Source: Chryseosolibacter histidinae | GTDB lineage: Bacteria; Bacteroidota; Bacteroidia; Cytophagales; Cyclobacteriaceae | Reading direction: 5' to 3' | Assembly (NCBI RefSeq): GCF_018598225.1 | Contig: NZ_JAHESF010000011.1 | Span: 124,001 to 188,000, forward strand | DNA length: 64,000 nt | In this document: positions 1 to 64,000 of the stretch, in pieces | Layout of the letters: each line of letters starts with the position of its first letter | Numbering within the stretch: the stretch's first letter is position 1 | The notes under the pieces: model-generated | The model's database searches: none | What the model saw: the letters and a program-made list of their open reading frames with translations, nothing else | What the model was told of the DNA's origin: nothing | Program-made: the position numbers and the translations under genes

Positions 1-179
1 GAAGATCGAACTACGACATGAAGAAGGAAACTTATTTCTGGAAAGGCCAGGACATTGTTTTGAAGTTCAAGTCTTACTCGAGAAACGAGCTGGAGATGAT
101 CTATACTTCCATGCAGGTGCTGGGCCTCATGAAAGAAGATAAAGGAAAAAAAGTACAGGATATAGCCGATGACTTTTAA
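1..179 (+). CDS. C-terminal end of an unidentified protein (partial)
   Basis: An open frame enters from the left edge (first full codon at base 3) and ends at a TAA about 30 bases before the next gene. Only about 58 residues are visible. They are rich in Lys, Asp, Met and Tyr (a YFWKGQ stretch, then a helix-like ELEMIYTSMQVLG segment) and end in DIADDF. No signal sequence, membrane segment or catalytic motif is visible, and I do not recognise the family. The tight spacing to the following DUF1080 gene suggests cotranscription, but the upstream part is missing and function cannot be assigned. Confidence 0.6.
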   Translation, partial: RSNYDMKKETYFWKGQDIVLKFKSYSRNELEMIYTSMQVLGLMKEDKGKKVQDIADDF

Positions 180-209
180 TTGATTCCATTTTATAAATCC
201 AACCCTTAT

Positions 210-947
210 ATGATGACGAGAAATTTTTTGATCGCCGTTTTTGTTCTGACAGGTATGACACATGGTTTTTCACAGGAGATCACAGACCCGAAAGTAACCG
301 AGGTTTGGGAGCCCGAACCGAAAGTGGTTACACCGGGAACCAACGGTTCTGCACCTTCGGATGCCATTGTGTTATTCGATGGCAAAGACCTGAGCAACTG
401 GCTTGACAAAGACAACAAAGCAGCACAATGGCTTGTGAAAGATGGCGCCATGACTGCCGTAAAAGGCAAAGGCGATATCAAGACCAAACAAACCTTTGGC
501 GATATTCAGCTGCACATCGAATGGAGAACACCCGCCAAAGTGGAAGGTGAAGGACAGGGCCGCGGAAACAGCGGTATCTTTCTGCAGGAACGTTACGAGC
601 TTCAGGTGCTCGACTCATACAAGAACCGCACTTATTCCAACGGACAGGCTGGCTCTATTTACAAACAAACGCCTCCGCTGGTGAACGCCAGCAAAGGACC
701 AGGCGAGTGGCAGGTGTACGATGTGATCTTCATCGCACCTAAATACAATGACGATGGCTCTTTAAAATCCGCCGGCAGGATCACCGTATTCCATAACGGT
801 GTCTTGATCCAGAACAACACCGAGATCCAGGGCACCACCGAATACATCGGGAAACCGAAAGTGGTGGCGCACGGCAAAGCATCGATCAAGCTGCAGGACC
901 ATAACAATCCCACAAGCTTCAGAAATATCTGGGTAAGAGAATTGTAA
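210..947 (+). CDS. DUF1080 / 3-keto-disaccharide hydrolase domain protein, exported
   Basis: A protein of about 245 residues with a cleavable signal peptide ([15 protein letters not shown], ending near FSQ) followed by one DUF1080 domain. The family signature [10 protein letters not shown] is present, as are the [10 protein letters not shown] and YELQVLDSY segments of the concanavalin-like fold. Members are annotated as 3-keto-disaccharide hydrolases acting on oxidised disaccharides in the periplasm; activity of this copy is inferred from family only. The frame is open further upstream from a TTG, but the ATG pair at this start gives a proper signal peptide, so I chose it. It ends convergent to a peptidase gene, separated by a hairpin. 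Confidence 0.85.
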
Positions 948-954
948 GCCTTAA

Positions 955-1001
955 TCGTCAGACCACTGTCTTCACGCCGATGGAGCGCAGTGGTCCGGCG
1001 A
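955..1001. terminator. Hairpin between convergent genes; copy of a dispersed palindrome
   Basis: TCGTCAGACCACTG is followed 19 bases later by CAGTGGTCCGGCGA, which pairs with it at 12 of 14 positions plus one wobble. It lies exactly between two convergent stop codons, so it may act as a bidirectional terminator, although there is no clear T run. The same 14 bases recur inside a longer hairpin near 54.55 kb. Confidence 0.5.
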
Positions 1002-2123
1002 CTATTTCAATCCCAGCTTCGCCCGCAACGTATTGTCTAGTGCTGCTTTAGGAACTACGAGGCTTATGGTGTTGATGGCAAAATATGCTTCCGACACATT
1101 GATGTATCCCTTGAACGGCCCCTCCTCCCCCCACGAGTTTTTCACCAGGAAGAATTTTTTACCAGCCGGAGTTTTTTCCAATCCCACCAGGTGCATCAGG
1201 TGATCGTCTTGCGTGACCAGCGTCTCGAAGAGCTGTTGCCTGACCTGCTGATCGTAAGCACCTTCTTCAGCGTCCGGATCGATGGGGCGTGATACCTTTT
1301 TGCCATCGTTCCAGTTCAGCGCAAAACCATCGGCCTGTTTGAAGTTGGCGTTGCTCACATCGGCATCCCACATCACGGAATAACCTTTCTGGATGGCGAG
1401 CTCCACCAGCGACATCATATCGTTCAGGGGAATGTTATAGTAAGATTCGCTCCCATAGTTGTCGGGGATCTCAAGAATAAAAGGCGCATAGAACGGATGA
1501 TGCGTGAATGACGTGATGAAAACGTAATCGTCTTTTTTGAACTTCAGCACTTCCGATGCAAAGGTCTGTGGCGTATAGACCTTCTCGTTGTAGGTGAACT
1601 TTTCAGGAGCCTTGCCCAGGTGATCGTCGAGAATGGATTGGAAACCCTCCATCCAGTTTGCGGGTACCGGCCTGTATTTCAGAAGGCTGTCGAGATAAGA
1701 TTTTAATCTCACATCGAGCTGCCGGTGGTCGTGCTGCTTTTTACCGAGCAAAAGTCCTGAGTAGACATTTTCCGGCACGGCACCATACCGCGCCATGGCA
1801 TTGATCACGTCGTTGCCGAGCCCGCCGGAGCTGAACTGGGCCTTTCCCTGGCGAAGGATATAATTGCGCGCTTTATCTGTGTAGATGTTGCGCACGGTAA
1901 ACATTTCAGAAAGATCAAACACACCTGCTTTTGCAAGCATGGCTTGCGATTCTACCAGTGAAGTGGTGGAGAAGCTCCAGCAGGTGCCTGTATGCGCCTG
2001 GTCTTTCACCGACGTATGGTCCACTTTTTTAACAATCGTGAAGGTGTTGTGATCAGCGGGAGGCTGCGCGAATGCCGCAGCTGCGCTTGTCAGCAAGATC
2101 GCTGCAAAGAAGGTCTTTTTCAT
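1002..2123 (-). CDS. Exported C1 (papain-like) peptidase of the bleomycin hydrolase / aminopeptidase C type
   Basis: A 373-residue protein with a signal peptide (MKKTFFAAILLTSAAAAFAQ) and a C1B peptidase domain. The catalytic Cys48 sits in GTCWSFS, His311 in LMHLVG and Asn329 in VKNSWG, the order and spacing of bleomycin hydrolase / PepC enzymes. Cytosolic PepC proteins are about 440-450 residues long, so this secreted version is shorter. It probably trims peptides in the periplasm or at the cell surface (inference). It starts 11 bases after the stop of the sugar-dehydrogenase lipoprotein on the same strand, so the two are probably cotranscribed. Confidence 0.85.
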   Translation of the reverse strand: MKKTFFAAILLTSAAAAFAQPPADHNTFTIVKKVDHTSVKDQAHTGTCWSFSTTSLVESQAMLAKAGVFDLSEMFTVRNIYTDKARNYILRQGKAQFSSGGLGNDVINAMARYGAVPENVYSGLLLGKKQHDHRQLDVRLKSYLDSLLKYRPVPANWMEGFQSILDDHLGKAPEKFTYNEKVYTPQTFASEVLKFKKDDYVFITSFTHHPFYAPFILEIPDNYGSESYYNIPLNDMMSLVELAIQKGYSVMWDADVSNANFKQADGFALNWNDGKKVSRPIDPDAEEGAYDQQVRQQLFETLVTQDDHLMHLVGLEKTPAGKKFFLVKNSWGEEGPFKGYINVSEAYFAINTISLVVPKAALDNTLRAKLGLK

Positions 2124-2134
2124 ATGATATTCAT

Positions 2135-3322
2135 TTATCCCTGATAGGTGATTCTGTAAATGACATTGGCCTGGTCATCAGAAACCAGCATCGAGCCATC
2201 AGGCAAGATCAGCACATCCACAGGCCTGCCCCACACCTTCTGCGTTGCATCATCGAGCCAGCCGCTGGCAAAAACTTCGAGTCCCTCCGATTTGTTGTTA
2301 ACGATCTTCACGAGGCTGAGGTCATGCCCGCTTTTCTTCGAACGGTTCCACGATCCATGACGGGCAACGATGAGCTGATTTTTGTATGACGCCGGGAACA
2401 TGCTGCCGGTATAAAATTTCAGCCCCAGCGGTGCAACGTGTGGTCCCATCTTTTGAACGGGCGGGGTAAAGTCGCTGCAGGGTCTCTTGCTGCCGAACTG
2501 CGGATCTTTGATGGCTCCCTCGTGACAGTATGGATAACCGAAGTGCATACCGGCCTTCGGGGCGGTGTTGAGCTCGCAGTTCGGGATCTCGTCACCCATC
2601 ATATCGCGGCCATTGTCCGTGAACCACAGCTCATGTGTTTCAGGATGCCACGTAAAGCCTACTGTATTTCTGATACCGCGGGCGAAGATCTCGCGCCCCG
2701 ATCCGTCAGCGTTGATGCGTGTGATGCTGGCGTAGATCTCTTCCTTCGGCTCGCAGATATTGCACGGCGCGCCAACAGGTACATATAATTTTCCGTCAGG
2801 ACCAAAAGCGATGTATTTCCAGCCGTGACCATCCTGTTTTGGATACTGATCGTTCACCACCACGGGCTGGCCCGGATCGTTCAGCTTCGATTCGATGCCA
2901 GGGAATTTGATGATGCGGGTCATCTCGGCCACGTACAGGTCACCGTCTTTGAAGGCCACACCATTAGGCATGTTGAGACCCGATGCGATGGTCCACTTCT
3001 TATCGGCCTTGAAGTCGCCATCTGTATCCTTGATGGCGTAAACCTTATCGCCATCCCTGTTACCTACATAGATGATCCCGGAAGGGCTTATCGCCAGGGA
3101 CCTTGCATTGTTAACTTCGGCATAGACGTCGATCTTGAAACCCGCAGGAAGTTTGATCTTGTCCAGTGGCAGTGACTTCGCGTAGTCAGTCAGGGCAGCC
3201 ACGCTTCCGTCTTCGGTTTTGATCGTATCTGAATCCTGGCTCTCCTTGTTATTAGAGCCATCATTGCCGCAGGCCAGCAGCAACAGCGCCAGCAGGTATG
3301 TAAAATGTTTGAGATGATGCAT
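2135..3322 (-). CDS. PQQ-type sorbosone / glucose dehydrogenase-like beta-propeller lipoprotein
   Basis: A 395-residue protein that begins with a lipoprotein signal (LALLLLAC, Cys18) and continues as a six-bladed propeller of the L-sorbosone dehydrogenase / soluble glucose dehydrogenase family. Visible family segments are LAISPSGIIYVGNRDGDKVY, GDLYVAEMTRI, FGPDGKLYVPVGAPCNICEP, GIRNTVGFTWHPETHELWFT and a final VLILPDGSMLVSDD. Such proteins oxidise sugars using PQQ in the periplasm; cofactor use here is assumed from the family. It is the first gene of a two-gene unit with the C1 peptidase downstream. No recognisable promoter was found in the 266 bases upstream. Confidence 0.85.
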   Translation of the reverse strand: MHHLKHFTYLLALLLLACGNDGSNNKESQDSDTIKTEDGSVAALTDYAKSLPLDKIKLPAGFKIDVYAEVNNARSLAISPSGIIYVGNRDGDKVYAIKDTDGDFKADKKWTIASGLNMPNGVAFKDGDLYVAEMTRIIKFPGIESKLNDPGQPVVVNDQYPKQDGHGWKYIAFGPDGKLYVPVGAPCNICEPKEEIYASITRINADGSGREIFARGIRNTVGFTWHPETHELWFTDNGRDMMGDEIPNCELNTAPKAGMHFGYPYCHEGAIKDPQFGSKRPCSDFTPPVQKMGPHVAPLGLKFYTGSMFPASYKNQLIVARHGSWNRSKKSGHDLSLVKIVNNKSEGLEVFASGWLDDATQKVWGRPVDVLILPDGSMLVSDDQANVIYRITYQG

Positions 3323-3437
3323 AGCTGGTAATTAACATCCTTAAATTAAGAGATTTTTATCTTCAAACAGAGTCATTAATTCCTTTCCCGCGCCACGATT
3401 GCTATCGGGAGCAGGTTTGCGCAAAGGTCATGAATTT

Positions 3438-3463
3438 ATCTGCGTGGATCTGCGCAATCTGCG
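3438..3463. repeat. Three short ATCTGCG direct repeats in an intergenic gap
   Basis: ATCTGCG occurs at 3438, 3448 and 3457. Further along the same gap (about 3532-3550) is CCTGGTCAATCCCTTGG, which shares CCTGGTCAATC with the repeat block near 11.93 kb. The gap separates divergent genes. A lone TATTTTTG at 3497-3504 matches the Bacteroidota -7 box but lacks a TTG at the right distance. Confidence 0.4.
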
Positions 3464-3588
3464 GGAAACAAACCTGAAAAAATCATGCGAAGTAGCTATT
3501 TTTGTGGTTTGATCATGAGGGAATGGAGGCCAGTCCTGGTCAATCCCTTGGCTTTTACATTAACCTTCTGATCCTCAATTAAATAAAC

Positions 3589-5499
3589 ATGCTTTCAATC
3601 ACCAATCTTTCATATTTTATCGGTGGCCGTGCGCTGTATGAGAACGCCAGTATGTTCATCAAGCCCAAAGACAAGATCGGGCTGATCGGGCTGAACGGAC
3701 GCGGAAAATCCACCCTCCTGAAGCTGATCAACGGAGATTATAAAGCCGACGCCGGCTCCATCAGCAAGAGTAATGATTGCACCATCGGTTTCCTCAACCA
3801 GGATCTGCTGTCATACCAAACAGAAGATGCCATTGTAACAGTGGCCATGGAAGCTTTCAAGGATGCTGTTGATACACAGCGGCAGATAGAAAAAATATTA
3901 CACAAGCTGGAGACCGAGTATTCTGATGAGCTGGTAGAGCGGCTGGCCAAGCTTCAAGAAAAATTCGAACACCTCGACGGCTATTCCATGCAGGCAAAAG
4001 CGGAAGAAGTGCTGGAGGGTATCGGCTTTTCTACCAGCGATCTGCACAGGCCCTTAAAAGAGTTTTCCGGCGGCTGGCGCATGCGTGTGATGCTGGCCAA
4101 GCTGCTGCTGGAGAAGCCATCGCTGCTCATGCTTGACGAACCTACCAACCACCTTGACCTTCCTTCTATCGAGTGGGTGGAAAATTATCTGCGCGATTAC
4201 GAAGGGGCTGTGGTCATTGTTTCTCACGACCGCCGGTTCCTGGATAATGTTGTGACCAAGATCGTGGACGTTACACAACAGCAGCTGGTCACCTACGAGG
4301 GTAATTACTCTTTTTATTTGCAGGAAAAAGAACTGCGGCAGGAGATCCAGCAAAATGCTTATGAGAACCAGCAGCAGAAGATCAGGCAAACCGAGCGGTT
4401 CATCGAACGTTTCAAAGCGAAGGCTACCAAGGCACGCCAGGTGCAATCACGTGTGAAAGCGCTTGAAAGACTTGACATGATCGAGGAAGTCACTGACGAC
4501 ACTGCGGCGGTGAATTTCAAATTCAGGTTCAGCCAGCAGCCCGGGCGTTTTATTATCAACCTCAAGGATATCTCGAAGTCATACGGACCGCTGGAGATCT
4601 TAAAACATACGTCGGCCTCCATCGAGCGTACAGACAAGATCGCGCTGATCGGTGCCAACGGCAAAGGTAAATCCACCATGCTGCGCATCATTGCGGGAGA
4701 AGAGCCTGTTGAAGGCGAGCGCACCATGGGTTACAATGTGATCCGCGCCTTTTATGCGCAGCACCAGTTGGAGTCACTGAATGTAGAAAACGAGATCATT
4801 GAAGAGCTCAAGCAAGCCGGCTCCGGCAAAACGGAGCAGGAGCTGAGGAATGTGCTGGGATGTTTTCTTTTTTCGGATGAAGACCAGTTCAAAAAGATCA
4901 AGGTGCTGTCGGGAGGAGAAAAATCGCGGGTAGCCCTGGCGAAAACGCTGATCTCTGAAGCAAACTTCCTGCTACTGGACGAGCCTACCAACCACCTGGA
5001 TTTTATTTCTGAAAATATTCTGATCCAGGCATTGCAGCAATATGCGGGAAGTTTTGTGGTGGTATCGCACAATCGTCACTTCGTGAGTCAGATCGCCAAC
5101 AAGATCTGGTATATCGAAGACAAGCAGCTCAAGGAATATCCCGGCACGTACGAAGAATACGAGTACTGGAAAAAGAAGAACGAGGCTGCGGCTGCGTCAA
5201 AACCGGAACCTCCGAAACCAAAGGTGGAAAAAAAGCAGGAGACGGCACCCAAAACGCCTACGCAGACCACACAGCTGAAGACATTGGAGAAGGATCTCAA
5301 GAAGGTTGAAGATCAGATCGAGACCCTTCAGAACAGGAAAGCACAGCTCGAGCTCGACCTGGCTTCGTCGGAGATCTATGCCGATGCGGAGCGGTTGAAG
5401 AAAACGCAGAAGGAATTTGAAAAGGTGAATGGTGAGCTTAACGTGGCCAATGTACAATGGGAGAAACTGGCAACCGCCATCGACGAGCTGAATAAATAA
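3589..5499 (+). CDS. ABC-F family ATP-binding protein (ribosome-associated type)
   Basis: A 636-residue soluble protein with two ABC cassettes in one chain and no membrane segment, which is the ABC-F layout. Cassette 1 has Walker A GLNGRGKST (residues 34-42), signature FSGGWRMRV and Walker B LLMLDEPTNHLD. Cassette 2 has GANGKGKST, LSGGEKSRV and LLLDEPTNHLD. The arginine- and glutamine-rich linker between them and a C-terminal charged coiled coil (after about residue 535, Lys/Glu-rich) are typical. ABC-F proteins bind the ribosomal E site and relieve stalling or protect against antibiotics; which of these applies cannot be told from sequence. It stands alone, convergent to the sigma-factor operon. 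Confidence 0.92.
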   Translation: MLSITNLSYFIGGRALYENASMFIKPKDKIGLIGLNGRGKSTLLKLINGDYKADAGSISKSNDCTIGFLNQDLLSYQTEDAIVTVAMEAFKDAVDTQRQIEKILHKLETEYSDELVERLAKLQEKFEHLDGYSMQAKAEEVLEGIGFSTSDLHRPLKEFSGGWRMRVMLAKLLLEKPSLLMLDEPTNHLDLPSIEWVENYLRDYEGAVVIVSHDRRFLDNVVTKIVDVTQQQLVTYEGNYSFYLQEKELRQEIQQNAYENQQQKIRQTERFIERFKAKATKARQVQSRVKALERLDMIEEVTDDTAAVNFKFRFSQQPGRFIINLKDISKSYGPLEILKHTSASIERTDKIALIGANGKGKSTMLRIIAGEEPVEGERTMGYNVIRAFYAQHQLESLNVENEIIEELKQAGSGKTEQELRNVLGCFLFSDEDQFKKIKVLSGGEKSRVALAKTLISEANFLLLDEPTNHLDFISENILIQALQQYAGSFVVVSHNRHFVSQIANKIWYIEDKQLKEYPGTYEEYEYWKKKNEAAAASKPEPPKPKVEKKQETAPKTPTQTTQLKTLEKDLKKVEDQIETLQNRKAQLELDLASSEIYADAERLKKTQKEFEKVNGELNVANVQWEKLATAIDELNK

Positions 5500-5526
5500 C
5501 GATGACATCCTTATCAGAGGCGCCAA

Positions 5527-5553
5527 CTCCGGGGACAGAGCCTTTCCCCGGAG
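5527..5553. terminator. GC-rich hairpin between convergent genes
   Basis: CTCCGGGGA and TCCCCGGAG form a perfect 9-bp stem with a 9-base loop, 27 bases after the ABC-F stop and about 60 bases before the end of the opposing small gene. There is no T run, so termination by this hairpin alone is uncertain. Confidence 0.5.
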
Positions 5554-5613
5554 CAATGGCTGCACTCTTATCGAAAACTGCCCTATTATTCACAGAGCAA
5601 TATCTTGAGGCTA

Positions 5614-5808
5614 TTATTTATCGTTTCGTTTTACCTCCTGTGTGGGAGTTTTAGCAGCAGGTTTTCCGTACGAATATTTGGTGGCAGGCCCGCCCTTGTC
5701 CGTACATCCCTCCAGTATCACGCTGACTCCGAGCAGGATAGTAAGAAACAGGAGCGCGTACAGAGATACGTGGAGCCGTTTTTCCAATCTTGTTTCTAAT
5801 GTTTCCAT
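5614..5808 (-). CDS. Small putative lipoprotein, third gene of the sigma-factor operon
   Basis: A 64-residue protein: a charged N-terminus (METLETRLEKRLH), one hydrophobic segment (LYALLFLTILLGVSVIL) and then a lipobox-like LEGC with Cys35, followed by about 29 polar residues rich in Lys, Pro and Thr. I do not recognise it. It begins about 50 bases after the stop of the barrel-bearing anti-sigma-like protein on the same strand, and the frame has the composition of a real small membrane protein or lipoprotein. The n-region is long for a lipoprotein signal, so a simple membrane anchor is an alternative reading. Confidence 0.5.
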   Translation of the reverse strand: METLETRLEKRLHVSLYALLFLTILLGVSVILEGCTDKGGPATKYSYGKPAAKTPTQEVKRNDK

Positions 5809-5859
5809 AGTGGGCCGTTTCGATGGTTAGACACCACATCCGGTCAAAGGGTTGGAAGC

Positions 5860-7695
5860 CTAGTTAAAAATATACCGGAATCTTAATCCCACATCAAAAG
5901 ACAGGCGGGTAGCCCGGAAATCGTCTGATTTATAAATATTTGTGAAAGGATATCTCATTCCAGGGTTCAGGGCAATGCGGTAGCGCCTGCCGAACCGGTA
6001 GCTCACTTCCGTGCCCATCAAACCGCTTAAATTCACCTGACGGTACGCACTGCCTTCAAAATCAGCATCTACTGCCTGCCCTTCCACAACAGCGCTGGTG
6101 CTGATGTTATTCTGCAACAACAGGTCTGTTGACACCCCGGCGTTCAACTGTAAGCCAAAATCCCTGTTTACAAGCATATAACCTGCCTGCATCGGCACAC
6201 TCAGATAGCGCACACTATTATTCACATTGTACGGCGGTGTATCCACCACAGCTTGCCTGATATCGCTTTCCGAGCTCATGAAGGCGTCCTGCCTAAAATT
6301 GGAGGGTGCCTTTAGCATACTATTGTTGGGATCAGGAACCAGGCCATTCTGTGTATAATCAGATGCCTGGGTGAGGTAATTCACACCTCCCTGCAATACC
6401 CAACGCTCAGACAAACGTTTTCCCATGTTGACACCTACCGAATAGGTTGAGCCCTTGGCCTGCATCTCTTTACTGGCATTGGTAGAGGCAAAATTACTCG
6501 CCGCCATCAGCATGGGGGGTGAGGTTTTTGTCACAACCGGGTTGAACGATCCCGCTGCAAATCCCACGGAAGTCCAGAGCCTTTCACTTCCGCCGTGTTT
6601 GTCTTTCTCACTTTGCTTTTCCTGTTTTTCGTCCTGCGCTCTTACCTCCTGCTCACGGCGTTCCAGCCTTGCCAGCATCAGCGCCACAGGGTCTGCTTCG
6701 GCTTCTTTTTGGGCAACGATGAGCTCAGGTTTTCTTTCCACCACCAGGGGCGGCAGCTTCCGCTCAAAAGCAGGTTGAAATACACCCGTGGATTCTTTTT
6801 CATCTTTTGATGGATGTTCCGAGATGGCTACAACCTCCTTCGGTGAAACGTCGGTGGGTGAAGCTGTCATTCCATTGACAGTAGACAACGCAGCTTTGCC
6901 ATTGTCCCTTTCTGTGACTGATGCCTGATCCGCTGCAGCATTGTTTTGCAGGCCATTGCGATGCGTACTGTTGTCTGCGATCAATTCACGCGATTGCTTA
7001 TCAGCGATATGAGATGAGGTGACATCCGATGTGTTATTCTGTGTTGCAGTACCGGATGCATTTCGTTGCGATCCATCTGCGTTCTTCGTTTCTGCCCGGG
7101 CGATACCCGTTTGTGATCTTCGTGCATCAACCTGTGATGCCTGCTGGCCACGGTTATCCTGCTGCACTGCCGTATTTGCAGGGTTGTTATTTGACGGCGC
7201 GGTCGATTCTGTGCTTGCCGCGATGGGCTGATCATTTCTTCTGTTCAGGTCTTTCCGGTTCATATCTTCAGCAACGTTGCCATCAGCAGATCTGTTTTGT
7301 TCGTCGCCTTGCTGTAAAGTGCCGGGATCTACTGCTGATCGCTGTGTTCCGGCGTTTTCTTGATTCTTGTCTGACGGATTGTTCGAAGCAGGATTCGCAG
7401 ACCGGGTGGTTAGATCATCGGCTGATGCTCCTGAATTGGGTTGCTGTAATGCAAGCGTGTTTCCCGGGTTGTTGGTGTTTCCGATATATACGCCCAGCCC
7501 TATGCCCAGGGCAAATATCACTGATGCCGCGGCCAGCAACTGGTAGAACACCAGCCTGCGTTTGAGCTTGCGGGCCTTGGCTTTCTCAAGATCCAGTTCG
7601 ATGTTAGTCCATACGTTCTCAGACGGACTTATCTCGGCCTGGTCAAAAGCTTCCTTCCACGATTCTTCAAACTTTCGCCTCTCCATATTTCGCAT
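5860..7695 (-). CDS. Anti-sigma-like transmembrane protein with C-terminal outer-membrane beta-barrel
   Basis: A 611-residue protein in three parts. Residues 1-45 resemble the cytoplasmic region next to ECF sigma factors (FEESWKEAFDQAEISPSENVW). A single membrane helix lies at about 47-72 (VFYQLLAAASVIFALGIGLGVYIG). A linker of roughly 260 residues rich in Asn, Gln, Ala, Ser and Asp is probably disordered. The last 230 or so residues look like an 8-stranded outer-membrane barrel (repeated aromatic/Gly strands, ending in VGLRFRYIFN). Its start overlaps the 3' end of the sigma-factor gene, indicating translational coupling. The likely job is to hold the sigma factor in response to an envelope state (inference). 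Start could also be the Met three codons in. Confidence 0.75.
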   Translation of the reverse strand: MRNMERRKFEESWKEAFDQAEISPSENVWTNIELDLEKAKARKLKRRLVFYQLLAAASVIFALGIGLGVYIGNTNNPGNTLALQQPNSGASADDLTTRSANPASNNPSDKNQENAGTQRSAVDPGTLQQGDEQNRSADGNVAEDMNRKDLNRRNDQPIAASTESTAPSNNNPANTAVQQDNRGQQASQVDARRSQTGIARAETKNADGSQRNASGTATQNNTSDVTSSHIADKQSRELIADNSTHRNGLQNNAAADQASVTERDNGKAALSTVNGMTASPTDVSPKEVVAISEHPSKDEKESTGVFQPAFERKLPPLVVERKPELIVAQKEAEADPVALMLARLERREQEVRAQDEKQEKQSEKDKHGGSERLWTSVGFAAGSFNPVVTKTSPPMLMAASNFASTNASKEMQAKGSTYSVGVNMGKRLSERWVLQGGVNYLTQASDYTQNGLVPDPNNSMLKAPSNFRQDAFMSSESDIRQAVVDTPPYNVNNSVRYLSVPMQAGYMLVNRDFGLQLNAGVSTDLLLQNNISTSAVVEGQAVDADFEGSAYRQVNLSGLMGTEVSYRFGRRYRIALNPGMRYPFTNIYKSDDFRATRLSFDVGLRFRYIFN

Positions 7696-8251
7696 AGTAC
7701 GATGACTCCTTCAATAATTTTTGTTGCAGCAGACTCCGGGCGCGCGCATACTGTGACTTCGATGTTCCTTCTGATATGCCCAGAAGCTCTGCAATTTCTT
7801 TATGATTGTATCCCTCGATGGCAAAGAGGTTGAACACGATCTGGCATCCCTGCGGCAACGACTGGATCATCTCCAGCAATTGTGTGAAATGGATGCCGGA
7901 CACACTGGTCTCGTCTTCCGGCAGATCGAGCTCCTCCACGTCAACCATGGGGAACAGGTATAACTTTTTCCGTTGTAGGTTTAAGGCGGTATTCACCATG
8001 ATGCGGGTGATCCATGTTTCCAGCTTGCTTTCCTGGCGGAAATCTTTCAGGCCCTGAAACACTTTCACAAATCCCTCCTGCAATATATCCTCCGCTTCGG
8101 CCGTTGTTTTCGAATAACGCAGGCATACGGTGGTCATTTTTCGGCAATAGCGGTCGTACAGAGCCTTTTGAAAGCTCCCGTTACCCTTGCGGCATCCATC
8201 TATAAGCTCCTGTTCGCTGAGCATGAATCCGTATATACGGCCGTTTTCCAT
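7667..8251 (-). CDS. ECF-type RNA polymerase sigma-70 factor
   Basis: A 194-residue protein with sigma region 2 (AEAEDILQEGFVKVFQGLKDFR, residues about 50-72, then LETWITRIMVNTALNLQRKK) and region 4 (LPQGCQIVFNLFAIEGYNHKEIAELLGISEGTSKSQYARAR), joined by an acidic linker. This is the standard two-domain ECF layout. It is the first gene of a minus-strand operon with the anti-sigma-like barrel protein and a small lipoprotein. The in-frame Met at 8224 (MLSEQEL) gives a more typical N-terminus and may be the true start. A T9SS plug gene diverges from it across a gap of about 65 bases. Confidence 0.9.
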   Translation of the reverse strand: MENGRIYGFMLSEQELIDGCRKGNGSFQKALYDRYCRKMTTVCLRYSKTTAEAEDILQEGFVKVFQGLKDFRQESKLETWITRIMVNTALNLQRKKLYLFPMVDVEELDLPEDETSVSGIHFTQLLEMIQSLPQGCQIVFNLFAIEGYNHKEIAELLGISEGTSKSQYARARSLLQQKLLKESSYYAKYGEAKV

Positions 8252-8315
8252 TGTATTAGATACACCCTTACTTAAAAAGGTTGGAATTGTTTTTTATCTT
8301 TTTGCCCTGAAAATC

Positions 8316-9608
8316 ATGAAAAGCACAATATTTCTTACCCTGATATCACTTTGGCTGCTAGGAGCCTGTACACCTCTGGCGCAGTACCAGGGCAACGCCG
8401 GGGCAGCTACGAAAGTACTGAGAAACATCGACTATGCCTACGAGCCGCAGATCAAAACCGTGGTAGTACGGCCGGCTTACGGCGATCCACAGGCCTTTCT
8501 TGAACCCGCTGTTACCCGCCTGGGGCAATGGAACCTGATGCTGGAATTCGATGACCTGCACACAGCCCGCGACAATTACTATATCCGCCTGGTGCATTGT
8601 AACCGCGACTGGACAAAATCAGACCTGCAGGACCTCGACTTCATGACCGACTTCAACGAGCTGCCGATCAACAATGCCGAATTCTCCGTGGATACCTACA
8701 TCCCTTATGTTCACTATTGGATCAACCTTCCCGCCGTGAAGCTGCCCGGCAACTACCTGGTGGTGGCCTACCGCGGAGGTGACAAGAACGACATCATTCT
8801 CAGCAAACGTTTTATGGTGTACGACACACGCGTGAGCTTTGAGAACGAACGCAATCTCATCGGCGCAGGCAACATTGCATCGCTGAATCAGCAGATCAAT
8901 TTTACGCTCAGCTACAAGAACCTTGACATCATCAACCCGCTTGAAAGTGTGAACGTGGCCATCCGGCAGAACCAGCGCTGGGATAACATCGCTACTGACA
9001 TCAAGCCCAGCTTTGTGCGCGAGATCGAAAAACAGCTCGAGTACCGTTTCTTCGACGAAACCAAGATGTTCAAGGGTGGCAACGAGTTCCGTTTCTTCGA
9101 CATCCGTTCGCTGAACTCTCCCGGAAGGAATATTGCGTCGGTGAACAAGATGACCAAACCGGTAGACGTGTTCGTTGCACGCGACAAGTCGAGGGCCGGC
9201 GAAGCCTATTCACAATATGTCGATTACAACGGAGGGTTTATTCCTGCGAACCTCGATTACAACAGCGAGAGCTTTAACAATTACGCCAACATCAACTTTA
9301 CGCTGGCTTCGAAAAGTCTGCCAGGCGACGTATACGTGACGGGCAAGTTCTCACAATGGAACCTGGACGAGCAAAATAAGATGACCTTCGACAGCGCGCA
9401 CCAGGAATATCAGGCCACTGTATTGCTGAAACAGGGATGGTATGACTACCAGTATGTGGTCAAGTCGAAAACCCTTCCACCCTACTATCTCGAGGGCAGT
9501 CATTTCGAGACCGAGAACAGCTACGAGATCTTTGTGTATTACAAGGCTTTTCAGCCGCGGGCCGACCTGCTGATCGGGTATATCCGGCTGGAGAAGAATG
9601 AACGTTAA
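8316..9608 (+). CDS. Type 9 secretion system plug protein (DUF5103 family)
   Basis: About 430 residues with a lipoprotein-like signal (LISLWLLGAC, Cys18) and the DUF5103 / T9SS plug fold. Family segments include LEFDDLHTARDNYYIRLVHCNRDW, DLDFMTDFNELPINNAEFS and LPGNYLVVAYRGG. The C-terminal third (GDVYVTGKFSQWNLDE, then YDYQYVVKS) looks like a carbohydrate-binding-like beta-sandwich. In Flavobacterium the plug protein closes the periplasmic side of the SprA translocon when cargo is absent. The frame is open upstream, but the ATG used here gives the signal sequence. Two probable T9SS cargoes are encoded within 25 kb. Confidence 0.82.
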   Translation: MKSTIFLTLISLWLLGACTPLAQYQGNAGAATKVLRNIDYAYEPQIKTVVVRPAYGDPQAFLEPAVTRLGQWNLMLEFDDLHTARDNYYIRLVHCNRDWTKSDLQDLDFMTDFNELPINNAEFSVDTYIPYVHYWINLPAVKLPGNYLVVAYRGGDKNDIILSKRFMVYDTRVSFENERNLIGAGNIASLNQQINFTLSYKNLDIINPLESVNVAIRQNQRWDNIATDIKPSFVREIEKQLEYRFFDETKMFKGGNEFRFFDIRSLNSPGRNIASVNKMTKPVDVFVARDKSRAGEAYSQYVDYNGGFIPANLDYNSESFNNYANINFTLASKSLPGDVYVTGKFSQWNLDEQNKMTFDSAHQEYQATVLLKQGWYDYQYVVKSKTLPPYYLEGSHFETENSYEIFVYYKAFQPRADLLIGYIRLEKNER

Positions 9609-9642
9609 GCGTAGCGGAATGACTGGATCGAATGAACAGATG

Positions 9643-10443
9643 TTATGCGTAGGTCATTTCCTGCTCCGCCGTGGTATGAATGGAGTCGTTGCTGGAGATG
9701 TCGAGCATACCGAAACCTTTATGGGTAAAATATCCCAGGCCATTGTCGTACACGAACTGCTGCACTTCTTTGGCGGCGTACAGCGTAAAAGGGAAAGTAT
9801 AACCGCGCACTTCGAATTTGATATCGTTATCGAACAGGGGATAAATCCTGGCAAATTTTTTATGCGATGACTGAATGCGCTGGATATAATCGCGGTCAGG
9901 CACGATCTGAAATTTGTAGAACGATGCCAGCTGCTCGGGGGTGTACTTGCCTACAGTTTCCATTCTTGCCAGCGTCGACTCATACAGCAGGTCTGAGAAT
10001 TCATCACTGTCTGGCGGAACGAATTTTTTTCCACGTTCGTCATTGAAGGCAGCCTGGATAAGAACAATGGGTGAAATACACAGGAACCTCGCCTCGTCGC
10101 CGATCTGTACGGGTTCTTCGGCTTCAACGCTTTCAGGAACAAGATGCAGGTTTCCTACGATGATCTCTTTCTGCCTGAACAACTGCTCCGTGAAATAATC
10201 CATGAACTTCTTGTCGGAGCATGCAAACACCAGGGTGACCTTCGAGGAGTAGTAGTGAAGTCCTTTGCGGCTTACCTTGGTTTGGCCTTTCAGACCGGAG
10301 AAATTGAACTGATTGAACTCGAGATAAGATTTTTCAGGACCAAAAACGAGCAAACCTTTGATCACCTGCGCTAACAAATATTGGTGATGGAACGGAACAT
10401 AAGCTCCCCTATTCTTAAGCGAAAAAATGATCCTGGTTCTCAA
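9643..10443 (-). CDS. cas6: Solitary Cas6-type endoribonuclease
   Basis: A 266-residue protein with the Cas6 plan: an N-terminal RAMP half with VPFHHQYLLAQVIKGLL (residues 16-32, the place where Cas6 carries its catalytic His/Tyr), a CISPIVL segment about residue 130, a FEVRGYTFPFTL strand near 215-226, and the C-terminal glycine-rich loop GLGYFTHKGFGML that is the family hallmark. Cas6 cuts CRISPR precursor RNA within its repeat. No array or other cas gene is visible in 64 kb, so the substrate is unknown. It follows ychF on the same strand with a 121-base gap and converges on the T9SS plug gene. Confidence 0.8.
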   Translation of the reverse strand: MRTRIIFSLKNRGAYVPFHHQYLLAQVIKGLLVFGPEKSYLEFNQFNFSGLKGQTKVSRKGLHYYSSKVTLVFACSDKKFMDYFTEQLFRQKEIIVGNLHLVPESVEAEEPVQIGDEARFLCISPIVLIQAAFNDERGKKFVPPDSDEFSDLLYESTLARMETVGKYTPEQLASFYKFQIVPDRDYIQRIQSSHKKFARIYPLFDNDIKFEVRGYTFPFTLYAAKEVQQFVYDNGLGYFTHKGFGMLDISSNDSIHTTAEQEMTYA

Positions 10444-10564
10444 ACCTGAAAAAATTTATGGGGCAAAAAAAATGCTCAACCTCTAACCCCGCTTTAGACT
10501 GAAACTGAGCGGTTTATAAAACTAATAAAAAATCAGAAAGGTTGTAATCTTCCGTAAGGAATCT

Positions 10565-11665
10565 TTAAACATTAAACCGAAAATGCATGATGTCTCCATC
10601 CTCCACCACGTATTCCTTGCCTTCGACCGACATTTTGCCGGCTTCCTTACAGGCTTGTTCGCTCTTATAACGTTGATAATCAGCGAGCTTAATGACCTCT
10701 GCCCGGATGAAACCTTTTTCAAAATCGGTATGGATAACCCCGGCTGCCTGCGGTGCTTTCCAGTTTCTTTTTATGGTCCAGGCGCGCACCTCTTTTTCAC
10801 CGGCGGTGAAATAGGTAATGAGGTCAAGCAGGTGATACGAAGCTCTTAAAAGTTTATTCAGGCCCGATTCTGTGAGGCCGTATTCCTGTAAAAATACCTG
10901 ACGGTCAGCTTCATTGTCGAGCTCGGCGATCTGCGCTTCGATGGCGGCGCTGATGACCACCACTTCGGCGTTCTCTTCTTTCACCAGATTGCGAAGCGCA
11001 TCCACATGTTTATTGCCGGTGTTGACAGAAGCCTCGTCTACGTTGGCTACGTAGATCACCGGTTTGGCTGTGAGCAGCTGCAGATCGGCTACGGCTTTTT
11101 TATCTTCTTCGTCCGTCAGCTGCAGGGCGCGTGCGTTCTTGCCCGACAGCAAGGTTTCTTTGTACAACTGGAGAATGGTAAGCTCTTTCCGGGCTTTGGC
11201 GTCGCCGCTTTTTGCGGTTTTTTCGACCCTGGATATTTTCTTGTCTATGGATTCGAGGTCTTTGAGCTGCAGCTCAGTGTCGATGATCTCTTTATCGGCC
11301 ACCGGGTCTACACGGCCGTCTACGTGAACAATGTTATCGTTCTCGAAGCAGCGCACCACGTGCGCAATGGCATCAACTTCGCGGATATTGGCAAGAAACT
11401 GGTTGCCAAGTCCTTCGCCCTTGCTGGCGCCTTTTACGAGACCGGCAATATCAACAAACTCAATGGAGGTGGGAACCACACGCTGGGGCTTCACCAGTTC
11501 TTCCAGGATCTTCAGCCGGGTATCAGGTACGGAGATCACTCCCACGTTGGGCTCAATGGTGCAAAAAGGGAAATTCGCCGCTTCCGCCTTGTTATTTGAA
11601 ATGGCATTGAACAGCGTTGATTTTCCAACATTCGGCAGCCCGACAATTCCGACTTGAAGTCCCAT
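10565..11665 (-). CDS. ychF: Redox-regulated ATPase YchF (Obg-like ATPase)
   Basis: A 366-residue protein with the YchF layout: P-loop GLPNVGKST (residues 8-16), switch region [13 protein letters not shown]3 [14 protein letters not shown], a helical coiled insert, and a C-terminal TGS domain ([13 protein letters not shown], then ending [10 protein letters not shown]). The G4 position reads NVDE rather than NKxD, as expected for a YchF protein that prefers ATP. The family associates with ribosomes and is involved in translation and oxidative stress. A TATATTTG (complement of 11691-11698) sits about 25 bases upstream of the start and matches the Bacteroidota -7 box, although no clear TTG is present at the -33 position. 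Confidence 0.96.
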
Positions 11666-11700
11666 AAAACAGATAAAAGATTTAAGGGCGCAAATATAAC

Positions 11701-11949
11701 CAGGATTAAAGGATTTACAGGATTTACTGGATTTTTTGATGCGATGAGACTACAGGATTAAGCAGGATTAAAGGATTTACAGGAATGTGGATTTGTGATC
11801 CGGCAGGATTGTATCAGGATGAGGGGATTTACAGGATTTAAGGATTGGATTGACATAAGCAGAATCATCGCAAGCCGGAGTTAAAGCTGTTAAATCCTGT
11901 TAATCCAGCCAATCCCTTAACCTTGGTCAATCCTGGTCAATCGTGGTCA
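11701..11949. repeat. Degenerate AGGATT / GGTCAATC repeat block
   Basis: GGATTTACA-like units recur here. A 22-base stretch beginning CAGGATTAAAGG is present at 11701 and again at 11763, and a third partial copy starts near 11826. Toward the far end the motif appears inverted (TTAAATCCTGTTAATCC near 11891), followed by three TGGTCAATC-type units. The block fills the gap between ychF and the DUF3276 gene; I see no coding potential in it. Confidence 0.6.
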
Positions 11950-11950
11950 T

Positions 11951-11984
11951 TAAAAAGCCCTTGATTGCTCAAGGGCTCTTTTAG
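11951..11984 (-). terminator. Rho-independent terminator of the DUF3276 gene
   Basis: Read on the minus strand, AGCCCTTGA and TCAAGGGCT form a perfect 9-bp stem with a 4-base loop, followed by a TTTTTA tract. It lies 26 bases past the stop of the DUF3276 gene. Confidence 0.8.
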
Positions 11985-12009
11985 GTATAGGTTTAAATAC
12001 AAAAAGGTT

Positions 12010-12375
12010 TCAGTCCCATTTCAATTCAGTGTCAATTTCTGTGGGGCGGCCTTCGGGGGTTGCAGCTTCTGCTTCTTCCCTTTCGTGGGCATGATCGAAT
12101 TGAGAGAAGTCCACATTCGGCATCAACTCATGTTTAACGTGGTTGATAGTGCCTGTGAGTGCCTCCAGAAATTTATTGAAATCTTCTTTATAGAGAAAGA
12201 TCTTGTGTTTCTCATACGTAAATCCATCCTCCTTAAAACGCTTCTTGCTCTCAGTGATCGTCAGGTAATAGTCATTCGAGCGCGTTGATTTAACATCAAA
12301 AAAATAGGTTCTTTTTCCAGCTTTTACTTTCGCTGAGTAAATTTCATCCCTGCCGTTTGTCTTGTTTTCTTCCAC
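12010..12375 (-). CDS. DUF3276 / PUR-alpha-like nucleic-acid-binding protein
   Basis: A 121-residue protein whose first 95 residues form the PUR-like fold of the DUF3276 family: EIYSAKVKAGKRTYFFDVK, NDYYLTITESKKR and KIFLYKEDFNKF. The acidic, Glu-rich tail ends in ELKWD. Related Bacteroidota and Borrelia proteins bind single-stranded DNA and RNA; a regulatory role is inferred. The start is a GTG preceded by a GGAT motif, and no ATG is available at this end of the frame. The gene is monocistronic, with its own terminator, and diverges from the DUF58 gene. Confidence 0.88.
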   Translation of the reverse strand: MEENKTNGRDEIYSAKVKAGKRTYFFDVKSTRSNDYYLTITESKKRFKEDGFTYEKHKIFLYKEDFNKFLEALTGTINHVKHELMPNVDFSQFDHAHEREEAEAATPEGRPTEIDTELKWD

Positions 12376-12537
12376 AATCCTTCAATTTTAGAGTTAGGTT
12401 GACGTTTGGTTCTATCGAAGATACTATTTTGACAAATGATTGCAAACTAACTGCTAAATATTTTAGTTTGAATCCTAGGCACATTTCCTTCAATAAGAAG
12501 CGAAAAGTACATCATTACCGTCATTTTCCAAGTTATT

Positions 12538-13446
12538 GTGAGCACGAAACTGAGTGAAATACATCAAAACGTTAGCCTCGAATTCCTGGCCCGACAGCTC
12601 GTGGAAGGGTTTATTACGGGGTTGCACAAATCACCTTACCATGGCTTCTCCGTTGAGTTTGCGGAGCACCGCCTCTACAACGAGGGCGAAAGCACCCGTC
12701 ACATAGACTGGAAGGTATACGCGCGTACAGACCGGTTGTTTACCAAACGTTATGAAGAAGAGACCAACCTGCGATGCCTGATCGCATTGGATACCTCGCC
12801 TTCTATGTTTTACCCGGAGCAGTCGCGATCGAAGATCAAATTCAGTGTTTATGCAGCCTCTGCGTTGAGCTACCTGCTGAACCGCCAGCGCGATGCTGTA
12901 GGGCTTTGCCTCTTCTCTGATAAGATTGAAACGCTGACCCCGGTGAAGTCAACGCCCACGCACCTGGACAAGGTGTTTACCGTGCTCAATAACGTTACCG
13001 GCCGGCAGCCCGCGCAGGTCAACACCACTACACGTGTAGGACAGGTGTTGCATGAGATCGCCGAGAAGATCCACAAGCGCTCACTGGTGATCATCTTCAG
13101 CGATATGTTTGACAGTGAGCAACCTGAGGAAGTTTTTAAGGCGCTTCAGCACCTGAAGCACAACAAACATGAAGTGATCGTTTTCCATGTGATGGATAAC
13201 CAGACAGAGTTGATGTTCGACTTCGAGGACCGTCCCATGGAATTCATTGACCTTGAATCAGGAGAAAAGATCAGGCTCAACCCGGCCGACGTAAAAACGC
13301 ATTACAGGGCCGAAGCAGATAAGTTCCACAAGAGCCTGAAGATGAGATGCAATCAATACAAGATCGACTTTGTGGAAGCGGATGTGCAAAGCAGCTTCAA
13401 TGTGATCTTACAAACCTACCTCATTAAACGAACGAAAATGCGGTAA
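12538..13446 (+). CDS. DUF58 domain protein (vWA-like)
   Basis: A 302-residue protein carrying the DUF58 signature YNEGESTRHIDWKVYARTDRL near residues 45-65, followed by a von Willebrand A-like fold. A metal-binding DTSPSM (MIDAS-like DxSxS) lies about residue 84, and later IIFSDMFD fits the second metal-coordinating loop. DUF58 proteins usually sit with a MoxR AAA ATPase and vWA/aerotolerance proteins and are thought to help assemble or mature envelope complexes. Here no MoxR gene is adjacent, which is unusual. The start is a GTG. A two-unit AGCTGYG repeat begins 6 bases after the stop. Confidence 0.85.
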   Translation: MSTKLSEIHQNVSLEFLARQLVEGFITGLHKSPYHGFSVEFAEHRLYNEGESTRHIDWKVYARTDRLFTKRYEEETNLRCLIALDTSPSMFYPEQSRSKIKFSVYAASALSYLLNRQRDAVGLCLFSDKIETLTPVKSTPTHLDKVFTVLNNVTGRQPAQVNTTTRVGQVLHEIAEKIHKRSLVIIFSDMFDSEQPEEVFKALQHLKHNKHEVIVFHVMDNQTELMFDFEDRPMEFIDLESGEKIRLNPADVKTHYRAEADKFHKSLKMRCNQYKIDFVEADVQSSFNVILQTYLIKRTKMR

Positions 13447-13452
13447 TAGGAT

Positions 13453-13466
13453 AGCTGCGAGCTGTG
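13453..13466. repeat. Two-unit heptamer array (AGCTGYG)
   Basis: AGCTGCG AGCTGTG starts 6 bases after the DUF58 stop codon. The same heptamer forms a longer array near 15.04 kb. Confidence 0.5.
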
Positions 13467-13550
13467 AGTCAGAATGAAACAAGAAAAGCCGATATATTAT
13501 ACCGGCTCTCAATTCCTTCATAGCGGGGTCACCAAAACTGGCACCTGCCT

Positions 13551-13578
13551 TTGCCTACTGCTTATTGTCAATTGCCTA
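13551..13578. repeat. Four-unit heptamer array (TTGCCTA type) overlapping the ferredoxin 3' end
   Basis: TTGCCTA CTGCTTA TTGTCAA TTGCCTA lie in exact 7-base register. The array runs into the ferredoxin gene and supplies its stop codon and its last residues. Confidence 0.6.
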
Positions 13579-13930
13579 CTTCTTCTTCCTGGTGAAGCCA
13601 CGCTTTTTTGGCAAGAAGCTCTTCTTTAGACTCTACGTAATCAGGATCCGGCACGCAGCAGTCAACGGGGCAAACAGCCGCACACTGTGGTTCTTCGTGA
13701 AAGCCGGTACACTCTGTACATTTTCCTGAAACGATATAATAGAATTCATTGGAAACCGGCGTCTGTGGCGATTTGCCATCAACGGCTGTTCCATCTTCCA
13801 GTTCAACTTTTTCCAATTTGGTGCCACCAGCCCAGTTCCATTCCCGGCCTCCCTCGTAGATCGCTGTGTTGGGGCATTCCGGCTCGCATGCACCGCAGTT
13901 GATGCATTCGTCCGTGATCATTATTGCCAT
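13568..13930 (-). CDS. 2[4Fe-4S] ferredoxin
   Basis: A 120-residue soluble electron carrier. Cluster 1 ligands are Cys9, Cys12, Cys15 and Cys19 in CINCGACEPECP. The second set is CTECTGFHEEPQCAAVCPVDCC, in which an 8-residue insertion separates the second and third cysteines, as in YfhL-type ferredoxins. The segment between the two halves (about residues 27-70) is an insertion with EWNWAGGTKLEK. It diverges from an acyl-CoA reductase across 83 bases, and a good promoter reads toward it. The C-terminal VGN and stop are encoded within a heptamer repeat array. Confidence 0.92.
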   Translation of the reverse strand: MAIMITDECINCGACEPECPNTAIYEGGREWNWAGGTKLEKVELEDGTAVDGKSPQTPVSNEFYYIVSGKCTECTGFHEEPQCAAVCPVDCCVPDPDYVESKEELLAKKAWLHQEEEVGN

Positions 13931-13958
13931 GCTTTTCCTACTTTTGAATCACTAAATA

Positions 13959-13990
13959 CAAAAATACTTTCAAAATGTCATCCTGCAAAA
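13959..13990 (-). promoter_or_regulatory. Bacteroidota-type promoter for the ferredoxin gene
   Basis: On the minus strand TTTTG (13990-13986) is followed after 19 bases by TATTTTTG (13966-13959), matching the TTG / TAnnTTTG consensus. The predicted start point leaves a leader of roughly 20 bases. Confidence 0.55.
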
Positions 13991-14013
13991 CACCACAGGC
14001 TGTTTAAAAGTTT

Positions 14014-15021
14014 ATGAATACAGAAGATAGAGTTGAAGCGTTCGAAAAACTGGGCAAATATCTCTCCGCAATCGATAAAGATGAGTTTAAAAACCTGGCC
14101 ATCAGCGCAGGAAATGAAAACTCGTGGTTTACGGAAGAAAATATCCGGTCTGCCTTCCATGGGCTCGCCCACTACCTCAGGCCCGGGCATCTCCGCGAAT
14201 GGGTCTCGCGTTATGAACTAACGGTCGTTAATCCAAAGACCGTGGCTGTGATCATGGCCGGTAACATTCCACTGGTAGGCTTTCATGATTTTCTCGCGGT
14301 GCTCATCAGCGGTCACAACATCCTCATCAAACCGAGCTCAAAAGATTCGGTGCTCCTCTCCCACCTTGCCAAAAAGCTTGGTGAGATCGAGCCACGTTTC
14401 GCCACACGCATCACCTTTGCCGAGCAGCTGAAGAACTTCGATGCGGTGATCGCCACGGGCAGTGATAATTCGGCGCGTTATTTTCACTATTACTTCGGCA
14501 AGTATCCCAACATCATCCGCAAGAACAGAACCTCGTGCGCTGTTCTCAATGGCCGTGAAACGCGCGAAGAATTGCAGGCCCTCGGCCGTGATGTGTTCAG
14601 CTATTTCGGATTGGGCTGCCGCAATGTTTCCAAGATCTTTGTACCCCTCCACTATGACCTGCCGCAGCTACTGAAAAGCTGGGAGCCTTTCCACGACATC
14701 ATCCATCATCACAAATACCACAACAACTACGATTACCAGAAGTCCATCCTGCTGGTGAACAGAACTTCCTTCCTTGATTCAGGCTTTGTCATGCTGCAGG
14801 AAAGCGAAAAGCTGGTATCGCCGATCGCCGTTGTCTATTATGAAACTTATGAAGATGAGGGCGCGCTGGCATTGAAGCTTACGGAGGCCAGGGAAAAGAT
14901 CCAGTGTATTGTAGGCCACACCACTCCGGGCGCAGTGCCGTTTGGTGAAGCGCAGGTCCCTGCCCTGTGGGACTATGCAGACCAGGTTGATACGTTGAAG
15001 TTTCTCAGTAGCTTGAACTAG
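14014..15021 (+). CDS. Acyl-CoA reductase (LuxC family)
   Basis: A 335-residue aldehyde-dehydrogenase-fold protein of the LuxC group. Recognisable parts are VAVIMAGNIPLVGFHDFLAVL (residues 77-97), ILIKPSSKDSVLL, VIATGSDNSARYFHYYFG (nucleotide-binding region) and FSYFGLGCRNVSKIFV, whose Cys202 is the likely acyl-accepting residue; RTSC (Cys175) is an alternative. The family reduces acyl-CoA or acyl-ACP to the aldehyde with NADPH. At about 335 residues it is shorter than LuxC (about 480), as usual in Bacteroidota. It is paired head to head with a ferredoxin; a functional link is likely but unproven. Confidence 0.85.
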   Translation: MNTEDRVEAFEKLGKYLSAIDKDEFKNLAISAGNENSWFTEENIRSAFHGLAHYLRPGHLREWVSRYELTVVNPKTVAVIMAGNIPLVGFHDFLAVLISGHNILIKPSSKDSVLLSHLAKKLGEIEPRFATRITFAEQLKNFDAVIATGSDNSARYFHYYFGKYPNIIRKNRTSCAVLNGRETREELQALGRDVFSYFGLGCRNVSKIFVPLHYDLPQLLKSWEPFHDIIHHHKYHNNYDYQKSILLVNRTSFLDSGFVMLQESEKLVSPIAVVYYETYEDEGALALKLTEAREKIQCIVGHTTPGAVPFGEAQVPALWDYADQVDTLKFLSSLN

Positions 15022-15035
15022 CTAAGGTAGCCACG

Positions 15036-15098
15036 AGCTGTGAGCTGCGAGCTGGGAGAAACTAAAATTTCTCGCGGCTCGCAGCTCATAACTCACAA
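15036..15098. repeat. Inverted pair of heptamer arrays between convergent genes
   Basis: AGCTGTG AGCTGCG AGCTGGG on one side faces CTCGCGG CTCGCAG CTCATAA CTCACAA on the other across about 12 bases. The arms pair at roughly 20 of 24 positions, giving a long hairpin that fills the 77-base gap between the acyl-CoA reductase stop and the stop of the giant gene. Confidence 0.7.
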
Positions 15099-18000
15099 CT
15101 AAGGCTTTTGTCCTCTCAGGATCTCCACCCAACCGTTCAGAGGTTCGGCGTTTCCAACTTTCAGCTGGTAGAAGTAAACGCCATCTACGGCACCTTCACC
15201 CTTCCAGTTGTTCTTGTATTTATCGGTGGTATAGACACTCTTGCCCCAGCGGCTGGTGATCACAAGCTTCACCGGGGTGTTGTCATCCTGCGGGAGGTTA
15301 CGGATGAAGAACACGTCGTTGATATCGTCATCATTAGGGGTAAAGATATTCGGGACAAAGATGTTCTTGTCCAGCTTCACACGCGCGATGTTCTCGATGC
15401 TACAGCCGAAGGAGTCTACCACCTGAACGATGTAACGGCCCGGAGGAAGGTTCCTGTAGATCTTCTCGTAACGCTGATCGTTGTTCAGGGTCACTTCTTC
15501 CCATTTGGTTTCGAAGAACGGCAATGCCGGAGAAGCCGCTGAGTCGAGCTCGATGCGTATATCGTAAGCCGTTGTTCCACCTTCGAAGTTGGTGAACTGG
15601 ATGGTTCCTGTCGGGATATCCGGATACGACTCCTGTGTTTTGGCAAATGGCGAGTAGAGCCTGTCAGGTGTGGTGAAATCTACCAGCGGAGACCTGATCT
15701 CGCAGAACGCCGAAGGACTGATCTGAACCATCTGGAGTTGGTATTCATCCGGCGTGGTCAGGAACGAATGATCGGCACCGGAAAGGAACAGGCTTCCCGT
15801 TGCAGGGATTGCTCCCGGCTGGATCTTTTCTACCACCACATTGGTGAACTTCCTGTACACCCATACTTCAAAAGCTCCACCCGGGTCGCCAACGATGTCT
15901 GTCAGTGCCAGTGAAAGATCGGTTCCGGAACATCTTGGCTCAGCCACAAACGACAGGGCGAATGCGCCACTGATCGTGATCGGCGCGCTCCGTGTAGGAC
16001 ATGCCGCTGCCACCGACTTCATATAAATAAAGTACTGGTTTCTCGAAAGGTCTTTGAATGTAACCGAGGGATTCTGATAGTTCTGGTAATCGGCATCTGC
16101 CGGTTCATTGAACTGGTCTGTGCTCAGCGCCACCTTGAAGGCTCCCGGATCGGTGATCGTCACGGTGATCGTTCCGCTGGTAGCGTTGTTAGAGCAGCTG
16201 GCATTGGTCTGCGTAATGGTGGCGTTGATAAAGCCAGGGAATGTAACATTCACGTTGATATCCTTTTCGCAGCCGAGGCCATCCCTCACCTTCAGGATAT
16301 ACGCACCGCCGGTGAGGTTTGTAAAGCTCGTGCCACTCTGGAAGTTCACACCACCATCGATGGAATACTGGTAACCGCTTCCCGAACCACCTGACGCGGC
16401 GATATCAGTGATGGCGCCGTCATTACCACTGCAGGTAGCTGCCGTGATGTTGAACGTAGCGTTGATGGCAGGATTGGCATCCTGGATCGTTATGCGTACC
16501 GATGCATAGCATGGATCGGCTGAGTTTCGTCTTACGCTGATCACTCTTTCAAAAGTCGGTGCCGGTCCTGCGGGAATACCGCTCACCAATCCTCCGGCAA
16601 CAAACGGCTTGAACGGATCGGTGATGCCTGCATCCAGTGACCACTCGAGAATATTTCCGGTCTCACCGGGCACATCCAGGATGATAGTACCTGTGGATGC
16701 TCCGGCGCAAACAGGGCCGATGATATTGCTGGCCAAAGGTGTACCGACAGTGCCCGACTGATCGATGGTAACCTGACCTGTTTTAGTACATGAAACGTCA
16801 CCGTACTCAATGGCGTAGGCATAAGTACCGATCGGCAATGCGGTGAACACAGAATCGTTGTATTGTGTACGTGCAATGGTCTGGTTGGTAGTGGATGTTC
16901 CGACAATGGAGATCTTGACCCCGGTATTATTCACAGCGGGCACAAATGGCCTAATGCGGAAGATAATGCTACCGTTAGACAACGTACACTGCGCCGGTGA
17001 GGGATCAGGAACAATGCGTACCGTTGAGCATAGACCTGTGCCTCCGCCGCCATTGCAGTTTGAAGGTTTGGAAATGGCAGTGGTAGCAGGCGAAGACGTA
17101 CATCCGTTGTTATCCCTAACAACGACGCTGTAAACTCCCAGCGCCAGGTTATTGAAGGTGCCGGAAGCCTGGAACGACGTGCCGTTGTTGATAGAGAACT
17201 GGTAAGGTGTGGCTCCACCGGCGGGGTTCGTGATGGTGATCACTCCGTCGCCACCGGTACAAGATTCATCTGTTTTATTGATCGATGCAGAAATGGTGAT
17301 GCCGTTGTTGATCGCGATCGTGAACACGGAAGATACGCACAATGATGCGTCACGCACGATGATCGCGTAATTGCCTGAAGCCAGATTCGTGAACACATTA
17401 CCACCCTGGAAGGTCGCGCCATTGTCTTTGGAGTAAGTATAAGGAGCCAGTCCTCCCGTAACACCTGTCACGGTGATGCTTCCATTGGTCTGGCCGTTAC
17501 AACTTGCGTCTACCTTCGCGATCACAGGCAGGATACCGCTGACCGTGCCGATATTAATGGTGACTGCGGAAGACAAGCAGCCATTGGCGTCCCTGATCAC
17601 AACCTTGTAAGTTCCTTGTGCCAACGGGCTGAATGTGCCGCTGCCCTGGAAGGTTGCACCATCATCGACGGAATAATCGTAAGGAGCTGTTCCACCCGTG
17701 GGGCTGGTGATCGTGATGGATCCGTTGGTGCCGGCGCAAGAAGATGCATCCGTCTTGTTGATGGTAGCCGAGATAGTGGCGCCGTTATTGACTGAAATGG
17801 TAGCCACCGAGGAGACACACAATGCAGCATCGCGTACAATGATCGCATAGTTGCCCGCAGCCAGGTTCGTGAATGAATTACCACCCTGGAAGGTCGCGCC
17901 ATTGTCTTTGGAGTACATATAAGGGGCCAGTCCTCCGGTAACACCCGTCACTGTAATGCTTCCGTTGCTCAGTCCGTTGCAGCCTGCATCCACTTTGGCG

Positions 18001-21000
18001 ATCACAGGCACTATGCCACTGACGGTGCCGATGTTAACAGTGGTTGAGGAAGACAAGCAGCCATTGGCATCCCTGATCACAACTTTATAGGTTCCCTGCG
18101 TGAGCGGGCTGAATGTGCCGCTGCCCTGGAAGGTTGCACCGTCATCGACGGAATAATCGTAAGGAGCTGTTCCGCCCGTGGGGCTGGTGATCGTGATGGA
18201 TCCGTTGGTGCCGGCGCAAGAAGATGCATCCGTCTTGTTGATCGTAGCTGAAATGGTGGCGCCGTTATTGACCGAAATGGTAGCCACAGACGAGACGCAC
18301 AATGCCGCATCACGCACAATGATCGCATAGCTGCCTGCTGCCAGGTTCGTAAATGAATTACCCCCCTGGAAGGTTGTACCGTTGTCTTTGGAGTACATAT
18401 AAGGTGCCAGTCCTCCGGTAACGCCCGTCACCGTAATGCTTCCGTTGCTCAGTCCGTTGCACCCCGCATCCACTTTGGCGATCACAGGCACTATTCCGCT
18501 GACGGTGCCCACGTTGGTTGTCACTGCCGAAGATGTACATCCGTTGCCATCTTTGATCACCACCTTATAGCTTCCCTGCGACACAGGGTTGAAAGTACCA
18601 CTGCCCTGGAAGGTTGCACCATCGTCGATCGAGTATTGATAAGGGGCCACGCCTCCCGTAGGACTGGTGACGGTGATAGATCCGTTGGTACCGGCGCAAG
18701 AAGACGCATCCGTCTTATTGATCGTGCCACTGATCGTGGTTCCGGCGTTGATGATGATAGAGCTTACGGAAGAAAGACAGCCATTGGCATCGCGCACCAC
18801 TATGGTATGGTTGGAGCCGGCCTGAAGTGAATTGAAGACATTCGACGTCTGGAATAACGCGCCGTTATCTTTTGAATATTGATAAGGTGTAACGCCGCCT
18901 GAAACCGCAGTGACTGTGATCACACCGTTGTCAACACCAGCACAGGCAGCATCTGTTTTAGCAATAGTAGGAATAATGGTCACGTTAGCCGTCACGGTCA
19001 CCGGCACCGGGTCGGAATCACATCCATTATTATCCCTGACAACCACCGTATAGTTTCCGGCGGCCAGTGCGGTGAAGGAGTTACCGACCTGGAAGCTTGT
19101 TCCGTTGTTGATGGAGTATCTGTAAGGAGCGGTACCACCGGTAACACCCGTGATGGTGATGCTTCCATTGTTCGTTCCATTACATGCTGCACTGCCGGTG
19201 TTGATGGTCGGAACAGGTTTGGATCCGATCGTTACAGTTACCACGGCTGTTGCATTGGCACATCCGCCTGTACCGGTTACCGTGTATCTGAAGTCATAGG
19301 TTCCTGCAGCAACGCCTGTGAAGTCTGCCACATTGCCGGTGATCACAGCACCGCTGCCATCGAGGTCTGCCCAGGCTCCACCTGTATCGGGGGTGCCATT
19401 GAGCGCTGCGAACAGATCAAATGAAGGATCGTCGCCGCAAGCTCTCGCAGTAGTATTGTCTAAGCCGGCATCGGGAGCGTTGGAAACGGCTACCGTTACC
19501 GTGGCGCTGGCGGTTCCACAACCTGCCACGGTGATGGTGTAAGTGAAGTCATAAGTTCCTGCTGTTACGCCGGTGAGATCGATCTCATCGCCGGTGATCG
19601 TACCGCCGCTGCTATCGTCGTCTGACCAGGTTCCACCCGGATCAGGTGAACCACCCAGGCTTGCGAACAGGTCGAAGTCAGTATCATTGTTACATGCTGT
19701 AACACTGTTGTTCGATCCTGCATCAGGTGTACTGTTGATGACGTTAATGGTGACAATGGCGGAAGCATTGGCACAAGGCGCTGTGCCGGTCACTGTATAC
19801 CGGAAACGATATGTTCCCGGCGTAACACCACTCAGATCGATGCTATTTCCGGTGATCACACCACCGCTGGCATCCAGATCAGTCCAGGTTCCTCCAGTGT
19901 CAGGTGAGCCACCCAGGTTGCCAAACAGGTCGAAGGCGGTTGCTGAAACACAAGCGGTAACATTGCCGGGGGTTCCGGGATCAGGAGCGATCGTAACGGT
20001 CACGGCGAGATCAGCTGTAGCATCAGCACATCCGGTTGCGCCAGGCACTGTGTATCTGAAATTATAAGTGCCTGCCGTCGTTACGCCGCTGAAGTTTGCC
20101 GCGTTACCCGTGATCACGGCGCCGCTGCCATCCAGATCCGCCCAGGTTCCGCCCGTATCAGGTGTGCCATTGAGGGCTGCCAGCAGATCAAAAGCCGTCT
20201 CCGAGCTACAAATATCTGCCGTGTTATCCGCACCTGCATCCGGAGGATTGGTCACCTGCACCGTAACGGTAGCGCTTGCTGTTCCGCAGCCCGTAACAGT
20301 AACTGTGTAAGTAAAATCATAGGTGCCGGCGGCAACGCCGGTCAGGTCGATGGTATTGCCAGTGATCACACCACCGCTGCCATCATCGTCAGACCAGGTA
20401 CCACCTGCATCCGGGGTTCCGCCCAGGCTGGTGAAAAGATTGAGCGCCGTGTTGGTGTTGCAAGCCGAAACAGTGTTGTCGGTGCCGGGGTCCGGTGTTC
20501 CGATGATCACGTTCAGGGTTACGATGGCCGTTGCGTTAGCACAAGGTCCGGTTCCTGTTACAGTATACCGGAACCTGTAATTGCCACTGGTAGTAACACC
20601 TGTAAGATTAACAGCGTTTCCGGTGATCACACCACCGCTGGCATCCAGATCGGCCCACGCGCCGCCAGCATCGGGTGTACCGCCGAGCTCGCTGAAAAGA
20701 TCAAACGCAGTTTCTGTATTGCAGACAGTAGCCCCACCGGGAGTTCCGGCATCAGGCGCTGCAGTAACATTGACGGTCACGATCGCAGTTGCGTTGGCAC
20801 AACCACCTGTACCCGTCACAGTATATTGAAAATCATAACTACCCGTTGCTACACCCGTGAAGTTGGCGTTGTTACCCGTGATCACAGCACCGCTGCCATC
20901 AAGATCAGTCCAGGTGCCGCCAGTGTCGGGGCTTCCGGTCAACAGGTTAAAGAGATTGAGCGCGGTCTGCGTACTGCAGGCAGTGGCAACACCTCCGCCT

Positions 21001-24000
21001 GTTCCCGCATCAGGAGCATCCGTTACGGTTACGGTAACAGTTGCGCTTGCAGTACCACATCCCGCTAAGGTCACGGTATAGGTGAAGTCATAAGTGCCAG
21101 CTGCAACGCCCGTGAGATCGATATTGTCACCGGTGATGGTACCACCGCTGCCATCATCGTCAGCCCAGACGCCGCCCGGATCAGGCGTGCCTCCGAGGTT
21201 GCCGAACAGATCGAATGAAGTGTCATTGTTACAAGCCGAAGCAGTGTTATCTGTACCAGCGTCAGGTGTTCCATTGACCACCGTGACTGTTACGATGGCA
21301 GAAGCGTTGGCACAAGGTGCTGTTCCTGTAACGGTATACCGGAACCTGTAAGTACCTGGTGTTACCGTTGTAAGGTTCACGTTATTGCCCGACAGCACAC
21401 CACCGCTGGCATCGAGATCGGTCCAGGCGCCACCTGCATCAGGCGTGCCACCCAGCTCTGCCAAAAGATTGAGGGCGGTCACAGTATTACAAGCAGAAGT
21501 AGCATCGTCTGTACCCGCATTGGGCGCATCGGTCACCTCCACGACGAGAATAGCCATGTCTGTACAGCTGCCTACCGTGATGCTGTACCGGAAAGCATAA
21601 GAGTCTTCGGCCACACCCGTGAAGTTGGCCATATTGCCTGTGATCACGGCTCCGCTGCCATCGAGATCAGTCCAGGTGCCACCATTGTCTGGCGAACCAC
21701 CCATGGCGGCGAGCAGATCGAATGCTGTGTTACTGTTACATACCTGAGTAAGACTACCCATCGTACCCGCGTTCGGTGAAAGGGATACATCTACTGTTAC
21801 AATAGCACTCGCAGTGCCGCAAGAACCCGCCGTTACAGTATACCTGAAGCGATAGGCGCCTGCCGTAGTTACCGTGGTCAGGTTAGCGTGATTGCCCGTG
21901 ATTGTAGCACCGCTGCCGTCAAGGTCAGTCCAGGAGCCACCACCGTTAGGCGTACCGCCCAGGCTGGTGAACAGGTTCAGGTTTGTTATATTATTACATG
22001 CCGAAACCGTGCTATTGGAGCCTGGATCAGGTGTTCCGTTGACAACATTCACCGTTACAATGGCAGTCGCGTTGGCGCAAGGGGCCGTGCCTGTCACTGT
22101 GTACCGGAACCTGTAGCTGTTGCCTGAAGTCACACCCGTGAGGTCGATGTTGTCACCTGTCATCACGCCACCGCTGGCGTCAAGGTCGGTCCACGTTCCG
22201 CCTGCATCCGGTGTGCCACCCAGCTCAGCAAAAAGATCGAGGGCAGTCTCCGTGTTACAAGCCGTGACCGCGCCATCCGCTCCGGCATCAGGCGCAGGTG
22301 TTACAACAACATTAATATCGATTGGCGTACCGTTACAACCTGCCGCGTGGGGAGTGATCCGGTACGTTACGGTCTGGTCTACTGCAGTTGGGTTCACCAA
22401 TGTCTGGGTGATCGTGTTGCCTGTACCTGCTGCGGCACCGGTAACACCACCCGGGTTGCTCTGGATGATCCATGTAAAGCTGGTGGCGGCACCGTTGGGA
22501 CTGGTGATCGCAATGTTGGTAGCTGTTCCGCTACAGATGGTGGCGCCTGAAGCTGCAACATCCGGGATCGGGTTAACAGTGACAATCACCGTGGTAGAAC
22601 GGCTACACGTTCCTGCCGTAGCAGTGATCGTATACGTCGCGGTTCCCTGCGCCGCGCCTGTGGTAGTCAGTGCCTGCACGATCGAAGCACCACTGCCTGC
22701 CGCGGCGCCGGTCACGCCGGATTGTACTACTGTCCAGCTGATGGTGGTACCCGCTACGTTGTTGGGATTGCTTAATGTGATGCCGGTATTAGCTCCCGAG
22801 CAGATAGTCTGCGCGCCGGGAACTGCCGAGATGGTCGGCGTGGGATTAACAATAACATTGATGTCAATAAACGCACCGTTGCAGGTTGCATTATGCGGTG
22901 TGATCCTGTAGGTAACGGTTTGTGCCGTGCCCGTAGGATTCACGAGGAGCTGGGCGATGGTGTTGCCCGAACCTGCTACCGCACCCGTTACTCCTCCGGG
23001 GTTGCTTTGGATGGTCCATGTAAAGCTTGTGGCCAGTCCATTCGGGCTGGTGATGGCGATGTTTGTCTGATCACCGCTACAGATCGTGGCGCCCGAGGCA
23101 GCTACATCCGGTAACGGGTTCACGGTTACAGTAACGGTGGTTGAGCTGCTGCAGGTACCTGCAGTGGCCGTCACCGTGTACGTTGCTGTTCCCTGTGCGG
23201 CGCCTGTGGTAGTCAACGCTTGTGCGATCGAGGTGCCGCTGCCTGCTGTTGCACCGGTCACGCCGGATTGTACTACCGTCCAGGTGATGGTGGTACCCGC
23301 TACGTTGTTAGGATTGCTCAGGGTAATGTTGGTACTGCCTCCGGAACAGATGGTCTGTGCGGTGGGCGTAGCCTGTATGGTTGGCTTGGGATTAACAATG
23401 ACGTTGATGTCGATGAACGTACCATCGCAGGTTGCGCTATGGGGCGTGATCCTGTAGGTAACGGTTTGCGCCGTGTTCGTAGGGTTGGTCAGCGTTTGCG
23501 CGATGGTGTTGCCGGTGCCAGCGGATGCGCCTGTTACACCACCAGCATTGCTTTGAATAATCCAGGTGAAACTTGTGGCTGCGCCGTTCGGGCTGGTGAT
23601 GGCGATGTTGGTAGCGTCTCCACTACAGATGGTAGCGCCAGAAGCCGCAACATCCGGGATCGGATTAACGGTAACAATTACTGTCGTTGTACTGCTACAG
23701 GTTCCCGCGGTGGCGGTAACCGTGTACGTCGCTGTACCTGGAACTGCAGCTGTGGTGGTCAATGTTTGTGCGATCGAAGTACCGCTACCTGCTGTTGCAC
23801 CGGTCACGCCAGACTGTACTACAGTCCAGGTGATGGTAGTACCTGCCACGTTGTTGGGATTGCTCAGGGTAATGGCTGTAGCATCTCCCGAACAGATCGA
23901 TTGTGCCGTGGGGGCAGCCAGAACTGTAGGCTTCGGGTTCACGATCACGTTGATATCTATAAAAGTACCGTCACATCCTGCTGCATGCGGTGTGATCCTG

Positions 24001-27000
24001 TACGTAACAGTTTGCGCTGTGTTTGTAGGATTGGTCAGCGTTTGCGCGATGGTGTTACCGGTGCCGGCTGACGCGCCTGTTACACCACCAGCATTGCTTT
24101 GAATAATCCAGGTGAAACTTGTGGCAACACCGTTCGGGCTGGTGATGGCGATGTTGGTGGCATCTCCGCTACAGATGGTAGCACCGGAGGCGGCCACATC
24201 CGGAATCGGGTTAACCGTAACCACTACTGTAGTTGTACTGCTACAGGTTCCTGCGGTGGCGGTAATAGTATAAGTTGCCGTTCCCTGCGCTGCGCCTGTG
24301 GTTGTTAATGTCTGTGCAATAGAGGTACCACTGCCTGCGGTTGCGCCGGTCACGCCGGATTGTACTACCGTCCAGCTGATGGTGGTACCCGCTACGTTAT
24401 TGGGGTTACTCAGCGTGATGCCAGTAGCGTCTCCAGAGCAGATCGTTTGTGCGGCCGGCGTAGCCAGTACAGTAGGCCTCGGGCTCACGATCACGTTGAT
24501 GTCTATAAAAGCGCCGTTGCAGGAGCCCGCGTGTGGCGTGATCCTGTAAGTAACGGTTTGTGCTGTATTAGTAGGGTTGGTCAGTGTCTGCGCGATGGTA
24601 TTGCCAGTGCCGGCTGCTGCGCCCGTTACACCACCCGGGTTGTTTTGAATAACCCACGTGAAGCTCGTGGCCACGCCGTTCGGACTGGTGATAGCAATGT
24701 TGGTTGCATCCCCGCTACAGATCGTAGCACCAGAGGCGGCAACATCCGGCAACGGGTTTACCGTTACGATCACGGTCGTTGTGCTGCTGCAAGATCCTGC
24801 AGTAGCTGTAACCGTATAAGTAGCGGTTCCCTGTACCGCGGCGGTGGTGGTCAATGTCTGTGTAATAGAGGTGCCACTGCCTGCCGTGGCGCCGGTCACG
24901 CCGGATTGTACTACCGTCCAGCTGATCGTTGTTCCTGCTACGTTGTTGGGATTGCTCAGCGTGATGGCAGTAGCATCGCCGGAGCAAATGGTTTGTGCTG
25001 CGGGTGTGGCCAGTATCGTAGGCCGCGGGCTCACGATCACATTAATATCGAGTGGCGCGCCGTTGCACGAGCCGACGTGGGGTGTGATCCTGTAAGTGAC
25101 GGTCTGTGCTGTGTTGGTCGGGTTGGTCAGCGTCTGGGCAATGGTGCTGCCCGAACCTGCTGCGGCACCCGTTACACCACCCGGATTATTCTGGATGATC
25201 CAATCGAAGCTTGTGGCAAGACCGTTCGGACTGGTGATGGCAATGTTGGTTGCATCTCCGCTACAAATAGTAGCGCCTGATGCGGCAACGTTCGGCAACG
25301 GATTCACCGTTACAATTACGTTCACTGAGCTGCTGCAGGTTCCGGCGGTAGCAGTCACAGTATACGCTGCTGTGCCCTGAACCGCTCCTGTGGTGGTAAG
25401 GGTCTGTGCGATCGAGGTACCACTACCTGCGGTGGCACCGGTTACACCAGACTGTACTACAGTCCAGGTGATGGTTGTACCTGCCACGTTGTTAGGATTG
25501 CTCAACGTAATGGCGGTAGCATCTCCTGAACAGATCGTTTGTGCGGCCGGGGTAGCCAGTATCGTGGGCCTGGGGTTCACGATCACATTAATATCAAGTG
25601 GAGCGCCAGCGCACGAAGCAGTGTGCGGCGTGATCCTGTAAGTCACGGTCTGCGCAACGTTGGTCGGGTTCGTCAGTGTCTGAGCGATCGTGCTCCCCGA
25701 GCCTGCGACAGCACCAGTTACACCACCCGGGTTGTTCTGGATGATCCAGTCAAAGCTTGTGGCCAGGCCGTTCGGGCTGGTGATGGCAATATTGGTCGCA
25801 TCTCCGCTACAGATCGTCGCGCCGGATGCTGCAACATTCGGAATCGGATTTACGGTTACAACCACATTCACCGAGCTGCTGCACGTTCCTGCAGTTGCGG
25901 TCACAGTATACGTGGCTGTGCCTTGAGCCGCTCCTGTGGTGGTCAGCGTCTGTGCGATGGATGTGCCAGTACCCGCGGTTGCACCCGTTACACCAGACTG
26001 TACCACAGTCCAGCTGATGGTAGTACCCGGTACGCTGTTGGGGTTGCTCAGTGCAATGGCGGTAGCATCTCCAGAGCAGATCGTTTGTGCGGCGGGAGTA
26101 GCCAGTATCGTGGGTCTCGGATTAACGATCACATTAATATCGATCGGTGTACCATTACAGGCTGCACTGTGGGGCGTGATCCTGTAAGTAACGGTTTGCG
26201 CCGTGGTGGTCGGGTTGGTCAGCGTCTGCGCGATGGTGCTGCCGGAGCCGGCAACTGCGCCCGTTACACCGCCGGGGTTGCTTTGAATGATCCAGTCAAA
26301 GCTTGTCGCCAGGCCGTTGGGGGTGGTGATGGCAATATTGGTTGCGTCTCCGCTACAGATGGTGGCACCTGATGCCGCTACCGTGGGAAGCGCCGTAACT
26401 ACTACGGTGATATTCGGTGCGTCATTGAAAACTGGTGTACAGGAAGACAAGGAAGCTTTTACCCGGATGGTGTGCGTGCCTACGGAAAGTCCTGAGATCG
26501 GAGGCACAACCACTGCGCCGCCTGTACCCATAACCGTGGCAATGACCGGTGCGGAAGGACCTGTTCCATCCAGTACTTCGTACGTTACGCCCGGGTCTGA
26601 AGGGTTATCGATCTGCATCGAAAAGTCTTCACCCTCACAAAGGGCTGCGTCTGCTGTTGAGATGGTGAACGGGTTCGGCACGTCATCCACCACAGTGAAG
26701 TTTTGGGTGTATGAGCAGTCGGAATAGTTGTCTTCGATCAATACAGTGTAGACGCCGCCTGGCAATGCTGTTGTCGGAAATCCTGCGGCAGTGAGCTGAT
26801 TGGCGAGGTTAAGCGTGATAGGCGTTGTACCCGTAACCGAGTTCGAGACCAACGGGAGACCCGTCAGTGAATTGTCTGAACTCCATGTTACCTTAAATGA
26901 TCCGCCAGCAGGAACTGAAGTAACCGCTGCGGGTGGTGTCATGGCTGGAGGTGTAAAGCCAGGATAAGTGATCGACCCACCCGAGAATTGAATCTCTATT

Positions 27001-27461
27001 TGACCTGACAAGGGGGAGCAGGACTCGTTGAATAAGTCAGTGGTACCTGTGGTAATAGAGGTAATTGTTGGTAGATTAACCAATGGAAATCTTGGGTAAC
27101 TGCCACCGTAGCGCGGTGTTCGAATTACTGACGCATTGTCTGAGATAAAGAAATCATAGTTACCGCTTATCGAAGTTCCTGGGTTATAAGTAAAAGAATT
27201 TCCAACAGGAATGCTTGCTACGGGGAAACTTGTGGACTCATCCGTTCCGTCAAAAACAAAGGCCAATGTAGCCACGCCACCATTCGCAGCATTTACTTTA
27301 AAAATAACAGAACCGTTTGAAGACCCGTCGCAGGGATTCAAAACAGTTATGTCAATGTTCATTGTTGAACTCTTATAATTAATCGTCTGACTCCTCGCTG
27401 CGCCCCATAGAAGAAAAAATGCAGCCAGTAGAAAAAGTCTCTTACGAACGCAAGATGCCAT
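15099..27461 (-). CDS. Giant T9SS-exported repeat adhesin (SprB-like)
   Basis: A protein of about 4,120 residues. In order: signal peptide (KRLFLLAAFFLLWGAARSQ); a unique region to about residue 355; 15 PKD-like repeats of about 91 residues (two alternating types, each starting near ICSGDAT); 12 repeats of about 85 residues (ACN...LGGTPDAGGTW); nine consecutive SprB-type repeats of about 81 residues (NGSITVTGVTGG, APYxYSxDNG, VVRDxNGC); a unique stretch containing a tenth SprB repeat; and a C-terminal type B T9SS domain (PNIFTPNDDDINDVF, SRWGKSVY, GVYFYQLKV). Its plan matches SprB, the mobile gliding adhesin of Flavobacterium; adhesion or gliding is inferred. I chose the Met that opens the signal peptide; the frame is open 31 codons further. 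Confidence 0.9.
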   Translation of the reverse strand: MASCVRKRLFLLAAFFLLWGAARSQTINYKSSTMNIDITVLNPCDGSSNGSVIFKVNAANGGVATLAFVFDGTDESTSFPVASIPVGNSFTYNPGTSISGNYDFFISDNASVIRTPRYGGSYPRFPLVNLPTITSITTGTTDLFNESCSPLSGQIEIQFSGGSITYPGFTPPAMTPPAAVTSVPAGGSFKVTWSSDNSLTGLPLVSNSVTGTTPITLNLANQLTAAGFPTTALPGGVYTVLIEDNYSDCSYTQNFTVVDDVPNPFTISTADAALCEGEDFSMQIDNPSDPGVTYEVLDGTGPSAPVIATVMGTGGAVVVPPISGLSVGTHTIRVKASLSSCTPVFNDAPNITVVVTALPTVAASGATICSGDATNIAITTPNGLATSFDWIIQSNPGGVTGAVAGSGSTIAQTLTNPTTTAQTVTYRITPHSAACNGTPIDINVIVNPRPTILATPAAQTICSGDATAIALSNPNSVPGTTISWTVVQSGVTGATAGTGTSIAQTLTTTGAAQGTATYTVTATAGTCSSSVNVVVTVNPIPNVAASGATICSGDATNIAITSPNGLATSFDWIIQNNPGGVTGAVAGSGSTIAQTLTNPTNVAQTVTYRITPHTASCAGAPLDINVIVNPRPTILATPAAQTICSGDATAITLSNPNNVAGTTITWTVVQSGVTGATAGSGTSIAQTLTTTGAVQGTAAYTVTATAGTCSSSVNVIVTVNPLPNVAASGATICSGDATNIAITSPNGLATSFDWIIQNNPGGVTGAAAGSGSTIAQTLTNPTNTAQTVTYRITPHVGSCNGAPLDINVIVSPRPTILATPAAQTICSGDATAITLSNPNNVAGTTISWTVVQSGVTGATAGSGTSITQTLTTTAAVQGTATYTVTATAGSCSSTTTVIVTVNPLPDVAASGATICSGDATNIAITSPNGVATSFTWVIQNNPGGVTGAAAGTGNTIAQTLTNPTNTAQTVTYRITPHAGSCNGAFIDINVIVSPRPTVLATPAAQTICSGDATGITLSNPNNVAGTTISWTVVQSGVTGATAGSGTSIAQTLTTTGAAQGTATYTITATAGTCSSTTTVVVTVNPIPDVAASGATICSGDATNIAITSPNGVATSFTWIIQSNAGGVTGASAGTGNTIAQTLTNPTNTAQTVTYRITPHAAGCDGTFIDINVIVNPKPTVLAAPTAQSICSGDATAITLSNPNNVAGTTITWTVVQSGVTGATAGSGTSIAQTLTTTAAVPGTATYTVTATAGTCSSTTTVIVTVNPIPDVAASGATICSGDATNIAITSPNGAATSFTWIIQSNAGGVTGASAGTGNTIAQTLTNPTNTAQTVTYRITPHSATCDGTFIDINVIVNPKPTIQATPTAQTICSGGSTNITLSNPNNVAGTTITWTVVQSGVTGATAGSGTSIAQALTTTGAAQGTATYTVTATAGTCSSSTTVTVTVNPLPDVAASGATICSGDQTNIAITSPNGLATSFTWTIQSNPGGVTGAVAGSGNTIAQLLVNPTGTAQTVTYRITPHNATCNGAFIDINVIVNPTPTISAVPGAQTICSGANTGITLSNPNNVAGTTISWTVVQSGVTGAAAGSGASIVQALTTTGAAQGTATYTITATAGTCSRSTTVIVTVNPIPDVAASGATICSGTATNIAITSPNGAATSFTWIIQSNPGGVTGAAAGTGNTITQTLVNPTAVDQTVTYRITPHAAGCNGTPIDINVVVTPAPDAGADGAVTACNTETALDLFAELGGTPDAGGTWTDLDASGGVMTGDNIDLTGVTSGNSYRFRYTVTGTAPCANATAIVTVNVVNGTPDPGSNSTVSACNNITNLNLFTSLGGTPNGGGSWTDLDGSGATITGNHANLTTVTTAGAYRFRYTVTAGSCGTASAIVTVDVSLSPNAGTMGSLTQVCNSNTAFDLLAAMGGSPDNGGTWTDLDGSGAVITGNMANFTGVAEDSYAFRYSITVGSCTDMAILVVEVTDAPNAGTDDATSACNTVTALNLLAELGGTPDAGGAWTDLDASGGVLSGNNVNLTTVTPGTYRFRYTVTGTAPCANASAIVTVTVVNGTPDAGTDNTASACNNDTSFDLFGNLGGTPDPGGVWADDDGSGGTITGDNIDLTGVAAGTYDFTYTVTLAGCGTASATVTVTVTDAPDAGTGGGVATACSTQTALNLFNLLTGSPDTGGTWTDLDGSGAVITGNNANFTGVATGSYDFQYTVTGTGGCANATAIVTVNVTAAPDAGTPGGATVCNTETAFDLFSELGGTPDAGGAWADLDASGGVITGNAVNLTGVTTSGNYRFRYTVTGTGPCANATAIVTLNVIIGTPDPGTDNTVSACNTNTALNLFTSLGGTPDAGGTWSDDDGSGGVITGNTIDLTGVAAGTYDFTYTVTVTGCGTASATVTVQVTNPPDAGADNTADICSSETAFDLLAALNGTPDTGGTWADLDGSGAVITGNAANFSGVTTAGTYNFRYTVPGATGCADATADLAVTVTIAPDPGTPGNVTACVSATAFDLFGNLGGSPDTGGTWTDLDASGGVITGNSIDLSGVTPGTYRFRYTVTGTAPCANASAIVTINVINSTPDAGSNNSVTACNNDTDFDLFASLGGSPDPGGTWSDDDSSGGTITGDEIDLTGVTAGTYDFTYTITVAGCGTASATVTVAVSNAPDAGLDNTTARACGDDPSFDLFAALNGTPDTGGAWADLDGSGAVITGNVADFTGVAAGTYDFRYTVTGTGGCANATAVVTVTIGSKPVPTINTGSAACNGTNNGSITITGVTGGTAPYRYSINNGTSFQVGNSFTALAAGNYTVVVRDNNGCDSDPVPVTVTANVTIIPTIAKTDAACAGVDNGVITVTAVSGGVTPYQYSKDNGALFQTSNVFNSLQAGSNHTIVVRDANGCLSSVSSIIINAGTTISGTINKTDASSCAGTNGSITVTSPTGGVAPYQYSIDDGATFQGSGTFNPVSQGSYKVVIKDGNGCTSSAVTTNVGTVSGIVPVIAKVDAGCNGLSNGSITVTGVTGGLAPYMYSKDNGTTFQGGNSFTNLAAGSYAIIVRDAALCVSSVATISVNNGATISATINKTDASSCAGTNGSITITSPTGGTAPYDYSVDDGATFQGSGTFSPLTQGTYKVVIRDANGCLSSSTTVNIGTVSGIVPVIAKVDAGCNGLSNGSITVTGVTGGLAPYMYSKDNGATFQGGNSFTNLAAGNYAIIVRDAALCVSSVATISVNNGATISATINKTDASSCAGTNGSITITSPTGGTAPYDYSVDDGATFQGSGTFSPLAQGTYKVVIRDANGCLSSAVTINIGTVSGILPVIAKVDASCNGQTNGSITVTGVTGGLAPYTYSKDNGATFQGGNVFTNLASGNYAIIVRDASLCVSSVFTIAINNGITISASINKTDESCTGGDGVITITNPAGGATPYQFSINNGTSFQASGTFNNLALGVYSVVVRDNNGCTSSPATTAISKPSNCNGGGGTGLCSTVRIVPDPSPAQCTLSNGSIIFRIRPFVPAVNNTGVKISIVGTSTTNQTIARTQYNDSVFTALPIGTYAYAIEYGDVSCTKTGQVTIDQSGTVGTPLASNIIGPVCAGASTGTIILDVPGETGNILEWSLDAGITDPFKPFVAGGLVSGIPAGPAPTFERVISVRRNSADPCYASVRITIQDANPAINATFNITAATCSGNDGAITDIAASGGSGSGYQYSIDGGVNFQSGTSFTNLTGGAYILKVRDGLGCEKDINVNVTFPGFINATITQTNASCSNNATSGTITVTITDPGAFKVALSTDQFNEPADADYQNYQNPSVTFKDLSRNQYFIYMKSVAAACPTRSAPITISGAFALSFVAEPRCSGTDLSLALTDIVGDPGGAFEVWVYRKFTNVVVEKIQPGAIPATGSLFLSGADHSFLTTPDEYQLQMVQISPSAFCEIRSPLVDFTTPDRLYSPFAKTQESYPDIPTGTIQFTNFEGGTTAYDIRIELDSAASPALPFFETKWEEVTLNNDQRYEKIYRNLPPGRYIVQVVDSFGCSIENIARVKLDKNIFVPNIFTPNDDDINDVFFIRNLPQDDNTPVKLVITSRWGKSVYTTDKYKNNWKGEGAVDGVYFYQLKVGNAEPLNGWVEILRGQKP
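17040..19225 (-). repeat. Nine SprB-type repeats inside the giant gene
   Basis: Nine units of about 240 bases alternate between two types, one beginning PVIAKVDAGCNG and one beginning TINKTDASSCAGTNG. The two-unit period is about 480 bases, and the copies near 17.55 and 18.03 kb are almost identical at DNA level, which points to recent amplification. Boundaries are approximate. Confidence 0.85.
19225..22300 (-). repeat. Twelve GGTPDAGGTW repeats with a three-unit period
   Basis: Twelve units of about 255 bases, each encoding ACN...DLFxxLGGTPDxGGTWxDxDxSGG and ending in a TYxFxYTVTG strand. The DASGG / DDDGSGG / LDGSGA variants recur in the same order in units 4-6, 7-9 and 10-12, so the real duplication unit is about 765 bases. 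Boundaries are approximate. Confidence 0.85.
22300..26400 (-). repeat. Fifteen alternating PKD-like repeats
   Basis: Eight units of type A (ASGATICSGDATNIAI, then ITPHxAxCNG) alternate with seven of type B (AAQTICSGDATAITLSNPN, then TVVQSGVTGATAG). The A+B pair is about 182 residues or 546 bases. Boundaries are approximate. Confidence 0.85.
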
Positions 27462-27637
27462 TGGTAGTTGGTATGTTAACATTGACGCCATGATCCTATT
27501 CAGGCATGCTGATAGATATCCAATTAAAAAATATAGTAACCGGTTATCATCCAAATATGGACACTGCTGACAGCATGCCGCCTTTAAAAAGTACCTTACT
27601 CTGTTTCAGGTAATATTTAGTTTAAAAAATAAGTTTT

Positions 27638-28210
27638 TCAGTACGAAAACTTTCTATTCAGGATCTCGCTCATGACGACCGCTTTCTTGAATCCCTCAGG
27701 ATCCTGAAAATCTTTTGTGTATTCTTCCAATAAATTGCGTTGCTGCACTTGTTCAAAGACCTTGAACTTACCGAACTCAACCTTCGTATCTTTGATGTTC
27801 ATCGTCTCTTCCAGCGAAGGACGTAAGAAAGCCTGGCGTTTTGCTTCTTCATAGTCAGCATACAACCTGTCTTTCTTGCGATAGTTGTAATTGACATCTT
27901 CCAGGTCCTGCTCCTCCTCTCCTACCTGATCATCATAATCGACATAGGCAGGTGTCGGCTTCAGCTGGGCGGGCTCAAAAACAGGTGGTTTGGGTTGCTT
28001 TGCCTCCGTGATCTCCCGCAACAATTCCTCAAAGGTTAACGCCTTGGGCTGATTAACCGGTTTTGGCGGTGGCGTTGAATCGTAATTGACCTGACGGTCA
28101 GGCTTGTAGTCCGGAACATCAGAGGGCTGCTGCCCCTGCGACTTCTTTAAAGCCCTGCTCACCAGATAGATGATGCCTATGATCAGGTATATCCAATGCT
28201 GAAGTTCCAT
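27638..28210 (-). CDS. Unidentified membrane-anchored protein
   Basis: A 190-residue protein with an N-terminal membrane helix (WIYLIIGIIYLVSRAL, residues 6-21), a Pro/Lys-rich linker (PPPKPVNQPK, PKPPVFEPAQ) and an acidic, Tyr/Asp-rich C-terminal half ending in a helix-like VVMSEILNRKFSY. I do not recognise a named family. The helix followed by a basic KKS suggests the bulk of the protein is cytoplasmic. It lies upstream of, and divergent to, smc; the reading frame is well conserved in style (charged, low in rare residues) and looks genuinely coding. Confidence 0.75.
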   Translation of the reverse strand: MELQHWIYLIIGIIYLVSRALKKSQGQQPSDVPDYKPDRQVNYDSTPPPKPVNQPKALTFEELLREITEAKQPKPPVFEPAQLKPTPAYVDYDDQVGEEEQDLEDVNYNYRKKDRLYADYEEAKRQAFLRPSLEETMNIKDTKVEFGKFKVFEQVQQRNLLEEYTKDFQDPEGFKKAVVMSEILNRKFSY

Positions 28211-28298
28211 TAAACAAAATTAGTAAAATAATTGAAAAACGCTATTTCCTGGATTCTATCGCCGATTTTCCACCAAGTTTCGGAATCCCGGATTTTTA

Positions 28299-28331
28299 TT
28301 TTGAATTGCCGGAGGCAGTGACTTATCTTTG
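28299..28331 (+). promoter_or_regulatory. Bacteroidota-type promoter for smc
   Basis: TTTTG (28299-28303), a 20-base spacer, then TATCTTTG (28324-28331), an exact TAnnTTTG. It would give a leader of about 105 bases before the smc start. The rest of the 233-base gap holds no gene that I can support. Confidence 0.55.
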
Positions 28332-28443
28332 CCGACTTATCTCTAGAAAGTAGCCGGGAATCTCGCAAGATTCCGTGCTTCACGGGATCGGAGGGCGGGC
28401 ACATTCACAGAGAACTTTTTAACCACTACAACCACTTAAGAGC

Positions 28444-31400
28444 ATGCAATTAGCGAAACTGGAGATTAAAGGCTTCAAGAGTTTTGCCGACAAAGTTGTT
28501 ATCAATTTTGACGAGGGGATCACAGGAATTGTCGGGCCCAATGGCTGCGGGAAGTCAAACGTTGTTGATTCCATCCGCTGGGTATTGGGTGAGCAGAAGA
28601 CCAGTGCCTTGCGATCGGAGAAGATGGAGAACGTCATTTTTAATGGCACCAGCCAGCGTTCGCCTCAGCAGATGGCCGAAGTAGCGCTGACCATAAATAA
28701 CACCAAGAACATCCTTCCAACAGAATATTCACAGATCACCATCACGCGCCGTCTCTACCGCTCGGGTGAAAGCGAATACCTGCTGAATGGCGTGGTGTGC
28801 CGTCTCAAGGATATCACCAACCTGTTCATGGATACCGGTGTTGCCTCCAACAGCTACGCCATCATCGAGCTCGGCATGGTTGACGACCTGCTCAACGACC
28901 GTGACAACAGCCGCAGAACGTTGTTCGAGGAAGCGGCCGGCATTTCGAAATTCAAGAAACGCAAGAAGGAAACACTCAAGAAGCTTGAAGATACCGACGC
29001 CGACCTGGAGCGCGTGGAGGACCTGCTCTTCGAGATCGAAAAGAACATGAAAAGTCTCGAGAAGCAGGCCAAGCAGACCGAGAACTACTACAAGATCAAA
29101 GAAGACTACAAGGAGAAAAGCATCAACTTGGCCAAGGTGGTGGTGAACAAGCAGAAAGACAAGTTCAATACCATCAGCCAGCGCATTGAAGCCGAGAACG
29201 ACCGCAAGCTTGCGCTTACTTCGGGCATCGCAGAAAAGGAAGCTGCCATCGAAAAAGCAAAAGCCGAGCTCATCCTTAAAGAGAAAACACTGTCGTCACG
29301 GCAGAAGGCCATCAACGAATTCGTCTCGAAGATCCGTGCTTACGAAAGCGAAAAGCAGATCAAGAACGAAAGGCTGAAATACCTGAACGACCGTGCCAAC
29401 GGCCTGCGCGAGCAGATCGAACAAGACAAGAAAAGCAACGAACGCGCACGCTTCAGCATCCAGAGCCTTGAAGCTGAGAAAGCTTCCGCCCAGGACATTC
29501 TCAACGAGATCAACCAGAAGCTCGACCACCTGAAAGCGGAATACGAAGAGCAGAAGCTGAAGACCACTTCGCTGCAGGCAGAGTCTGATGGCCTGCGTCA
29601 GGTGCAGCGCGAGCGCCAGGAAGAAAGCTTCCAGATCAACAAGGGCGTGGAGATCCGCGAGATCCAGGTGTCGTCGTTCAAGCAAGAGCTCGAACGCACC
29701 GCCACCGACACCAGCCAGCAGAGCGCCAGCCTCATGGAGTTTGAAAAGAAGCTGGTAGTGTTACAAGAAGACGTCAACACCAGGACCGAAGAGCTCGAAA
29801 ACCTGAAGAAGGCCGAAGAGGAAGCGCAGAACCGTACCCTGTCGCTGGAGAAGACCATCGACATGATCCGCGAGGAGATGAACGTGACCAGCCGCAAGCT
29901 GGATGCGCGCCAGAACGAATACAACCTCACCAAATCACTGGTAGAGAACCTGGAAGGATTTCCCGAGGCCATCAAGTTCCTCAAAAAGAAAGTGGCCAAG
30001 AATGCGCCGCTCCTCTCAGACATCCTCACCACATCAGAAGAATACCGGGTGGCCATCGAGAACTACCTCGAGCCCTACCTTAACTACTATATCGTTGAAC
30101 ACGAATCGGAAGCGTACGAGGCCATCAACATCCTCAGCGATGCTTCCAAGGGAAAAGCGCACTTCTTTATCCTGGATGCTTTCGAAAAATTCGAATCGAG
30201 CTCGTCTCGCATCTATTCCAACGCTTTCCCGGCCACGCAGATCATCGAGTTCGATCCGAAGTACCGCAAGCTGATGACGTATATTCTCGATCGCGTTTAT
30301 ATCTATGAAGGCGACATCAAGAACATACCCGCTACCGACGAGAATACCTTCATCACCAAGAGCGGCAAGCTCACACGCCGCAAGTTCAGCATCTCCGGTG
30401 GTTCCGTAGGGTTGTTCGAAGGTAAGAAGATCGGCCGCGCGAAGAACCTCGAGAAGCTCGAGAAAGAGATCAAAGAGCTTACTGTAAAGCTCGACGAGAT
30501 CCGGATCAGCCTGGTAGAAAAGCAGGGCGACCTGGAGAAGCTGCGCAACAACAAGCTGCGCCACGAGATCGAAGCGCTGCAGAACACCATCCGCCAGGTA
30601 AATGAAGAATACGTTTCTGTGCGCACCAAACGCGAGCAGTTCTCGCAAATGCTCAGCAACGCCGACCTGCGCCGCGAAGATATCCTCGAAAAGATCGACA
30701 CGCTGCTGAAAGAGCTTGACGACCTGAAACCGAAAGCGCAGAAAGCGCAGCACGATTTCCAGGAAGCAGAGAACAAACTTTCAGCCCTCACGGAAAGGCT
30801 GGCCTCCAACAGCGAGCTGCTGAGCCAGAAATCAGCGGCCTTCAACGAGCAGAATATCTTCTTCCACCAGCAGGAGAACCGCGTGAAGAGCATCGACCAG
30901 GAGATCCGCTTCAAGCAGGAGTCCATGGACCAGAGCAGCCAGCGCGTGCAGGCGAACGAAGAAGAGCTCACCAAAAACGAGCAGGAGATCAGGAAGATCG
31001 CTGACAGCACCGAGACCAACGACGACGAGCTGCTGGGCATGTACGAGGAGAAGGAGGAAATGGAAAAAGGCCTCAGCGAAGCAGAAAAAGAATACTACGA
31101 ATCACGCGGCACCATCGACACGGTGGAGAAAGAGCTGCGCGAAGTATCGCATACCCGCCAGAGCATCGACAGCCTGCTGATGGAGCTTCAGAACTCCCTC
31201 AACGAAAGCAAGCTGCAGCTCAACTCCGTGAAAGAAAGGTTGTCTGTTGAGTTCAATGTGGACCTCGACTCCGTTATGGGCCAGAGCTCACCGGAAGAAT
31301 CTGAAGCCCTCGCCAAACTCGACGAGGACAAGCTGCTGAGCGACGTGAAGAAGATCCGTGAGAAGCTCGACAACATGGGCCCCATCAATCCCATGGCCAT

Positions 31401-31980
31401 GGAAGCTTATACGGAGATCAAACAACGCAACGACTTTATCCTCGCGCAGAAAGAAGACCTGCTGAAAGCGAAGGAGTCACTTTACAATACCATCAGCGAG
31501 ATCGAGGGTGTGGCCAGCGAGACATTCCTGGATGCTTTCAACAAGATCAAGGAACACTTCATCCGCGTATTCCGCTCGCTGTTCACCGAAGGCGACGAAT
31601 GCGACCTGAAGCTTACCGATCCAAGCAAACCGCTTGATTCCGATATCGACATCATCGCGAAGCCTAAAGGAAAACGTCCGCTGACCATCAACCAGCTTTC
31701 AGGAGGGGAAAAGACGCTCACGGCCACGGCCCTGCTCTTCTCCATGTATCTGTTGAAACCTGCACCGTTCTGTATCTTTGATGAGGTGGATGCGCCACTC
31801 GACGATGCCAACATCGACAAGTTCAATAACATCATCCGCAACTTCAGCAAAGACAGCCAGTTCGTGATCGTGACCCACAACAAGCGTACGATGTCTTCTA
31901 CCGACGTGATCTACGGTATCACCATGGTGGAGAAAGGCATCTCGAGAGTTGTGCCGGTGGATCTGAGGGAGCTTGCGTAA
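28444..31980 (+). CDS. smc: Chromosome segregation ATPase SMC
   Basis: A 1,178-residue protein with the full SMC plan. The N-terminal head has Walker A GPNGCGKSN (residues 31-39). Two long coiled coils flank a hinge at about 515-670 (LEGFPEAIKFLKKKV to FSISGGSVGLFEGK). The C-terminal head has signature LSGGEKTLTA (from residue 1085), Walker B FCIFDEVDAPLDD and the D-loop. Length is typical for bacterial SMC. With ScpA and ScpB (not in the window) it compacts and separates chromosomes. It has its own promoter and a strong terminator, so it is probably transcribed alone. Confidence 0.97.
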   Translation: MQLAKLEIKGFKSFADKVVINFDEGITGIVGPNGCGKSNVVDSIRWVLGEQKTSALRSEKMENVIFNGTSQRSPQQMAEVALTINNTKNILPTEYSQITITRRLYRSGESEYLLNGVVCRLKDITNLFMDTGVASNSYAIIELGMVDDLLNDRDNSRRTLFEEAAGISKFKKRKKETLKKLEDTDADLERVEDLLFEIEKNMKSLEKQAKQTENYYKIKEDYKEKSINLAKVVVNKQKDKFNTISQRIEAENDRKLALTSGIAEKEAAIEKAKAELILKEKTLSSRQKAINEFVSKIRAYESEKQIKNERLKYLNDRANGLREQIEQDKKSNERARFSIQSLEAEKASAQDILNEINQKLDHLKAEYEEQKLKTTSLQAESDGLRQVQRERQEESFQINKGVEIREIQVSSFKQELERTATDTSQQSASLMEFEKKLVVLQEDVNTRTEELENLKKAEEEAQNRTLSLEKTIDMIREEMNVTSRKLDARQNEYNLTKSLVENLEGFPEAIKFLKKKVAKNAPLLSDILTTSEEYRVAIENYLEPYLNYYIVEHESEAYEAINILSDASKGKAHFFILDAFEKFESSSSRIYSNAFPATQIIEFDPKYRKLMTYILDRVYIYEGDIKNIPATDENTFITKSGKLTRRKFSISGGSVGLFEGKKIGRAKNLEKLEKEIKELTVKLDEIRISLVEKQGDLEKLRNNKLRHEIEALQNTIRQVNEEYVSVRTKREQFSQMLSNADLRREDILEKIDTLLKELDDLKPKAQKAQHDFQEAENKLSALTERLASNSELLSQKSAAFNEQNIFFHQQENRVKSIDQEIRFKQESMDQSSQRVQANEEELTKNEQEIRKIADSTETNDDELLGMYEEKEEMEKGLSEAEKEYYESRGTIDTVEKELREVSHTRQSIDSLLMELQNSLNESKLQLNSVKERLSVEFNVDLDSVMGQSSPEESEALAKLDEDKLLSDVKKIREKLDNMGPINPMAMEAYTEIKQRNDFILAQKEDLLKAKESLYNTISEIEGVASETFLDAFNKIKEHFIRVFRSLFTEGDECDLKLTDPSKPLDSDIDIIAKPKGKRPLTINQLSGGEKTLTATALLFSMYLLKPAPFCIFDEVDAPLDDANIDKFNNIIRNFSKDSQFVIVTHNKRTMSSTDVIYGITMVEKGISRVVPVDLRELA

Positions 31981-32000
31981 GAAGATCAGTGATTATAGAG

Positions 32001-32036
32001 AAAGAGAGGCTGTCGAAAGGCGGCCTCTCTTTTTTG
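32001..32036 (+). terminator. Rho-independent terminator of smc
   Basis: AGAGAGGC and GCCTCTCT form an 8-bp stem around an 11-base loop and are followed by TTTTTT, 20 bases past the smc stop. Confidence 0.85.
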
Positions 32037-32038
32037 TT

Positions 32039-32067
32039 GCCGGTTGCCGGTTGCCGGTTGGCCGGTT
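32039..32067. repeat. Four-unit heptamer array (GCCGGTT)
   Basis: Three exact GCCGGTT units, a single extra G, then a fourth unit. The array begins directly after the T run of the smc terminator. Confidence 0.7.
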
Positions 32068-32104
32068 AGTTCGGTGTCTTTCAAGCAACTACACGTTCCA
32101 AGAA

Positions 32105-33403
32105 TTATCTAGTAAGCATCAAAGATTTAGTGTCCACCTGTTTTCCGTCTACTACAAGGCTGTAATAATAAAGGCCCGGCTGTAACGTGCTACCTTCGAT
32201 GGTTAGTTCGCCCCTGCCTGGGCTAAGACGCGGATAAGAGCTTATCTGGCGGCCCTGCAGATCAAATATGTAAAGTGTGCCCTGTGAGCCTTCCGGAAAC
32301 TCATATTCAATTCGGGTACTCTGATTGAACGGGTTGGGATGATTCTGCTGTAACACGGTACCGACCTGCCTCAATGATGACAATTCTCCTTTTACGGATA
32401 GTTCAGATTTTAACGCATCCACTTCTTTAGACAGGTCCTTGATCGCTTCCAGGAGTACCGGGATCATGCCTTGATAATTGACTGCCAAATATCCCTGTCC
32501 GTCCTCGTGGACCAGTTCCGGAAATACCTTTTGCAGGTCCTGCGCTATAAACCCAGCTTGAATCCCATCTGCCACTTTCCGCGAAGCCGTGACTTCTTTG
32601 TTGAACTCATAATTAACTCCTTGTACGCTATTGATCTTTTCGAGCGCATGCGTAATGCGTTGTTCATTCTTTTTAAAACGTTTATCTGAACTTACCCATA
32701 ATCCTGTAGCAAAAGCATCTCCGTTTACACTTAATGCATAAGTACCAAGCGTACTTGTACCAATACCCAACTGCCCCGTGCTGAAATTACCGTAGACTAA
32801 AGGATTAACGGATGACGGGCCATTGTTGATAATTAGCCGATTATTGGCTGAGGTCTCATTGTAGCCAGATTCGTTACCAATGAACACATTTCCATCTCCA
32901 TTATTATTAAAACCAGCATAGCGCCCCAGAAATACATTATAGGACCCAGATATATTCAAAAACCCCGCTCTCATCCCAAAAAATGCATTCCAATTGCCGG
33001 TTTGATTCAAAGTACCGGTAGAAAATCCAAAAAAGGCGTTTTCGATCCCTGTTGTATTCGATACGCCGGCAGCAGAACCAAATGCAGAATTGTTCTGCCC
33101 GGTCGTGTTCTCCATACCGGTTGAAGACCCAAAAAAGGTATTATTTGATCCCGTAGTATTTTTCAAACCAGCCCTAAATCCAATGAATGAATTGGCGAAT
33201 CCTGTGGTATTAGCCTTTCCCGCCTCATGGCCTACGAACGTATTGTTAGTTCCAGTTACAACGTCACCAGCCTGATAACCAATAGATGTGTTAAAATTGC
33301 CTGCATTACCTGCACCGGTTCCATAATCAGTATTCTGCGCGTAAAGATGGCCAGTTAACATCATCGCTGCACCGGCGATAAAGAGTAGTTTTTTTGTTTT
33401 CAT
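32105..33403 (-). CDS. YadA-head-like surface protein with S74 chaperone and type A T9SS sorting domain
   Basis: A 432-residue protein. Signal peptide to about residue 22; about seven repeats of 20-22 residues at 40-180 (NTTGxxNxFFGxxAG), like the left-handed helix of YadA heads; an intramolecular chaperone of the endosialidase type (peptidase S74) at about 237-335 with the hallmark SSDKRFKKN; then a C-terminal type A sorting domain from about 350 (NHPNPFNQSTRIEYEFP, GLYYYSLVVDG, ending SLMLTR). Phage-type S74 domains trimerise a beta-helix and cut themselves off before the Ser of the SDxR motif. Secretion through T9SS to the surface is expected. A role in adhesion is inference. Confidence 0.82.
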   Translation of the reverse strand: MKTKKLLFIAGAAMMLTGHLYAQNTDYGTGAGNAGNFNTSIGYQAGDVVTGTNNTFVGHEAGKANTTGFANSFIGFRAGLKNTTGSNNTFFGSSTGMENTTGQNNSAFGSAAGVSNTTGIENAFFGFSTGTLNQTGNWNAFFGMRAGFLNISGSYNVFLGRYAGFNNNGDGNVFIGNESGYNETSANNRLIINNGPSSVNPLVYGNFSTGQLGIGTSTLGTYALSVNGDAFATGLWVSSDKRFKKNEQRITHALEKINSVQGVNYEFNKEVTASRKVADGIQAGFIAQDLQKVFPELVHEDGQGYLAVNYQGMIPVLLEAIKDLSKEVDALKSELSVKGELSSLRQVGTVLQQNHPNPFNQSTRIEYEFPEGSQGTLYIFDLQGRQISSYPRLSPGRGELTIEGSTLQPGLYYYSLVVDGKQVDTKSLMLTR

Positions 33404-33746
33404 AGTGTTGTGTTTTTTATTGAAATAAAAGTTACAACACTATGGCTACTGTTTTTTAACGAGGTAATAATTTCTACGTCTGCGCTAAAAGAAGGTAAAT
33501 TTTAACAAAAGGATCATATCAGAAACGAGGGCCCGTATTAAAGCTTTTCATCAAGCGTCCTTAGATTACTTTGTCATATTGATGCTATTACTTTTCGGAA
33601 AATGATACGACACAACGTTATGGCTATCATGTAATAAAGCGTATACCACTAATACCTAAATAACTCCTTTCAACACGCTGTTAGGTATAGACAAGTATAC
33701 ATTCGTGATTATCTTCCCATTTTGAAGGGACTGAAGTTCAAAACCA
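33404..33746. other. Intergenic stretch with no gene
   Basis: I see no coding frame, RNA gene, terminator with a T run or TAnnTTTG promoter here. Two loosely related stretches, acaacactatggct near 33433 and acacaacgttatggct near 33610, are the only internal similarity noticed. Confidence 0.5.
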
Positions 33747-33797
33747 CATCGTGTAATCAGTGCTCGTCCGAAACCGGCAACTGGCAACCGGCAACTG
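33747..33797. repeat. Dispersed repeat ending in a heptamer array (AACCGGC / AACTGGC)
   Basis: AACCGGC AACTGGC AACCGGC AACTGG occupy 33771-33797, two bases before the stop of the permease gene. The array and the 24 bases before it (CATCGTGTA...) match 36443-36491 with only about eight differences. Confidence 0.7.
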
Positions 33798-33799
33798 GA

Positions 33800-36196
33800 C
33801 TATTCCACCTTCAAACTCCTGGCAGGATGAACCACCGCAGCTTTTATTGCCTGGAAGCTCACCGTTAACAGTGTAATGGTCAACGCGCCGGCGCTGGCAA
33901 TAGCGAAGATCCACCAACCCATCTCAGTTCTGTATTGATATTTGAGCAGCCACTGGCCGAGCAGATAATTGGATACCGGTATGGCTATCAGGCATGAGAT
34001 CAGCACCAGCCATACGAAGTCGCGCGACAACAGTTTCCACAGGCTGAATACGGAGGCTCCTAAAATTTTCCGGATGCCGATCTCGCGCGTGCGCTGTTCA
34101 GCGATAAAAGAGGCCAGGCCAAAAATGCCCAGGCAGCTGATAAAGATCGCCAGGGCTGTGAAAACGTTGGTAAGCTTACCGATCCGTTCTTCGCCGGCAA
34201 ATTTCAGCGCATACTCCTGCTCAGCAAACTTATAATCGAAGGGCGCGGAAGGATTATATTTTTTGAATACGTTACCGATCCTGGCGAGGGCATCATGCGC
34301 ACCTGCTGCGGGATCGATCTTTACATTGATAAAGTTCGCGTTGTCGTAGTTCAGGTAAAAGATCGTGGGCTCAACGGGATCATACGGTGAAGTCATGAGC
34401 ATATCGTCGATCACACCTATGATCTTCAGCTCATCACCTCCCCCACCCCACCACACGCTTTGACCGATCGGATTTTCAAACCCCATCTCTTTGGCAGCCG
34501 CCGCATTCAAAACCAGGCTCGTGGAAAGATCAGTTGAGAAGTCTTTGGAGAAATCCCTGCCTGCACTGAATTTCCAGCCTACGGTTTTTCCATATTCGTG
34601 TGTTACGGCCATGGTTGCAAACCTGGTCTCGCGGTTCGAATCATCGCCCGACCAAATAAAACCATTCCTCGTATCCCACACTTCTGTCGTAGGATTCTGC
34701 GATGCTGCAACGTCTATCACTACCCCTGTTTCAAGTAACTCGCTCCGGATCGACTCGTAGTGCTTATGCGTTTCGGGTGTCGACATCGGAATGATCAACA
34801 AGCCATCGCGGTTGTAACCTACAGGGCGATCTTTGGCAAACTGGATCTGGTTATGAACAACCATGGTTCCGATGATCAGCGATGTGGAAACCGTGAATTG
34901 CAAAATCACCAGCGCCTTCCGGGGAGTGGCAGCAAAACGTCCCAGGTGCACAGTTCCCCTCAGCACTTTGATAGGACGGAATGATGACAGGTATAATGCA
35001 GGATAACTTCCCGCGATCAGCCCCGTGAACAACGTAAAGCCCAATCCAGTAATCCAGAACCACGGCTCTGACCACATCAGGCTCATCCGCTTATCGGCCA
35101 ACTCGTTGAAGAATGGTAACGTGAATTCCACCAGGATCAACGCGAAAACAAAACCAATCGTGGCCAGCAGGATCGATTCGCTGAAAAACTGTTTCATCAG
35201 CTGGCTTCTGGCTGAGCCGACTACCTTGCGGATGCCCACCTCTTTGGCACGCTTCTCAGAACGGGCCGTGCTCAGGTTCATAAAATTGATGCAGGCCAGC
35301 AACAACACAAAACCAGCGATGGTCCCGAAGAACCAAACAAACTGAATACGCCCGCCGACGTTCACGCCATTTTTCCACTCAGAGTGCAGATGCCAGCGGC
35401 TCATGGGATACAGGAACACTTCGGGCTTCCTCATCTCCGCCAGCTTGGGGTCTGTGTGGTCGCGTACGATATTGCGGATCTTGTCATTGATGCTTGCAAT
35501 CTGGGCGTTGCCAGCAATTTCCACGTAGATCTCAAACGAGTTTCTTCCCCAATTCTGCTGGGCTTTCTGTGCCGATTCGTTGTTTGAAAGATGGAGCTGC
35601 CATGGCGCAACGAACGCGAGGTCCCTGAACCGTGAATTGTAAGGCAGGTCCTTGTAGACTCCCGTAACGATGGCCTCCATTTTATTATCGATCATCAGTG
35701 TTTTGCCGACTGGGTCCCTGTCGCTGAAAAGCGTTTTCGATAACGACTCTGAAAGCATGATCGACGAAAGGTTTTTCAGGCCGGCGGAGGATCCTCTCAA
35801 CATTTCGAAGGAAAGCATCTCGGGCGTTGCAGGCTCCATAAACCGTCCCTTCACCGTAAACTTCTGATCGGCGAACGCTAAAATGTGATCTGCCACTGGC
35901 GTTGCCAGAACAATGTGTTTGAATTCATCCTGGTACTTGTTTCCAAGCGCATCACGCAGTGGTATGGGCATTGACTCGCGGGTGCTGATCTCGTCGTTGC
36001 TGGTGGAATGCCGCATCACCTGGGCTATGTGTTCGTAATTCTTGTGATACCGGTTAAAATGCAATTCATCGTAGATCCACATGCCTATCAGCATCACCAC
36101 GCCTGCGCCGGCGGCGAGCCCAGTGATGTTGATAACAGAAAAGATTGTATTGTTCCGCAGGCCTCTCCAGGCGATTTTGAAATAATTGAAGATCAT
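33800..36196 (-). CDS. ABC transporter permease, MacB/FtsX type (no prefix domain)
   Basis: A 798-residue inner-membrane protein with two MacB-like periplasmic domains and two FtsX domains. The first membrane helix is at about 18-42. The motif AKEVGIRKVVGSARSQL follows the second helix, and its counterpart TREIGIRKILGASVFSL occurs near residue 700. The chain ends HPARSLKVE. Such proteins work as dimers with a separate ATPase and move or release substrates at the outer leaflet (lipoproteins, peptides, antimicrobials). No ATPase gene is nearby. The gene is monocistronic, with the stop codon touching a heptamer repeat. Confidence 0.88.
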   Translation of the reverse strand: MIFNYFKIAWRGLRNNTIFSVINITGLAAGAGVVMLIGMWIYDELHFNRYHKNYEHIAQVMRHSTSNDEISTRESMPIPLRDALGNKYQDEFKHIVLATPVADHILAFADQKFTVKGRFMEPATPEMLSFEMLRGSSAGLKNLSSIMLSESLSKTLFSDRDPVGKTLMIDNKMEAIVTGVYKDLPYNSRFRDLAFVAPWQLHLSNNESAQKAQQNWGRNSFEIYVEIAGNAQIASINDKIRNIVRDHTDPKLAEMRKPEVFLYPMSRWHLHSEWKNGVNVGGRIQFVWFFGTIAGFVLLLACINFMNLSTARSEKRAKEVGIRKVVGSARSQLMKQFFSESILLATIGFVFALILVEFTLPFFNELADKRMSLMWSEPWFWITGLGFTLFTGLIAGSYPALYLSSFRPIKVLRGTVHLGRFAATPRKALVILQFTVSTSLIIGTMVVHNQIQFAKDRPVGYNRDGLLIIPMSTPETHKHYESIRSELLETGVVIDVAASQNPTTEVWDTRNGFIWSGDDSNRETRFATMAVTHEYGKTVGWKFSAGRDFSKDFSTDLSTSLVLNAAAAKEMGFENPIGQSVWWGGGGDELKIIGVIDDMLMTSPYDPVEPTIFYLNYDNANFINVKIDPAAGAHDALARIGNVFKKYNPSAPFDYKFAEQEYALKFAGEERIGKLTNVFTALAIFISCLGIFGLASFIAEQRTREIGIRKILGASVFSLWKLLSRDFVWLVLISCLIAIPVSNYLLGQWLLKYQYRTEMGWWIFAIASAGALTITLLTVSFQAIKAAVVHPARSLKVE

Positions 36197-36361
36197 CGTC
36201 GGTCTTAAGATATAGATAGGTATAATTTACCGGTTTCGGTGCGGGCACTATGTCAAGATTGGTGCCACATTAAAAGCGGTTGAATCTGCGCCCTATTCAA
36301 CTTGAGCCTATACCTGGCGTTCGCCTGCGGATAATATCGTGCGCACGCGACCAAAATGGTT

Positions 36362-36389
36362 ACCAGTTGCCAGTTGCCGGTAGCCAGTT
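36362..36389. repeat. Four-unit heptamer array (GCCAGTT / GCCGGTA)
   Basis: ACCAGTT GCCAGTT GCCGGTA GCCAGTT in exact 7-base register, about 165 bases upstream of the permease start and inverted relative to the array at 36468-36492. Confidence 0.65.
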
Positions 36390-36442
36390 GGTGCGGGTGC
36401 TGCGTCATTTGACGTGTTACACATCACGTTGATATGCAGACG

Positions 36443-36492
36443 CATCGTGTAGTCCGCGCACGTCTTAAACCGGCAACAGGCAACCGGCAACC
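36443..36492. repeat. Second copy of the CATCGTGTA + AACCGGC dispersed repeat
   Basis: CATCGTGTAGTCCGCGCACG leads into AACCGGC AACAGGC AACCGGC AACC (36468-36492). It ends three bases before the stop of the SRAP gene. Together with the inverted array at 36362 it can fold into a stem around about 80 bases. Confidence 0.7.
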
Positions 36493-36495
36493 ACC

Positions 36496-37365
36496 TCAAA
36501 GCTCTGCCCTCACAACCCCATCATACTCATGGAACCGAAGCGCATCCCTCACATTCGTCTCCACTTTCTTCGAGGTGATCAGCTTCGATACGGTGTGCGC
36601 CTTCAGCAGATCGTTCTGTACGGGCTGACATAACGCCAGCACATCATCTTTCGACAGATTGCGACTGAGCCAGTCCTTCTCATACTCCCGGGGAATGACC
36701 ACCGGCATACGCTTCTTCATGTTGTGAACGTACTCCATCATCGGGTTGGCTTTGGTGGTGAGCACAGAATACGAATAATAGTATTGCCCTGTGCTCTGAT
36801 CTTTCCAGCGACTGTAGATGCCTGCCAGGGAGAGCAGTGAACGTTCGCGATGGGAGATAAAGTACGGGATCTTGTTGTTGCCATTGGGATCGAGCCATCG
36901 CCACTCATAAAATCCGGAGATGGGGATCAGGCACCGCTGCCCGTTTTTTGCTGCCTGCATGTAGGCTGGCTTCTCGTACATTTCTTCAGCGATACAGTTC
37001 AGCGTCTTCTGCCGCAGTGCGTAGGCTGTTGTCCTGTCGGCGATGTTGAAGGGGATCAGTCCCCACCGGAACAGCTTGAACGTTTCGGGCGCCCCGGCGG
37101 TGATCACGGGAGCAGGCAGGTATTCGTAGCCGTTCTCGTGAAATCTTTCATAGGCATTGCCCGTAAAGCTTTTCAGCGATCGTTCACACCACTTCAGCTC
37201 TTCGGACTCCTCTTTTGTGAAGGGGCTCGTTTTCACATCCTTCGACATCAGGATGCTGAACCGTTCTTTGATGATCTCCAGCTCTTCTGTAATGGACTCG
37301 AACGAAGCCGCATAATGCTCCATCAGGTCGTCATAGGTTGCAAAGAGGGATTTGTGATAGCACAT
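36496..37365 (-). CDS. SRAP domain protein (HMCES/YedK type, DNA-protein crosslink at abasic sites)
   Basis: A 289-residue protein beginning Met-Cys, where Cys2 becomes the N-terminal nucleophile after Met removal, which fixes the start codon. Other active-site residues are visible: Asn123 (LNCIAEE), Glu154 in SGFYEWRW and His214 in EYVHNMKKRMPVVI, the Bacteroidota form of HxRMP. The WGLIPF motif is at 101-106. An insertion of about 45 residues after the N-terminus is common in this phylum. SRAP proteins form a thiazolidine crosslink with abasic sites in single-stranded DNA and so shield them. A TAGTTTTG lies immediately upstream on the minus strand but would give an almost leaderless transcript. 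Confidence 0.9.
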   Translation of the reverse strand: MCYHKSLFATYDDLMEHYAASFESITEELEIIKERFSILMSKDVKTSPFTKEESEELKWCERSLKSFTGNAYERFHENGYEYLPAPVITAGAPETFKLFRWGLIPFNIADRTTAYALRQKTLNCIAEEMYEKPAYMQAAKNGQRCLIPISGFYEWRWLDPNGNNKIPYFISHRERSLLSLAGIYSRWKDQSTGQYYYSYSVLTTKANPMMEYVHNMKKRMPVVIPREYEKDWLSRNLSKDDVLALCQPVQNDLLKAHTVSKLITSKKVETNVRDALRFHEYDGVVRAEL

Positions 37366-37445
37366 AAGGTCAAAACTATTTCAATTTTTTTGATTTAATA
37401 GCAGCAAATTTTCGGATGCTGAATCAACTTAAGGCGTTCGGGTGG

Positions 37446-37551
37446 CGGGAACTAAGTTCCCCAACGGAGGCTTTGCTATCGAACGAGGTTTTTAAAGGCG
37501 CACGGAAGAAACTTCCGCGCGAGGAGAGAATTTTTAAGGCAGGAAATTTCC
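37446..37551. other. Three GGAA...TTCC palindromes in the divergent gap
   Basis: GGGAACTAAGTTCCC (37446-37460), GGAAGAAACTTCC (37504-37516) and GGAAATTTCC (37542-37551) lie within about 105 bases between the SRAP gene and the SusC operon. They share GGAA/TTCC half sites with spacers of different length. No coding frame here is convincing. Confidence 0.4.
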
Positions 37552-37641
37552 CCAATACCAGCGGGCTTTACGGAATTCTTTTTGTACCTTATGCTTCATA
37601 AAGTACCTGGATATCAATTCAATACCACAAAAAATCCCAGG

Positions 37642-37784
37642 CCCTACACAGATCTTTTAGCGATCTTGTGCAGACTTTATAAAGACCTTATACAGTCCTT
37701 ATAGAGACCTTATACAGACATTCATCCCATCTTCATTCAGTATTCATCCCATCTTCATTCAGTATTCATCCCATCTTCATCCGG
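37642..37784. repeat. Thirteen-unit 11-bp tandem array
   Basis: In strict 11-base register: CCCTACACAGA, TCTTTTAGCGA, TCTTGTGCAGA, CTTTATAAAGA, CCTTATACAGT, CCTTATAGAGA, CCTTATACAGA, then CATTCATCCCA and TCTTCATTCAG types alternating three times (equivalent to three 22-bp units). It lies about 390 bases upstream of the SusC start. Confidence 0.75.
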
Positions 37785-37998
37785 TGTTTGCCCGGTAAAT
37801 CTGTATCTGTACAGTATCGTTAGCACACCACAGTGCCACGTACGGGCCCATTGCTATACTTTACTCAACACCAACCAACTGATGGACATTTTTAACGCAA
37901 TCAGGGGTATAAACCGGTTGCTCGTCTCAATTGCTTTTATTTCATCATAAATTATATAATCTTAGAACTGCAAACGTTTTGATTCAGGACAGACAGAA

Positions 37999-38065
37999 GG
38001 TACGAATTACGAGGTACGTAGCTCCAGATCGTAGACAGTGCGAAGCACAAACCGTACCTCGTACC
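37999..38065. repeat. Inverted heptamer array (GGTACGA type) upstream of the SusC promoter
   Basis: GGTACGA ATTACGA GGTACGT faces CCGTACC TCGTACC across about 32 bases; TACGAGGTACG on one side is nearly the complement of CGTACCTCGTA on the other. The remaining bases up to the promoter hold nothing recognisable. Confidence 0.6.
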
Positions 38066-38123
38066 CCAACCATCGCCTGACAGCTTAAAGTTCAATTTAA
38101 CCCGGAAGTTACCATGTGGTTTC

Positions 38124-38153
38124 TTGTTCTTTCTTTCTAAATATTTATCTTTA
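38124..38153 (+). promoter_or_regulatory. Putative promoter of the SusC operon
   Basis: TTG (38124-38126), a 19-base spacer, then TATCTTTA (38146-38153), one base off TAnnTTTG. The implied leader is about 14 bases before the SusC ATG. Confidence 0.45.
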
Positions 38154-38173
38154 GCTTACTTGGATTCTGGCCT

Positions 38174-41100
38174 ATGAGGAGACCTTTACTGACCTTTTTA
38201 ATAGTTCTTTTTTACTCCGTTACCCTGGCGCAAAGCCGGCAGGTGTCCGGCAGGATAACATCACTCACAGCCCCTGACGGTCTGCCGGGTGTAAACGTTG
38301 TGGTGAAGAACACCACGCTGGGCAGCATTACCGATGTTGACGGAAGGTTCACCATCGAGGCCGATCCTGGCGCCGCGCTCGTGATCTCCTTTGTGGGTTA
38401 CAAAACACAGGAGGTTGTGCTCACGAACCAAACATCACTCTCCATTGTGCTGGAAGAAGATTCCAAGGTGCTGGAAGAAGTGGTGGTCACCGGCTTCCAG
38501 GAAGTTGAGCGCAAGCTGTTCACGGGCTCATCGGCCAATGTGAAAATGAGCGAGATCAGGAGTCCCGGTATGTCTGATGCGGGCCGGATGCTGGAAGGCC
38601 GCGTGGCTGGCGTCACCGTAGACAACGTGTCGGGTACTTTCGGCACAACACCGAAGATCCGCATCCGTGGCAATACCTCCATCAATGGCGACACCCAGCC
38701 GCTCATGGTGATCGATGGTGTGATCCTCGAAGACCTGAGTGCAGTGAGCGCAGACGATATCATCACCGGCAATGCCAACACGCTCACGGCATCATCCATC
38801 GCAGGCCTCAACCCCGACGATATTGAATCATTCCAGGTGCTGAAAGACGCTTCTGCCACCGCGTTGTATGGAACCCGCGCCAAAAACGGCGTAATCGTGA
38901 TCACCACCAAACGTGGCAAGAGCGGTGTGACCAAAGTGAACTATTCCGGCAACTTTTCTTTTAACCTGCGCCCTACCTACAAACGGTTTGACATCATGAA
39001 CTCCGTAGACGAGATGTCGGTATACCGGGAGATGTACGAGAAAGGATTGATCGACATCACCACTTCGGTACGCGCGCAGAATTACGGCGCCATGGGCAAG
39101 ATGTTCTCGCTGATCTCCGACCACCAGATCCCGTGGGGACCGAACGGCGGGCTGAACGAACAATTCCTCAATCAGTATGAGACCGCCAATACAGACTGGT
39201 TCGATGTGCTCTTCAATGATATGTCACTGCAGCAGCAACATGCGGTGAGCCTCACCTCGGGTACGGAAAAACACAACAGCTACTACTCGCTCAGCTACCT
39301 GCACGACAACGGCCAGACCATTGCCGACAATGTGAAACGGTATGCCGGCACCGCCAAGAACAGCTTTATCTTTTCGAAAAAATTCCACCTCGACCTCAAG
39401 CTCACGGCCAACTTCAGGGATCAGAAAGTGCCCGGCACACAGAACCGCGATTTCGATCCGATCACCGGAAGGTTCAGAAGGGACTTCGATATCAATCCGC
39501 TCAGCTATGCGCTGAACACGAGTCGTTCCATACGCCCGTACGACAGCAATGGCAACCTTGAATACTTCAGGCGTAACTATGCGCCGTTCAACATCCTGCG
39601 CGAGCTGCAGCTGAACTACATCAACATCACGGTGGCCGACATCGCCACCCAGGCCGATCTCAACTTCAATATCCTGGAGAACCTCACGTTCAGAAGCACA
39701 CTGCAGGGCCGCTATGCCACCACGCGTCGGGAGCACGTGATCCATGAATATTCGAACCAGGCCGAAGCTTACCGGGCAGATGATACGCAGTACATCCAGG
39801 ATGCCAACCCGCTGCTGTTCCGCGATCCGGACGATCCGGGCTCGCAACCCAAGGTGGTGCTTCCCGAAGGAGGTTTCAACAATGTGAATGAAGACGAGCT
39901 GAAAAACTATTACATCCGCAACAGTCTCGAATGGTCACACACCCTCAACAGCGTGCACAGCATCAACGTGCTGGCGGGCCAGGAGATCAAGTTCACCAAC
40001 CGTTTCGGCCGCAGGGTTGACGGCATCGGCGTGGTGTATGAGAACGGTGGCATCGTGAACATCGATCCGGCCATGATCGACTTCCTCAACCGCCAGGGTA
40101 TCAGAACTTACGCCATCGGCACGGACCGCGAACGTTTTGCGGGTCTGTTCCTGAACGGAGCCTATTCCTTCAATGAGAAATACGTCTTCAATGGAACGGT
40201 ACGCTATGACGGCTCGAACCGCCTCGGAAAAAGTAAAACGGCCCGCTACCTGCCCACCTGGAACGTGAGCGGTGCCTGGAACATAGACAAAGAATCGTTC
40301 ATCAGCCTGTCGTGGCTCGATTATCTCAAGGTGAGAGCTACCTACGGCCTAACCGCCAACCTCGGTCCCAACACCAGCGCGCTGCTCAACCTGCGCTCAG
40401 GTGTCACGTTAAGGCCTACCGATGTAGAGTCGTACCTCTATATCCAGGACCTCGAGAACTCAAACCTTACCTGGGAAAAGCTGAACGAGTTCAACGCCGG
40501 TATCGACTACGGCATCTTCGGCAACAGGGTCTCTGGTACCCTCGATTTTTACAGGAGAAATTGTTTCGATCTCATCGGTTTGCTGCAGACCAGCGGCGTG
40601 GGTGGCAATGCTTACAAATACGGCAACTATGCCGACATGAAAACAGAAGGGTTTGAATTTGCCATCAACACCGTAAACGTGAAGTTGAAAGATTTCACCT
40701 GGAGCACCAGCTTCAACGTTGGTTACAACCGCGACAGGATCACACGGCTCGATTTCAACCCCCGCCTCGGCGACGCCATCGTACAGGGTGGTGCCGCGAT
40801 ACTGGGAGGTCCGAGAAGAGGCCTGTTCTCCACACGCTTCGCCGGCCTCGATGCCCGCGGGATCCCCACCTTCTATGATGGCACAGGAGAAGTAGTATAC
40901 AACTACGATCTGCAGGACCGGGACAACCTCAGGGATATCCTCAAATATGAAGGCCCGGCCGAGCCACGGGGCGCCGGTGGCCTGAACAACACTTTCAGCT
41001 ATAAAGGATTTACCCTGAACGTATTCCTCTCGTACAAATTCGATTACAAGATCAGGCTCGACGATGCGTTCAGCCCGCGGTATACAGACTTCAGCTCACT

Positions 41101-41482
41101 GTCGAGAAGTTTTGTGAACCGCTGGATGGTGCCTGGCGACGAACGGTATACAACCATACCGGTGATCCTCGACCAGCGGGTGCTCACAACCGAGAACCCT
41201 GATTACCAGAGCGCCTACGATCTGTATAACAAGAGTACTGCAAGGATCGCTGATGGTACTTACGTGAGGCTCAAGTCCGTGCGGCTGGCATATGGTCTTC
41301 CGGGCGCATGGGCGAAGAAGATCCGCGCTACCAACGCGTCAATCACCGTTGAGGCACAGAACCTCGCCCTGCTCTATTCAGATAAAAAACTGAACGGGCA
41401 AGACCCTGAGTTTTTCCAGGCAGGAGGCGTTGCGCTGCCACAACCCCGTTTGATCACAACAGCAATAACCATAGGATTTTAA
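38174..41482 (+). CDS. SusC/RagA-type TonB-dependent outer-membrane receptor
   Basis: A complete 1,102-residue receptor. Signal peptide (LLTFLIVLFYSVTLAQS); a carboxypeptidase-regulatory-like domain at about 23-100 (GRITSLTAPDGLPGVNVVVKNTTLGSITDVDGRFTIEA by pieces); TonB-contact segment EEVVVTGFQ; plug domain with GRVAGVTVDNVSG, IRIRGNTS and LKDASATALYGTRAKNGVIVITTKRG; then a 22-stranded barrel to the C-terminal ITTAITIGF. It imports a substrate held by the partner SusD, whose gene follows after 6 bases. The substrate is unknown: the operon has no glycosidase but has an HExxH metallohydrolase, so peptides or metal complexes are as likely as glycans. Confidence 0.95.
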   Translation: MRRPLLTFLIVLFYSVTLAQSRQVSGRITSLTAPDGLPGVNVVVKNTTLGSITDVDGRFTIEADPGAALVISFVGYKTQEVVLTNQTSLSIVLEEDSKVLEEVVVTGFQEVERKLFTGSSANVKMSEIRSPGMSDAGRMLEGRVAGVTVDNVSGTFGTTPKIRIRGNTSINGDTQPLMVIDGVILEDLSAVSADDIITGNANTLTASSIAGLNPDDIESFQVLKDASATALYGTRAKNGVIVITTKRGKSGVTKVNYSGNFSFNLRPTYKRFDIMNSVDEMSVYREMYEKGLIDITTSVRAQNYGAMGKMFSLISDHQIPWGPNGGLNEQFLNQYETANTDWFDVLFNDMSLQQQHAVSLTSGTEKHNSYYSLSYLHDNGQTIADNVKRYAGTAKNSFIFSKKFHLDLKLTANFRDQKVPGTQNRDFDPITGRFRRDFDINPLSYALNTSRSIRPYDSNGNLEYFRRNYAPFNILRELQLNYINITVADIATQADLNFNILENLTFRSTLQGRYATTRREHVIHEYSNQAEAYRADDTQYIQDANPLLFRDPDDPGSQPKVVLPEGGFNNVNEDELKNYYIRNSLEWSHTLNSVHSINVLAGQEIKFTNRFGRRVDGIGVVYENGGIVNIDPAMIDFLNRQGIRTYAIGTDRERFAGLFLNGAYSFNEKYVFNGTVRYDGSNRLGKSKTARYLPTWNVSGAWNIDKESFISLSWLDYLKVRATYGLTANLGPNTSALLNLRSGVTLRPTDVESYLYIQDLENSNLTWEKLNEFNAGIDYGIFGNRVSGTLDFYRRNCFDLIGLLQTSGVGGNAYKYGNYADMKTEGFEFAINTVNVKLKDFTWSTSFNVGYNRDRITRLDFNPRLGDAIVQGGAAILGGPRRGLFSTRFAGLDARGIPTFYDGTGEVVYNYDLQDRDNLRDILKYEGPAEPRGAGGLNNTFSYKGFTLNVFLSYKFDYKIRLDDAFSPRYTDFSSLSRSFVNRWMVPGDERYTTIPVILDQRVLTTENPDYQSAYDLYNKSTARIADGTYVRLKSVRLAYGLPGAWAKKIRATNASITVEAQNLALLYSDKKLNGQDPEFFQAGGVALPQPRLITTAITIGF

Positions 41483-41488
41483 GAGGTG

Positions 41489-43009
41489 ATGAAAGATAAG
41501 GTCATAACTCCCTCGTTTTTCCGGAGGAAAAACGGGTCCCTCTTCAGGAGGGACGTAAAGACAGTCTTCGTAATCATTGGACTGGTGGCTTTTGCCGGAT
41601 GTGGTGATTATCTGGAAGAGAATCCGGATAACCGCGTGGAACTGAACAATGTGACCAAAGCGGCACAGTTGCTGACCAACGCATACTCCAGCGCCAGCTA
41701 TTCATTCACCGAATGGATGAGCGACAACGTTGCCTTCACCTTTGGCACCACCAAGCTTGTAGAGCACAACCAGGCTTTCAACTGGCAGGATTTTACCGGC
41801 ATCAACCAGGATACACCGAGCAACTTCTGGACCTCGACCTACGATGCCATTGCCCACTCCAACGAGGTGCTGGCCGTGATCGACAACCTGCCCGGTGACC
41901 AGGCACGGAAAGACGCTGTAAAAGCAGAAGCGCTGCTCACCCGCGCGTACGGACATTTTATGCTGGTGAATCTTTTCGCCAAACATTTCAACCGCCAGAC
42001 TGCAGACGACGACCTCGGCATCCCTTACGTGAAAGAACCCGAGACGGAATTCATCAAAAAATATACGCGCCTCAACGTAGAAGACGTGTATGACGAAATA
42101 GAAGACGACCTGCTGGAAGGCCTGAACCTTGTTGACGACAGCTATTACGCCAACTCCGGTAAATACCATTTCACCCGCAACGCGGCGCTGGCATTCGCTT
42201 CACGTTTCTACCTGTTCAAGGCTGACTACACCAATTGCCTGAAGTACAGCAACGAGCTGCTCGGCGCCGATCCCAGCATTTACGTAAAAGACATTCCGGC
42301 ACTGCTGCAGCAAAGGATCAACACCGAAGACTACATCAGGTTGTATCACTCTCCCAATGACAACAGCAATCTTTTACTGATCAGGCAGGTGTCTAATTTC
42401 CACTTGCCCAACCTGGGCCACTGGCCGTCGCGCGACCTGTATTCGGAGATCTACGAAAGTAATCCCTGGGGCCTTACAGACGAGCGGCAGGATCCGGCAT
42501 GGGTTGCTGGGGAGAACGGACTCTCCGCCACCAAATTCGAGTTCCTGTTCGAGCGCTCCAGCCTCACCTCTAACGTAGGGCTGAACTACACCATTGCCCT
42601 GGCCTTCAGGGGCGAAGAGGTGTTGCTGAACAGGGCCGAATGTTACGTGAACCAAAACCGGGTGAGCCAGGCGATCGCTGACCTTCAGTACCTGGCTACC
42701 AAACGTTACAGGCCCAACGGTACCACTGTCCCTACACTCACCATCCAGAGGCTAAGACAATATTACGGCGCCGGTAGCAGCAGCAGCTTCGACCGGGCCA
42801 TTACGCTGGAATACATCTACAGTGAACGCACCAAGGAGTTCATGCACGAAGGTTTGAAATGGTTTGACTTAAAACGTTTCAAGATCCCGGTGACACACGT
42901 GTTGCAGGATGGAAGCACGATCACGCTGGAAGAGGACGACGAAAGGAAAGTGCTGCAGATCCCGCAGGCGGCTATTGATATCGGAGGGCTGAAACCTAAT
43001 CCGAGGTAA
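41489..43009 (+). CDS. SusD/RagB-type substrate-binding lipoprotein
   Basis: About 506 residues. An unusually long basic n-region precedes a lipoprotein signal (VIIGLVAFAGC, Cys38). Then comes the SusD fold: YLEENPDNR, TPR-like helices (KAEALLTRAYGHFMLVNLFAKHF, AALAFASRFYLFKADY) and the C-terminal ERTKEFMHEGLKWFDLKRF motif. It forms the lid over the SusC barrel at the cell surface. An adjacent in-frame GTG is just upstream, but the ATG is better placed after AGAGG. The first 20 codons coincide with two DNA hairpins, and no alternative start codon gives an intact signal sequence, so the long leader peptide seems real. Confidence 0.93.
   Translation: MKDKVITPSFFRRKNGSLFRRDVKTVFVIIGLVAFAGCGDYLEENPDNRVELNNVTKAAQLLTNAYSSASYSFTEWMSDNVAFTFGTTKLVEHNQAFNWQDFTGINQDTPSNFWTSTYDAIAHSNEVLAVIDNLPGDQARKDAVKAEALLTRAYGHFMLVNLFAKHFNRQTADDDLGIPYVKEPETEFIKKYTRLNVEDVYDEIEDDLLEGLNLVDDSYYANSGKYHFTRNAALAFASRFYLFKADYTNCLKYSNELLGADPSIYVKDIPALLQQRINTEDYIRLYHSPNDNSNLLLIRQVSNFHLPNLGHWPSRDLYSEIYESNPWGLTDERQDPAWVAGENGLSATKFEFLFERSSLTSNVGLNYTIALAFRGEEVLLNRAECYVNQNRVSQAIADLQYLATKRYRPNGTTVPTLTIQRLRQYYGAGSSSSFDRAITLEYIYSERTKEFMHEGLKWFDLKRFKIPVTHVLQDGSTITLEEDDERKVLQIPQAAIDIGGLKPNPR
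41514..41554 (+). other. Two consecutive hairpins at the start of the SusD coding region
   Basis: CGTTTTTCC / GGAAAAACG (9 bp, 3-base loop) is followed directly by GTCCCTC / GAGGGAC (7 bp, 5-base loop). Both lie within the first 22 codons of SusD. Confidence 0.7.
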
Positions 43010-43017
43010 CTAAACCA

Positions 43018-43047
43018 ACCCTTTTGAGGTTCCGAACCCTCAAAGGG
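43018..43047 (+). other. Intercistronic hairpin between SusD and the metallohydrolase gene
   Basis: CCCTTTTGAGG and CCCTCAAAGGG pair (with one offset base) around TTCCGAA. There is no T run, so a role in mRNA processing or partial termination between cistrons is more likely than full termination. Confidence 0.55.
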
Positions 43048-43077
43048 CTGTTGTTAAAAAAAATTGAGAAGACGAAA

Positions 43078-43938
43078 ATGAAAAGAAAGATTATATCAAT
43101 GTTCTTCATAGGGGTGCTTGGCGTGGCCATGTCATGTTACCCTGATGAGAGTGTGGAGAGTCCCGTTAAGGAACAGCCCTTCTCGGAAGAGCCGTTGGAC
43201 CAGTACATACAGACCAACTTTATCGATGAGTATGGTGTGGCGGTGCGTTATAAATATGTAGACCGGTACGTTGACCAGACCAAGCGGGTAGCTCCTCCCC
43301 GACTGGAGGTGGTGCAGCCCATGCTCAATTTCCTTACGGAGTTCTGGGTGCAACCTTTTGTGAGCGTTCCCAGCGGCAATGCATTCTTCAGGGCACACGT
43401 GCCGGCGGAGGTGATCTTCATCGGCTCTACCATTTACAACGCCGACGGTACCGTTACACTGGGAACCGCCGATGCGGGCGCGCGGATCACGCTCACGGAA
43501 GTGAATTTTATCGACAGGGATAACGAAGCGTGGATCTTCCGGCAGCTGGGCACCATCTATCACGAGTTTGCACACATCATGCACCAGCGTTACAACCTGC
43601 CGCCCAACTGGCAGGAGATCTCTCCCCAGGGCTACACGTCGCTGGGCTCATGGTACAACCTCACTGACGACGAAGCGCTCGAAAGAGGTTTTGTTTCACC
43701 CTACGGCACCAGCACATTCAACGAAGATTTCGCCGAGGTAGTGGCCTTCCTGTTATTCCGTCCCGATTTTTATGACCGGTTCATCAACGATGAAGTTTGC
43801 GCCGATGTCGATTGTATCGCGCGGAACGAAGGAAGGGCCAAGCTGAGAAGAAAATACAACGCGATCCTTGCCCATTACAAAACCAACACCGGCGTTGACC
43901 TGCTGCAGGTAAGAGCGTTGATCCAGGCAAAATTATAG
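43078..43938 (+). CDS. Substrate import-associated zinc metallohydrolase lipoprotein
   Basis: A 286-residue lipoprotein (signal IGVLGVAMSC, Cys20) with a zinc-peptidase motif YHEFAHIMHQ: His162, Glu163 and His166, and an acidic downstream segment NEDFAEVVAFLL that may supply the third ligand. It belongs to the group of HExxH lipoproteins encoded beside SusC/SusD pairs. The frame is open about 18 codons further upstream, but those codons run through the intercistronic hairpin, and the ATG chosen gives a proper signal. It probably cleaves peptides or proteins at the surface for uptake by the upstream SusCD pair (inference). Confidence 0.87.
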   Translation: MKRKIISMFFIGVLGVAMSCYPDESVESPVKEQPFSEEPLDQYIQTNFIDEYGVAVRYKYVDRYVDQTKRVAPPRLEVVQPMLNFLTEFWVQPFVSVPSGNAFFRAHVPAEVIFIGSTIYNADGTVTLGTADAGARITLTEVNFIDRDNEAWIFRQLGTIYHEFAHIMHQRYNLPPNWQEISPQGYTSLGSWYNLTDDEALERGFVSPYGTSTFNEDFAEVVAFLLFRPDFYDRFINDEVCADVDCIARNEGRAKLRRKYNAILAHYKTNTGVDLLQVRALIQAKL

Positions 43939-43940
43939 TC

Positions 43941-45314
43941 ATGAAGAAAGTAATTTACAATATCCTCCTGTTTGCCGTCATCATGATGATCTCGTGCGAT
44001 GATGATGACGACATCAACGTATTCGACAAGACCGCTGATGAAAGGGCCGCGGAAGCAATCGCTGCATTGAAGGCAGACCTCATCGCACCGCCCCACGGAT
44101 GGAAAGTAAGCTACAAGCCCGTTGACGGTGCCGGGTCATACTTTGTGATCATGAAGTTCGAAGCCAATAATAAGGTGACCATCGAGACCGACCTCGGTGC
44201 CAACAGTGGAGAATTCCAGACGCAGACCATCAGCTATCGCATCGACAGTTCACTGGGCCTGGAGCTGATCTTCGAGACCTATTCGTTCTTCAGCTTCCTG
44301 TTCGAGCAGGAGCAGGCAACCTTCGGCGCCGAGTACGAATTCAACTACGTGAACAAGACGCCTGACAATGCCCTGGTATTCAAAAGCAAAACTGACATCG
44401 CCAATCCTACCATAATCGTTTTCCAGCAAGCGGCCCAGAATGAAAAGTCATTCCTGGCGAAAAACATGTCTCTCAACCTCGACAAGTTCGGGGAGCCACT
44501 GAATTTCTTCGGATCATTCTCTTCGGTGAGAATAGCGTACACCGATAAGGACCTTGCCATCTATTTTTCCATCGATGCCTTCAAACGCGTGGCGGAGTTC
44601 AACTACATATCGCTCAAGAGCAGCACAGCAACAGGCCAGGCGCTGACCCTGACCACACCGTATACCCTCAGGAGGGATTCCATTGTGTTCGATACACCCC
44701 TGCGCACCACTTTCAACGGCAATAACATTGTGCTCAAGAGCCTGTACCTGAATACACTGACGGAGACCATGGCGAGCTACTGCCCTCCGGCCACCCAGGC
44801 GGCCCCGGTGTTCAGCGGCGTGACGTCATCCAACGACAAGGTTTCAATGGAAACCACCCTGTTCAACAACAACGGTGCCTCGTTCAAAACAAGCGCCGAG
44901 ATCTATATTGCCGACGTCCAGAACATCATCAACGAGAACGGCCAGAGGGCAGCCAGCCAGATCGTGCAGGATCTCAAAGGCGCACTGGTGATGGTGATCT
45001 ACAATGATTACGCGATCTCCACCACCGAAAACCTGAGCGCTGTCGGGTTTCTGTTCCAGAACGACGACGAAACAACTTCCATCGCGGTAAAAAGGTATAC
45101 GGCAACGTATGCAGGCAATGCCGTGGAGCTGGTGTTTGACCCGGATGTTTTCTTTGTGCGGAACCCTGATACAGACGCCGATGTCAACAACATGCAGAAG
45201 TATCTTGATCTGCTCATGCAGGGCGGAAAGGCCTATATATATAAGCTGGACGACCAGTTCTACGAGCTGTACAACCCCTGCAGCGGATGGAGCTTTGCAT
45301 TCCAGCGGATCTGA
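43941..45314 (+). CDS. DUF4302 lipoprotein
   Basis: A 457-residue protein with a lipoprotein signal (LLFAVIMMISC, Cys19) followed by an Asp-rich DDDDD stretch and the DUF4302 fold: ADERAAEAIAALKADLIAPPHGWKVSY, VIMKFEANNKVTIETDLG and a final PCSGWSFAFQRI. The start codon lies two bases after the stop of the metallohydrolase gene, so the two are translationally close. DUF4302 proteins are found almost only with SusCD and HExxH lipoproteins. They are presumed surface-exposed accessory binding proteins, but no activity is known. Confidence 0.82.
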   Translation: MKKVIYNILLFAVIMMISCDDDDDINVFDKTADERAAEAIAALKADLIAPPHGWKVSYKPVDGAGSYFVIMKFEANNKVTIETDLGANSGEFQTQTISYRIDSSLGLELIFETYSFFSFLFEQEQATFGAEYEFNYVNKTPDNALVFKSKTDIANPTIIVFQQAAQNEKSFLAKNMSLNLDKFGEPLNFFGSFSSVRIAYTDKDLAIYFSIDAFKRVAEFNYISLKSSTATGQALTLTTPYTLRRDSIVFDTPLRTTFNGNNIVLKSLYLNTLTETMASYCPPATQAAPVFSGVTSSNDKVSMETTLFNNNGASFKTSAEIYIADVQNIINENGQRAASQIVQDLKGALVMVIYNDYAISTTENLSAVGFLFQNDDETTSIAVKRYTATYAGNAVELVFDPDVFFVRNPDTDADVNNMQKYLDLLMQGGKAYIYKLDDQFYELYNPCSGWSFAFQRI

Positions 45315-45474
45315 TAAAAAAATTAATGGTGATTGACGGATTTGTTTTATAGGCCGAAATCGAATAACTTATAATTGAAATAAGCTAATTTCTGATCCTG
45401 TTTGCATTAAAAACACACTGCTTTCATCAGAAAAGACATTGAATAGTCTCCATTTTTATATTAACCATACAGTC

Positions 45475-46455
45475 ATGCAAAAATCAATTACGTATTTATC
45501 ATCCCTGGCTACGGTCGTTGTGTTGGGTGTAGCGCTGTCGTCCTGCAAGGATGATGACCCGCCGGTGAAGCCGAAGGTCTCTGTTTCCGCTGCCACGATG
45601 ACGGTGAAGGAATCCGACGGAACCATTGAAGTCGAAGTTTCACTTGATAAGCCCGCGCCCAAAGATATATCGATCGAATATACACTTGACGGAACTGCCG
45701 TCGACAAGGCTACTATCAGCGGCAATCAGGCATACGATTATGAGATCACCGAGGATCCGGGAGAGATCAATATCGATAAAGGCCAATCAAAAGGTGTTAT
45801 AAAAATAGACCTGCTTTCTGATTCGTTTATCGAAGATCCTGAAACGATCGAGATCCAGCTCGAAAGCGCCACTGAAGGCATCGAGCTTACCCGCGACGAC
45901 GAAGTAAAGATCACCATTAACCAGGAAGATGGTTTGATCGTTGCCCTTTACTGGCCCGCACCCACCAGTACGGCTTACGCTGACATGGACTTGTTGGTAA
46001 GGATTGGAGCCACGGTCAACAATTGGGAAGCTGATATCTTCAACGGATCGGTGCAGGAAACCAACTCGGGGCCCGAGTTTGTGTTCTTCCCCAAAGCCTG
46101 GGGCAATGCAGCATACGGCATGAGCTATACGTATTATGATGGAACACTTGACCCGCTTAATTTCACCGTAAGGTTCATCGACCTTGTTAACGGTGCCATT
46201 GAACCGGAAGCCGGCTTCCAGGTCTTTACCGGTAGCTATACTGCTGCCAACAAGAACAAGTGGACAGACCTGAGCACCACACAGGTTGTTCAGACCTTTG
46301 TCACAAGCGGCGGAGCATACTCCAATATTTCACCTATCACAAAACCTACTGCAGGAAGCAGGATGAGCACTGCGCGTGATTCGAAGGGCACTATGGCGAG
46401 GGGTAGCAACAACTATCACCACGGCAGCCTTGTGAAAAAACTTAGCTTGAAATAA
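45475..46455 (+). CDS. Surface lipoprotein with a Calx-beta-like domain
   Basis: About 326 residues: lipoprotein signal (VVVLGVALSSC, Cys24), DDD spacer, then one Calx-beta-like beta-sandwich at about 32-145 (VSAATMTVKESDGTIEVEVSL, IEDPETIEIQLESA, VKITINQED). The second half (LYWPAPTSTAYADMDLLVRIG onward) is a separate beta-rich domain that I do not recognise. The C-terminal tail is basic. The frame is open upstream from a TTG, but the ATG gives the signal. It is the last gene on this strand before a strong terminator, 160 bases after DUF4302, and probably belongs to the same uptake locus. Confidence 0.75.
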   Translation: MQKSITYLSSLATVVVLGVALSSCKDDDPPVKPKVSVSAATMTVKESDGTIEVEVSLDKPAPKDISIEYTLDGTAVDKATISGNQAYDYEITEDPGEINIDKGQSKGVIKIDLLSDSFIEDPETIEIQLESATEGIELTRDDEVKITINQEDGLIVALYWPAPTSTAYADMDLLVRIGATVNNWEADIFNGSVQETNSGPEFVFFPKAWGNAAYGMSYTYYDGTLDPLNFTVRFIDLVNGAIEPEAGFQVFTGSYTAANKNKWTDLSTTQVVQTFVTSGGAYSNISPITKPTAGSRMSTARDSKGTMARGSNNYHHGSLVKKLSLK

Positions 46456-46470
46456 TTTAGAAGCTTCGGA

Positions 46471-46511
46471 AAATAAAAAGGGTGGACTGGTTCCACCCTT
46501 TTTATTTTGAC
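46471..46511 (+). terminator. Rho-independent terminator ending the SusCD locus
   Basis: AAATAAAAAGGGTGGA and TCCACCCTTTTTATTT form a perfect 16-bp stem with a 5-base loop, 15 bases past the last stop. The A/T-rich base of the stem would serve transcription from either side. Confidence 0.9.
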
Positions 46512-46592
46512 CACCAGCGTCTCAAGAGCGCTCCTGCATTCTGCTTAATTCGCAGTCCGCAGCTTATCACACACAACACTGAATTCGAAGGC

Positions 46593-46620
46593 CTCCTGAC
46601 TCCTTACTCCTGGCTCCTGA
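46593..46620. repeat. Four-unit heptamer array (CTCCTGA)
   Basis: CTCCTGA CTCCTTA CTCCTGG CTCCTGA in exact register, ending eight bases before the stop of the prefix-domain permease gene on the other strand. A related array lies at 56394-56421. Confidence 0.7.
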
Positions 46621-46628
46621 CTTCTTTT

Positions 46629-49301
46629 TTACTCATGCCTCAAACTCCTGGAAGGATTCGACAACGCCACCTTGATGATCTGTGAGCTCACGGTAACAAT
46701 GGTGATCGACAGGATCAGCACAATGGGAAGGATAAAAACTGTCCAGCTTAACGCGATCTTATAGGCGTAGGTAGCGAGCCAGTTCTGCATGAAGTAATAG
46801 GCGATCGGGATCGACAGCACAATGGCGACGGCGACAAGCTTTACAAAATCGAGCGAGAGCATGGAAAGTATGTTGGCTACCGACGCGCCCAGTACTTTTC
46901 GGATCCCGATCTCCTTCGTGCGCTGCACCGCGGCGTATGATGACAACCCGATAAGACCAAGGCACGAGACGATGATGGCGAGCACTGTAAAAATGTTCAC
47001 CACTTTGGCAAAACGATCCTCATCGCTGTACTGTTGCTTGTACCGGTCCTCGATAAAGAAATATTCGAAGATGTTATCGGGAAAAAATTCTTTGAAGGCC
47101 GACTCGATGGCGGGGATCAGCTGTTGATAGTCATTGGTGCTCAGTCGTATGGACGTAGCGTTCCTTCCGTACGCAGGTATAAAAAACAAGGGTTCCATCG
47201 GACTGCGAAGCGATTCCTGGTGAAAGTCACCGACCACACCCACCACGTTCCAGTCGCGCCCCCAGAAAGTCATCTGCCGCCCAACGATGTCCTGCGGGCG
47301 TTCGAAGCCCAGCAGGGCCGTTGCGTTACGGTTCACAACCACCGTGTTGATCTTGTCCCAGTTAACGTTGTGGTCACTGGCCAGAAACTTCCTGCCAGCC
47401 AGGAGCGGAATTTTATACGTATCGAAAAAGTCATAGTCGCATTGGAATTGGCTCATGGTATAGTGCTCCGTTCCGGCACCATCTTTCAACCGGATGTCGA
47501 ACGTCCTTCCCAACCTCCTGCCTGGCAGCGGTCCCGACGTAGCGGCAGAGGTAACGCCGTCGAGCTGCGTAAGGCGGTCCTTGAAACTTTCTACCCTGCT
47601 GATGAAAGTGGAGTCATAGGGCGTGCGCTCAGGGTTGCGCACCACCAGGATCTGGCCAAGGTCGATACCAAGGTCCGTTTCATTCATGAATTTTATCTGC
47701 TTTGAGACAATAAGGGTGCTGGTGATCAACGCCACGGAAGCGGTGAACTGGAACACCACCAGCGCCTTTCGCATCAGGTTGCCTGATGAAGACCGTATGA
47801 ACCTACCCTTCAACACCGTAACGGGCTGATAAGAGGACAATACGAAAGCGGGGTAAAATCCAGATAACAGGATGCCCGCTATGAGCACCGTGCATAATAC
47901 AGCGATGGTGAAGGCATCGGCCTCTCCAATCACCTTCCACAACGAGAGCTCTGTGCCTACCAACTGATTGAATGATGTTTGGAGGAGCTGCGCCAGGAGT
48001 AACGCGATGAGGAAGGCAATGACGCTGAGCAGCATCGATTCGAAAATGAATTGTTTGATCAACTGGCTTTTCAATGCACCCATTACTTTCCGCAGGCCTA
48101 CTTCTTTGGCCCGTTCGAGCGCCCGTGACGTGGTCAGGTTGATGTAGTTCACCCAGGCGATGAAGAGAATAAAAATGGCCACCACCAGCATAGCCCAAAC
48201 AGCTTTGCCACTGGCCTTTTTGGCGATGTCGTATTCATAGTCGGAGTACAGGTGCGCCTCCCGCAACGGCTGCAGGTAGAATTTTTCAACACTGCCCGAA
48301 ACTTTGTCGCCCTTGAAGTAACGTTCGCTGAACGCGGGGAATTTGCTTTCAAGCTTTTTGTAATCGACGCCGGGCTTCAGCACCAGGTAATGCCGCATAT
48401 CAGACCACTGCCAGCTGTCGTCGGCGCCTGTGTTATCGGGACGGATCAGCGTGGCGTATGACACCAGCACGTTGAACTGGATGTGCGAGTTCGCAGGCAC
48501 ATCACCACAAATGCCTGTTACCGTGTAAGGCTGCGGATCGAGGCCCCAGTAGATGGTCTTTCCAATGAGTGACGCGTAATCGCCATCGTTCACTTCAAAG
48601 TATTTTTTTGCCACCTTTTCCGTGAGCACAACACTGTAACGGTCTTTCAGTGCGGTTGCCCGCTGACCTGCCAGCAGCGGAAACGAAAAGACCGACAAAA
48701 AATGTTCGTCCACAAAATGACAGACATCGCCCCTGAACAGCTTGTCGTTGATCTTGACATTCATTTCACCACCCGGCATCAATCGCGTATGCTCCTCGAT
48801 CTCTTCATAGTCTTTGTGCATGGTTCCCCCGATGGTGGGATACATGATGGTGCCGTGCTGGATCAGCTTGCCGTTCTGGAACCGGTCGTTGGTGATGCGA
48901 TAGGTGCGCTCGAACTTATCGTTGAATTTGTCATAGCTGAGCTCAAAGCTCACGAACTGGAAGATCAGCAGGCATGACGCCAGGCCGATGGAGAGCCCTA
49001 TGATGTTGATGGCCGAGAATGTTTTGTTCTTCAGCACATTTCTGTAAGCGATGATGAGGTAATTGGTGAACATAACCGTATCGATTAGTTGAGTTGAAAA
49101 CTTGTTCCTGAAAATGATCTCCGGCCGGAAAAAGCGCAGCGTGTTCAGGAAGAGTCGCCTGCGCGCGATCTTCTCCCCCGCCTCTTCCACGTCGCACTCA
49201 AACTGCTGGATCAGGTCACCCTCGATGCCTTCATACAAGGCGGGCGGACAGAACCACGCAAGCAAATGGAAAGGCCAGGCCGGTATCTTTACATTATTCA
49301 T
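46629..49301 (-). CDS. Permease prefix domain 2 transporter, MacB/FtsX type (second copy)
   Basis: An 890-residue membrane protein. Residues 1-75 form the cytoplasmic prefix domain (LLAWFCPPALYEGIEGDLIQ), followed by a first membrane helix (about 95-112), a MacB-like periplasmic domain, and two FtsX units with AKEVGLRKVMGALKSQL and TKEIGIRKVLGASVANI. It ends NPSRSLRHE. The gene overlaps its upstream neighbour by 8 bases, indicating coupled translation. That neighbour is a paralogue and is preceded by a PadR regulator. No ATPase is encoded nearby, so the partner must come from elsewhere. Substrate unknown. Confidence 0.87.
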   Translation of the reverse strand: MNNVKIPAWPFHLLAWFCPPALYEGIEGDLIQQFECDVEEAGEKIARRRLFLNTLRFFRPEIIFRNKFSTQLIDTVMFTNYLIIAYRNVLKNKTFSAINIIGLSIGLASCLLIFQFVSFELSYDKFNDKFERTYRITNDRFQNGKLIQHGTIMYPTIGGTMHKDYEEIEEHTRLMPGGEMNVKINDKLFRGDVCHFVDEHFLSVFSFPLLAGQRATALKDRYSVVLTEKVAKKYFEVNDGDYASLIGKTIYWGLDPQPYTVTGICGDVPANSHIQFNVLVSYATLIRPDNTGADDSWQWSDMRHYLVLKPGVDYKKLESKFPAFSERYFKGDKVSGSVEKFYLQPLREAHLYSDYEYDIAKKASGKAVWAMLVVAIFILFIAWVNYINLTTSRALERAKEVGLRKVMGALKSQLIKQFIFESMLLSVIAFLIALLLAQLLQTSFNQLVGTELSLWKVIGEADAFTIAVLCTVLIAGILLSGFYPAFVLSSYQPVTVLKGRFIRSSSGNLMRKALVVFQFTASVALITSTLIVSKQIKFMNETDLGIDLGQILVVRNPERTPYDSTFISRVESFKDRLTQLDGVTSAATSGPLPGRRLGRTFDIRLKDGAGTEHYTMSQFQCDYDFFDTYKIPLLAGRKFLASDHNVNWDKINTVVVNRNATALLGFERPQDIVGRQMTFWGRDWNVVGVVGDFHQESLRSPMEPLFFIPAYGRNATSIRLSTNDYQQLIPAIESAFKEFFPDNIFEYFFIEDRYKQQYSDEDRFAKVVNIFTVLAIIVSCLGLIGLSSYAAVQRTKEIGIRKVLGASVANILSMLSLDFVKLVAVAIVLSIPIAYYFMQNWLATYAYKIALSWTVFILPIVLILSITIVTVSSQIIKVALSNPSRSLRHE

Positions 49302-51951
49302 ACTTCAATGTCTCTGCAGGATTGATCAGCGCTGCCTTGATGCCATGATAGCTCACGGACAACAATGCTATGAACAGCCCGATCACCATACCCGTCACAA
49401 ACAGCGGCCAACCCATCTCGATCCGGAAATGGAAACTGGAAAGCCACTGGTCCATGGCATACCATGACAACGGTGCAGCAATCAGGAATGCGATCACGGA
49501 AAGCCATACAAACTGTTTATTGAGCATCACGAATATCGCTCCGAGATCCGCGCCCAGCACTTTGCGGATGCCGATCTCCTTCGTACGGTTCACGGCGTTG
49601 ATGCCGGCAAGACCGAACAGTCCAAGGCACGAGATGAGAATAGCAAACACCGTGGCAAGCCCCATGATCGACATCCAGCGATTAAATTTGCCATACTGCT
49701 GAGCAACATTTTCATCGAGGAAACTGTATTCGAACGGCTTGCCTGGTGCTACCATGGTATAATCTTTCTGAAGACGTGCCAGGGTTTCGGGAATATTATC
49801 AGGAGCGATCTTGACCAGGATATGGTCGAGTCGTCCGTAATGCGTATCGATCGAGAGAAACGCAGGCCCCACATCCGACAGCAAGGAGTTAAAATGAAAA
49901 TCCCTGACCACACCGATGATCCGCGAGCCAAGGGTATCGGAGTGGCTGAATTTCAAACGCTCCTGCAACGGGTCGTTCCATTTCAGCTCCTTCACCAGTG
50001 CCTCGTTCACGATGATCGTATTGATCCCGTCGGCAGCGTTGTTGATGTCGAAATCCCTTCCCAGCGCCAATTTCATGTTCATGGTTTTGATAAAGTTGGC
50101 ATCGACCACATAACCGCTCACACTCTTTCCATCGCGATTGTTCATGATATTGTAGATCATGCCATCACCTCCTGCGAAAGGAAAGTTTGTTGCGCTTACC
50201 GATACCACGGCGGGGTTCAGCATGGCCCGGTGCTGGAGCCGTTCACCGATCTTCAGCGAATCTTCACCCCGCATGGCATTGGTACGGATCACCACCAGCT
50301 GATGCTGATCGTAGCCAAGGTCTTTTGTAGAGACATACTCCATCTGCCTGTACATGGTTACAGAGCTGATGATGAGAAAAGCGGAGAATGCGAACTGCAA
50401 CACCACCAGGGGTTTTGTAAAACCAGCCTGCAGCCGGGTCGTGAATCCACCTTTCAATACGTCAACCGGCCGGTAGCCTGAGAGGAAGAACGCAGGATAA
50501 CTTCCCGCCAGCAGGCCCACGAGCAGGGCAATGCCCAGGCACGCCACCGCCAGCGAAGGGATCTCCATAAGATCCAATGTGATACCCTTTCCCGTGAAGG
50601 AATTGAACGCAGGCAGGAACAGCACGGTCAGTCCGATGCCGATGACCATTGAAATGAAAGCCAGCAGCACCGACTCAACACTGAACTGATACACCAGCTG
50701 GCGTTTATACGCGCCCGCCACTTTGCGTACGCCCACTTCCATACGGCGTCGTGCCGACGTGGTGAGCGCAAGCGTGATGTAATTGATACAGGCAATGAGC
50801 AGGATCAATACGGCAACACCGCCCAGGATCCAGGAATATTTACGGTCACTGACCCTGCGTCCGCCCAGTGATTTGTCGAAATGGATATCGGCCAGGTTTG
50901 TGAAACGGAACGTGTAAGGCATGATCCCGTCAGGTACTTTCCGCTCCTGCTTCCATTGCTGGAGGTGCTCGCCCATGTACTTTTCCGCGAGCTTATCGAG
51001 CTTGGTCTCCAGGTTGGCAAGATCGGTTCCCGGGTGGAGCTGAACCAGGGCGCTCCATCCCATGTTGAGCCAGCTGTTGAGGTTGTGCTGATTGTAACCA
51101 CGCGATCCCTGGATCGGCGTAAGGATCTGGAAGTCCAGGCTTGAGTTGGCCGGTGGCGATTCGATGATGCCGGTCACTTTCAAGGTGCGCTCTCCGATCA
51201 TCACCAGTTCACCCATGGGATCCTTGTCTCCGAAATACTTACGGGCGATCGCATCTGTCAGCACCACTTCATCGTTGGTGACGAAAAGTTTTTCAGCATT
51301 CCCATTGATAAGCCGGAACGAGAACATCCTGAAAAAATCAGCGTCGACGTAAGTAACATTTTCCCGGAATACCTTGTCGTCATATTTCATCAGGCCTGAA
51401 TTCCCGGCGAAGTGCGTGGCATACTCCACTTCCGGCAATTCCGACTTCATTACCTGTGGCAGCGCCATTTGCATGGGTGCGATCTTGTGGAACTGGTCTT
51501 CGGGTCCGGAAGCCTTGCTGTTGTACTCGAACCCGTGCATCATATAGAGCCGTTCCTTGCTGGCGTGAAACTGGTCGAAGCTTTTTTCGTCCTGAATGAA
51601 AAGATAGATCAGCACACAGAAAGCAATGCCGATGCTCAGGCCGGACGCATTGATGAAAGAATACAATTTGCGCCGGAGGATGTTGCGCGAGGCTACCTTG
51701 AAGTAATTTCCGATCATAACACTGTTGATAAGCTGTAATGAAAATCTGTTTCGTAAGAGGATGCCGGGTCTGAAAAACCGCAGCACGTTCAGCACAAGCC
51801 GCCGGCGTGCCGCTTTGGTTCCTATCTCGTGCGCATCCTGATCGTACTGCTCGAGCAGGTCGCCCTCGATGCCTTCGTACAACGCCGGTGGACAGAACCA
51901 CGAAAGGAACCGGAGTGCAAGGTTATTTTTTTGCGGATGATGGATCATCAT
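49294..51951 (-). CDS. Permease prefix domain 2 transporter, MacB/FtsX type (first copy)
   Basis: An 885-residue paralogue of the downstream gene, with the same prefix domain (FLSWFCPPALYEGIEGDLLEQ, residues 13-33), first membrane helix near 105-122, and two FtsX units (RMEVGVRKVAGAYKRQL and TKEIGIRKVLGADLGAI). It ends NPAETLKYE. It starts 46 bases after the PadR stop and overlaps the next gene by 8 bases, so the three form one operon. Prefix-domain permeases are known to go with PadR-type regulators, sometimes in the same chain. The prefix probably mediates regulation or assembly (inference). Confidence 0.88.
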   Translation of the reverse strand: MMIHHPQKNNLALRFLSWFCPPALYEGIEGDLLEQYDQDAHEIGTKAARRRLVLNVLRFFRPGILLRNRFSLQLINSVMIGNYFKVASRNILRRKLYSFINASGLSIGIAFCVLIYLFIQDEKSFDQFHASKERLYMMHGFEYNSKASGPEDQFHKIAPMQMALPQVMKSELPEVEYATHFAGNSGLMKYDDKVFRENVTYVDADFFRMFSFRLINGNAEKLFVTNDEVVLTDAIARKYFGDKDPMGELVMIGERTLKVTGIIESPPANSSLDFQILTPIQGSRGYNQHNLNSWLNMGWSALVQLHPGTDLANLETKLDKLAEKYMGEHLQQWKQERKVPDGIMPYTFRFTNLADIHFDKSLGGRRVSDRKYSWILGGVAVLILLIACINYITLALTTSARRRMEVGVRKVAGAYKRQLVYQFSVESVLLAFISMVIGIGLTVLFLPAFNSFTGKGITLDLMEIPSLAVACLGIALLVGLLAGSYPAFFLSGYRPVDVLKGGFTTRLQAGFTKPLVVLQFAFSAFLIISSVTMYRQMEYVSTKDLGYDQHQLVVIRTNAMRGEDSLKIGERLQHRAMLNPAVVSVSATNFPFAGGDGMIYNIMNNRDGKSVSGYVVDANFIKTMNMKLALGRDFDINNAADGINTIIVNEALVKELKWNDPLQERLKFSHSDTLGSRIIGVVRDFHFNSLLSDVGPAFLSIDTHYGRLDHILVKIAPDNIPETLARLQKDYTMVAPGKPFEYSFLDENVAQQYGKFNRWMSIMGLATVFAILISCLGLFGLAGINAVNRTKEIGIRKVLGADLGAIFVMLNKQFVWLSVIAFLIAAPLSWYAMDQWLSSFHFRIEMGWPLFVTGMVIGLFIALLSVSYHGIKAALINPAETLKYE

Positions 51952-51997
51952 GATTCGCTACGCTGGGTTTGATAACTGAACATTAGTCCTGTCGTTA

Positions 51998-52324
51998 TTA
52001 ACCGAACTTCAGCTGAGGGATCAGTTTCCAGAGGTCCATCCGCGCTTCCTTCATGGCGCGCAGCATGGCCAGGCCCGCGTTGGTCACGGTGAAGATCCTT
52101 TTCCTCCGTCCACCCCTGGCGTTGGTGGCGCCACCCATGTGCGACTTCACATATCCTTTGTCTTCGAGTCTGTACAGCGTAACGTGCACAGCACTCAGGT
52201 TCACTGTTCTTCCCACCCGCTCTTTGATCTCCGTTACGATAGCGTTTCCGTAGGCATCGTTCTGCAGAATGCCGACCATTGTCAGCACCAGCTCTTCGAA
52301 TTCGCCCAGATATTCTTTGCTCAT
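51998..52324 (-). CDS. PadR family transcriptional regulator
   Basis: A 108-residue winged-helix repressor of the short PadR type. The helix-turn-helix and wing are visible in LTMVGILQNDAYGNAIVTEI, VNLSAVHVTLYRLEDKGYVKS and GGRRKRIFTVTNAGLAML; a short C-terminal helix would make the dimer. The frame stays open for 23 more codons upstream, but these cover the inverted repeat in the promoter region, and MSKEYLGEFEEL is the typical PadR start. It heads the operon of two prefix-domain permeases and probably represses it, itself included. Confidence 0.9.
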   Translation of the reverse strand: MSKEYLGEFEELVLTMVGILQNDAYGNAIVTEIKERVGRTVNLSAVHVTLYRLEDKGYVKSHMGGATNARGGRRKRIFTVTNAGLAMLRAMKEARMDLWKLIPQLKFG

Positions 52325-52340
52325 TTGTATATAAATTGTA

Positions 52341-52363
52341 AGACTAATATACAGCATTAGTCT
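52341..52363 (-). promoter_or_regulatory. Putative PadR operator
   Basis: AGACTAAT and ATTAGTCT form a perfect 8-bp inverted repeat with a 7-base spacer, beginning 16 bases upstream of the PadR start. Its size and place fit an autoregulatory PadR site. The remaining bases up to 52680 contain no gene or clear promoter. Confidence 0.6.
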
Positions 52364-52680
52364 ATACTTTGTTAAAGTAATCGCACAACGCAATGGCTGT
52401 TCGCCTGGTATCTGTCTGTTAACCAGCTATTTAGATCACTGAATTTTGTGAAAATTTTTTCGCTTATCGGGGATAAACGCCAACAATCGTCTAAATCTGT
52501 CCACGATATGCGAAATGTAAACACTTGTCGTTAGGTTGCCGGCCGAAATGATGAAGGTTGAACTTAAACGGCTGTAAGTATGAGATGAATGAACACCACT
52601 GACCCGTCTGTAGCGACTTTTTTCTTTTAATCAGTTTAATTTTTTAATCACCGCCTGACCAAGGCCTAAACAAAGTAAGC

Positions 52681-53058
52681 ATGACCAACCAAAGAACTTT
52701 TTCAATCGCAAAAAAAGTGTTTTCTGCACTCGTAGCTGTTTGCCTGCTGGCAAGCTGCCAGGAAGATGAGATGTTAGCTGTTTCTGAAGATGTTGAAACT
52801 GCGGCGGCCAGCGTTGCTGAACCCAACATATCGAGTCTTACTTTTTCGGGTTCTTATACGCAGCTGGCAGAAAAGGTTGAATGTAGCACCTGCACTTTTG
52901 TAGTGGATGAAAACAGTGAAGTAGTAGACGGCGCCAAGCTGGGTCTGAAACCCGGAAGCGTGATCTGCCTGAAGGCCGCGCTGAAATACGGCGATCTCAC
53001 TTTTGTGAACCTGGAAGGTACTGAAGAAGCACCGATCACCATCGGCACCTGCCAATAA
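52681..53058 (+). CDS. Stand-alone N-terminal cap of the beta-helix lipoprotein family
   Basis: A 125-residue lipoprotein (signal ALVAVCLLASC, Cys26). Its C-terminal half, CSTCTFVVDENSEVVDG then LGLKPGSVICLKAALKYGDLTFVNLEG and PITIGTC, matches the first 75 or so mature residues of the three full-length beta-helix proteins that follow. It then stops where they continue into the helix (IIIKNCGG). The shared VICLKA is closest to the next gene, 42 bases downstream. No remnant of the missing part is visible in that gap, so this is either a clean truncation that still encodes an intact cap or a functional small family member. Confidence 0.7.
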   Translation: MTNQRTFSIAKKVFSALVAVCLLASCQEDEMLAVSEDVETAAASVAEPNISSLTFSGSYTQLAEKVECSTCTFVVDENSEVVDGAKLGLKPGSVICLKAALKYGDLTFVNLEGTEEAPITIGTCQ

Positions 53059-53100
53059 GGTGACGCTGCTGTGACCGGATTTTCACGTTTAAAAAAATCA

Positions 53101-54489
53101 ATGAACAAGGTAACCTCTATTACCGGCAGGCTGTGTGCTGTTGTTGCGTTGTCTGCGCTGCTGCAATGTTCGGAAGACGAGGTATTGCAGCGTGCCGATG
53201 ACCCGGCAACTTCAGCTTCAGCAACGACCGACTGCGGCTGCACCTATACTGTTCCCGCAGGAACGCACCTTGTAGACGGGCAGGCACTGGCGATCAAGCC
53301 AGGCAACGTGATCTGCCTGAAAGCCGGCGCCGCGTATGCCAACCTCCTGTTCAGGAATATCAGGGGTACCGCGGCAAGTCCCGTGATCATCAGGAACTGC
53401 GGAGGCACCGTAACCCTGAATGCAACGGGGAAACCATACGCCATGAAGACAGAGCTCAGCCGGTATTTCAGGATCACCGGCGGTACAGGCACTACCTACG
53501 GCATCAGGCTCAATGCCGGATCACAGGGCCTGATGCTGGACAAGCTCAGCTCAGATGTTGAAGTAGACCACCTGGAGATTTCCAATCCTGGTTTTGCAGG
53601 CATCATGGCCAAAACCGATCCCACGTGCGATGATGCAACCCTCCGGGGCAACTTCGTGATGCGGAACGTTGTGCTTCACGACAATTATGTTCACGATACC
53701 GGTGGCGAAGGATTCTACGTGGGCAATACATTCTACCTGTCTGGCATGAGCACCAGCTGCGGCATCAAGCTGCCGCACATTATTGAAGGTGTGAAGATCT
53801 ACAATAATGTGATCAGGAACACGGGCTGGGAAGCCATCCAGGTTGGCTCGACACCGCAGGGCGCCCAGGTGTTCAACAACCGGATCGAGAACTACGGTGT
53901 AAAGAATGTGAAGTTCCAAAACAACGGCGTTCAGTTCGGCGAAGGTGCGCCGGGAAAGTTCTACAATAACTACATCAAAGGTGGAAAAGGCATCGCATTG
54001 TTCATCCTGGGTAATGGCGAAAACTTCGTTTATAACAATGTGATCGTAAACGCAGGACAGGATGCCATGTTCTGTGATGAGCGCACCGCTACCGGCAGCG
54101 GCTTCAGGTTCATCAACAACACCATCATCAATCCCGGAACGAACGGCATCAGGATCTACGCCGACCTTGTATCCATGAACGTTGTGCTCAACAACGTCAT
54201 TGTGAACCCGGGCAGCTACAGCACGTACAAGTATCCGCGAACCGGTAACGACGCCTATGTGTACCTGCTGAGCAAAACGGTAAAGGCCAAGATCGAAAAC
54301 AATTATTTTACCAGAGACATCGCTTCGGTGAAATTTACCAATGCCCCGGCGGGCGACTACAGTGTACGCGCCGGATCGCCGTTGATCGATAAAGGATTCA
54401 ACATTGCTTCTTATAACATTACTGTTGATTATCGCCAGCAGCCACGGCTCAAAGGTGCTGCTTACGATATCGGGGCGTATGAATATTGA
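53101..54489 (+). CDS. Right-handed parallel beta-helix lipoprotein, copy 1
   Basis: About 462 residues. Lipoprotein signal (VALSALLQC, Cys23), an N-terminal cap with CGCTYTVPAGTHLVDG, then a right-handed beta-helix with Asn ladders (NGVQFGEGAPGKFYNNYIKGG, FVYNNVIVNAGQ, FINNTIINPGTNGIRIYA) and the C-terminal closing motif AYDIGAYEY. Conserved with its paralogues are GFAGIMAKTDPTCDDATLRGN and VHDTGGEGFYVGN, the likeliest active or ligand site (D, H and E cluster). Such folds occur in polysaccharide lyases, epimerases and adhesins; which applies is unknown. The frame is open 10 codons upstream from a GTG; the ATG chosen gives a better signal. Confidence 0.85.
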   Translation: MNKVTSITGRLCAVVALSALLQCSEDEVLQRADDPATSASATTDCGCTYTVPAGTHLVDGQALAIKPGNVICLKAGAAYANLLFRNIRGTAASPVIIRNCGGTVTLNATGKPYAMKTELSRYFRITGGTGTTYGIRLNAGSQGLMLDKLSSDVEVDHLEISNPGFAGIMAKTDPTCDDATLRGNFVMRNVVLHDNYVHDTGGEGFYVGNTFYLSGMSTSCGIKLPHIIEGVKIYNNVIRNTGWEAIQVGSTPQGAQVFNNRIENYGVKNVKFQNNGVQFGEGAPGKFYNNYIKGGKGIALFILGNGENFVYNNVIVNAGQDAMFCDERTATGSGFRFINNTIINPGTNGIRIYADLVSMNVVLNNVIVNPGSYSTYKYPRTGNDAYVYLLSKTVKAKIENNYFTRDIASVKFTNAPAGDYSVRAGSPLIDKGFNIASYNITVDYRQQPRLKGAAYDIGAYEY

Positions 54490-54510
54490 GTACAAATTTT
54501 ATTAACGATT

Positions 54511-54541
54511 AAAAAGGCCTGCACACGCAGGCCTTTTTTTA
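54511..54541 (+). terminator. Rho-independent terminator after beta-helix copy 1
   Basis: AAAAAGGCCTGC and GCAGGCCTTTTT form a perfect 12-bp stem with a 4-base loop and a run of seven T, 22 bases past the stop. Confidence 0.92.
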
Positions 54542-54547
54542 TGCCCA

Positions 54548-54623
54548 TAGTCGTCAGACCACTGCGCGCCGGCTCTCGCGCGAGGAAGTGCTCCGACGAC
54601 TACGCGTAGTGGTTCGATGACTA
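54548..54623. repeat. Long imperfect palindrome sharing a core with 955-1001
   Basis: TAGTCGTCAGACCACTGCG on the left pairs with CGTAGTGGTTCGATGACTA on the right (mostly Watson-Crick, three wobbles, one mismatch). Its TCGTCAGACCACTG core is identical to the left arm of the hairpin at 955. Confidence 0.6.
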
Positions 54624-54775
54624 GCGGACAACCAGCCATTCAGTGGCAATTCAACCGGCAATTCTCTCTGCTCATCGTTAACCTGTCTTAAGCCAAAAAC
54701 TTTTTAATCCTTACACAGCTGCTTCCGACCGGCAGTAACATACTTTTGTCATTGGCGATTAAGCGTCCTTTGTAT

Positions 54776-54841
54776 TTCACCTAACCCTGGCAAAAGATGA
54801 TCACATAGTTACACAACGCCCGTCCGTCTGTCTGTAGTTGC
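54776..54841 (+). other. Leader segment shared with beta-helix copy 3
   Basis: Begins TTCACCTAAC and ends GTTGC, 66 bases long. The region before copy 3 has the same end motifs exactly 66 bases apart. A TACTTTTG at 54741-54748 just before it fits a -7 box but has no TTG partner. Confidence 0.35.
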
Positions 54842-54882
54842 CCATTGATCCTGTTAAGAAAATCCCACTAGTTCTTTTACCC

Positions 54883-56307
54883 ATGAGCAAATTTCATTTT
54901 TCAAGCCCGCTTAAAAGCGGCGCCCTGCTTCTTGTATTGCTTTCCACATTCATCCGGTGCGCTGATGAAGCGCTGCTGAATGAAACGGTGATCCCGGCAA
55001 CGGATGCCAAACTGACAACGGCCGCTGTATCGGATGTTACGGACTGCTCCGCATGCACGTATATTGTTCCCGACAAGACTCACGTGATCGACGGCGCGGC
55101 GTTGGGACTTCAGCCTGGCAGTGTCATCGGGCTCAGCGCAACGATCAACTACGGCAACCTGTTGTTCAGAAACATCGTTGGTACGGCCGATAATCCCATC
55201 ATCATCAAGAACTGCGGTGGCACAGCCCACATCAACGGCACGGGGCTGTCGTTCGCGCTGAAGACCGAAAACAGCAAATACTTTCGCATCACAGGAGGTA
55301 ACACCTCGGGTACTTATGGCATCATGATCAACGGCGGCAGCCTGGGCATCACACTTGACAAGCTCAGCACCAACTTTCAGGTTGATCATGTGGAGATCGC
55401 CAACACTGGTTTTGCCGGCATCATGGCCAAAACAGACCCAACCTGCGACGATGCCACCATCCGCGGGAACTTCGTGATGACCAATGTTTACTTCAACGAC
55501 AACTATGTTCACGACACCGGCGGCGAGGCATTCTACATCGGCAACTCATTCTATGCTGAGGGCAGAAGCACAACCTGCGGCCAGCGGTTTCCGCATGAGA
55601 TCCATTATCTCAAAGTGAATAACAACATCGTGAAGAACGCCGGCTGGGATGGCATCCAGGTAGGATCCGCTACCAAGGGTGCGCGCATCTACGCCAATAC
55701 CGTTGAGAACTACGGCACCGCCAACGTGGCCAACCAGCGCAATGGAATCCAGCTTGGAGAGGGTACGGGCGGCATCTGTTATGGCAACCTGATCAGGAAT
55801 GGCACAGGCAACGGCATGAATGTGCTGGGCCTCGGCGACAATATCATTTATAACAACGTGATCGAAAGCGCGGGTGGCGCCGGTATCTTCTGCGATGAGC
55901 GTTATACACCCGGTCCGGGCTTCAAGTTCATCAACAATACCATCGTTAACACAGCGTCTGATGGCATCAGGATCTATGCAGAGCGTGTGCCAATGAATGT
56001 GATCATCAACAACATCATCGTCAATCCTGCAACGTATTCAACATACGTTTATCCACGCATTCCTAATGACGCCTTCGTGTACAAGCTGAGCAAGGATGTG
56101 AAGATCGACATGTCTAACAACTATTTCTCAACCACCGCCGACCCGGTACTTTTTGTAAATCTGAGCGTACCGAACTACCGGCTGCAAAGCACGTCACCCG
56201 TAATCGATATGGGGAGAGACATCTCTGTTTACAGCATCCTCACCGACTTTTATAAGAAGGCAAGGCTCAAAGGCCTTGCGTACGATATCGGTGCCGTGGA
56301 GTATTGA
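54883..56307 (+). CDS. Right-handed parallel beta-helix lipoprotein, copy 2
   Basis: About 474 residues. Lipoprotein signal (LLLVLLSTFIRC, Cys26), cap CSACTYIVPDKTHVIDG with LGLQPGSVIGL, beta-helix rungs (NLLFRNIVGTADNPIIIKNCGG, GITLDKLSTNFQVDHVEI), the conserved AKTDPTCDDATIRGN and VHDTGGEAFYIGN segments, GIFCDERYTPGPGFKFINN, and the closing YDIGAVEY. It is closer to copy 3 than to copy 1 (both have VIGL/IIGL and the YTPGPG loop that copy 1 lacks). The frame is open 15 codons upstream from a TTG; the ATG gives the signal peptide. It has its own leader after the terminator of copy 1. Confidence 0.85.
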   Translation: MSKFHFSSPLKSGALLLVLLSTFIRCADEALLNETVIPATDAKLTTAAVSDVTDCSACTYIVPDKTHVIDGAALGLQPGSVIGLSATINYGNLLFRNIVGTADNPIIIKNCGGTAHINGTGLSFALKTENSKYFRITGGNTSGTYGIMINGGSLGITLDKLSTNFQVDHVEIANTGFAGIMAKTDPTCDDATIRGNFVMTNVYFNDNYVHDTGGEAFYIGNSFYAEGRSTTCGQRFPHEIHYLKVNNNIVKNAGWDGIQVGSATKGARIYANTVENYGTANVANQRNGIQLGEGTGGICYGNLIRNGTGNGMNVLGLGDNIIYNNVIESAGGAGIFCDERYTPGPGFKFINNTIVNTASDGIRIYAERVPMNVIINNIIVNPATYSTYVYPRIPNDAFVYKLSKDVKIDMSNNYFSTTADPVLFVNLSVPNYRLQSTSPVIDMGRDISVYSILTDFYKKARLKGLAYDIGAVEY

Positions 56308-56312
56308 TCTTC

Positions 56313-56345
56313 AAGGATGACATCCTTTTAAAGGATGTCATCCTT
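56313..56345 (+). other. Nested palindrome after beta-helix copy 2
   Basis: AAGGATGACATCCTTT and its exact complement lie 16 + 16 bases around a single T, and each arm is itself partly self-complementary. It starts six bases past the stop. There is no strong T run, but it may still end or stabilise the transcript. Confidence 0.6.
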
Positions 56346-56393
56346 TAAAATTAGCAGCCGAGCGGAGGTGTAGCTTCGAATCTGCACTACGCT

Positions 56394-56421
56394 CTTCTGG
56401 CTTTCGACTCCTGGCTCCTGA
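56394..56421. repeat. Four-unit heptamer array (CTCCTGG / CTCCTGA type)
   Basis: CTTCTGG CTTTCGA CTCCTGG CTCCTGA in exact register, then CTTATTT. Same family as the array at 46593. Confidence 0.6.
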
Positions 56422-56683
56422 CTTATTTTTAACCGGCTTACGTACCAATTCCAAAAAAAAACAGAAAGTACTCCTTCACTTGTGCAAAGCACGCCGCCGG
56501 ATGGCGGGATGTGTCACCACTCATCGGTTGAGTCGATTATTAAACTCTAACCCGGATTAACAATTCTCCGTTTTTCCTCCTTTATTTTTCAATACCGCCG
56601 ATTTCTTACATGCCTGACTCACCATGGCAATGTAAACTCCTGGTGAAGATCCATTCCGGTTTTTTTGTAACCGAAATCAAACA

Positions 56684-56749
56684 TTCACCTAACGCTATGC
56701 CACATGTCATAAGAGATCATTCGTCGAATAACCGCTCGTCTGCTGTTGC
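56684..56749 (+). other. Leader segment shared with beta-helix copy 2
   Basis: TTCACCTAAC at the left and GTTGC at the right, again 66 bases apart; the middle has diverged. The rest of the 513-base gap holds the palindrome and heptamer array listed separately and a run of nine A near 56453, with no gene. Confidence 0.35.
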
Positions 56750-56820
56750 ATAATCTTTTAAAAAATTTTTTAACCCATTGCCGGAGCACTTTACGGGTAA
56801 AGCTTCCGGTGTTAAACTCA

Positions 56821-58269
56821 ATGTCACGCATGATAAAAACTCAAAATTTTTTCACCGTACTCAAAAGACTGACGCTGACACTTTCCATCATTTTCGTTTT
56901 AGCTCAATGTTCGGATGAACAGATCCTCGACGACACCGTCACCGCTGTTCCTGAAGCTGAAACAGACCCCGCTACTACTGCCGCCGCCACGGCCACCTGC
57001 TCTTCGTGCACGTACATCGTGCCTGCCACTGCCAACGTGATCGACGGCAAGGCACTCGGATTGAAACCCGGAGCCATCATCGGCCTGAATGCAGCTTACA
57101 AATACAAAAATCTTTTGTTCCGCAACATCGTGGGCACGGCTTCGCAGCCCATCATCATCAAGAACTGCGGCGGAACCGCTTATATCACTGCCACCGGATT
57201 GTCTTACGGCATCAAAACGGAGAACAGCAAGTACTTCCGCATTACCGGCGGCGATGTGAGCAAATCATATGGCATCAAAGTGAACGGCAGTCACATCGGC
57301 ATAACGCTCGACAAGCTCAGCACGAACTTTGAAGTAGACCACGTGCAGGTGAGCAACGTTGGATTCGCCGGCATCATGGCGAAGACCGATCCTTCCTGCG
57401 ACAATGCTACCATTCGCGGCAACTTCGTGATGAACGATATCTCCCTTCACGACAATTACGTTTTCGATACCGGTGGTGAGGGCTTCTATGTTGGCAATTC
57501 GTTCTATGAAGACGGTGCAAAAACAAGCTGCGGCTCGCGGCTCCCGCACGAGATCCATGGTGTAAAGATCTATAACAACATTGTGAAGAACTCGGGATGG
57601 GAAGGCATTCAGCTTGGATGTGCCACCCAGGGCGCACAGGTTTACAACAACAGCATTGAAAACTATGGCACGGCAAACCGCGAAGCCCAGAACAACGGCA
57701 TGCAGATCGGTGCCGGAACCGGCGGACTGTGCTACAACAATTTTATCAAGAACGGCCCCGGAAATGGTCTCATCGTGATGGGCCTTGGTGACAACGTCAT
57801 TCACAACAACATCATCGTTGGCGCAGGTGGCTCAGGGATCTTCTGTGATGAGCGTTATACTCCGGGCCCCGGCTTCAAGTTCATCAACAATACCATTATC
57901 AATCCTAAAGTTGACGGTATCAGGCTTTATGCCGAGCTCGTTCCCATGAATGTTATCATCAACAACATCATTGTGAACCCGGGCAGCTACTCAACTTACA
58001 AGGCGCCCCGCACCGGAAACGACGCTTATGTGTACAAGCTGAGCAAGGATGTGAGGGTACAGATGTCGAACAACTACTTCACAAGAAGCATTACGGCACT
58101 TAAGTTTGTGAATGCGGGCGCTTACAACTATCGCCTGGCCAGCGGCTCGCCTGTGATCAACAAAGGCAAAAGCTTTTCAACCTACACGACCCAAAGCATT
58201 CTGCAAGACTTCTATAAGCAACAGCGCCTCAAAGGTTCAGCCTACGACATCGGCGCAAGCGAATATTAA
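56821..58269 (+). CDS. Right-handed parallel beta-helix lipoprotein, copy 3
   Basis: About 482 residues. Lipoprotein signal (LSIIFVLAQC, Cys30), cap CSSCTYIVPATANVIDG with LGLKPGAIIGL, then the same beta-helix rungs as copy 2: KNLLFRNIVGTASQPIIIKN, AKTDPSCDNATIRGN, VFDTGGEGFYVGNSFY, GIFCDERYTPGPGFKFINN, ending YDIGASEY. In the shared VHDTGGE motif the His is Phe here, which matters if that His is catalytic. The upstream frame is open from a TTG, but the ATG pair at this start gives the signal peptide. It closes the tandem cluster and is followed by a terminator. Confidence 0.85.
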   Translation: MSRMIKTQNFFTVLKRLTLTLSIIFVLAQCSDEQILDDTVTAVPEAETDPATTAAATATCSSCTYIVPATANVIDGKALGLKPGAIIGLNAAYKYKNLLFRNIVGTASQPIIIKNCGGTAYITATGLSYGIKTENSKYFRITGGDVSKSYGIKVNGSHIGITLDKLSTNFEVDHVQVSNVGFAGIMAKTDPSCDNATIRGNFVMNDISLHDNYVFDTGGEGFYVGNSFYEDGAKTSCGSRLPHEIHGVKIYNNIVKNSGWEGIQLGCATQGAQVYNNSIENYGTANREAQNNGMQIGAGTGGLCYNNFIKNGPGNGLIVMGLGDNVIHNNIIVGAGGSGIFCDERYTPGPGFKFINNTIINPKVDGIRLYAELVPMNVIINNIIVNPGSYSTYKAPRTGNDAYVYKLSKDVRVQMSNNYFTRSITALKFVNAGAYNYRLASGSPVINKGKSFSTYTTQSILQDFYKQQRLKGSAYDIGASEY

Positions 58270-58293
58270 TTCGTACCTACCTACCTGAAAAAA

Positions 58294-58325
58294 GAAAACC
58301 TGGCTTGAATAGTCAGGTTTTTTGT
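58294..58325 (+). terminator. Rho-independent terminator after beta-helix copy 3
   Basis: AAAACCTG and CAGGTTTT form an 8-bp stem with an 11-base loop and a T run, 24 bases past the stop. Confidence 0.85.
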
Positions 58326-58330
58326 TTTAG

Positions 58331-58358
58331 TCCACGGTCGACGGGCCACGGTCCACGG
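58331..58358. repeat. Four-unit heptamer array (TCCACGG)
   Basis: TCCACGG TCGACGG GCCACGG TCCACGG in exact register, directly after the terminator of the beta-helix cluster. Confidence 0.65.
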
Positions 58359-58395
58359 CAGTTGGCCCTTCGTCGATGGCCCCCTCGTTTGAAGA

Positions 58396-58558
58396 CCGTC
58401 ATCCAGAGCGATGGATGCGTGATGGTTTTGTGCGAGCGAAGGATCCCCGGAATCTTACTGCGTACTTAGTTCGAACGCATGCCTTTACCAGCGCACTTTG
58501 CTTTAAGGGGATCCTTCGTTCCCACATGCCTTCACACAATCACCACTCAGGATATCGG
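58396..58558. repeat. Palindromic intergenic element with GAAGGATCC arms
   Basis: CGAAGGATCCCC (58437-58448) and GGGGATCCTTCG (58507-58518) are perfect complements. Outer ends CCGTCATCCAGAG and CTCAGGATATCGG also pair partly. The arrangement GTCATCC...GCGAAGGATCC resembles a repeat seen between genes in many bacteria (from memory). Confidence 0.55.
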
Positions 58559-58588
58559 TCTCAGGGCGGTATGGATCCTGGCTTCCTT

Positions 58589-61039
58589 TTACTCGTATTT
58601 CAAGGTCTCCGCAGGCTGACTCCATGCTGTTCTCACGGCCTGGTAGCTGATGGTGATCAATGCGATGAGCAATGAAATTCCGCCCGCGATCAGGAACACT
58701 TCTGCTCCGATGGAGATCCGGTACTCGAAGGTCGACAGCCAATTATTCATCAGGTAAACGGTCACGGGCACCGAGAGCGCCAGCGAGACCAAGATCAGGT
58801 AAATGTAATCCTTCGACAACAGCACCAGCAACGACCGCTCTGTGGCGCCCAACACCTTGCGGATGCTGATCTCCTTGGTGCGGTTCTGCATCGCCAGTGA
58901 AGCGAGGCCATACAAGCCGAGGCTGCCGATAATGATGGCGAGCACCGTGGCAATGCTCACGATCTTGCCGAGGTTCTGATCTGCGCGATATTGCGTGTTG
59001 ATCGCTTCATCCACGAAAGTGAACACGAACTCCTCTCCTCCCGTAATTTTCTCCCACACCGAACGGATCTCATCAATGGTAGTCTGCATGTTGCCGGGCC
59101 GCAGCCTGATCATCAGCTTTGGCACCGGTGAGTTGTCTACGTTGATGTTCTCAATGCCGTTCAGTATAATGGAGGGTTCGTAAACCAGCACCAACGGCTC
59201 TACCTTTGTATACAACGATGCGTAGTTGAAATCGCTCACGACACCGATCACCTCATGGTCAGGAAATTCCTTGCCGGGGATCTTCTTACCAATGGCATCA
59301 GTCCACCCGTAAGCCTTTGCAAATGCTTCGTTCACGATCACCGAACGCTTCCGGTCTGCGACATTGTCTCCTGAAAAATTACGCCCCTGAACGAGCTTCA
59401 TACCCAGTGTAGGGATATAATCTTCGTCCACAACATTCATATTGAAAGTCCGGTAAGTGCCTTTATCATCCGTAAAACCTGCATTGACCCAGTTGCCATT
59501 GGCAAAATCATGAGACGATGCACATACCGCAGACACACCGGGAAGCCTGGTGAGTCCGGGCTTGAATTGTTCCGCCTTCTCGAAACCTTTGTTCACACGT
59601 TCTGCCATTCTTCCGCCACGCGGCACGTTGAGCTGAATAACCACCAGTTGTTCCTTGCTGAATCCCAGGTTTTTATTTTGCAGAAACTCGAGCTGGTTTC
59701 TCATCAGCAATGTGCTGGAGATCAAAAATATGGAGAGAACAAGCTGCACGCCTACGAGAACCTTCCGCAGGTTTTGCTTGCTGCTGTTGCGCTGGATATT
59801 TCCTTTCAGGATGGTGACGGGCCGGAAACCTGAAAGCACAAAAGCCGGGTAACTGCCAGCAATGAGTCCGATCACTGCCAATAATGAAAGCACGATCATA
59901 ACGATGAACCCGTTCCAGGGGAACACCAGTTGTTTGCCGGCGAGCGCGTTGAAGACAGGCAGGTTTAAAACAGCTAACGCAAGGCCCAGCGTCATTGCGA
60001 TCAGGGTAACGATCACCGCTTCGCCGATGAATTGCAGGATCAGTTGCCGCCGAGCTGCTCCAACAACTTTTCTCACCCCCACCTCCTTCGCACGTTTCAT
60101 GGAACGGCCAATAGATAAGGTTACAAAATTAATACAGGCAACCGTCAAAATGAGGATGGCGATGGCGCCGAGAATGCGCGCGTATTTCGGGTCGCTCACG
60201 GGTGCAAGACCAACAGGGTAACTTGTATCCAGGTGAATGGACGTGAGCGGTTGAAGCCCGGCGGAGTACTTGCTCTTGGTAAATCGCTCTTCCCCGAGTA
60301 CAGCCCTGAACACAGACGGAAATTTAGCAGTGACCTTTTCGCGTACAACACCTTCGCGCAGCAGAATATAAGTCTCCGGTGAGATGGAGAACCATGACGA
60401 GGTCAGTCGCTGCTCGCTGTACAGCTTCGGAAAATTAAGCTCGGAGATCATCAGATTGAACTGGATGCTCGAATTGGTAGGCGTAGGGGCCACCACCGCA
60501 GCCACCGTGAAATCTTCAAACACTTCTCCCAATTGAATGGATACCGTTTTATTGACGGGGTCGGCGTCTCCGAAATATTTCTTCGCAAGCTCGTTGCTGA
60601 TCACGACATGATTCTGCTGCTCCAGCGCTTCGCTGCTACCGGTGATGATCGGAAAATCGAAAACGTTGAAAAAGTCCTGCCCTGCAATGGTGAGTGTTTC
60701 GCTGAACTGGCTGTCACCCACCTTTACCAGTGTGCCCATCTTGTCGATGCGTATCTGGCTTTCGATCTCAGGAATGTTGTCTTTCAGCGTCGGCCCCATG
60801 GGGAAGGGCGTATTGGTATAGAAGAACTCCTGGTTCTCACCCCAGTTCTCCCGCGCAAACACACGGTAGATGCGGTCGGCTTTTGAATGGAACCTGTCGA
60901 ACGTCCATTCATCTGTAACGAATAGAATGATGAGAATGCAGCAGGCGATGCCCAGGCTCAGCCCTGTGATGTTGATGAACGAATGTCCTTTGCTCCGCCA
61001 GAGCGAACGGAACGCGATCTTCAGGTAGTTTCTGATCAT
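58589..61039 (-). CDS. ABC transporter permease, MacB/FtsX type (no prefix domain)
   Basis: An 816-residue inner-membrane protein: first helix at about 20-40 (INITGLSLGIACCILIILFV), MacB-like periplasmic domain, AKEVGVRKVVGAARRQL, middle helices, second periplasmic domain with an insertion near SIILNGIENINVDNSPV, then TKEISIRKVLGATERSL and a final PAETLKYE. It resembles the permease at 33.8 kb in lacking the prefix domain. It is convergent to the beta-helix cluster and divergent from the SusC gene at the right edge. No cognate ATPase is encoded in the window. Confidence 0.88.
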   Translation of the reverse strand: MIRNYLKIAFRSLWRSKGHSFINITGLSLGIACCILIILFVTDEWTFDRFHSKADRIYRVFARENWGENQEFFYTNTPFPMGPTLKDNIPEIESQIRIDKMGTLVKVGDSQFSETLTIAGQDFFNVFDFPIITGSSEALEQQNHVVISNELAKKYFGDADPVNKTVSIQLGEVFEDFTVAAVVAPTPTNSSIQFNLMISELNFPKLYSEQRLTSSWFSISPETYILLREGVVREKVTAKFPSVFRAVLGEERFTKSKYSAGLQPLTSIHLDTSYPVGLAPVSDPKYARILGAIAILILTVACINFVTLSIGRSMKRAKEVGVRKVVGAARRQLILQFIGEAVIVTLIAMTLGLALAVLNLPVFNALAGKQLVFPWNGFIVMIVLSLLAVIGLIAGSYPAFVLSGFRPVTILKGNIQRNSSKQNLRKVLVGVQLVLSIFLISSTLLMRNQLEFLQNKNLGFSKEQLVVIQLNVPRGGRMAERVNKGFEKAEQFKPGLTRLPGVSAVCASSHDFANGNWVNAGFTDDKGTYRTFNMNVVDEDYIPTLGMKLVQGRNFSGDNVADRKRSVIVNEAFAKAYGWTDAIGKKIPGKEFPDHEVIGVVSDFNYASLYTKVEPLVLVYEPSIILNGIENINVDNSPVPKLMIRLRPGNMQTTIDEIRSVWEKITGGEEFVFTFVDEAINTQYRADQNLGKIVSIATVLAIIIGSLGLYGLASLAMQNRTKEISIRKVLGATERSLLVLLSKDYIYLILVSLALSVPVTVYLMNNWLSTFEYRISIGAEVFLIAGGISLLIALITISYQAVRTAWSQPAETLKYE

Positions 61040-61308
61040 GGCTTTGAAGTTTGATTGTTGACGCTCTCATAAAATGCATTTTACATGACAGCATTAAAAG
61101 CCCGCGTACGTCACCGATATAAAAGGTGTACTGAACGGTTAAAAAACTGTAGTGAGCATTTCATGCGTCGTACTAAGCCAACGGCCAGCCCTTTGCTGAA
61201 CATGAGTACAACTAACCAATTTAACGTTACTTAAAACAGAAAAAATTACTCCTGTAAACGGGAGGTATGCTTTTTTGGCACCCGTTCTTATTCACAAACC
61301 TTTAGTGT

Positions 61309-64000
61309 ATGAAGAGAATTCTATCTGGATTATTATGCGTCTGGATGCTGATCTCATTGCAGGTCTGGGCGCAGGAAAGACAGGTCACCGGTAAAGTAAC
61401 AGACAGTGAAGGAGCTTCACTTCCGGGTGTAAATGTACTGGTGAAGGGAACAACAGCAGGAACAGTGACCGATATAGAGGGGCGGTACACGCTGAGTGTG
61501 CCAGGGCCGAATGCCATTCTGGTGTTTACATTTATCGGTCTCGAATCGCAGGAAGTTGCTGTCAACGACCGGACGATGGTAGACGTATCGATGCTTGCAG
61601 ACGTGCAGCAGCTGACCGAAGTTGTTGTGACAGCACAGGGAATTGAACGTACCAAGAACGAGCTTCCTTATGCTGCTCAAAAAGTAACGGGCGATGAGCT
61701 CAACAAGACACGGGATGCGAACTTCCTGAACTCGCTTTCCGGAAAGGTCTCGGGTGTTCAGATCCAACGTAACAATGGGCTGGGTGGATCCACCAACGTG
61801 GTCATCCGCGGCTTCAAATCGTTGACTGGCAACAACCAGGCCCTGTTCGTTGTTGACGGCGTTCCGATCGACAACTCCAATACCAACGACGCTGACCAGG
61901 TGACAGGACGTGGCGGGTACGACTACGGAAACTACGGTGCAGACATCAATCCTGACGACATCGAATCCATCAACGTGCTGAAAGGCGCAGCAGCCACAGC
62001 GTTGTATGGGTCACGCGCTGCCAACGGTGTAGTGATGATCACCACGAAGAAAGGAACCCGCAAAGGTCTCGGCATCACGGTGAACACAGGTATGAACGTA
62101 GGTGTGCTTGACAAAAACACCTTTCCGGAATATCAGAACCGCTACGGTGCCGGGTATGGCGCTTATTATGTGGACCAGATCGGCACCGACGCCAATGGTA
62201 AGCCCATTTATTACGAGAGCCAGCCGGAATCCGATGCATTCGATCCGTTCTTCCTGAACCCGGATATCGACGGTGACGGCCAGCCCGACAAGGTAGTGCC
62301 CACTTCAGAAGATGCATCGTATGGCGCACCGTTCGATCCCAACCTGATGGTATACCACTGGGACGCGTTCGATCCTGAATCGCCTTTCTTCAACCAGCGC
62401 AAGCCATGGGTTGCCGCCAAGGACGGCCCTGAATCATTTCTCGAAACGCCCGTCTCCACTTCTCACAGCGTGCTGTTGGATGGTGGCGGAGATAAAGGGT
62501 ATTTCAAGATCGGTTACTCGCGCTCCGAAGACAAAGGCTTTCTGCCGAACAGCAAGCTGACGAAAGACTTTGTGAACTTCGGCGCCTCGTACGACGTGGT
62601 TGAAAAAGTCAAGGTATCCGTCGGCATGAACTTCACCCGCCAGGCAGGCAAAGGACGTTACGGCTCGGGTTACGATGACAAGAACGTGATGACCAACTTC
62701 AGACAATGGTGGCAAACCAACGTGGACGTTCAGGAACAGAAAGACGCTTATTTCAGGAACCGGAAAAATGTTACCTGGAACTGGGCCGATCCTTCAGATC
62801 TCGTTCCTATTTACTGGGACAACCCCTACTGGACCCGTCACGAGAATTACGAGACAGACGGACGGTCGCGCTACTTTGGCAACATCAGGCTCGATTACAA
62901 GATCGCAGACTGGATCAACCTCATGGGGCGTGTCTCGCTCGACTCGTATGATGAAAGACAGGAAGAAAGAGTTGCCGTGGGAAGCATCGGTGTTTCAAGG
63001 TATCGTCGTTTCAACCGTTCCTTCCGCGAATACAATTACGACCTGATGCTGAACATCGATCGCAAGCTAAGCGACGCCTTCATGTTACGCGCCGTGCTGG
63101 GAACGAATATCAGGAGAACAACCATTGAATCGGTGCTCGCGGAGACCAACGGCGGCCTCGTGGTGCCCCGGTACTACGCGCTGACCAATTCGAAGAGCGC
63201 GCTGACACCGCCCAAGGAAACATTTTCAGACCTGCAGGTAAACGGGATCTATGCCAACGCAACGATAGGGCTGCTCAACATGCTTTTTGTAGATCTTGCC
63301 CTGAGGCGCGACCAGGCTTCTTCTTTACCGGAGGCGCACAATGTATTCTACTATCCTTCGGCATCGGCAAGTTTTGTATTCTCGGAGCTGATCGGCGACA
63401 ACGATGTGCTGACGGGCGCCAAGCTGCGCCTGAACTATGCCGAGGTGGGAAATACAGCGCCCACCAGCAGCCTGCTGAACTACTTCGATAAGCCCGCACC
63501 TTTCGGCCAGGAGGCGTTGTTCTCAGTGACCCCTACGCGGAACAATCCCAACCTGAAGCCCGAGCGGACCAAGAGCTACGAAGCCGGCCTGGAGATGAAC
63601 TTCTTCGACAACCGCGCCGGTTTTGACCTTACGTTCTACCGGCAGAACACGGTAGACCAGATCATCCCGGTAAGCATTTCGCGGGCCACGGGATACAATG
63701 ACAAATACATCAACGCCGGCAACGTGCAGAACCAGGGCATCGAGCTTTCGGTGTTCGGCTCGCCGGTGAAAACCCCCAATTTCACGTGGACGGTGAACGT
63801 GAACTGGACGCGCAACCGGAACCTTGTAAAAGAGCTGTTCGATATTGAAAACCTGCAGCTCGGTTCCTTCCAGGGTGGCGTATCCATCAACGCTGCGCTG
63901 AAACAACCTTTCGGCACCATCCGCGGCAACGACTTCGTGTACGATGCCCAGGGAAGGAAGCTCGTGGACGAAGACGGCTACTACCAGATCTCGTCGACCT
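61309..64000 (+). CDS. SusC/RagA-type TonB-dependent receptor (3' end beyond window)
   Basis: About 897 codons are visible, without a stop. Signal peptide (ILSGLLCVWMLISLQVWAQ), carboxypeptidase-regulatory-like domain (GKVTDSEGASLPGVNVLVKG, TVTDIEGRYTLSVP), TonB-contact segment TEVVVTAQGI, plug with GKVSGVQIQRNNG, VVIRGFKSL and LKGAAATALYGSRAANGVVMITTKKG, then barrel strands (NPNLKPERTKSYEAGLEMNFFDNR is the typical late-barrel motif). It is the start of a second SusCD-type uptake operon; the substrate cannot be inferred. It diverges from an FtsX permease across 269 bases in which I see no clear promoter. Confidence 0.95.
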   Translation, partial: MKRILSGLLCVWMLISLQVWAQERQVTGKVTDSEGASLPGVNVLVKGTTAGTVTDIEGRYTLSVPGPNAILVFTFIGLESQEVAVNDRTMVDVSMLADVQQLTEVVVTAQGIERTKNELPYAAQKVTGDELNKTRDANFLNSLSGKVSGVQIQRNNGLGGSTNVVIRGFKSLTGNNQALFVVDGVPIDNSNTNDADQVTGRGGYDYGNYGADINPDDIESINVLKGAAATALYGSRAANGVVMITTKKGTRKGLGITVNTGMNVGVLDKNTFPEYQNRYGAGYGAYYVDQIGTDANGKPIYYESQPESDAFDPFFLNPDIDGDGQPDKVVPTSEDASYGAPFDPNLMVYHWDAFDPESPFFNQRKPWVAAKDGPESFLETPVSTSHSVLLDGGGDKGYFKIGYSRSEDKGFLPNSKLTKDFVNFGASYDVVEKVKVSVGMNFTRQAGKGRYGSGYDDKNVMTNFRQWWQTNVDVQEQKDAYFRNRKNVTWNWADPSDLVPIYWDNPYWTRHENYETDGRSRYFGNIRLDYKIADWINLMGRVSLDSYDERQEERVAVGSIGVSRYRRFNRSFREYNYDLMLNIDRKLSDAFMLRAVLGTNIRRTTIESVLAETNGGLVVPRYYALTNSKSALTPPKETFSDLQVNGIYANATIGLLNMLFVDLALRRDQASSLPEAHNVFYYPSASASFVFSELIGDNDVLTGAKLRLNYAEVGNTAPTSSLLNYFDKPAPFGQEALFSVTPTRNNPNLKPERTKSYEAGLEMNFFDNRAGFDLTFYRQNTVDQIIPVSISRATGYNDKYINAGNVQNQGIELSVFGSPVKTPNFTWTVNVNWTRNRNLVKELFDIENLQLGSFQGGVSINAALKQPFGTIRGNDFVYDAQGRKLVDEDGYYQISST

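Follow-up and report, generated by a model that had tools for sequence, protein, structure and literature searches.

The heptamer arrays of the window

The window, that is, the whole stretch of 64,000 nucleotides of Chryseosolibacter histidinae analysed here, contains short tandem arrays of 7-bp units, which occur as single arms or as inverted pairs of arms. Where applicable, they are named after the unit families (F1-F6) described below:

13453..13469, + (the strand along which the gene-side arm, of the 'RGT type', is read): AGCTGYG half-array of about 2.4 units, read in the sequence, 6 bp past the stop of a DUF58 gene (12538-13446, +)
13551..13580, -: degenerate TGCCTAC array, read in the sequence, of a family also found elsewhere in the genome; it overlaps the 3' end of a poorly supported minus-strand ORF (13568-13921, low score of 25)
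15035..15098, no strand: AGCTGYG inverted pair (arms 15035-15058 and 15071-15098, separated by 12 bp), flanked by convergent genes whose stops lie 13 bp (plus strand, 15021) and 0 bp (minus strand, 15099) away
32036..32060, +: F2 (GCCRGTT) arm, starting at the T-run of the terminator after an SMC gene
33772..33798, -: F2 arm, 1 bp past the stop of a MacB/FtsX gene (33800-36196, -)
36359..36492, no strand: complete F2 element, with arms at 36359-36388 and 36468-36492 and a spacer of 79 bp between them; its right arm lies 3 bp from the stop of a SRAP gene (36496-37365, -)
37999..38065, no strand: degenerate F3 (GGTACGA) inverted pair, recognised by eye (arms at about 37999-38018 and 38053-38065), between divergent genes
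46593..46625, -: F5 (CTYCTGR/CTCCTTA) arm with almost five units; the stop of a MacB/FtsX gene (46629-49238, -) is 3 bp away
56394..56424, -: degenerate F5 arm, read in the sequence, 87 bp past the stop at 56307 and beyond an 18-bp-unit hairpin (56313-56350); its unit on the gene strand is of the ACY type, the opposite of the usual polarity
58330..58358, +: F1 (GTCCACG) arm of four units, starting just past the terminator T-run of a beta-helix gene (56830-58269, +)

The arrays listed in an earlier, sequence-only reading of this DNA are real, and all of them can be read in the sequence; the inverted pairs 15035/15071, 36359/36468 and 37999/38053 had escaped it. For the complete F2 element with 6-bp flanks, a predicted RNA fold of -64.9 kcal/mol is obtained, a value without shuffle control. 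The intergenic DNA of the window (29 segments, 6325 bp) was scanned with one uniform run threshold for every period. Eight period-7 runs exceed it (starting at 15035, 15071, 32036, 33772, 36359, 36468, 46593 and 58330), versus 0.33 on average in Markov shuffles (at most 2 in 60 of them); periods 5, 6 and 8 give 0 runs, and periods 4 and 9-12 give 1-2 runs. The arrays at 13453, 13551, 37999 and 56394, shorter or more degenerate, fall below this threshold and were accepted on visual inspection, given that families found across the genome have matching units. Rfam at gathering scores gives no match in the whole window.

About half of the arrays in the window lie within 15 bp of a stop codon, and those at 32036 and 58330 start instead at a terminator T-run. 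Since the array at 37999 lies in a divergent region and that at 56394 is far from its nearest stop, array placement in the window is less regular than the genome-wide counts show.

Period, families and anatomy

The genome-wide counts correspond to a sample of 1.19 Mb (15%) of the 8.04 Mb genome, in which genes were called with a home-made caller. Under a strict run threshold, the intergenic part of this sample (757 segments, 157,161 bp) holds 179 period-7 runs versus 1.4 in shuffles (5 sets), together with 1 run of period 6 and 4 runs of period 8, which bears out the proposed predominance of 7-bp over 6- and 8-bp periodicity. All the coding DNA of the sample (1.03 Mb) contains only 11 strict period-7 runs.

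The sample has 341 arrays, 265 of which were assigned to six unit families (F1-F6) by means of family consensus sequences chosen by the analyst, and the genome holds a dozen or so unrelated unit sequences. Four units are found in 51 of 71 arrays of F1, 33 of 57 of F2 and 33 of 47 of F3, and five units in 23 of 30 of F5. Adjacent units (lag 7) are 75-82% identical, not clearly above lag 14 or 21. In F1 and F3, lag-21 identity exceeds lag-7 identity (0.885 vs 0.793 and 0.872 vs 0.817, respectively), a trend that is not clear in F2 and F4-F6; in these same two families, units 1 and 4 are more similar than neighbouring units. Variants tied to unit position occur within the arms. Within a family, judging from the prevalence of 4-5 units, from these position-specific variants and from the similarity of units 1 and 4, the arrays look related by descent, which goes against the earlier preference for a common mechanism over common descent. 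The accompanying idea, namely, that 7-bp units of unrelated sequence have a common process behind them, is supported. Regarding the origin of the unit length, palindromic tetramers are not enriched within heptamer units, here, in another genome of the same genus (G002) or in contigs from other phyla, and a 4-bp stem plus a 3-nt loop was discarded as the source of the seven bases (clusters: 14/30 vs 12.3 expected here, 11/32 vs 11.1 in G002 and 4/21 vs 6.2 in the other-phylum contigs).

The arrays concentrate at gene 3' ends, as had been proposed: 125 of 313 are at most 5 bp away from one, versus a mean of 27.6 expected (maximum 41 in 200 randomisations). Considering the six families, 97 of 99 arrays share the strand of the adjoining gene. 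Among whole co-directional elements with a slack of at least 20 bp, 26 of 38 are within 8 bp of the stop (null 4.2, maximum 12 of 5000). Of 130 convergent intergenic regions, 62 contain arrays, as do 118 of the 468 tandem and 18 of the 155 divergent ones.

Same-family neighbours at most 200 bp apart are almost always inverted and of one polarity (74 -+, 2 --, 2 ++ and 0 +-, i.e., 74/78 -+), while couples with different or no family label give 44 -+, 19 ++, 10 -- and 4 +-; a family-blind count of neighbours yields 83 inverted, 6 direct and 56 unlike. For 137 of the 341 arrays, a partner within 200 bp went undetected. Unpaired same-family arms 0.2-6 kb apart, which are candidate autonomous copies, form 13 couples, 8 of them -+. 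A universal 'ACY/RGT' trinucleotide fits F1-F6 but was rejected, as the pairs of G002 include 2 with RGT on the left, 3 ties and 1 with ACY on the left.

Spacers measure 65-153 bp in F2 and 2-36 bp in F3. They are mostly dissimilar within a family, which is odd for a copied element: 49 loops give 12 weak aligned pieces between elements, several of which are nested arrays. At C26:167141-167420, F4 and F2 arms are interleaved rather than nested. A common body beneath different arms was also rejected, since all 10 hits of an F2-body profile above the best decoy flank F2 arms. An inner [AG]GTG[TC] box occurs in 22 of 42 half-loops of F1 and 18 of 38 of F2 versus about 5 expected; its counts are within the shuffle range in F4 (3/8 vs 1.3) and G002 (6/38 vs 3.4).

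Relatives and the origin of the arrays

The genome of the same genus, G002, shows the same period-7 excess with mostly other main units, and its arrays also lie near gene 3' ends (46/142 vs 9.8 expected, maximum 18). It carries, in addition, arrays with units of 8 bp and of 6 bp, many of which adjoin stops. The constant unit length pointed out by the sequence-only reading is therefore a property of this genome that does not extend to G002. One unit length with unrelated unit sequences would suit a dedicated templated polymerase or repair process that writes the repeats, the first suggestion of the sequence-only reading, but unit length differs in part of the G002 arrays. None of the results points to a dedicated polymerase, and this explanation is highly improbable.

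The comparison of gene junctions relies on this one close enough relative, and all 26 array-bearing syntenic junctions are on contig C26. Among 76 syntenic junctions, arrays are found at 15 here only, at 8 in G002 only and at 3 in both (about 2.6 expected). Orthologous junctions differ by whole modules (142 vs 0 bp, 275 vs -4 and -4 vs 192, here vs G002), and the C-termini are unaltered in 17 of 19 array-abutting orthologs. A strict F2 pattern is present in 0 of 58 relatives. An exact F5 26-mer was found in 26 stretches from many phyla; in other Bacteroidota genomes, the F5 pattern occurs in 14 of 295 and a reversed F5 control in 9 of 295, and therefore many unit sequences recur. Cross-phylum descent of F5 is not claimed, since the reversed control is nearly as widespread and the order of variants was fixed by the query. 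Viral contigs contain neither F5 nor the reversed control.

The recurrence of the reversed pattern would be expected if a polymerase favouring 7-nt units produced arrays by slippage, locally and everywhere, with those between genes surviving. Heptamers do dominate the long simple repeats of many genomes, and an idea based on polymerase contacts is quoted in the available parts of PMC4679880 and PMC4692102. But near-identical neighbours and a freely varying unit number, the signature of slippage, are absent: 4-5 units predominate in F1-F5 and neighbouring units are no more similar than distant ones. Few units at hundreds of sites, inverted pairing of one polarity, position-specific variants and the 8- and 6-bp arrays of G002, many of them beside stops, point in the same direction, and the slippage explanation, already weakened, is very unlikely.

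Some observations would favour 3'-end RNA hairpins, selected as terminators or as mRNA-end structures. Apart from the location at gene 3' ends, (i) gene ends with a stop-adjacent array have a canonical terminator less often (14/134) than array-free ends (78/393; p = 0.012), with ends whose array is further off being intermediate (16/89); (ii) T-rich tails follow 15 of 71 F1 and 10 of 30 F5 arrays; and (iii) at C26:113281 an element sits where G002 has a classical terminator. As to the first of these counts, arrays fill part of the scanned stretch, which may account for some of the rarity. Nevertheless, T-rich tails are scarce in F2 (6/57), F3 (3/47), F4 (0/39) and F6 (1/21), and canonical terminators begin at a median of 29 nt past the stop, versus 0-5 nt for many arrays. 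Moreover, the arms of one element pair no better, and mostly worse, than arms of different elements (F1 arms pair slightly better within the element, a value reached by 84 of 1000 permutations), and the gene strand shows no preference for G.U over A.C (59 vs 74, p = 0.22). Selection for RNA pairing gains no support from these last two results and was rejected, and the hairpin explanation as a whole is quite improbable.

The lack of any sign of pairing selection at the RNA level would be compatible with the arrays serving abundant DNA-binding proteins (nucleoid or global regulators) as binding sites, placed as inverted pairs at gene ends. Three units of 7 bp, i.e., 21 bp, return to the same face of the helix, and the higher lag-21 identity of F1 and F3 agrees with this spacing; in Geobacter, inverted pairs of 3-5 repeats have been read as possible IHF/HU-type sites (PMC2700814, available part). 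Against this, one genome has a dozen or so unrelated units, positions shared with G002 do not go beyond chance, and the arrays attach to stop codons, not to promoters. Binding sites are an unlikely explanation.

The arrays are best understood, with a probability of about 0.58, as the arms of dispersed imperfect-palindrome elements, REP/BIME-like, with fast turnover at gene ends. Such an element, of about 50-240 bp, has two arms, usually of 4-5 short units each, which point towards one another and enclose a spacer that is mostly unique. It is located directly past a stop codon, in some cases past a terminator, mainly at convergent and co-directional junctions, and at the 3' junctions of genes an entire element may be present in one species and missing in a related one. 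The repetition of units would belong to the arm itself and would not have arisen by slippage at the individual sites. The elements probably spread by copying (transposition or conversion) and may be retained at gene ends because they are harmless there or aid transcription termination.

A mobile element, one of the possibilities put forward earlier, is the best-fitting half of that guess, although no mobiliser was found for the elements, nor any target duplication. The RAYT transposase was rejected as a candidate: PF01797 (Y1/RAYT) has 4 matches in this genome, with arrays beside 1 of them, and in relatives its matches (in 15 of 16) do not track array load. One of these (G015) has 28 PF01797 matches, yet a 40 kb sample of it is without period-7 runs.

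Comparison with known systems

REP/BIME are likewise small, dispersed intergenic repeats, often inverted dimers (there 20-100 bp apart), mainly between convergent or co-directional genes and downstream of coding regions; their termini often provide a TAG stop, two superfamilies (GTAG and CGTC) are distinguished, and some organisms have several REP types, some of them species-specific (PMC3733652, available part). The repeats described here are also dispersed, near 3' ends, depleted in divergent regions and arranged as inverted dimers. However, the REP unit is a short hairpin and the arm here is a 7-bp tandem array (8- and 6-bp too in G002), the arm consensus sequences, read by eye, have no GTAG/CGTC tag, and RAYT genes, to which REP are linked, do not track these arrays. 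REP sequences near stop codons reportedly have effects on ribosomes.

Among other small repeats, the MIRU of mycobacteria are located at stop/start junctions and leave proteins undamaged, but their units are longer, non-palindromic and unlike these arrays. The attC cores of integrons (GTTRRRY/RYYYAAC) are recognised by the integrase and belong to cassette arrays; the F2 unit GTTGCCR presumably does not read as a GTTRRRY core. The STRR of cyanobacteria are intergenic tandem heptamers.

In Geobacter metallireducens classes 1-3, as here, 3-5 short tandem units are arranged in inverted pairs: class 3 has five heptamers MTYCTGA, close to the predominantly five-unit F5 (CTYCTGR), and class 1 has octamers, like part of the G002 arrays (PMC2700814, available part). 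The same source gives 8-24 pairs per class and reports that the paired repeats were not found in G. sulfurreducens; here, the copies are far more numerous, the families are many and the arrays attach to stop codons. The GGGNATC heptamers of Xanthomonas and Nostoc, according to the available part of PMC4692102, mostly have four units in Xanthomonas, as in the arms here, are found on the sense strand no more than 50 bp from the stop, which some of them overlap, and include one example of an inverted pair in a convergent region; that part presents one G-rich, quadruplex-forming unit type per organism and describes no two-armed elements. TAACTGA heptamers form intergenic tandem arrays in Beggiatoaceae, cyanobacteria and five Bacteroidetes, although the earlier reading knew of no comparable system in Bacteroidota, but in a Beggiatoaceae genome they are mostly just upstream of starts, with 169 direct sets and one indirect (PMC4679880, available part).

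Heptamers are reported to be the commonest intergenic tandem repeats across prokaryotes (PMC6344855). As a tentative generalisation, their abundance in bacteria might in large part be the trace left by a single widespread class of small two-armed elements, with arms of 6-8-bp units (mostly 7) of almost any sequence, which would install exactly at stop codons and whose families would be exchanged for others from one related species to the next. If general, this would explain part of the intergenic DNA of such genomes and show how gene ends can be rebuilt without harm to proteins.

Published work already covers the abundance of heptamers, their location on the stop side and cases of inverted pairs, and hence the arrays are a variant of a known unexplained phenomenon. 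To it are added here the anatomy (inverted arms, narrow unit number and polarity), the stop codon as address and the turnover of whole elements between congeners. The elements offer a starting point for explaining why bacterial genomes are so rich in 7-letter repeats, and a statistical oddity becomes testable with strains, RNA 3'-end mapping and protein pull-down.

Seven-base arrays between genes

The Chryseosolibacter histidinae genome (G000; a draft of 8,041,252 bases in 122 contigs, the window being G000:C21:124001-188000) was sampled over 1.19 Mb, namely contigs C21, C111, C89, C27 and C26, in which 940 genes were predicted by a simple home-made dicodon method (84-89% coding per contig). 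A Por secretion tail domain in the window, slightly under the curated cut-off (25.9 vs 27 bits), is consistent with Bacteroidota. The excess of 7-bp arrays between genes is real: the 757 intergenic segments (157,161 bp) hold 179 strict runs of period 7, compared with five sets of Markov shuffles averaging 1.4. Periods 3-6 and 8-13 gave 0-6 strict runs each, while the 145 runs of period 14 and the 53 of period 21 are expected from period 7. Coding DNA, though 6.6 times larger, held 11 period-7 runs. Fourteen intergenic runs of period 15 (0 in shuffles) are possibly arms (single arrays of a two-armed inverted pair) combining 7- and 8-bp steps. A laxer scan gave 341 arrays or, by extrapolation, roughly 2300 in the whole genome; by author-set consensus, 265 of the 341 belong to six families.

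Unit families and commonest unit numbers
F1: unit ACYRTGG; 71 arrays; 4 units in 51/71
F2: unit ACYGGCA; 57 arrays; 4 units in 33/57
F3: unit CGTACYT; 47 arrays; 4 units in 33/47
F4: unit ACYTTAA; 39 arrays; 5 units in 16/39
F5: unit CTYCTGR; 30 arrays; 5 units in 23/30
F6: unit ACYGATT; 21 arrays; 4 units in 8/21, 5 in 6/21

The other 76 arrays include TGCCTAC, AGCTGYG, GAGATNT, TTAGAAT and TTGACAA types, and some of them mix or extend F1-F6. Unit number is narrow and unit variants are position-specific: the GTCGAY variant of F1 occurs in unit 2 or 3 counted from outside and is rare in other units, and 10 of 24 F1 pairs have exactly one in each arm, at differing positions in 7 of the 10. Units are more alike at lag 21 than at lag 7 in F1 (0.885 vs 0.793) and F3 (0.872 vs 0.817) and similarly alike at both lags in the other families; in no family is similarity clearly highest between adjacent units. 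Slippage predicts neither the narrow unit number, nor the position-specific variants, nor neighbours that are not the most alike.

Other repeat loci in C26 and the window
C26:167141-167420: F4 and F2 arms interleave as F4-left, F2-left, body, F4-right, F2-right
C26:168976-169123: F4 arms only; body 79% like that of the adjacent C26:167141-167420 element over 52 nt
C26:91302-91473 and 113281-113433: TGCCTAC arms with small perfect hairpins (e.g. CACAATCGCTTCGCGATTGTG) between units, in both arms at the former (by eye)
Window 37671-37782: 11-bp and 22-bp tandem repeats (CAGACCTTATA; ATTCATCCCATCTTCATTCAGT), 100% matches, between divergent genes
Window 11701-11846: tandem repeats of degenerate 9-10-bp units (CAGGATTTA/GGATTTACA) close to the gene at 10565-11665
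Window 17261-18725: 480-bp repeats, about three in number (83% matches), within a predicted protein some 4100 residues long
Window 56313-56350: near-palindrome of 18-bp units AAGGATGACATCCTTTTAAAGGATGTCATCCTTT past a stop codon, probably a terminator

Inverted arms at stop codons

Taking as + the strand bearing the ACY-type unit (RGT-type being the other), same-family couples at most 200 bp apart were 74 -+, 2 --, 2 ++ and 0 +-; those with different or no family label were 44 -+, 19 ++, 10 -- and 4 +-. Since this naming was set from unit sequences before couples were counted, the agreement of six families in polarity is a result. Compared without regard to family, neighbouring arrays were inverted in 83 cases, direct in 6 and unlike in 56, with the RGT-type arm on the left in 82 of the 83 inverted pairs. 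The arrays are arms, not free-standing repeats, an organisation better than the sequence-only reading had seen; by a looser rule (any family, -+, at most 200 bp), 204/341 are paired and 137 had no partner found.

The same reading had placed the arrays right after stop codons, and enrichment at gene 3' ends was borne out: 125 of the 313 arrays with an adjoining gene 3' end lie within 5 bp of it, whereas 200 sets placed at random in their own intergenic regions averaged 27.6 (maximum 41). The element itself contributes to present intergenic length, so the test was rerun with whole elements. Where slack was at least 20 bp, 26/38 co-directional elements (null 4.2, maximum 12 of 5000) and 5/8 convergent ones (null 2.0, maximum 6) lay within 8 bp of a stop; the remaining 23 of the 31 convergent elements had a total slack below 20 bp. 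The RGT strand, that of the gene-side arm, is the gene strand in 97/99 F1-F6 arrays within 5 bp of a stop; arrays outside these families split 14 to 12 at that distance, strand labels there meaning little. TAG is commoner at array-stop contacts (-15 to +8 bp; 56/144 vs 169/791 remaining stops), partly because an arm can supply AG. Arrays occupy 62/130 convergent, 118/468 tandem and 18/155 divergent intergenic regions.

Canonical terminators, found at 95/706 array-free ends, start a median 29 nt past the stop, so elements lie nearer to it than terminators do. Of gene ends followed by 60 bp or more, those with a stop-adjacent array carry a canonical terminator behind it less often (14/134) than array-free ones do (78/393, p = 0.012); the count is 16/89 where the array is more distant. 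Part of this deficit may be space occupied by the array.

In a permutation test, the two arms of an element mostly complemented each other no better than arms drawn from separate elements did. Scores of F2, F3, F4 and F6 arms were at or below 93-98% of permutations and those of loops in F1, F2 and F4 at or below 98-100%; F1 arms did slightly better than chance (value reached by 84/1000). Nor did the gene strand of co-directional elements show a G.U excess over A.C (59 vs 74, p = 0.22). RNA pairing is therefore not visibly under selection. Oriented alignments suggest that the worse within-element complementarity likely reflects two different ends; a bias against perfect palindromes is a less likely alternative.

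Relatives and shared junctions

The strict F2 pattern was found in 0/58 relatives, including two of the same genus. One same-genus relative, G002 (median 69% identity over 114 reciprocal best hits, filtered at >=35% identity across >60% of the protein), has 100 strict runs of period 7, 20 of period 6 and 22 of period 8 in 1.0 Mb. Its 162 arrays, mainly of units other than F1-F6 (44/162 differ from an F1-F6 unit by at most one letter), repeat the placement, 46/142 lying within 5 bp of a gene 3' end (9.8 expected, maximum 18). Intergenic runs include 20 of period 8 and 6 of period 6; 7 of the 16 period-8 arrays listed are 3 bp or less from a stop, and by eye some resemble inverted pairs. Hence the 7-bp length, supposed fixed in the sequence-only reading, is dominant but not universal. 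In G002:C1 there are octamer families (GTGTTCAT and ATTGGCAC types) as well as a family of AGCCAT hexamers; some of these arrays abut stops and some are paired (e.g. 763890-763929, 313684-313821 and 799123-799302). Thirteen other relatives (one same-genus; 20-40 kb each, about 392 kb) gave 8 runs of period 7, 5 of period 6 and 2 of period 8, numbers too small to judge.

At 76 syntenic junctions, arrays occurred in G000 only (15), G002 only (8) or both (3, about 2.6 expected); array positions are thus not conserved in this sample, whose 26 array-bearing junctions all lie on C26. Several convergent junctions hold different families in the two genomes on a lenient reading by eye, which is near expectation because convergent junctions are so often occupied.

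Junctions differing between G000 and G002
C26:78716: convergent; F1 vs TTAGGCA (by eye)
C26:97324: convergent; F3 vs octamer (by eye)
C26:124082: convergent; F6 vs CCTGGCT-like (by eye)
C26:73586-73727: 142 bp with F2 element vs 0 bp (TGA/TCA)
C26:168977: 275 bp with F4 element vs -4
Reverse case: -4 vs 192 bp with GCTTGCA-type arrays
C26:113281: element vs classical terminator

In this two-genome comparison, whole-gap presence or absence may reflect either gain or loss. Proteins at array-abutting ends are intact: of 19 orthologs whose 3' end lies within 5 bp of an array, 17 leave no more than 8 residues unaligned at the C-terminus in either protein (the other two leave 0/25 and 44/2), and 84 array-free orthologs have a median of 1.

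Other phyla and known repeats

The exact 26-mer CTYCTGACTCCTGGCTCCTGACTTCT was found in 26 stretches from Acidobacteria, Desulfobacteraceae, Latescibacterota, cyanobacteria and others. The contigs bearing it (172 kb) hold 62 period-7 runs against 1 (period 6) and 2 (period 8); neighbouring arrays are inverted in 10 cases, direct in 0 and unlike in 24, and 7/33 are no more than 5 bp from the 3' end of an ORF (a raw count). Since these contigs were chosen for holding an array, they indicate that the architecture recurs, not how frequently. In other Bacteroidota genomes, the F5 pattern (14/295) is hardly more widespread than its reversed control (9/295), so identical units need not mean descent.

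Published accounts describe (i) intergenic tandem repeats, heptamers being the most abundant and their function having no clear explanation (PMC6344855); (ii) four-unit heptamers near stops on the sense strand, with one inverted example (PMC4692102); (iii) heptamer or octamer arrays in inverted pairs (PMC2700814); (iv) TAACTGA arrays, five Bacteroidetes among their hosts (PMC4679880); and (v) REPs, with inverted dimers, convergent or co-directional placement and TAG stops (PMC3733652). Among the openly licensed papers searched, none was found to describe elements of this kind in Bacteroidota, with pairing, contact with stops and several families. The elements are best read as a REP/BIME-like two-armed class whose arms are short-unit arrays. 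They differ from REPs in that no GTAG/CGTC tag was seen, arm units are not hairpins and there is no RAYT link; falling outside REP membership, they are therefore said to work like REPs, not to be REPs.
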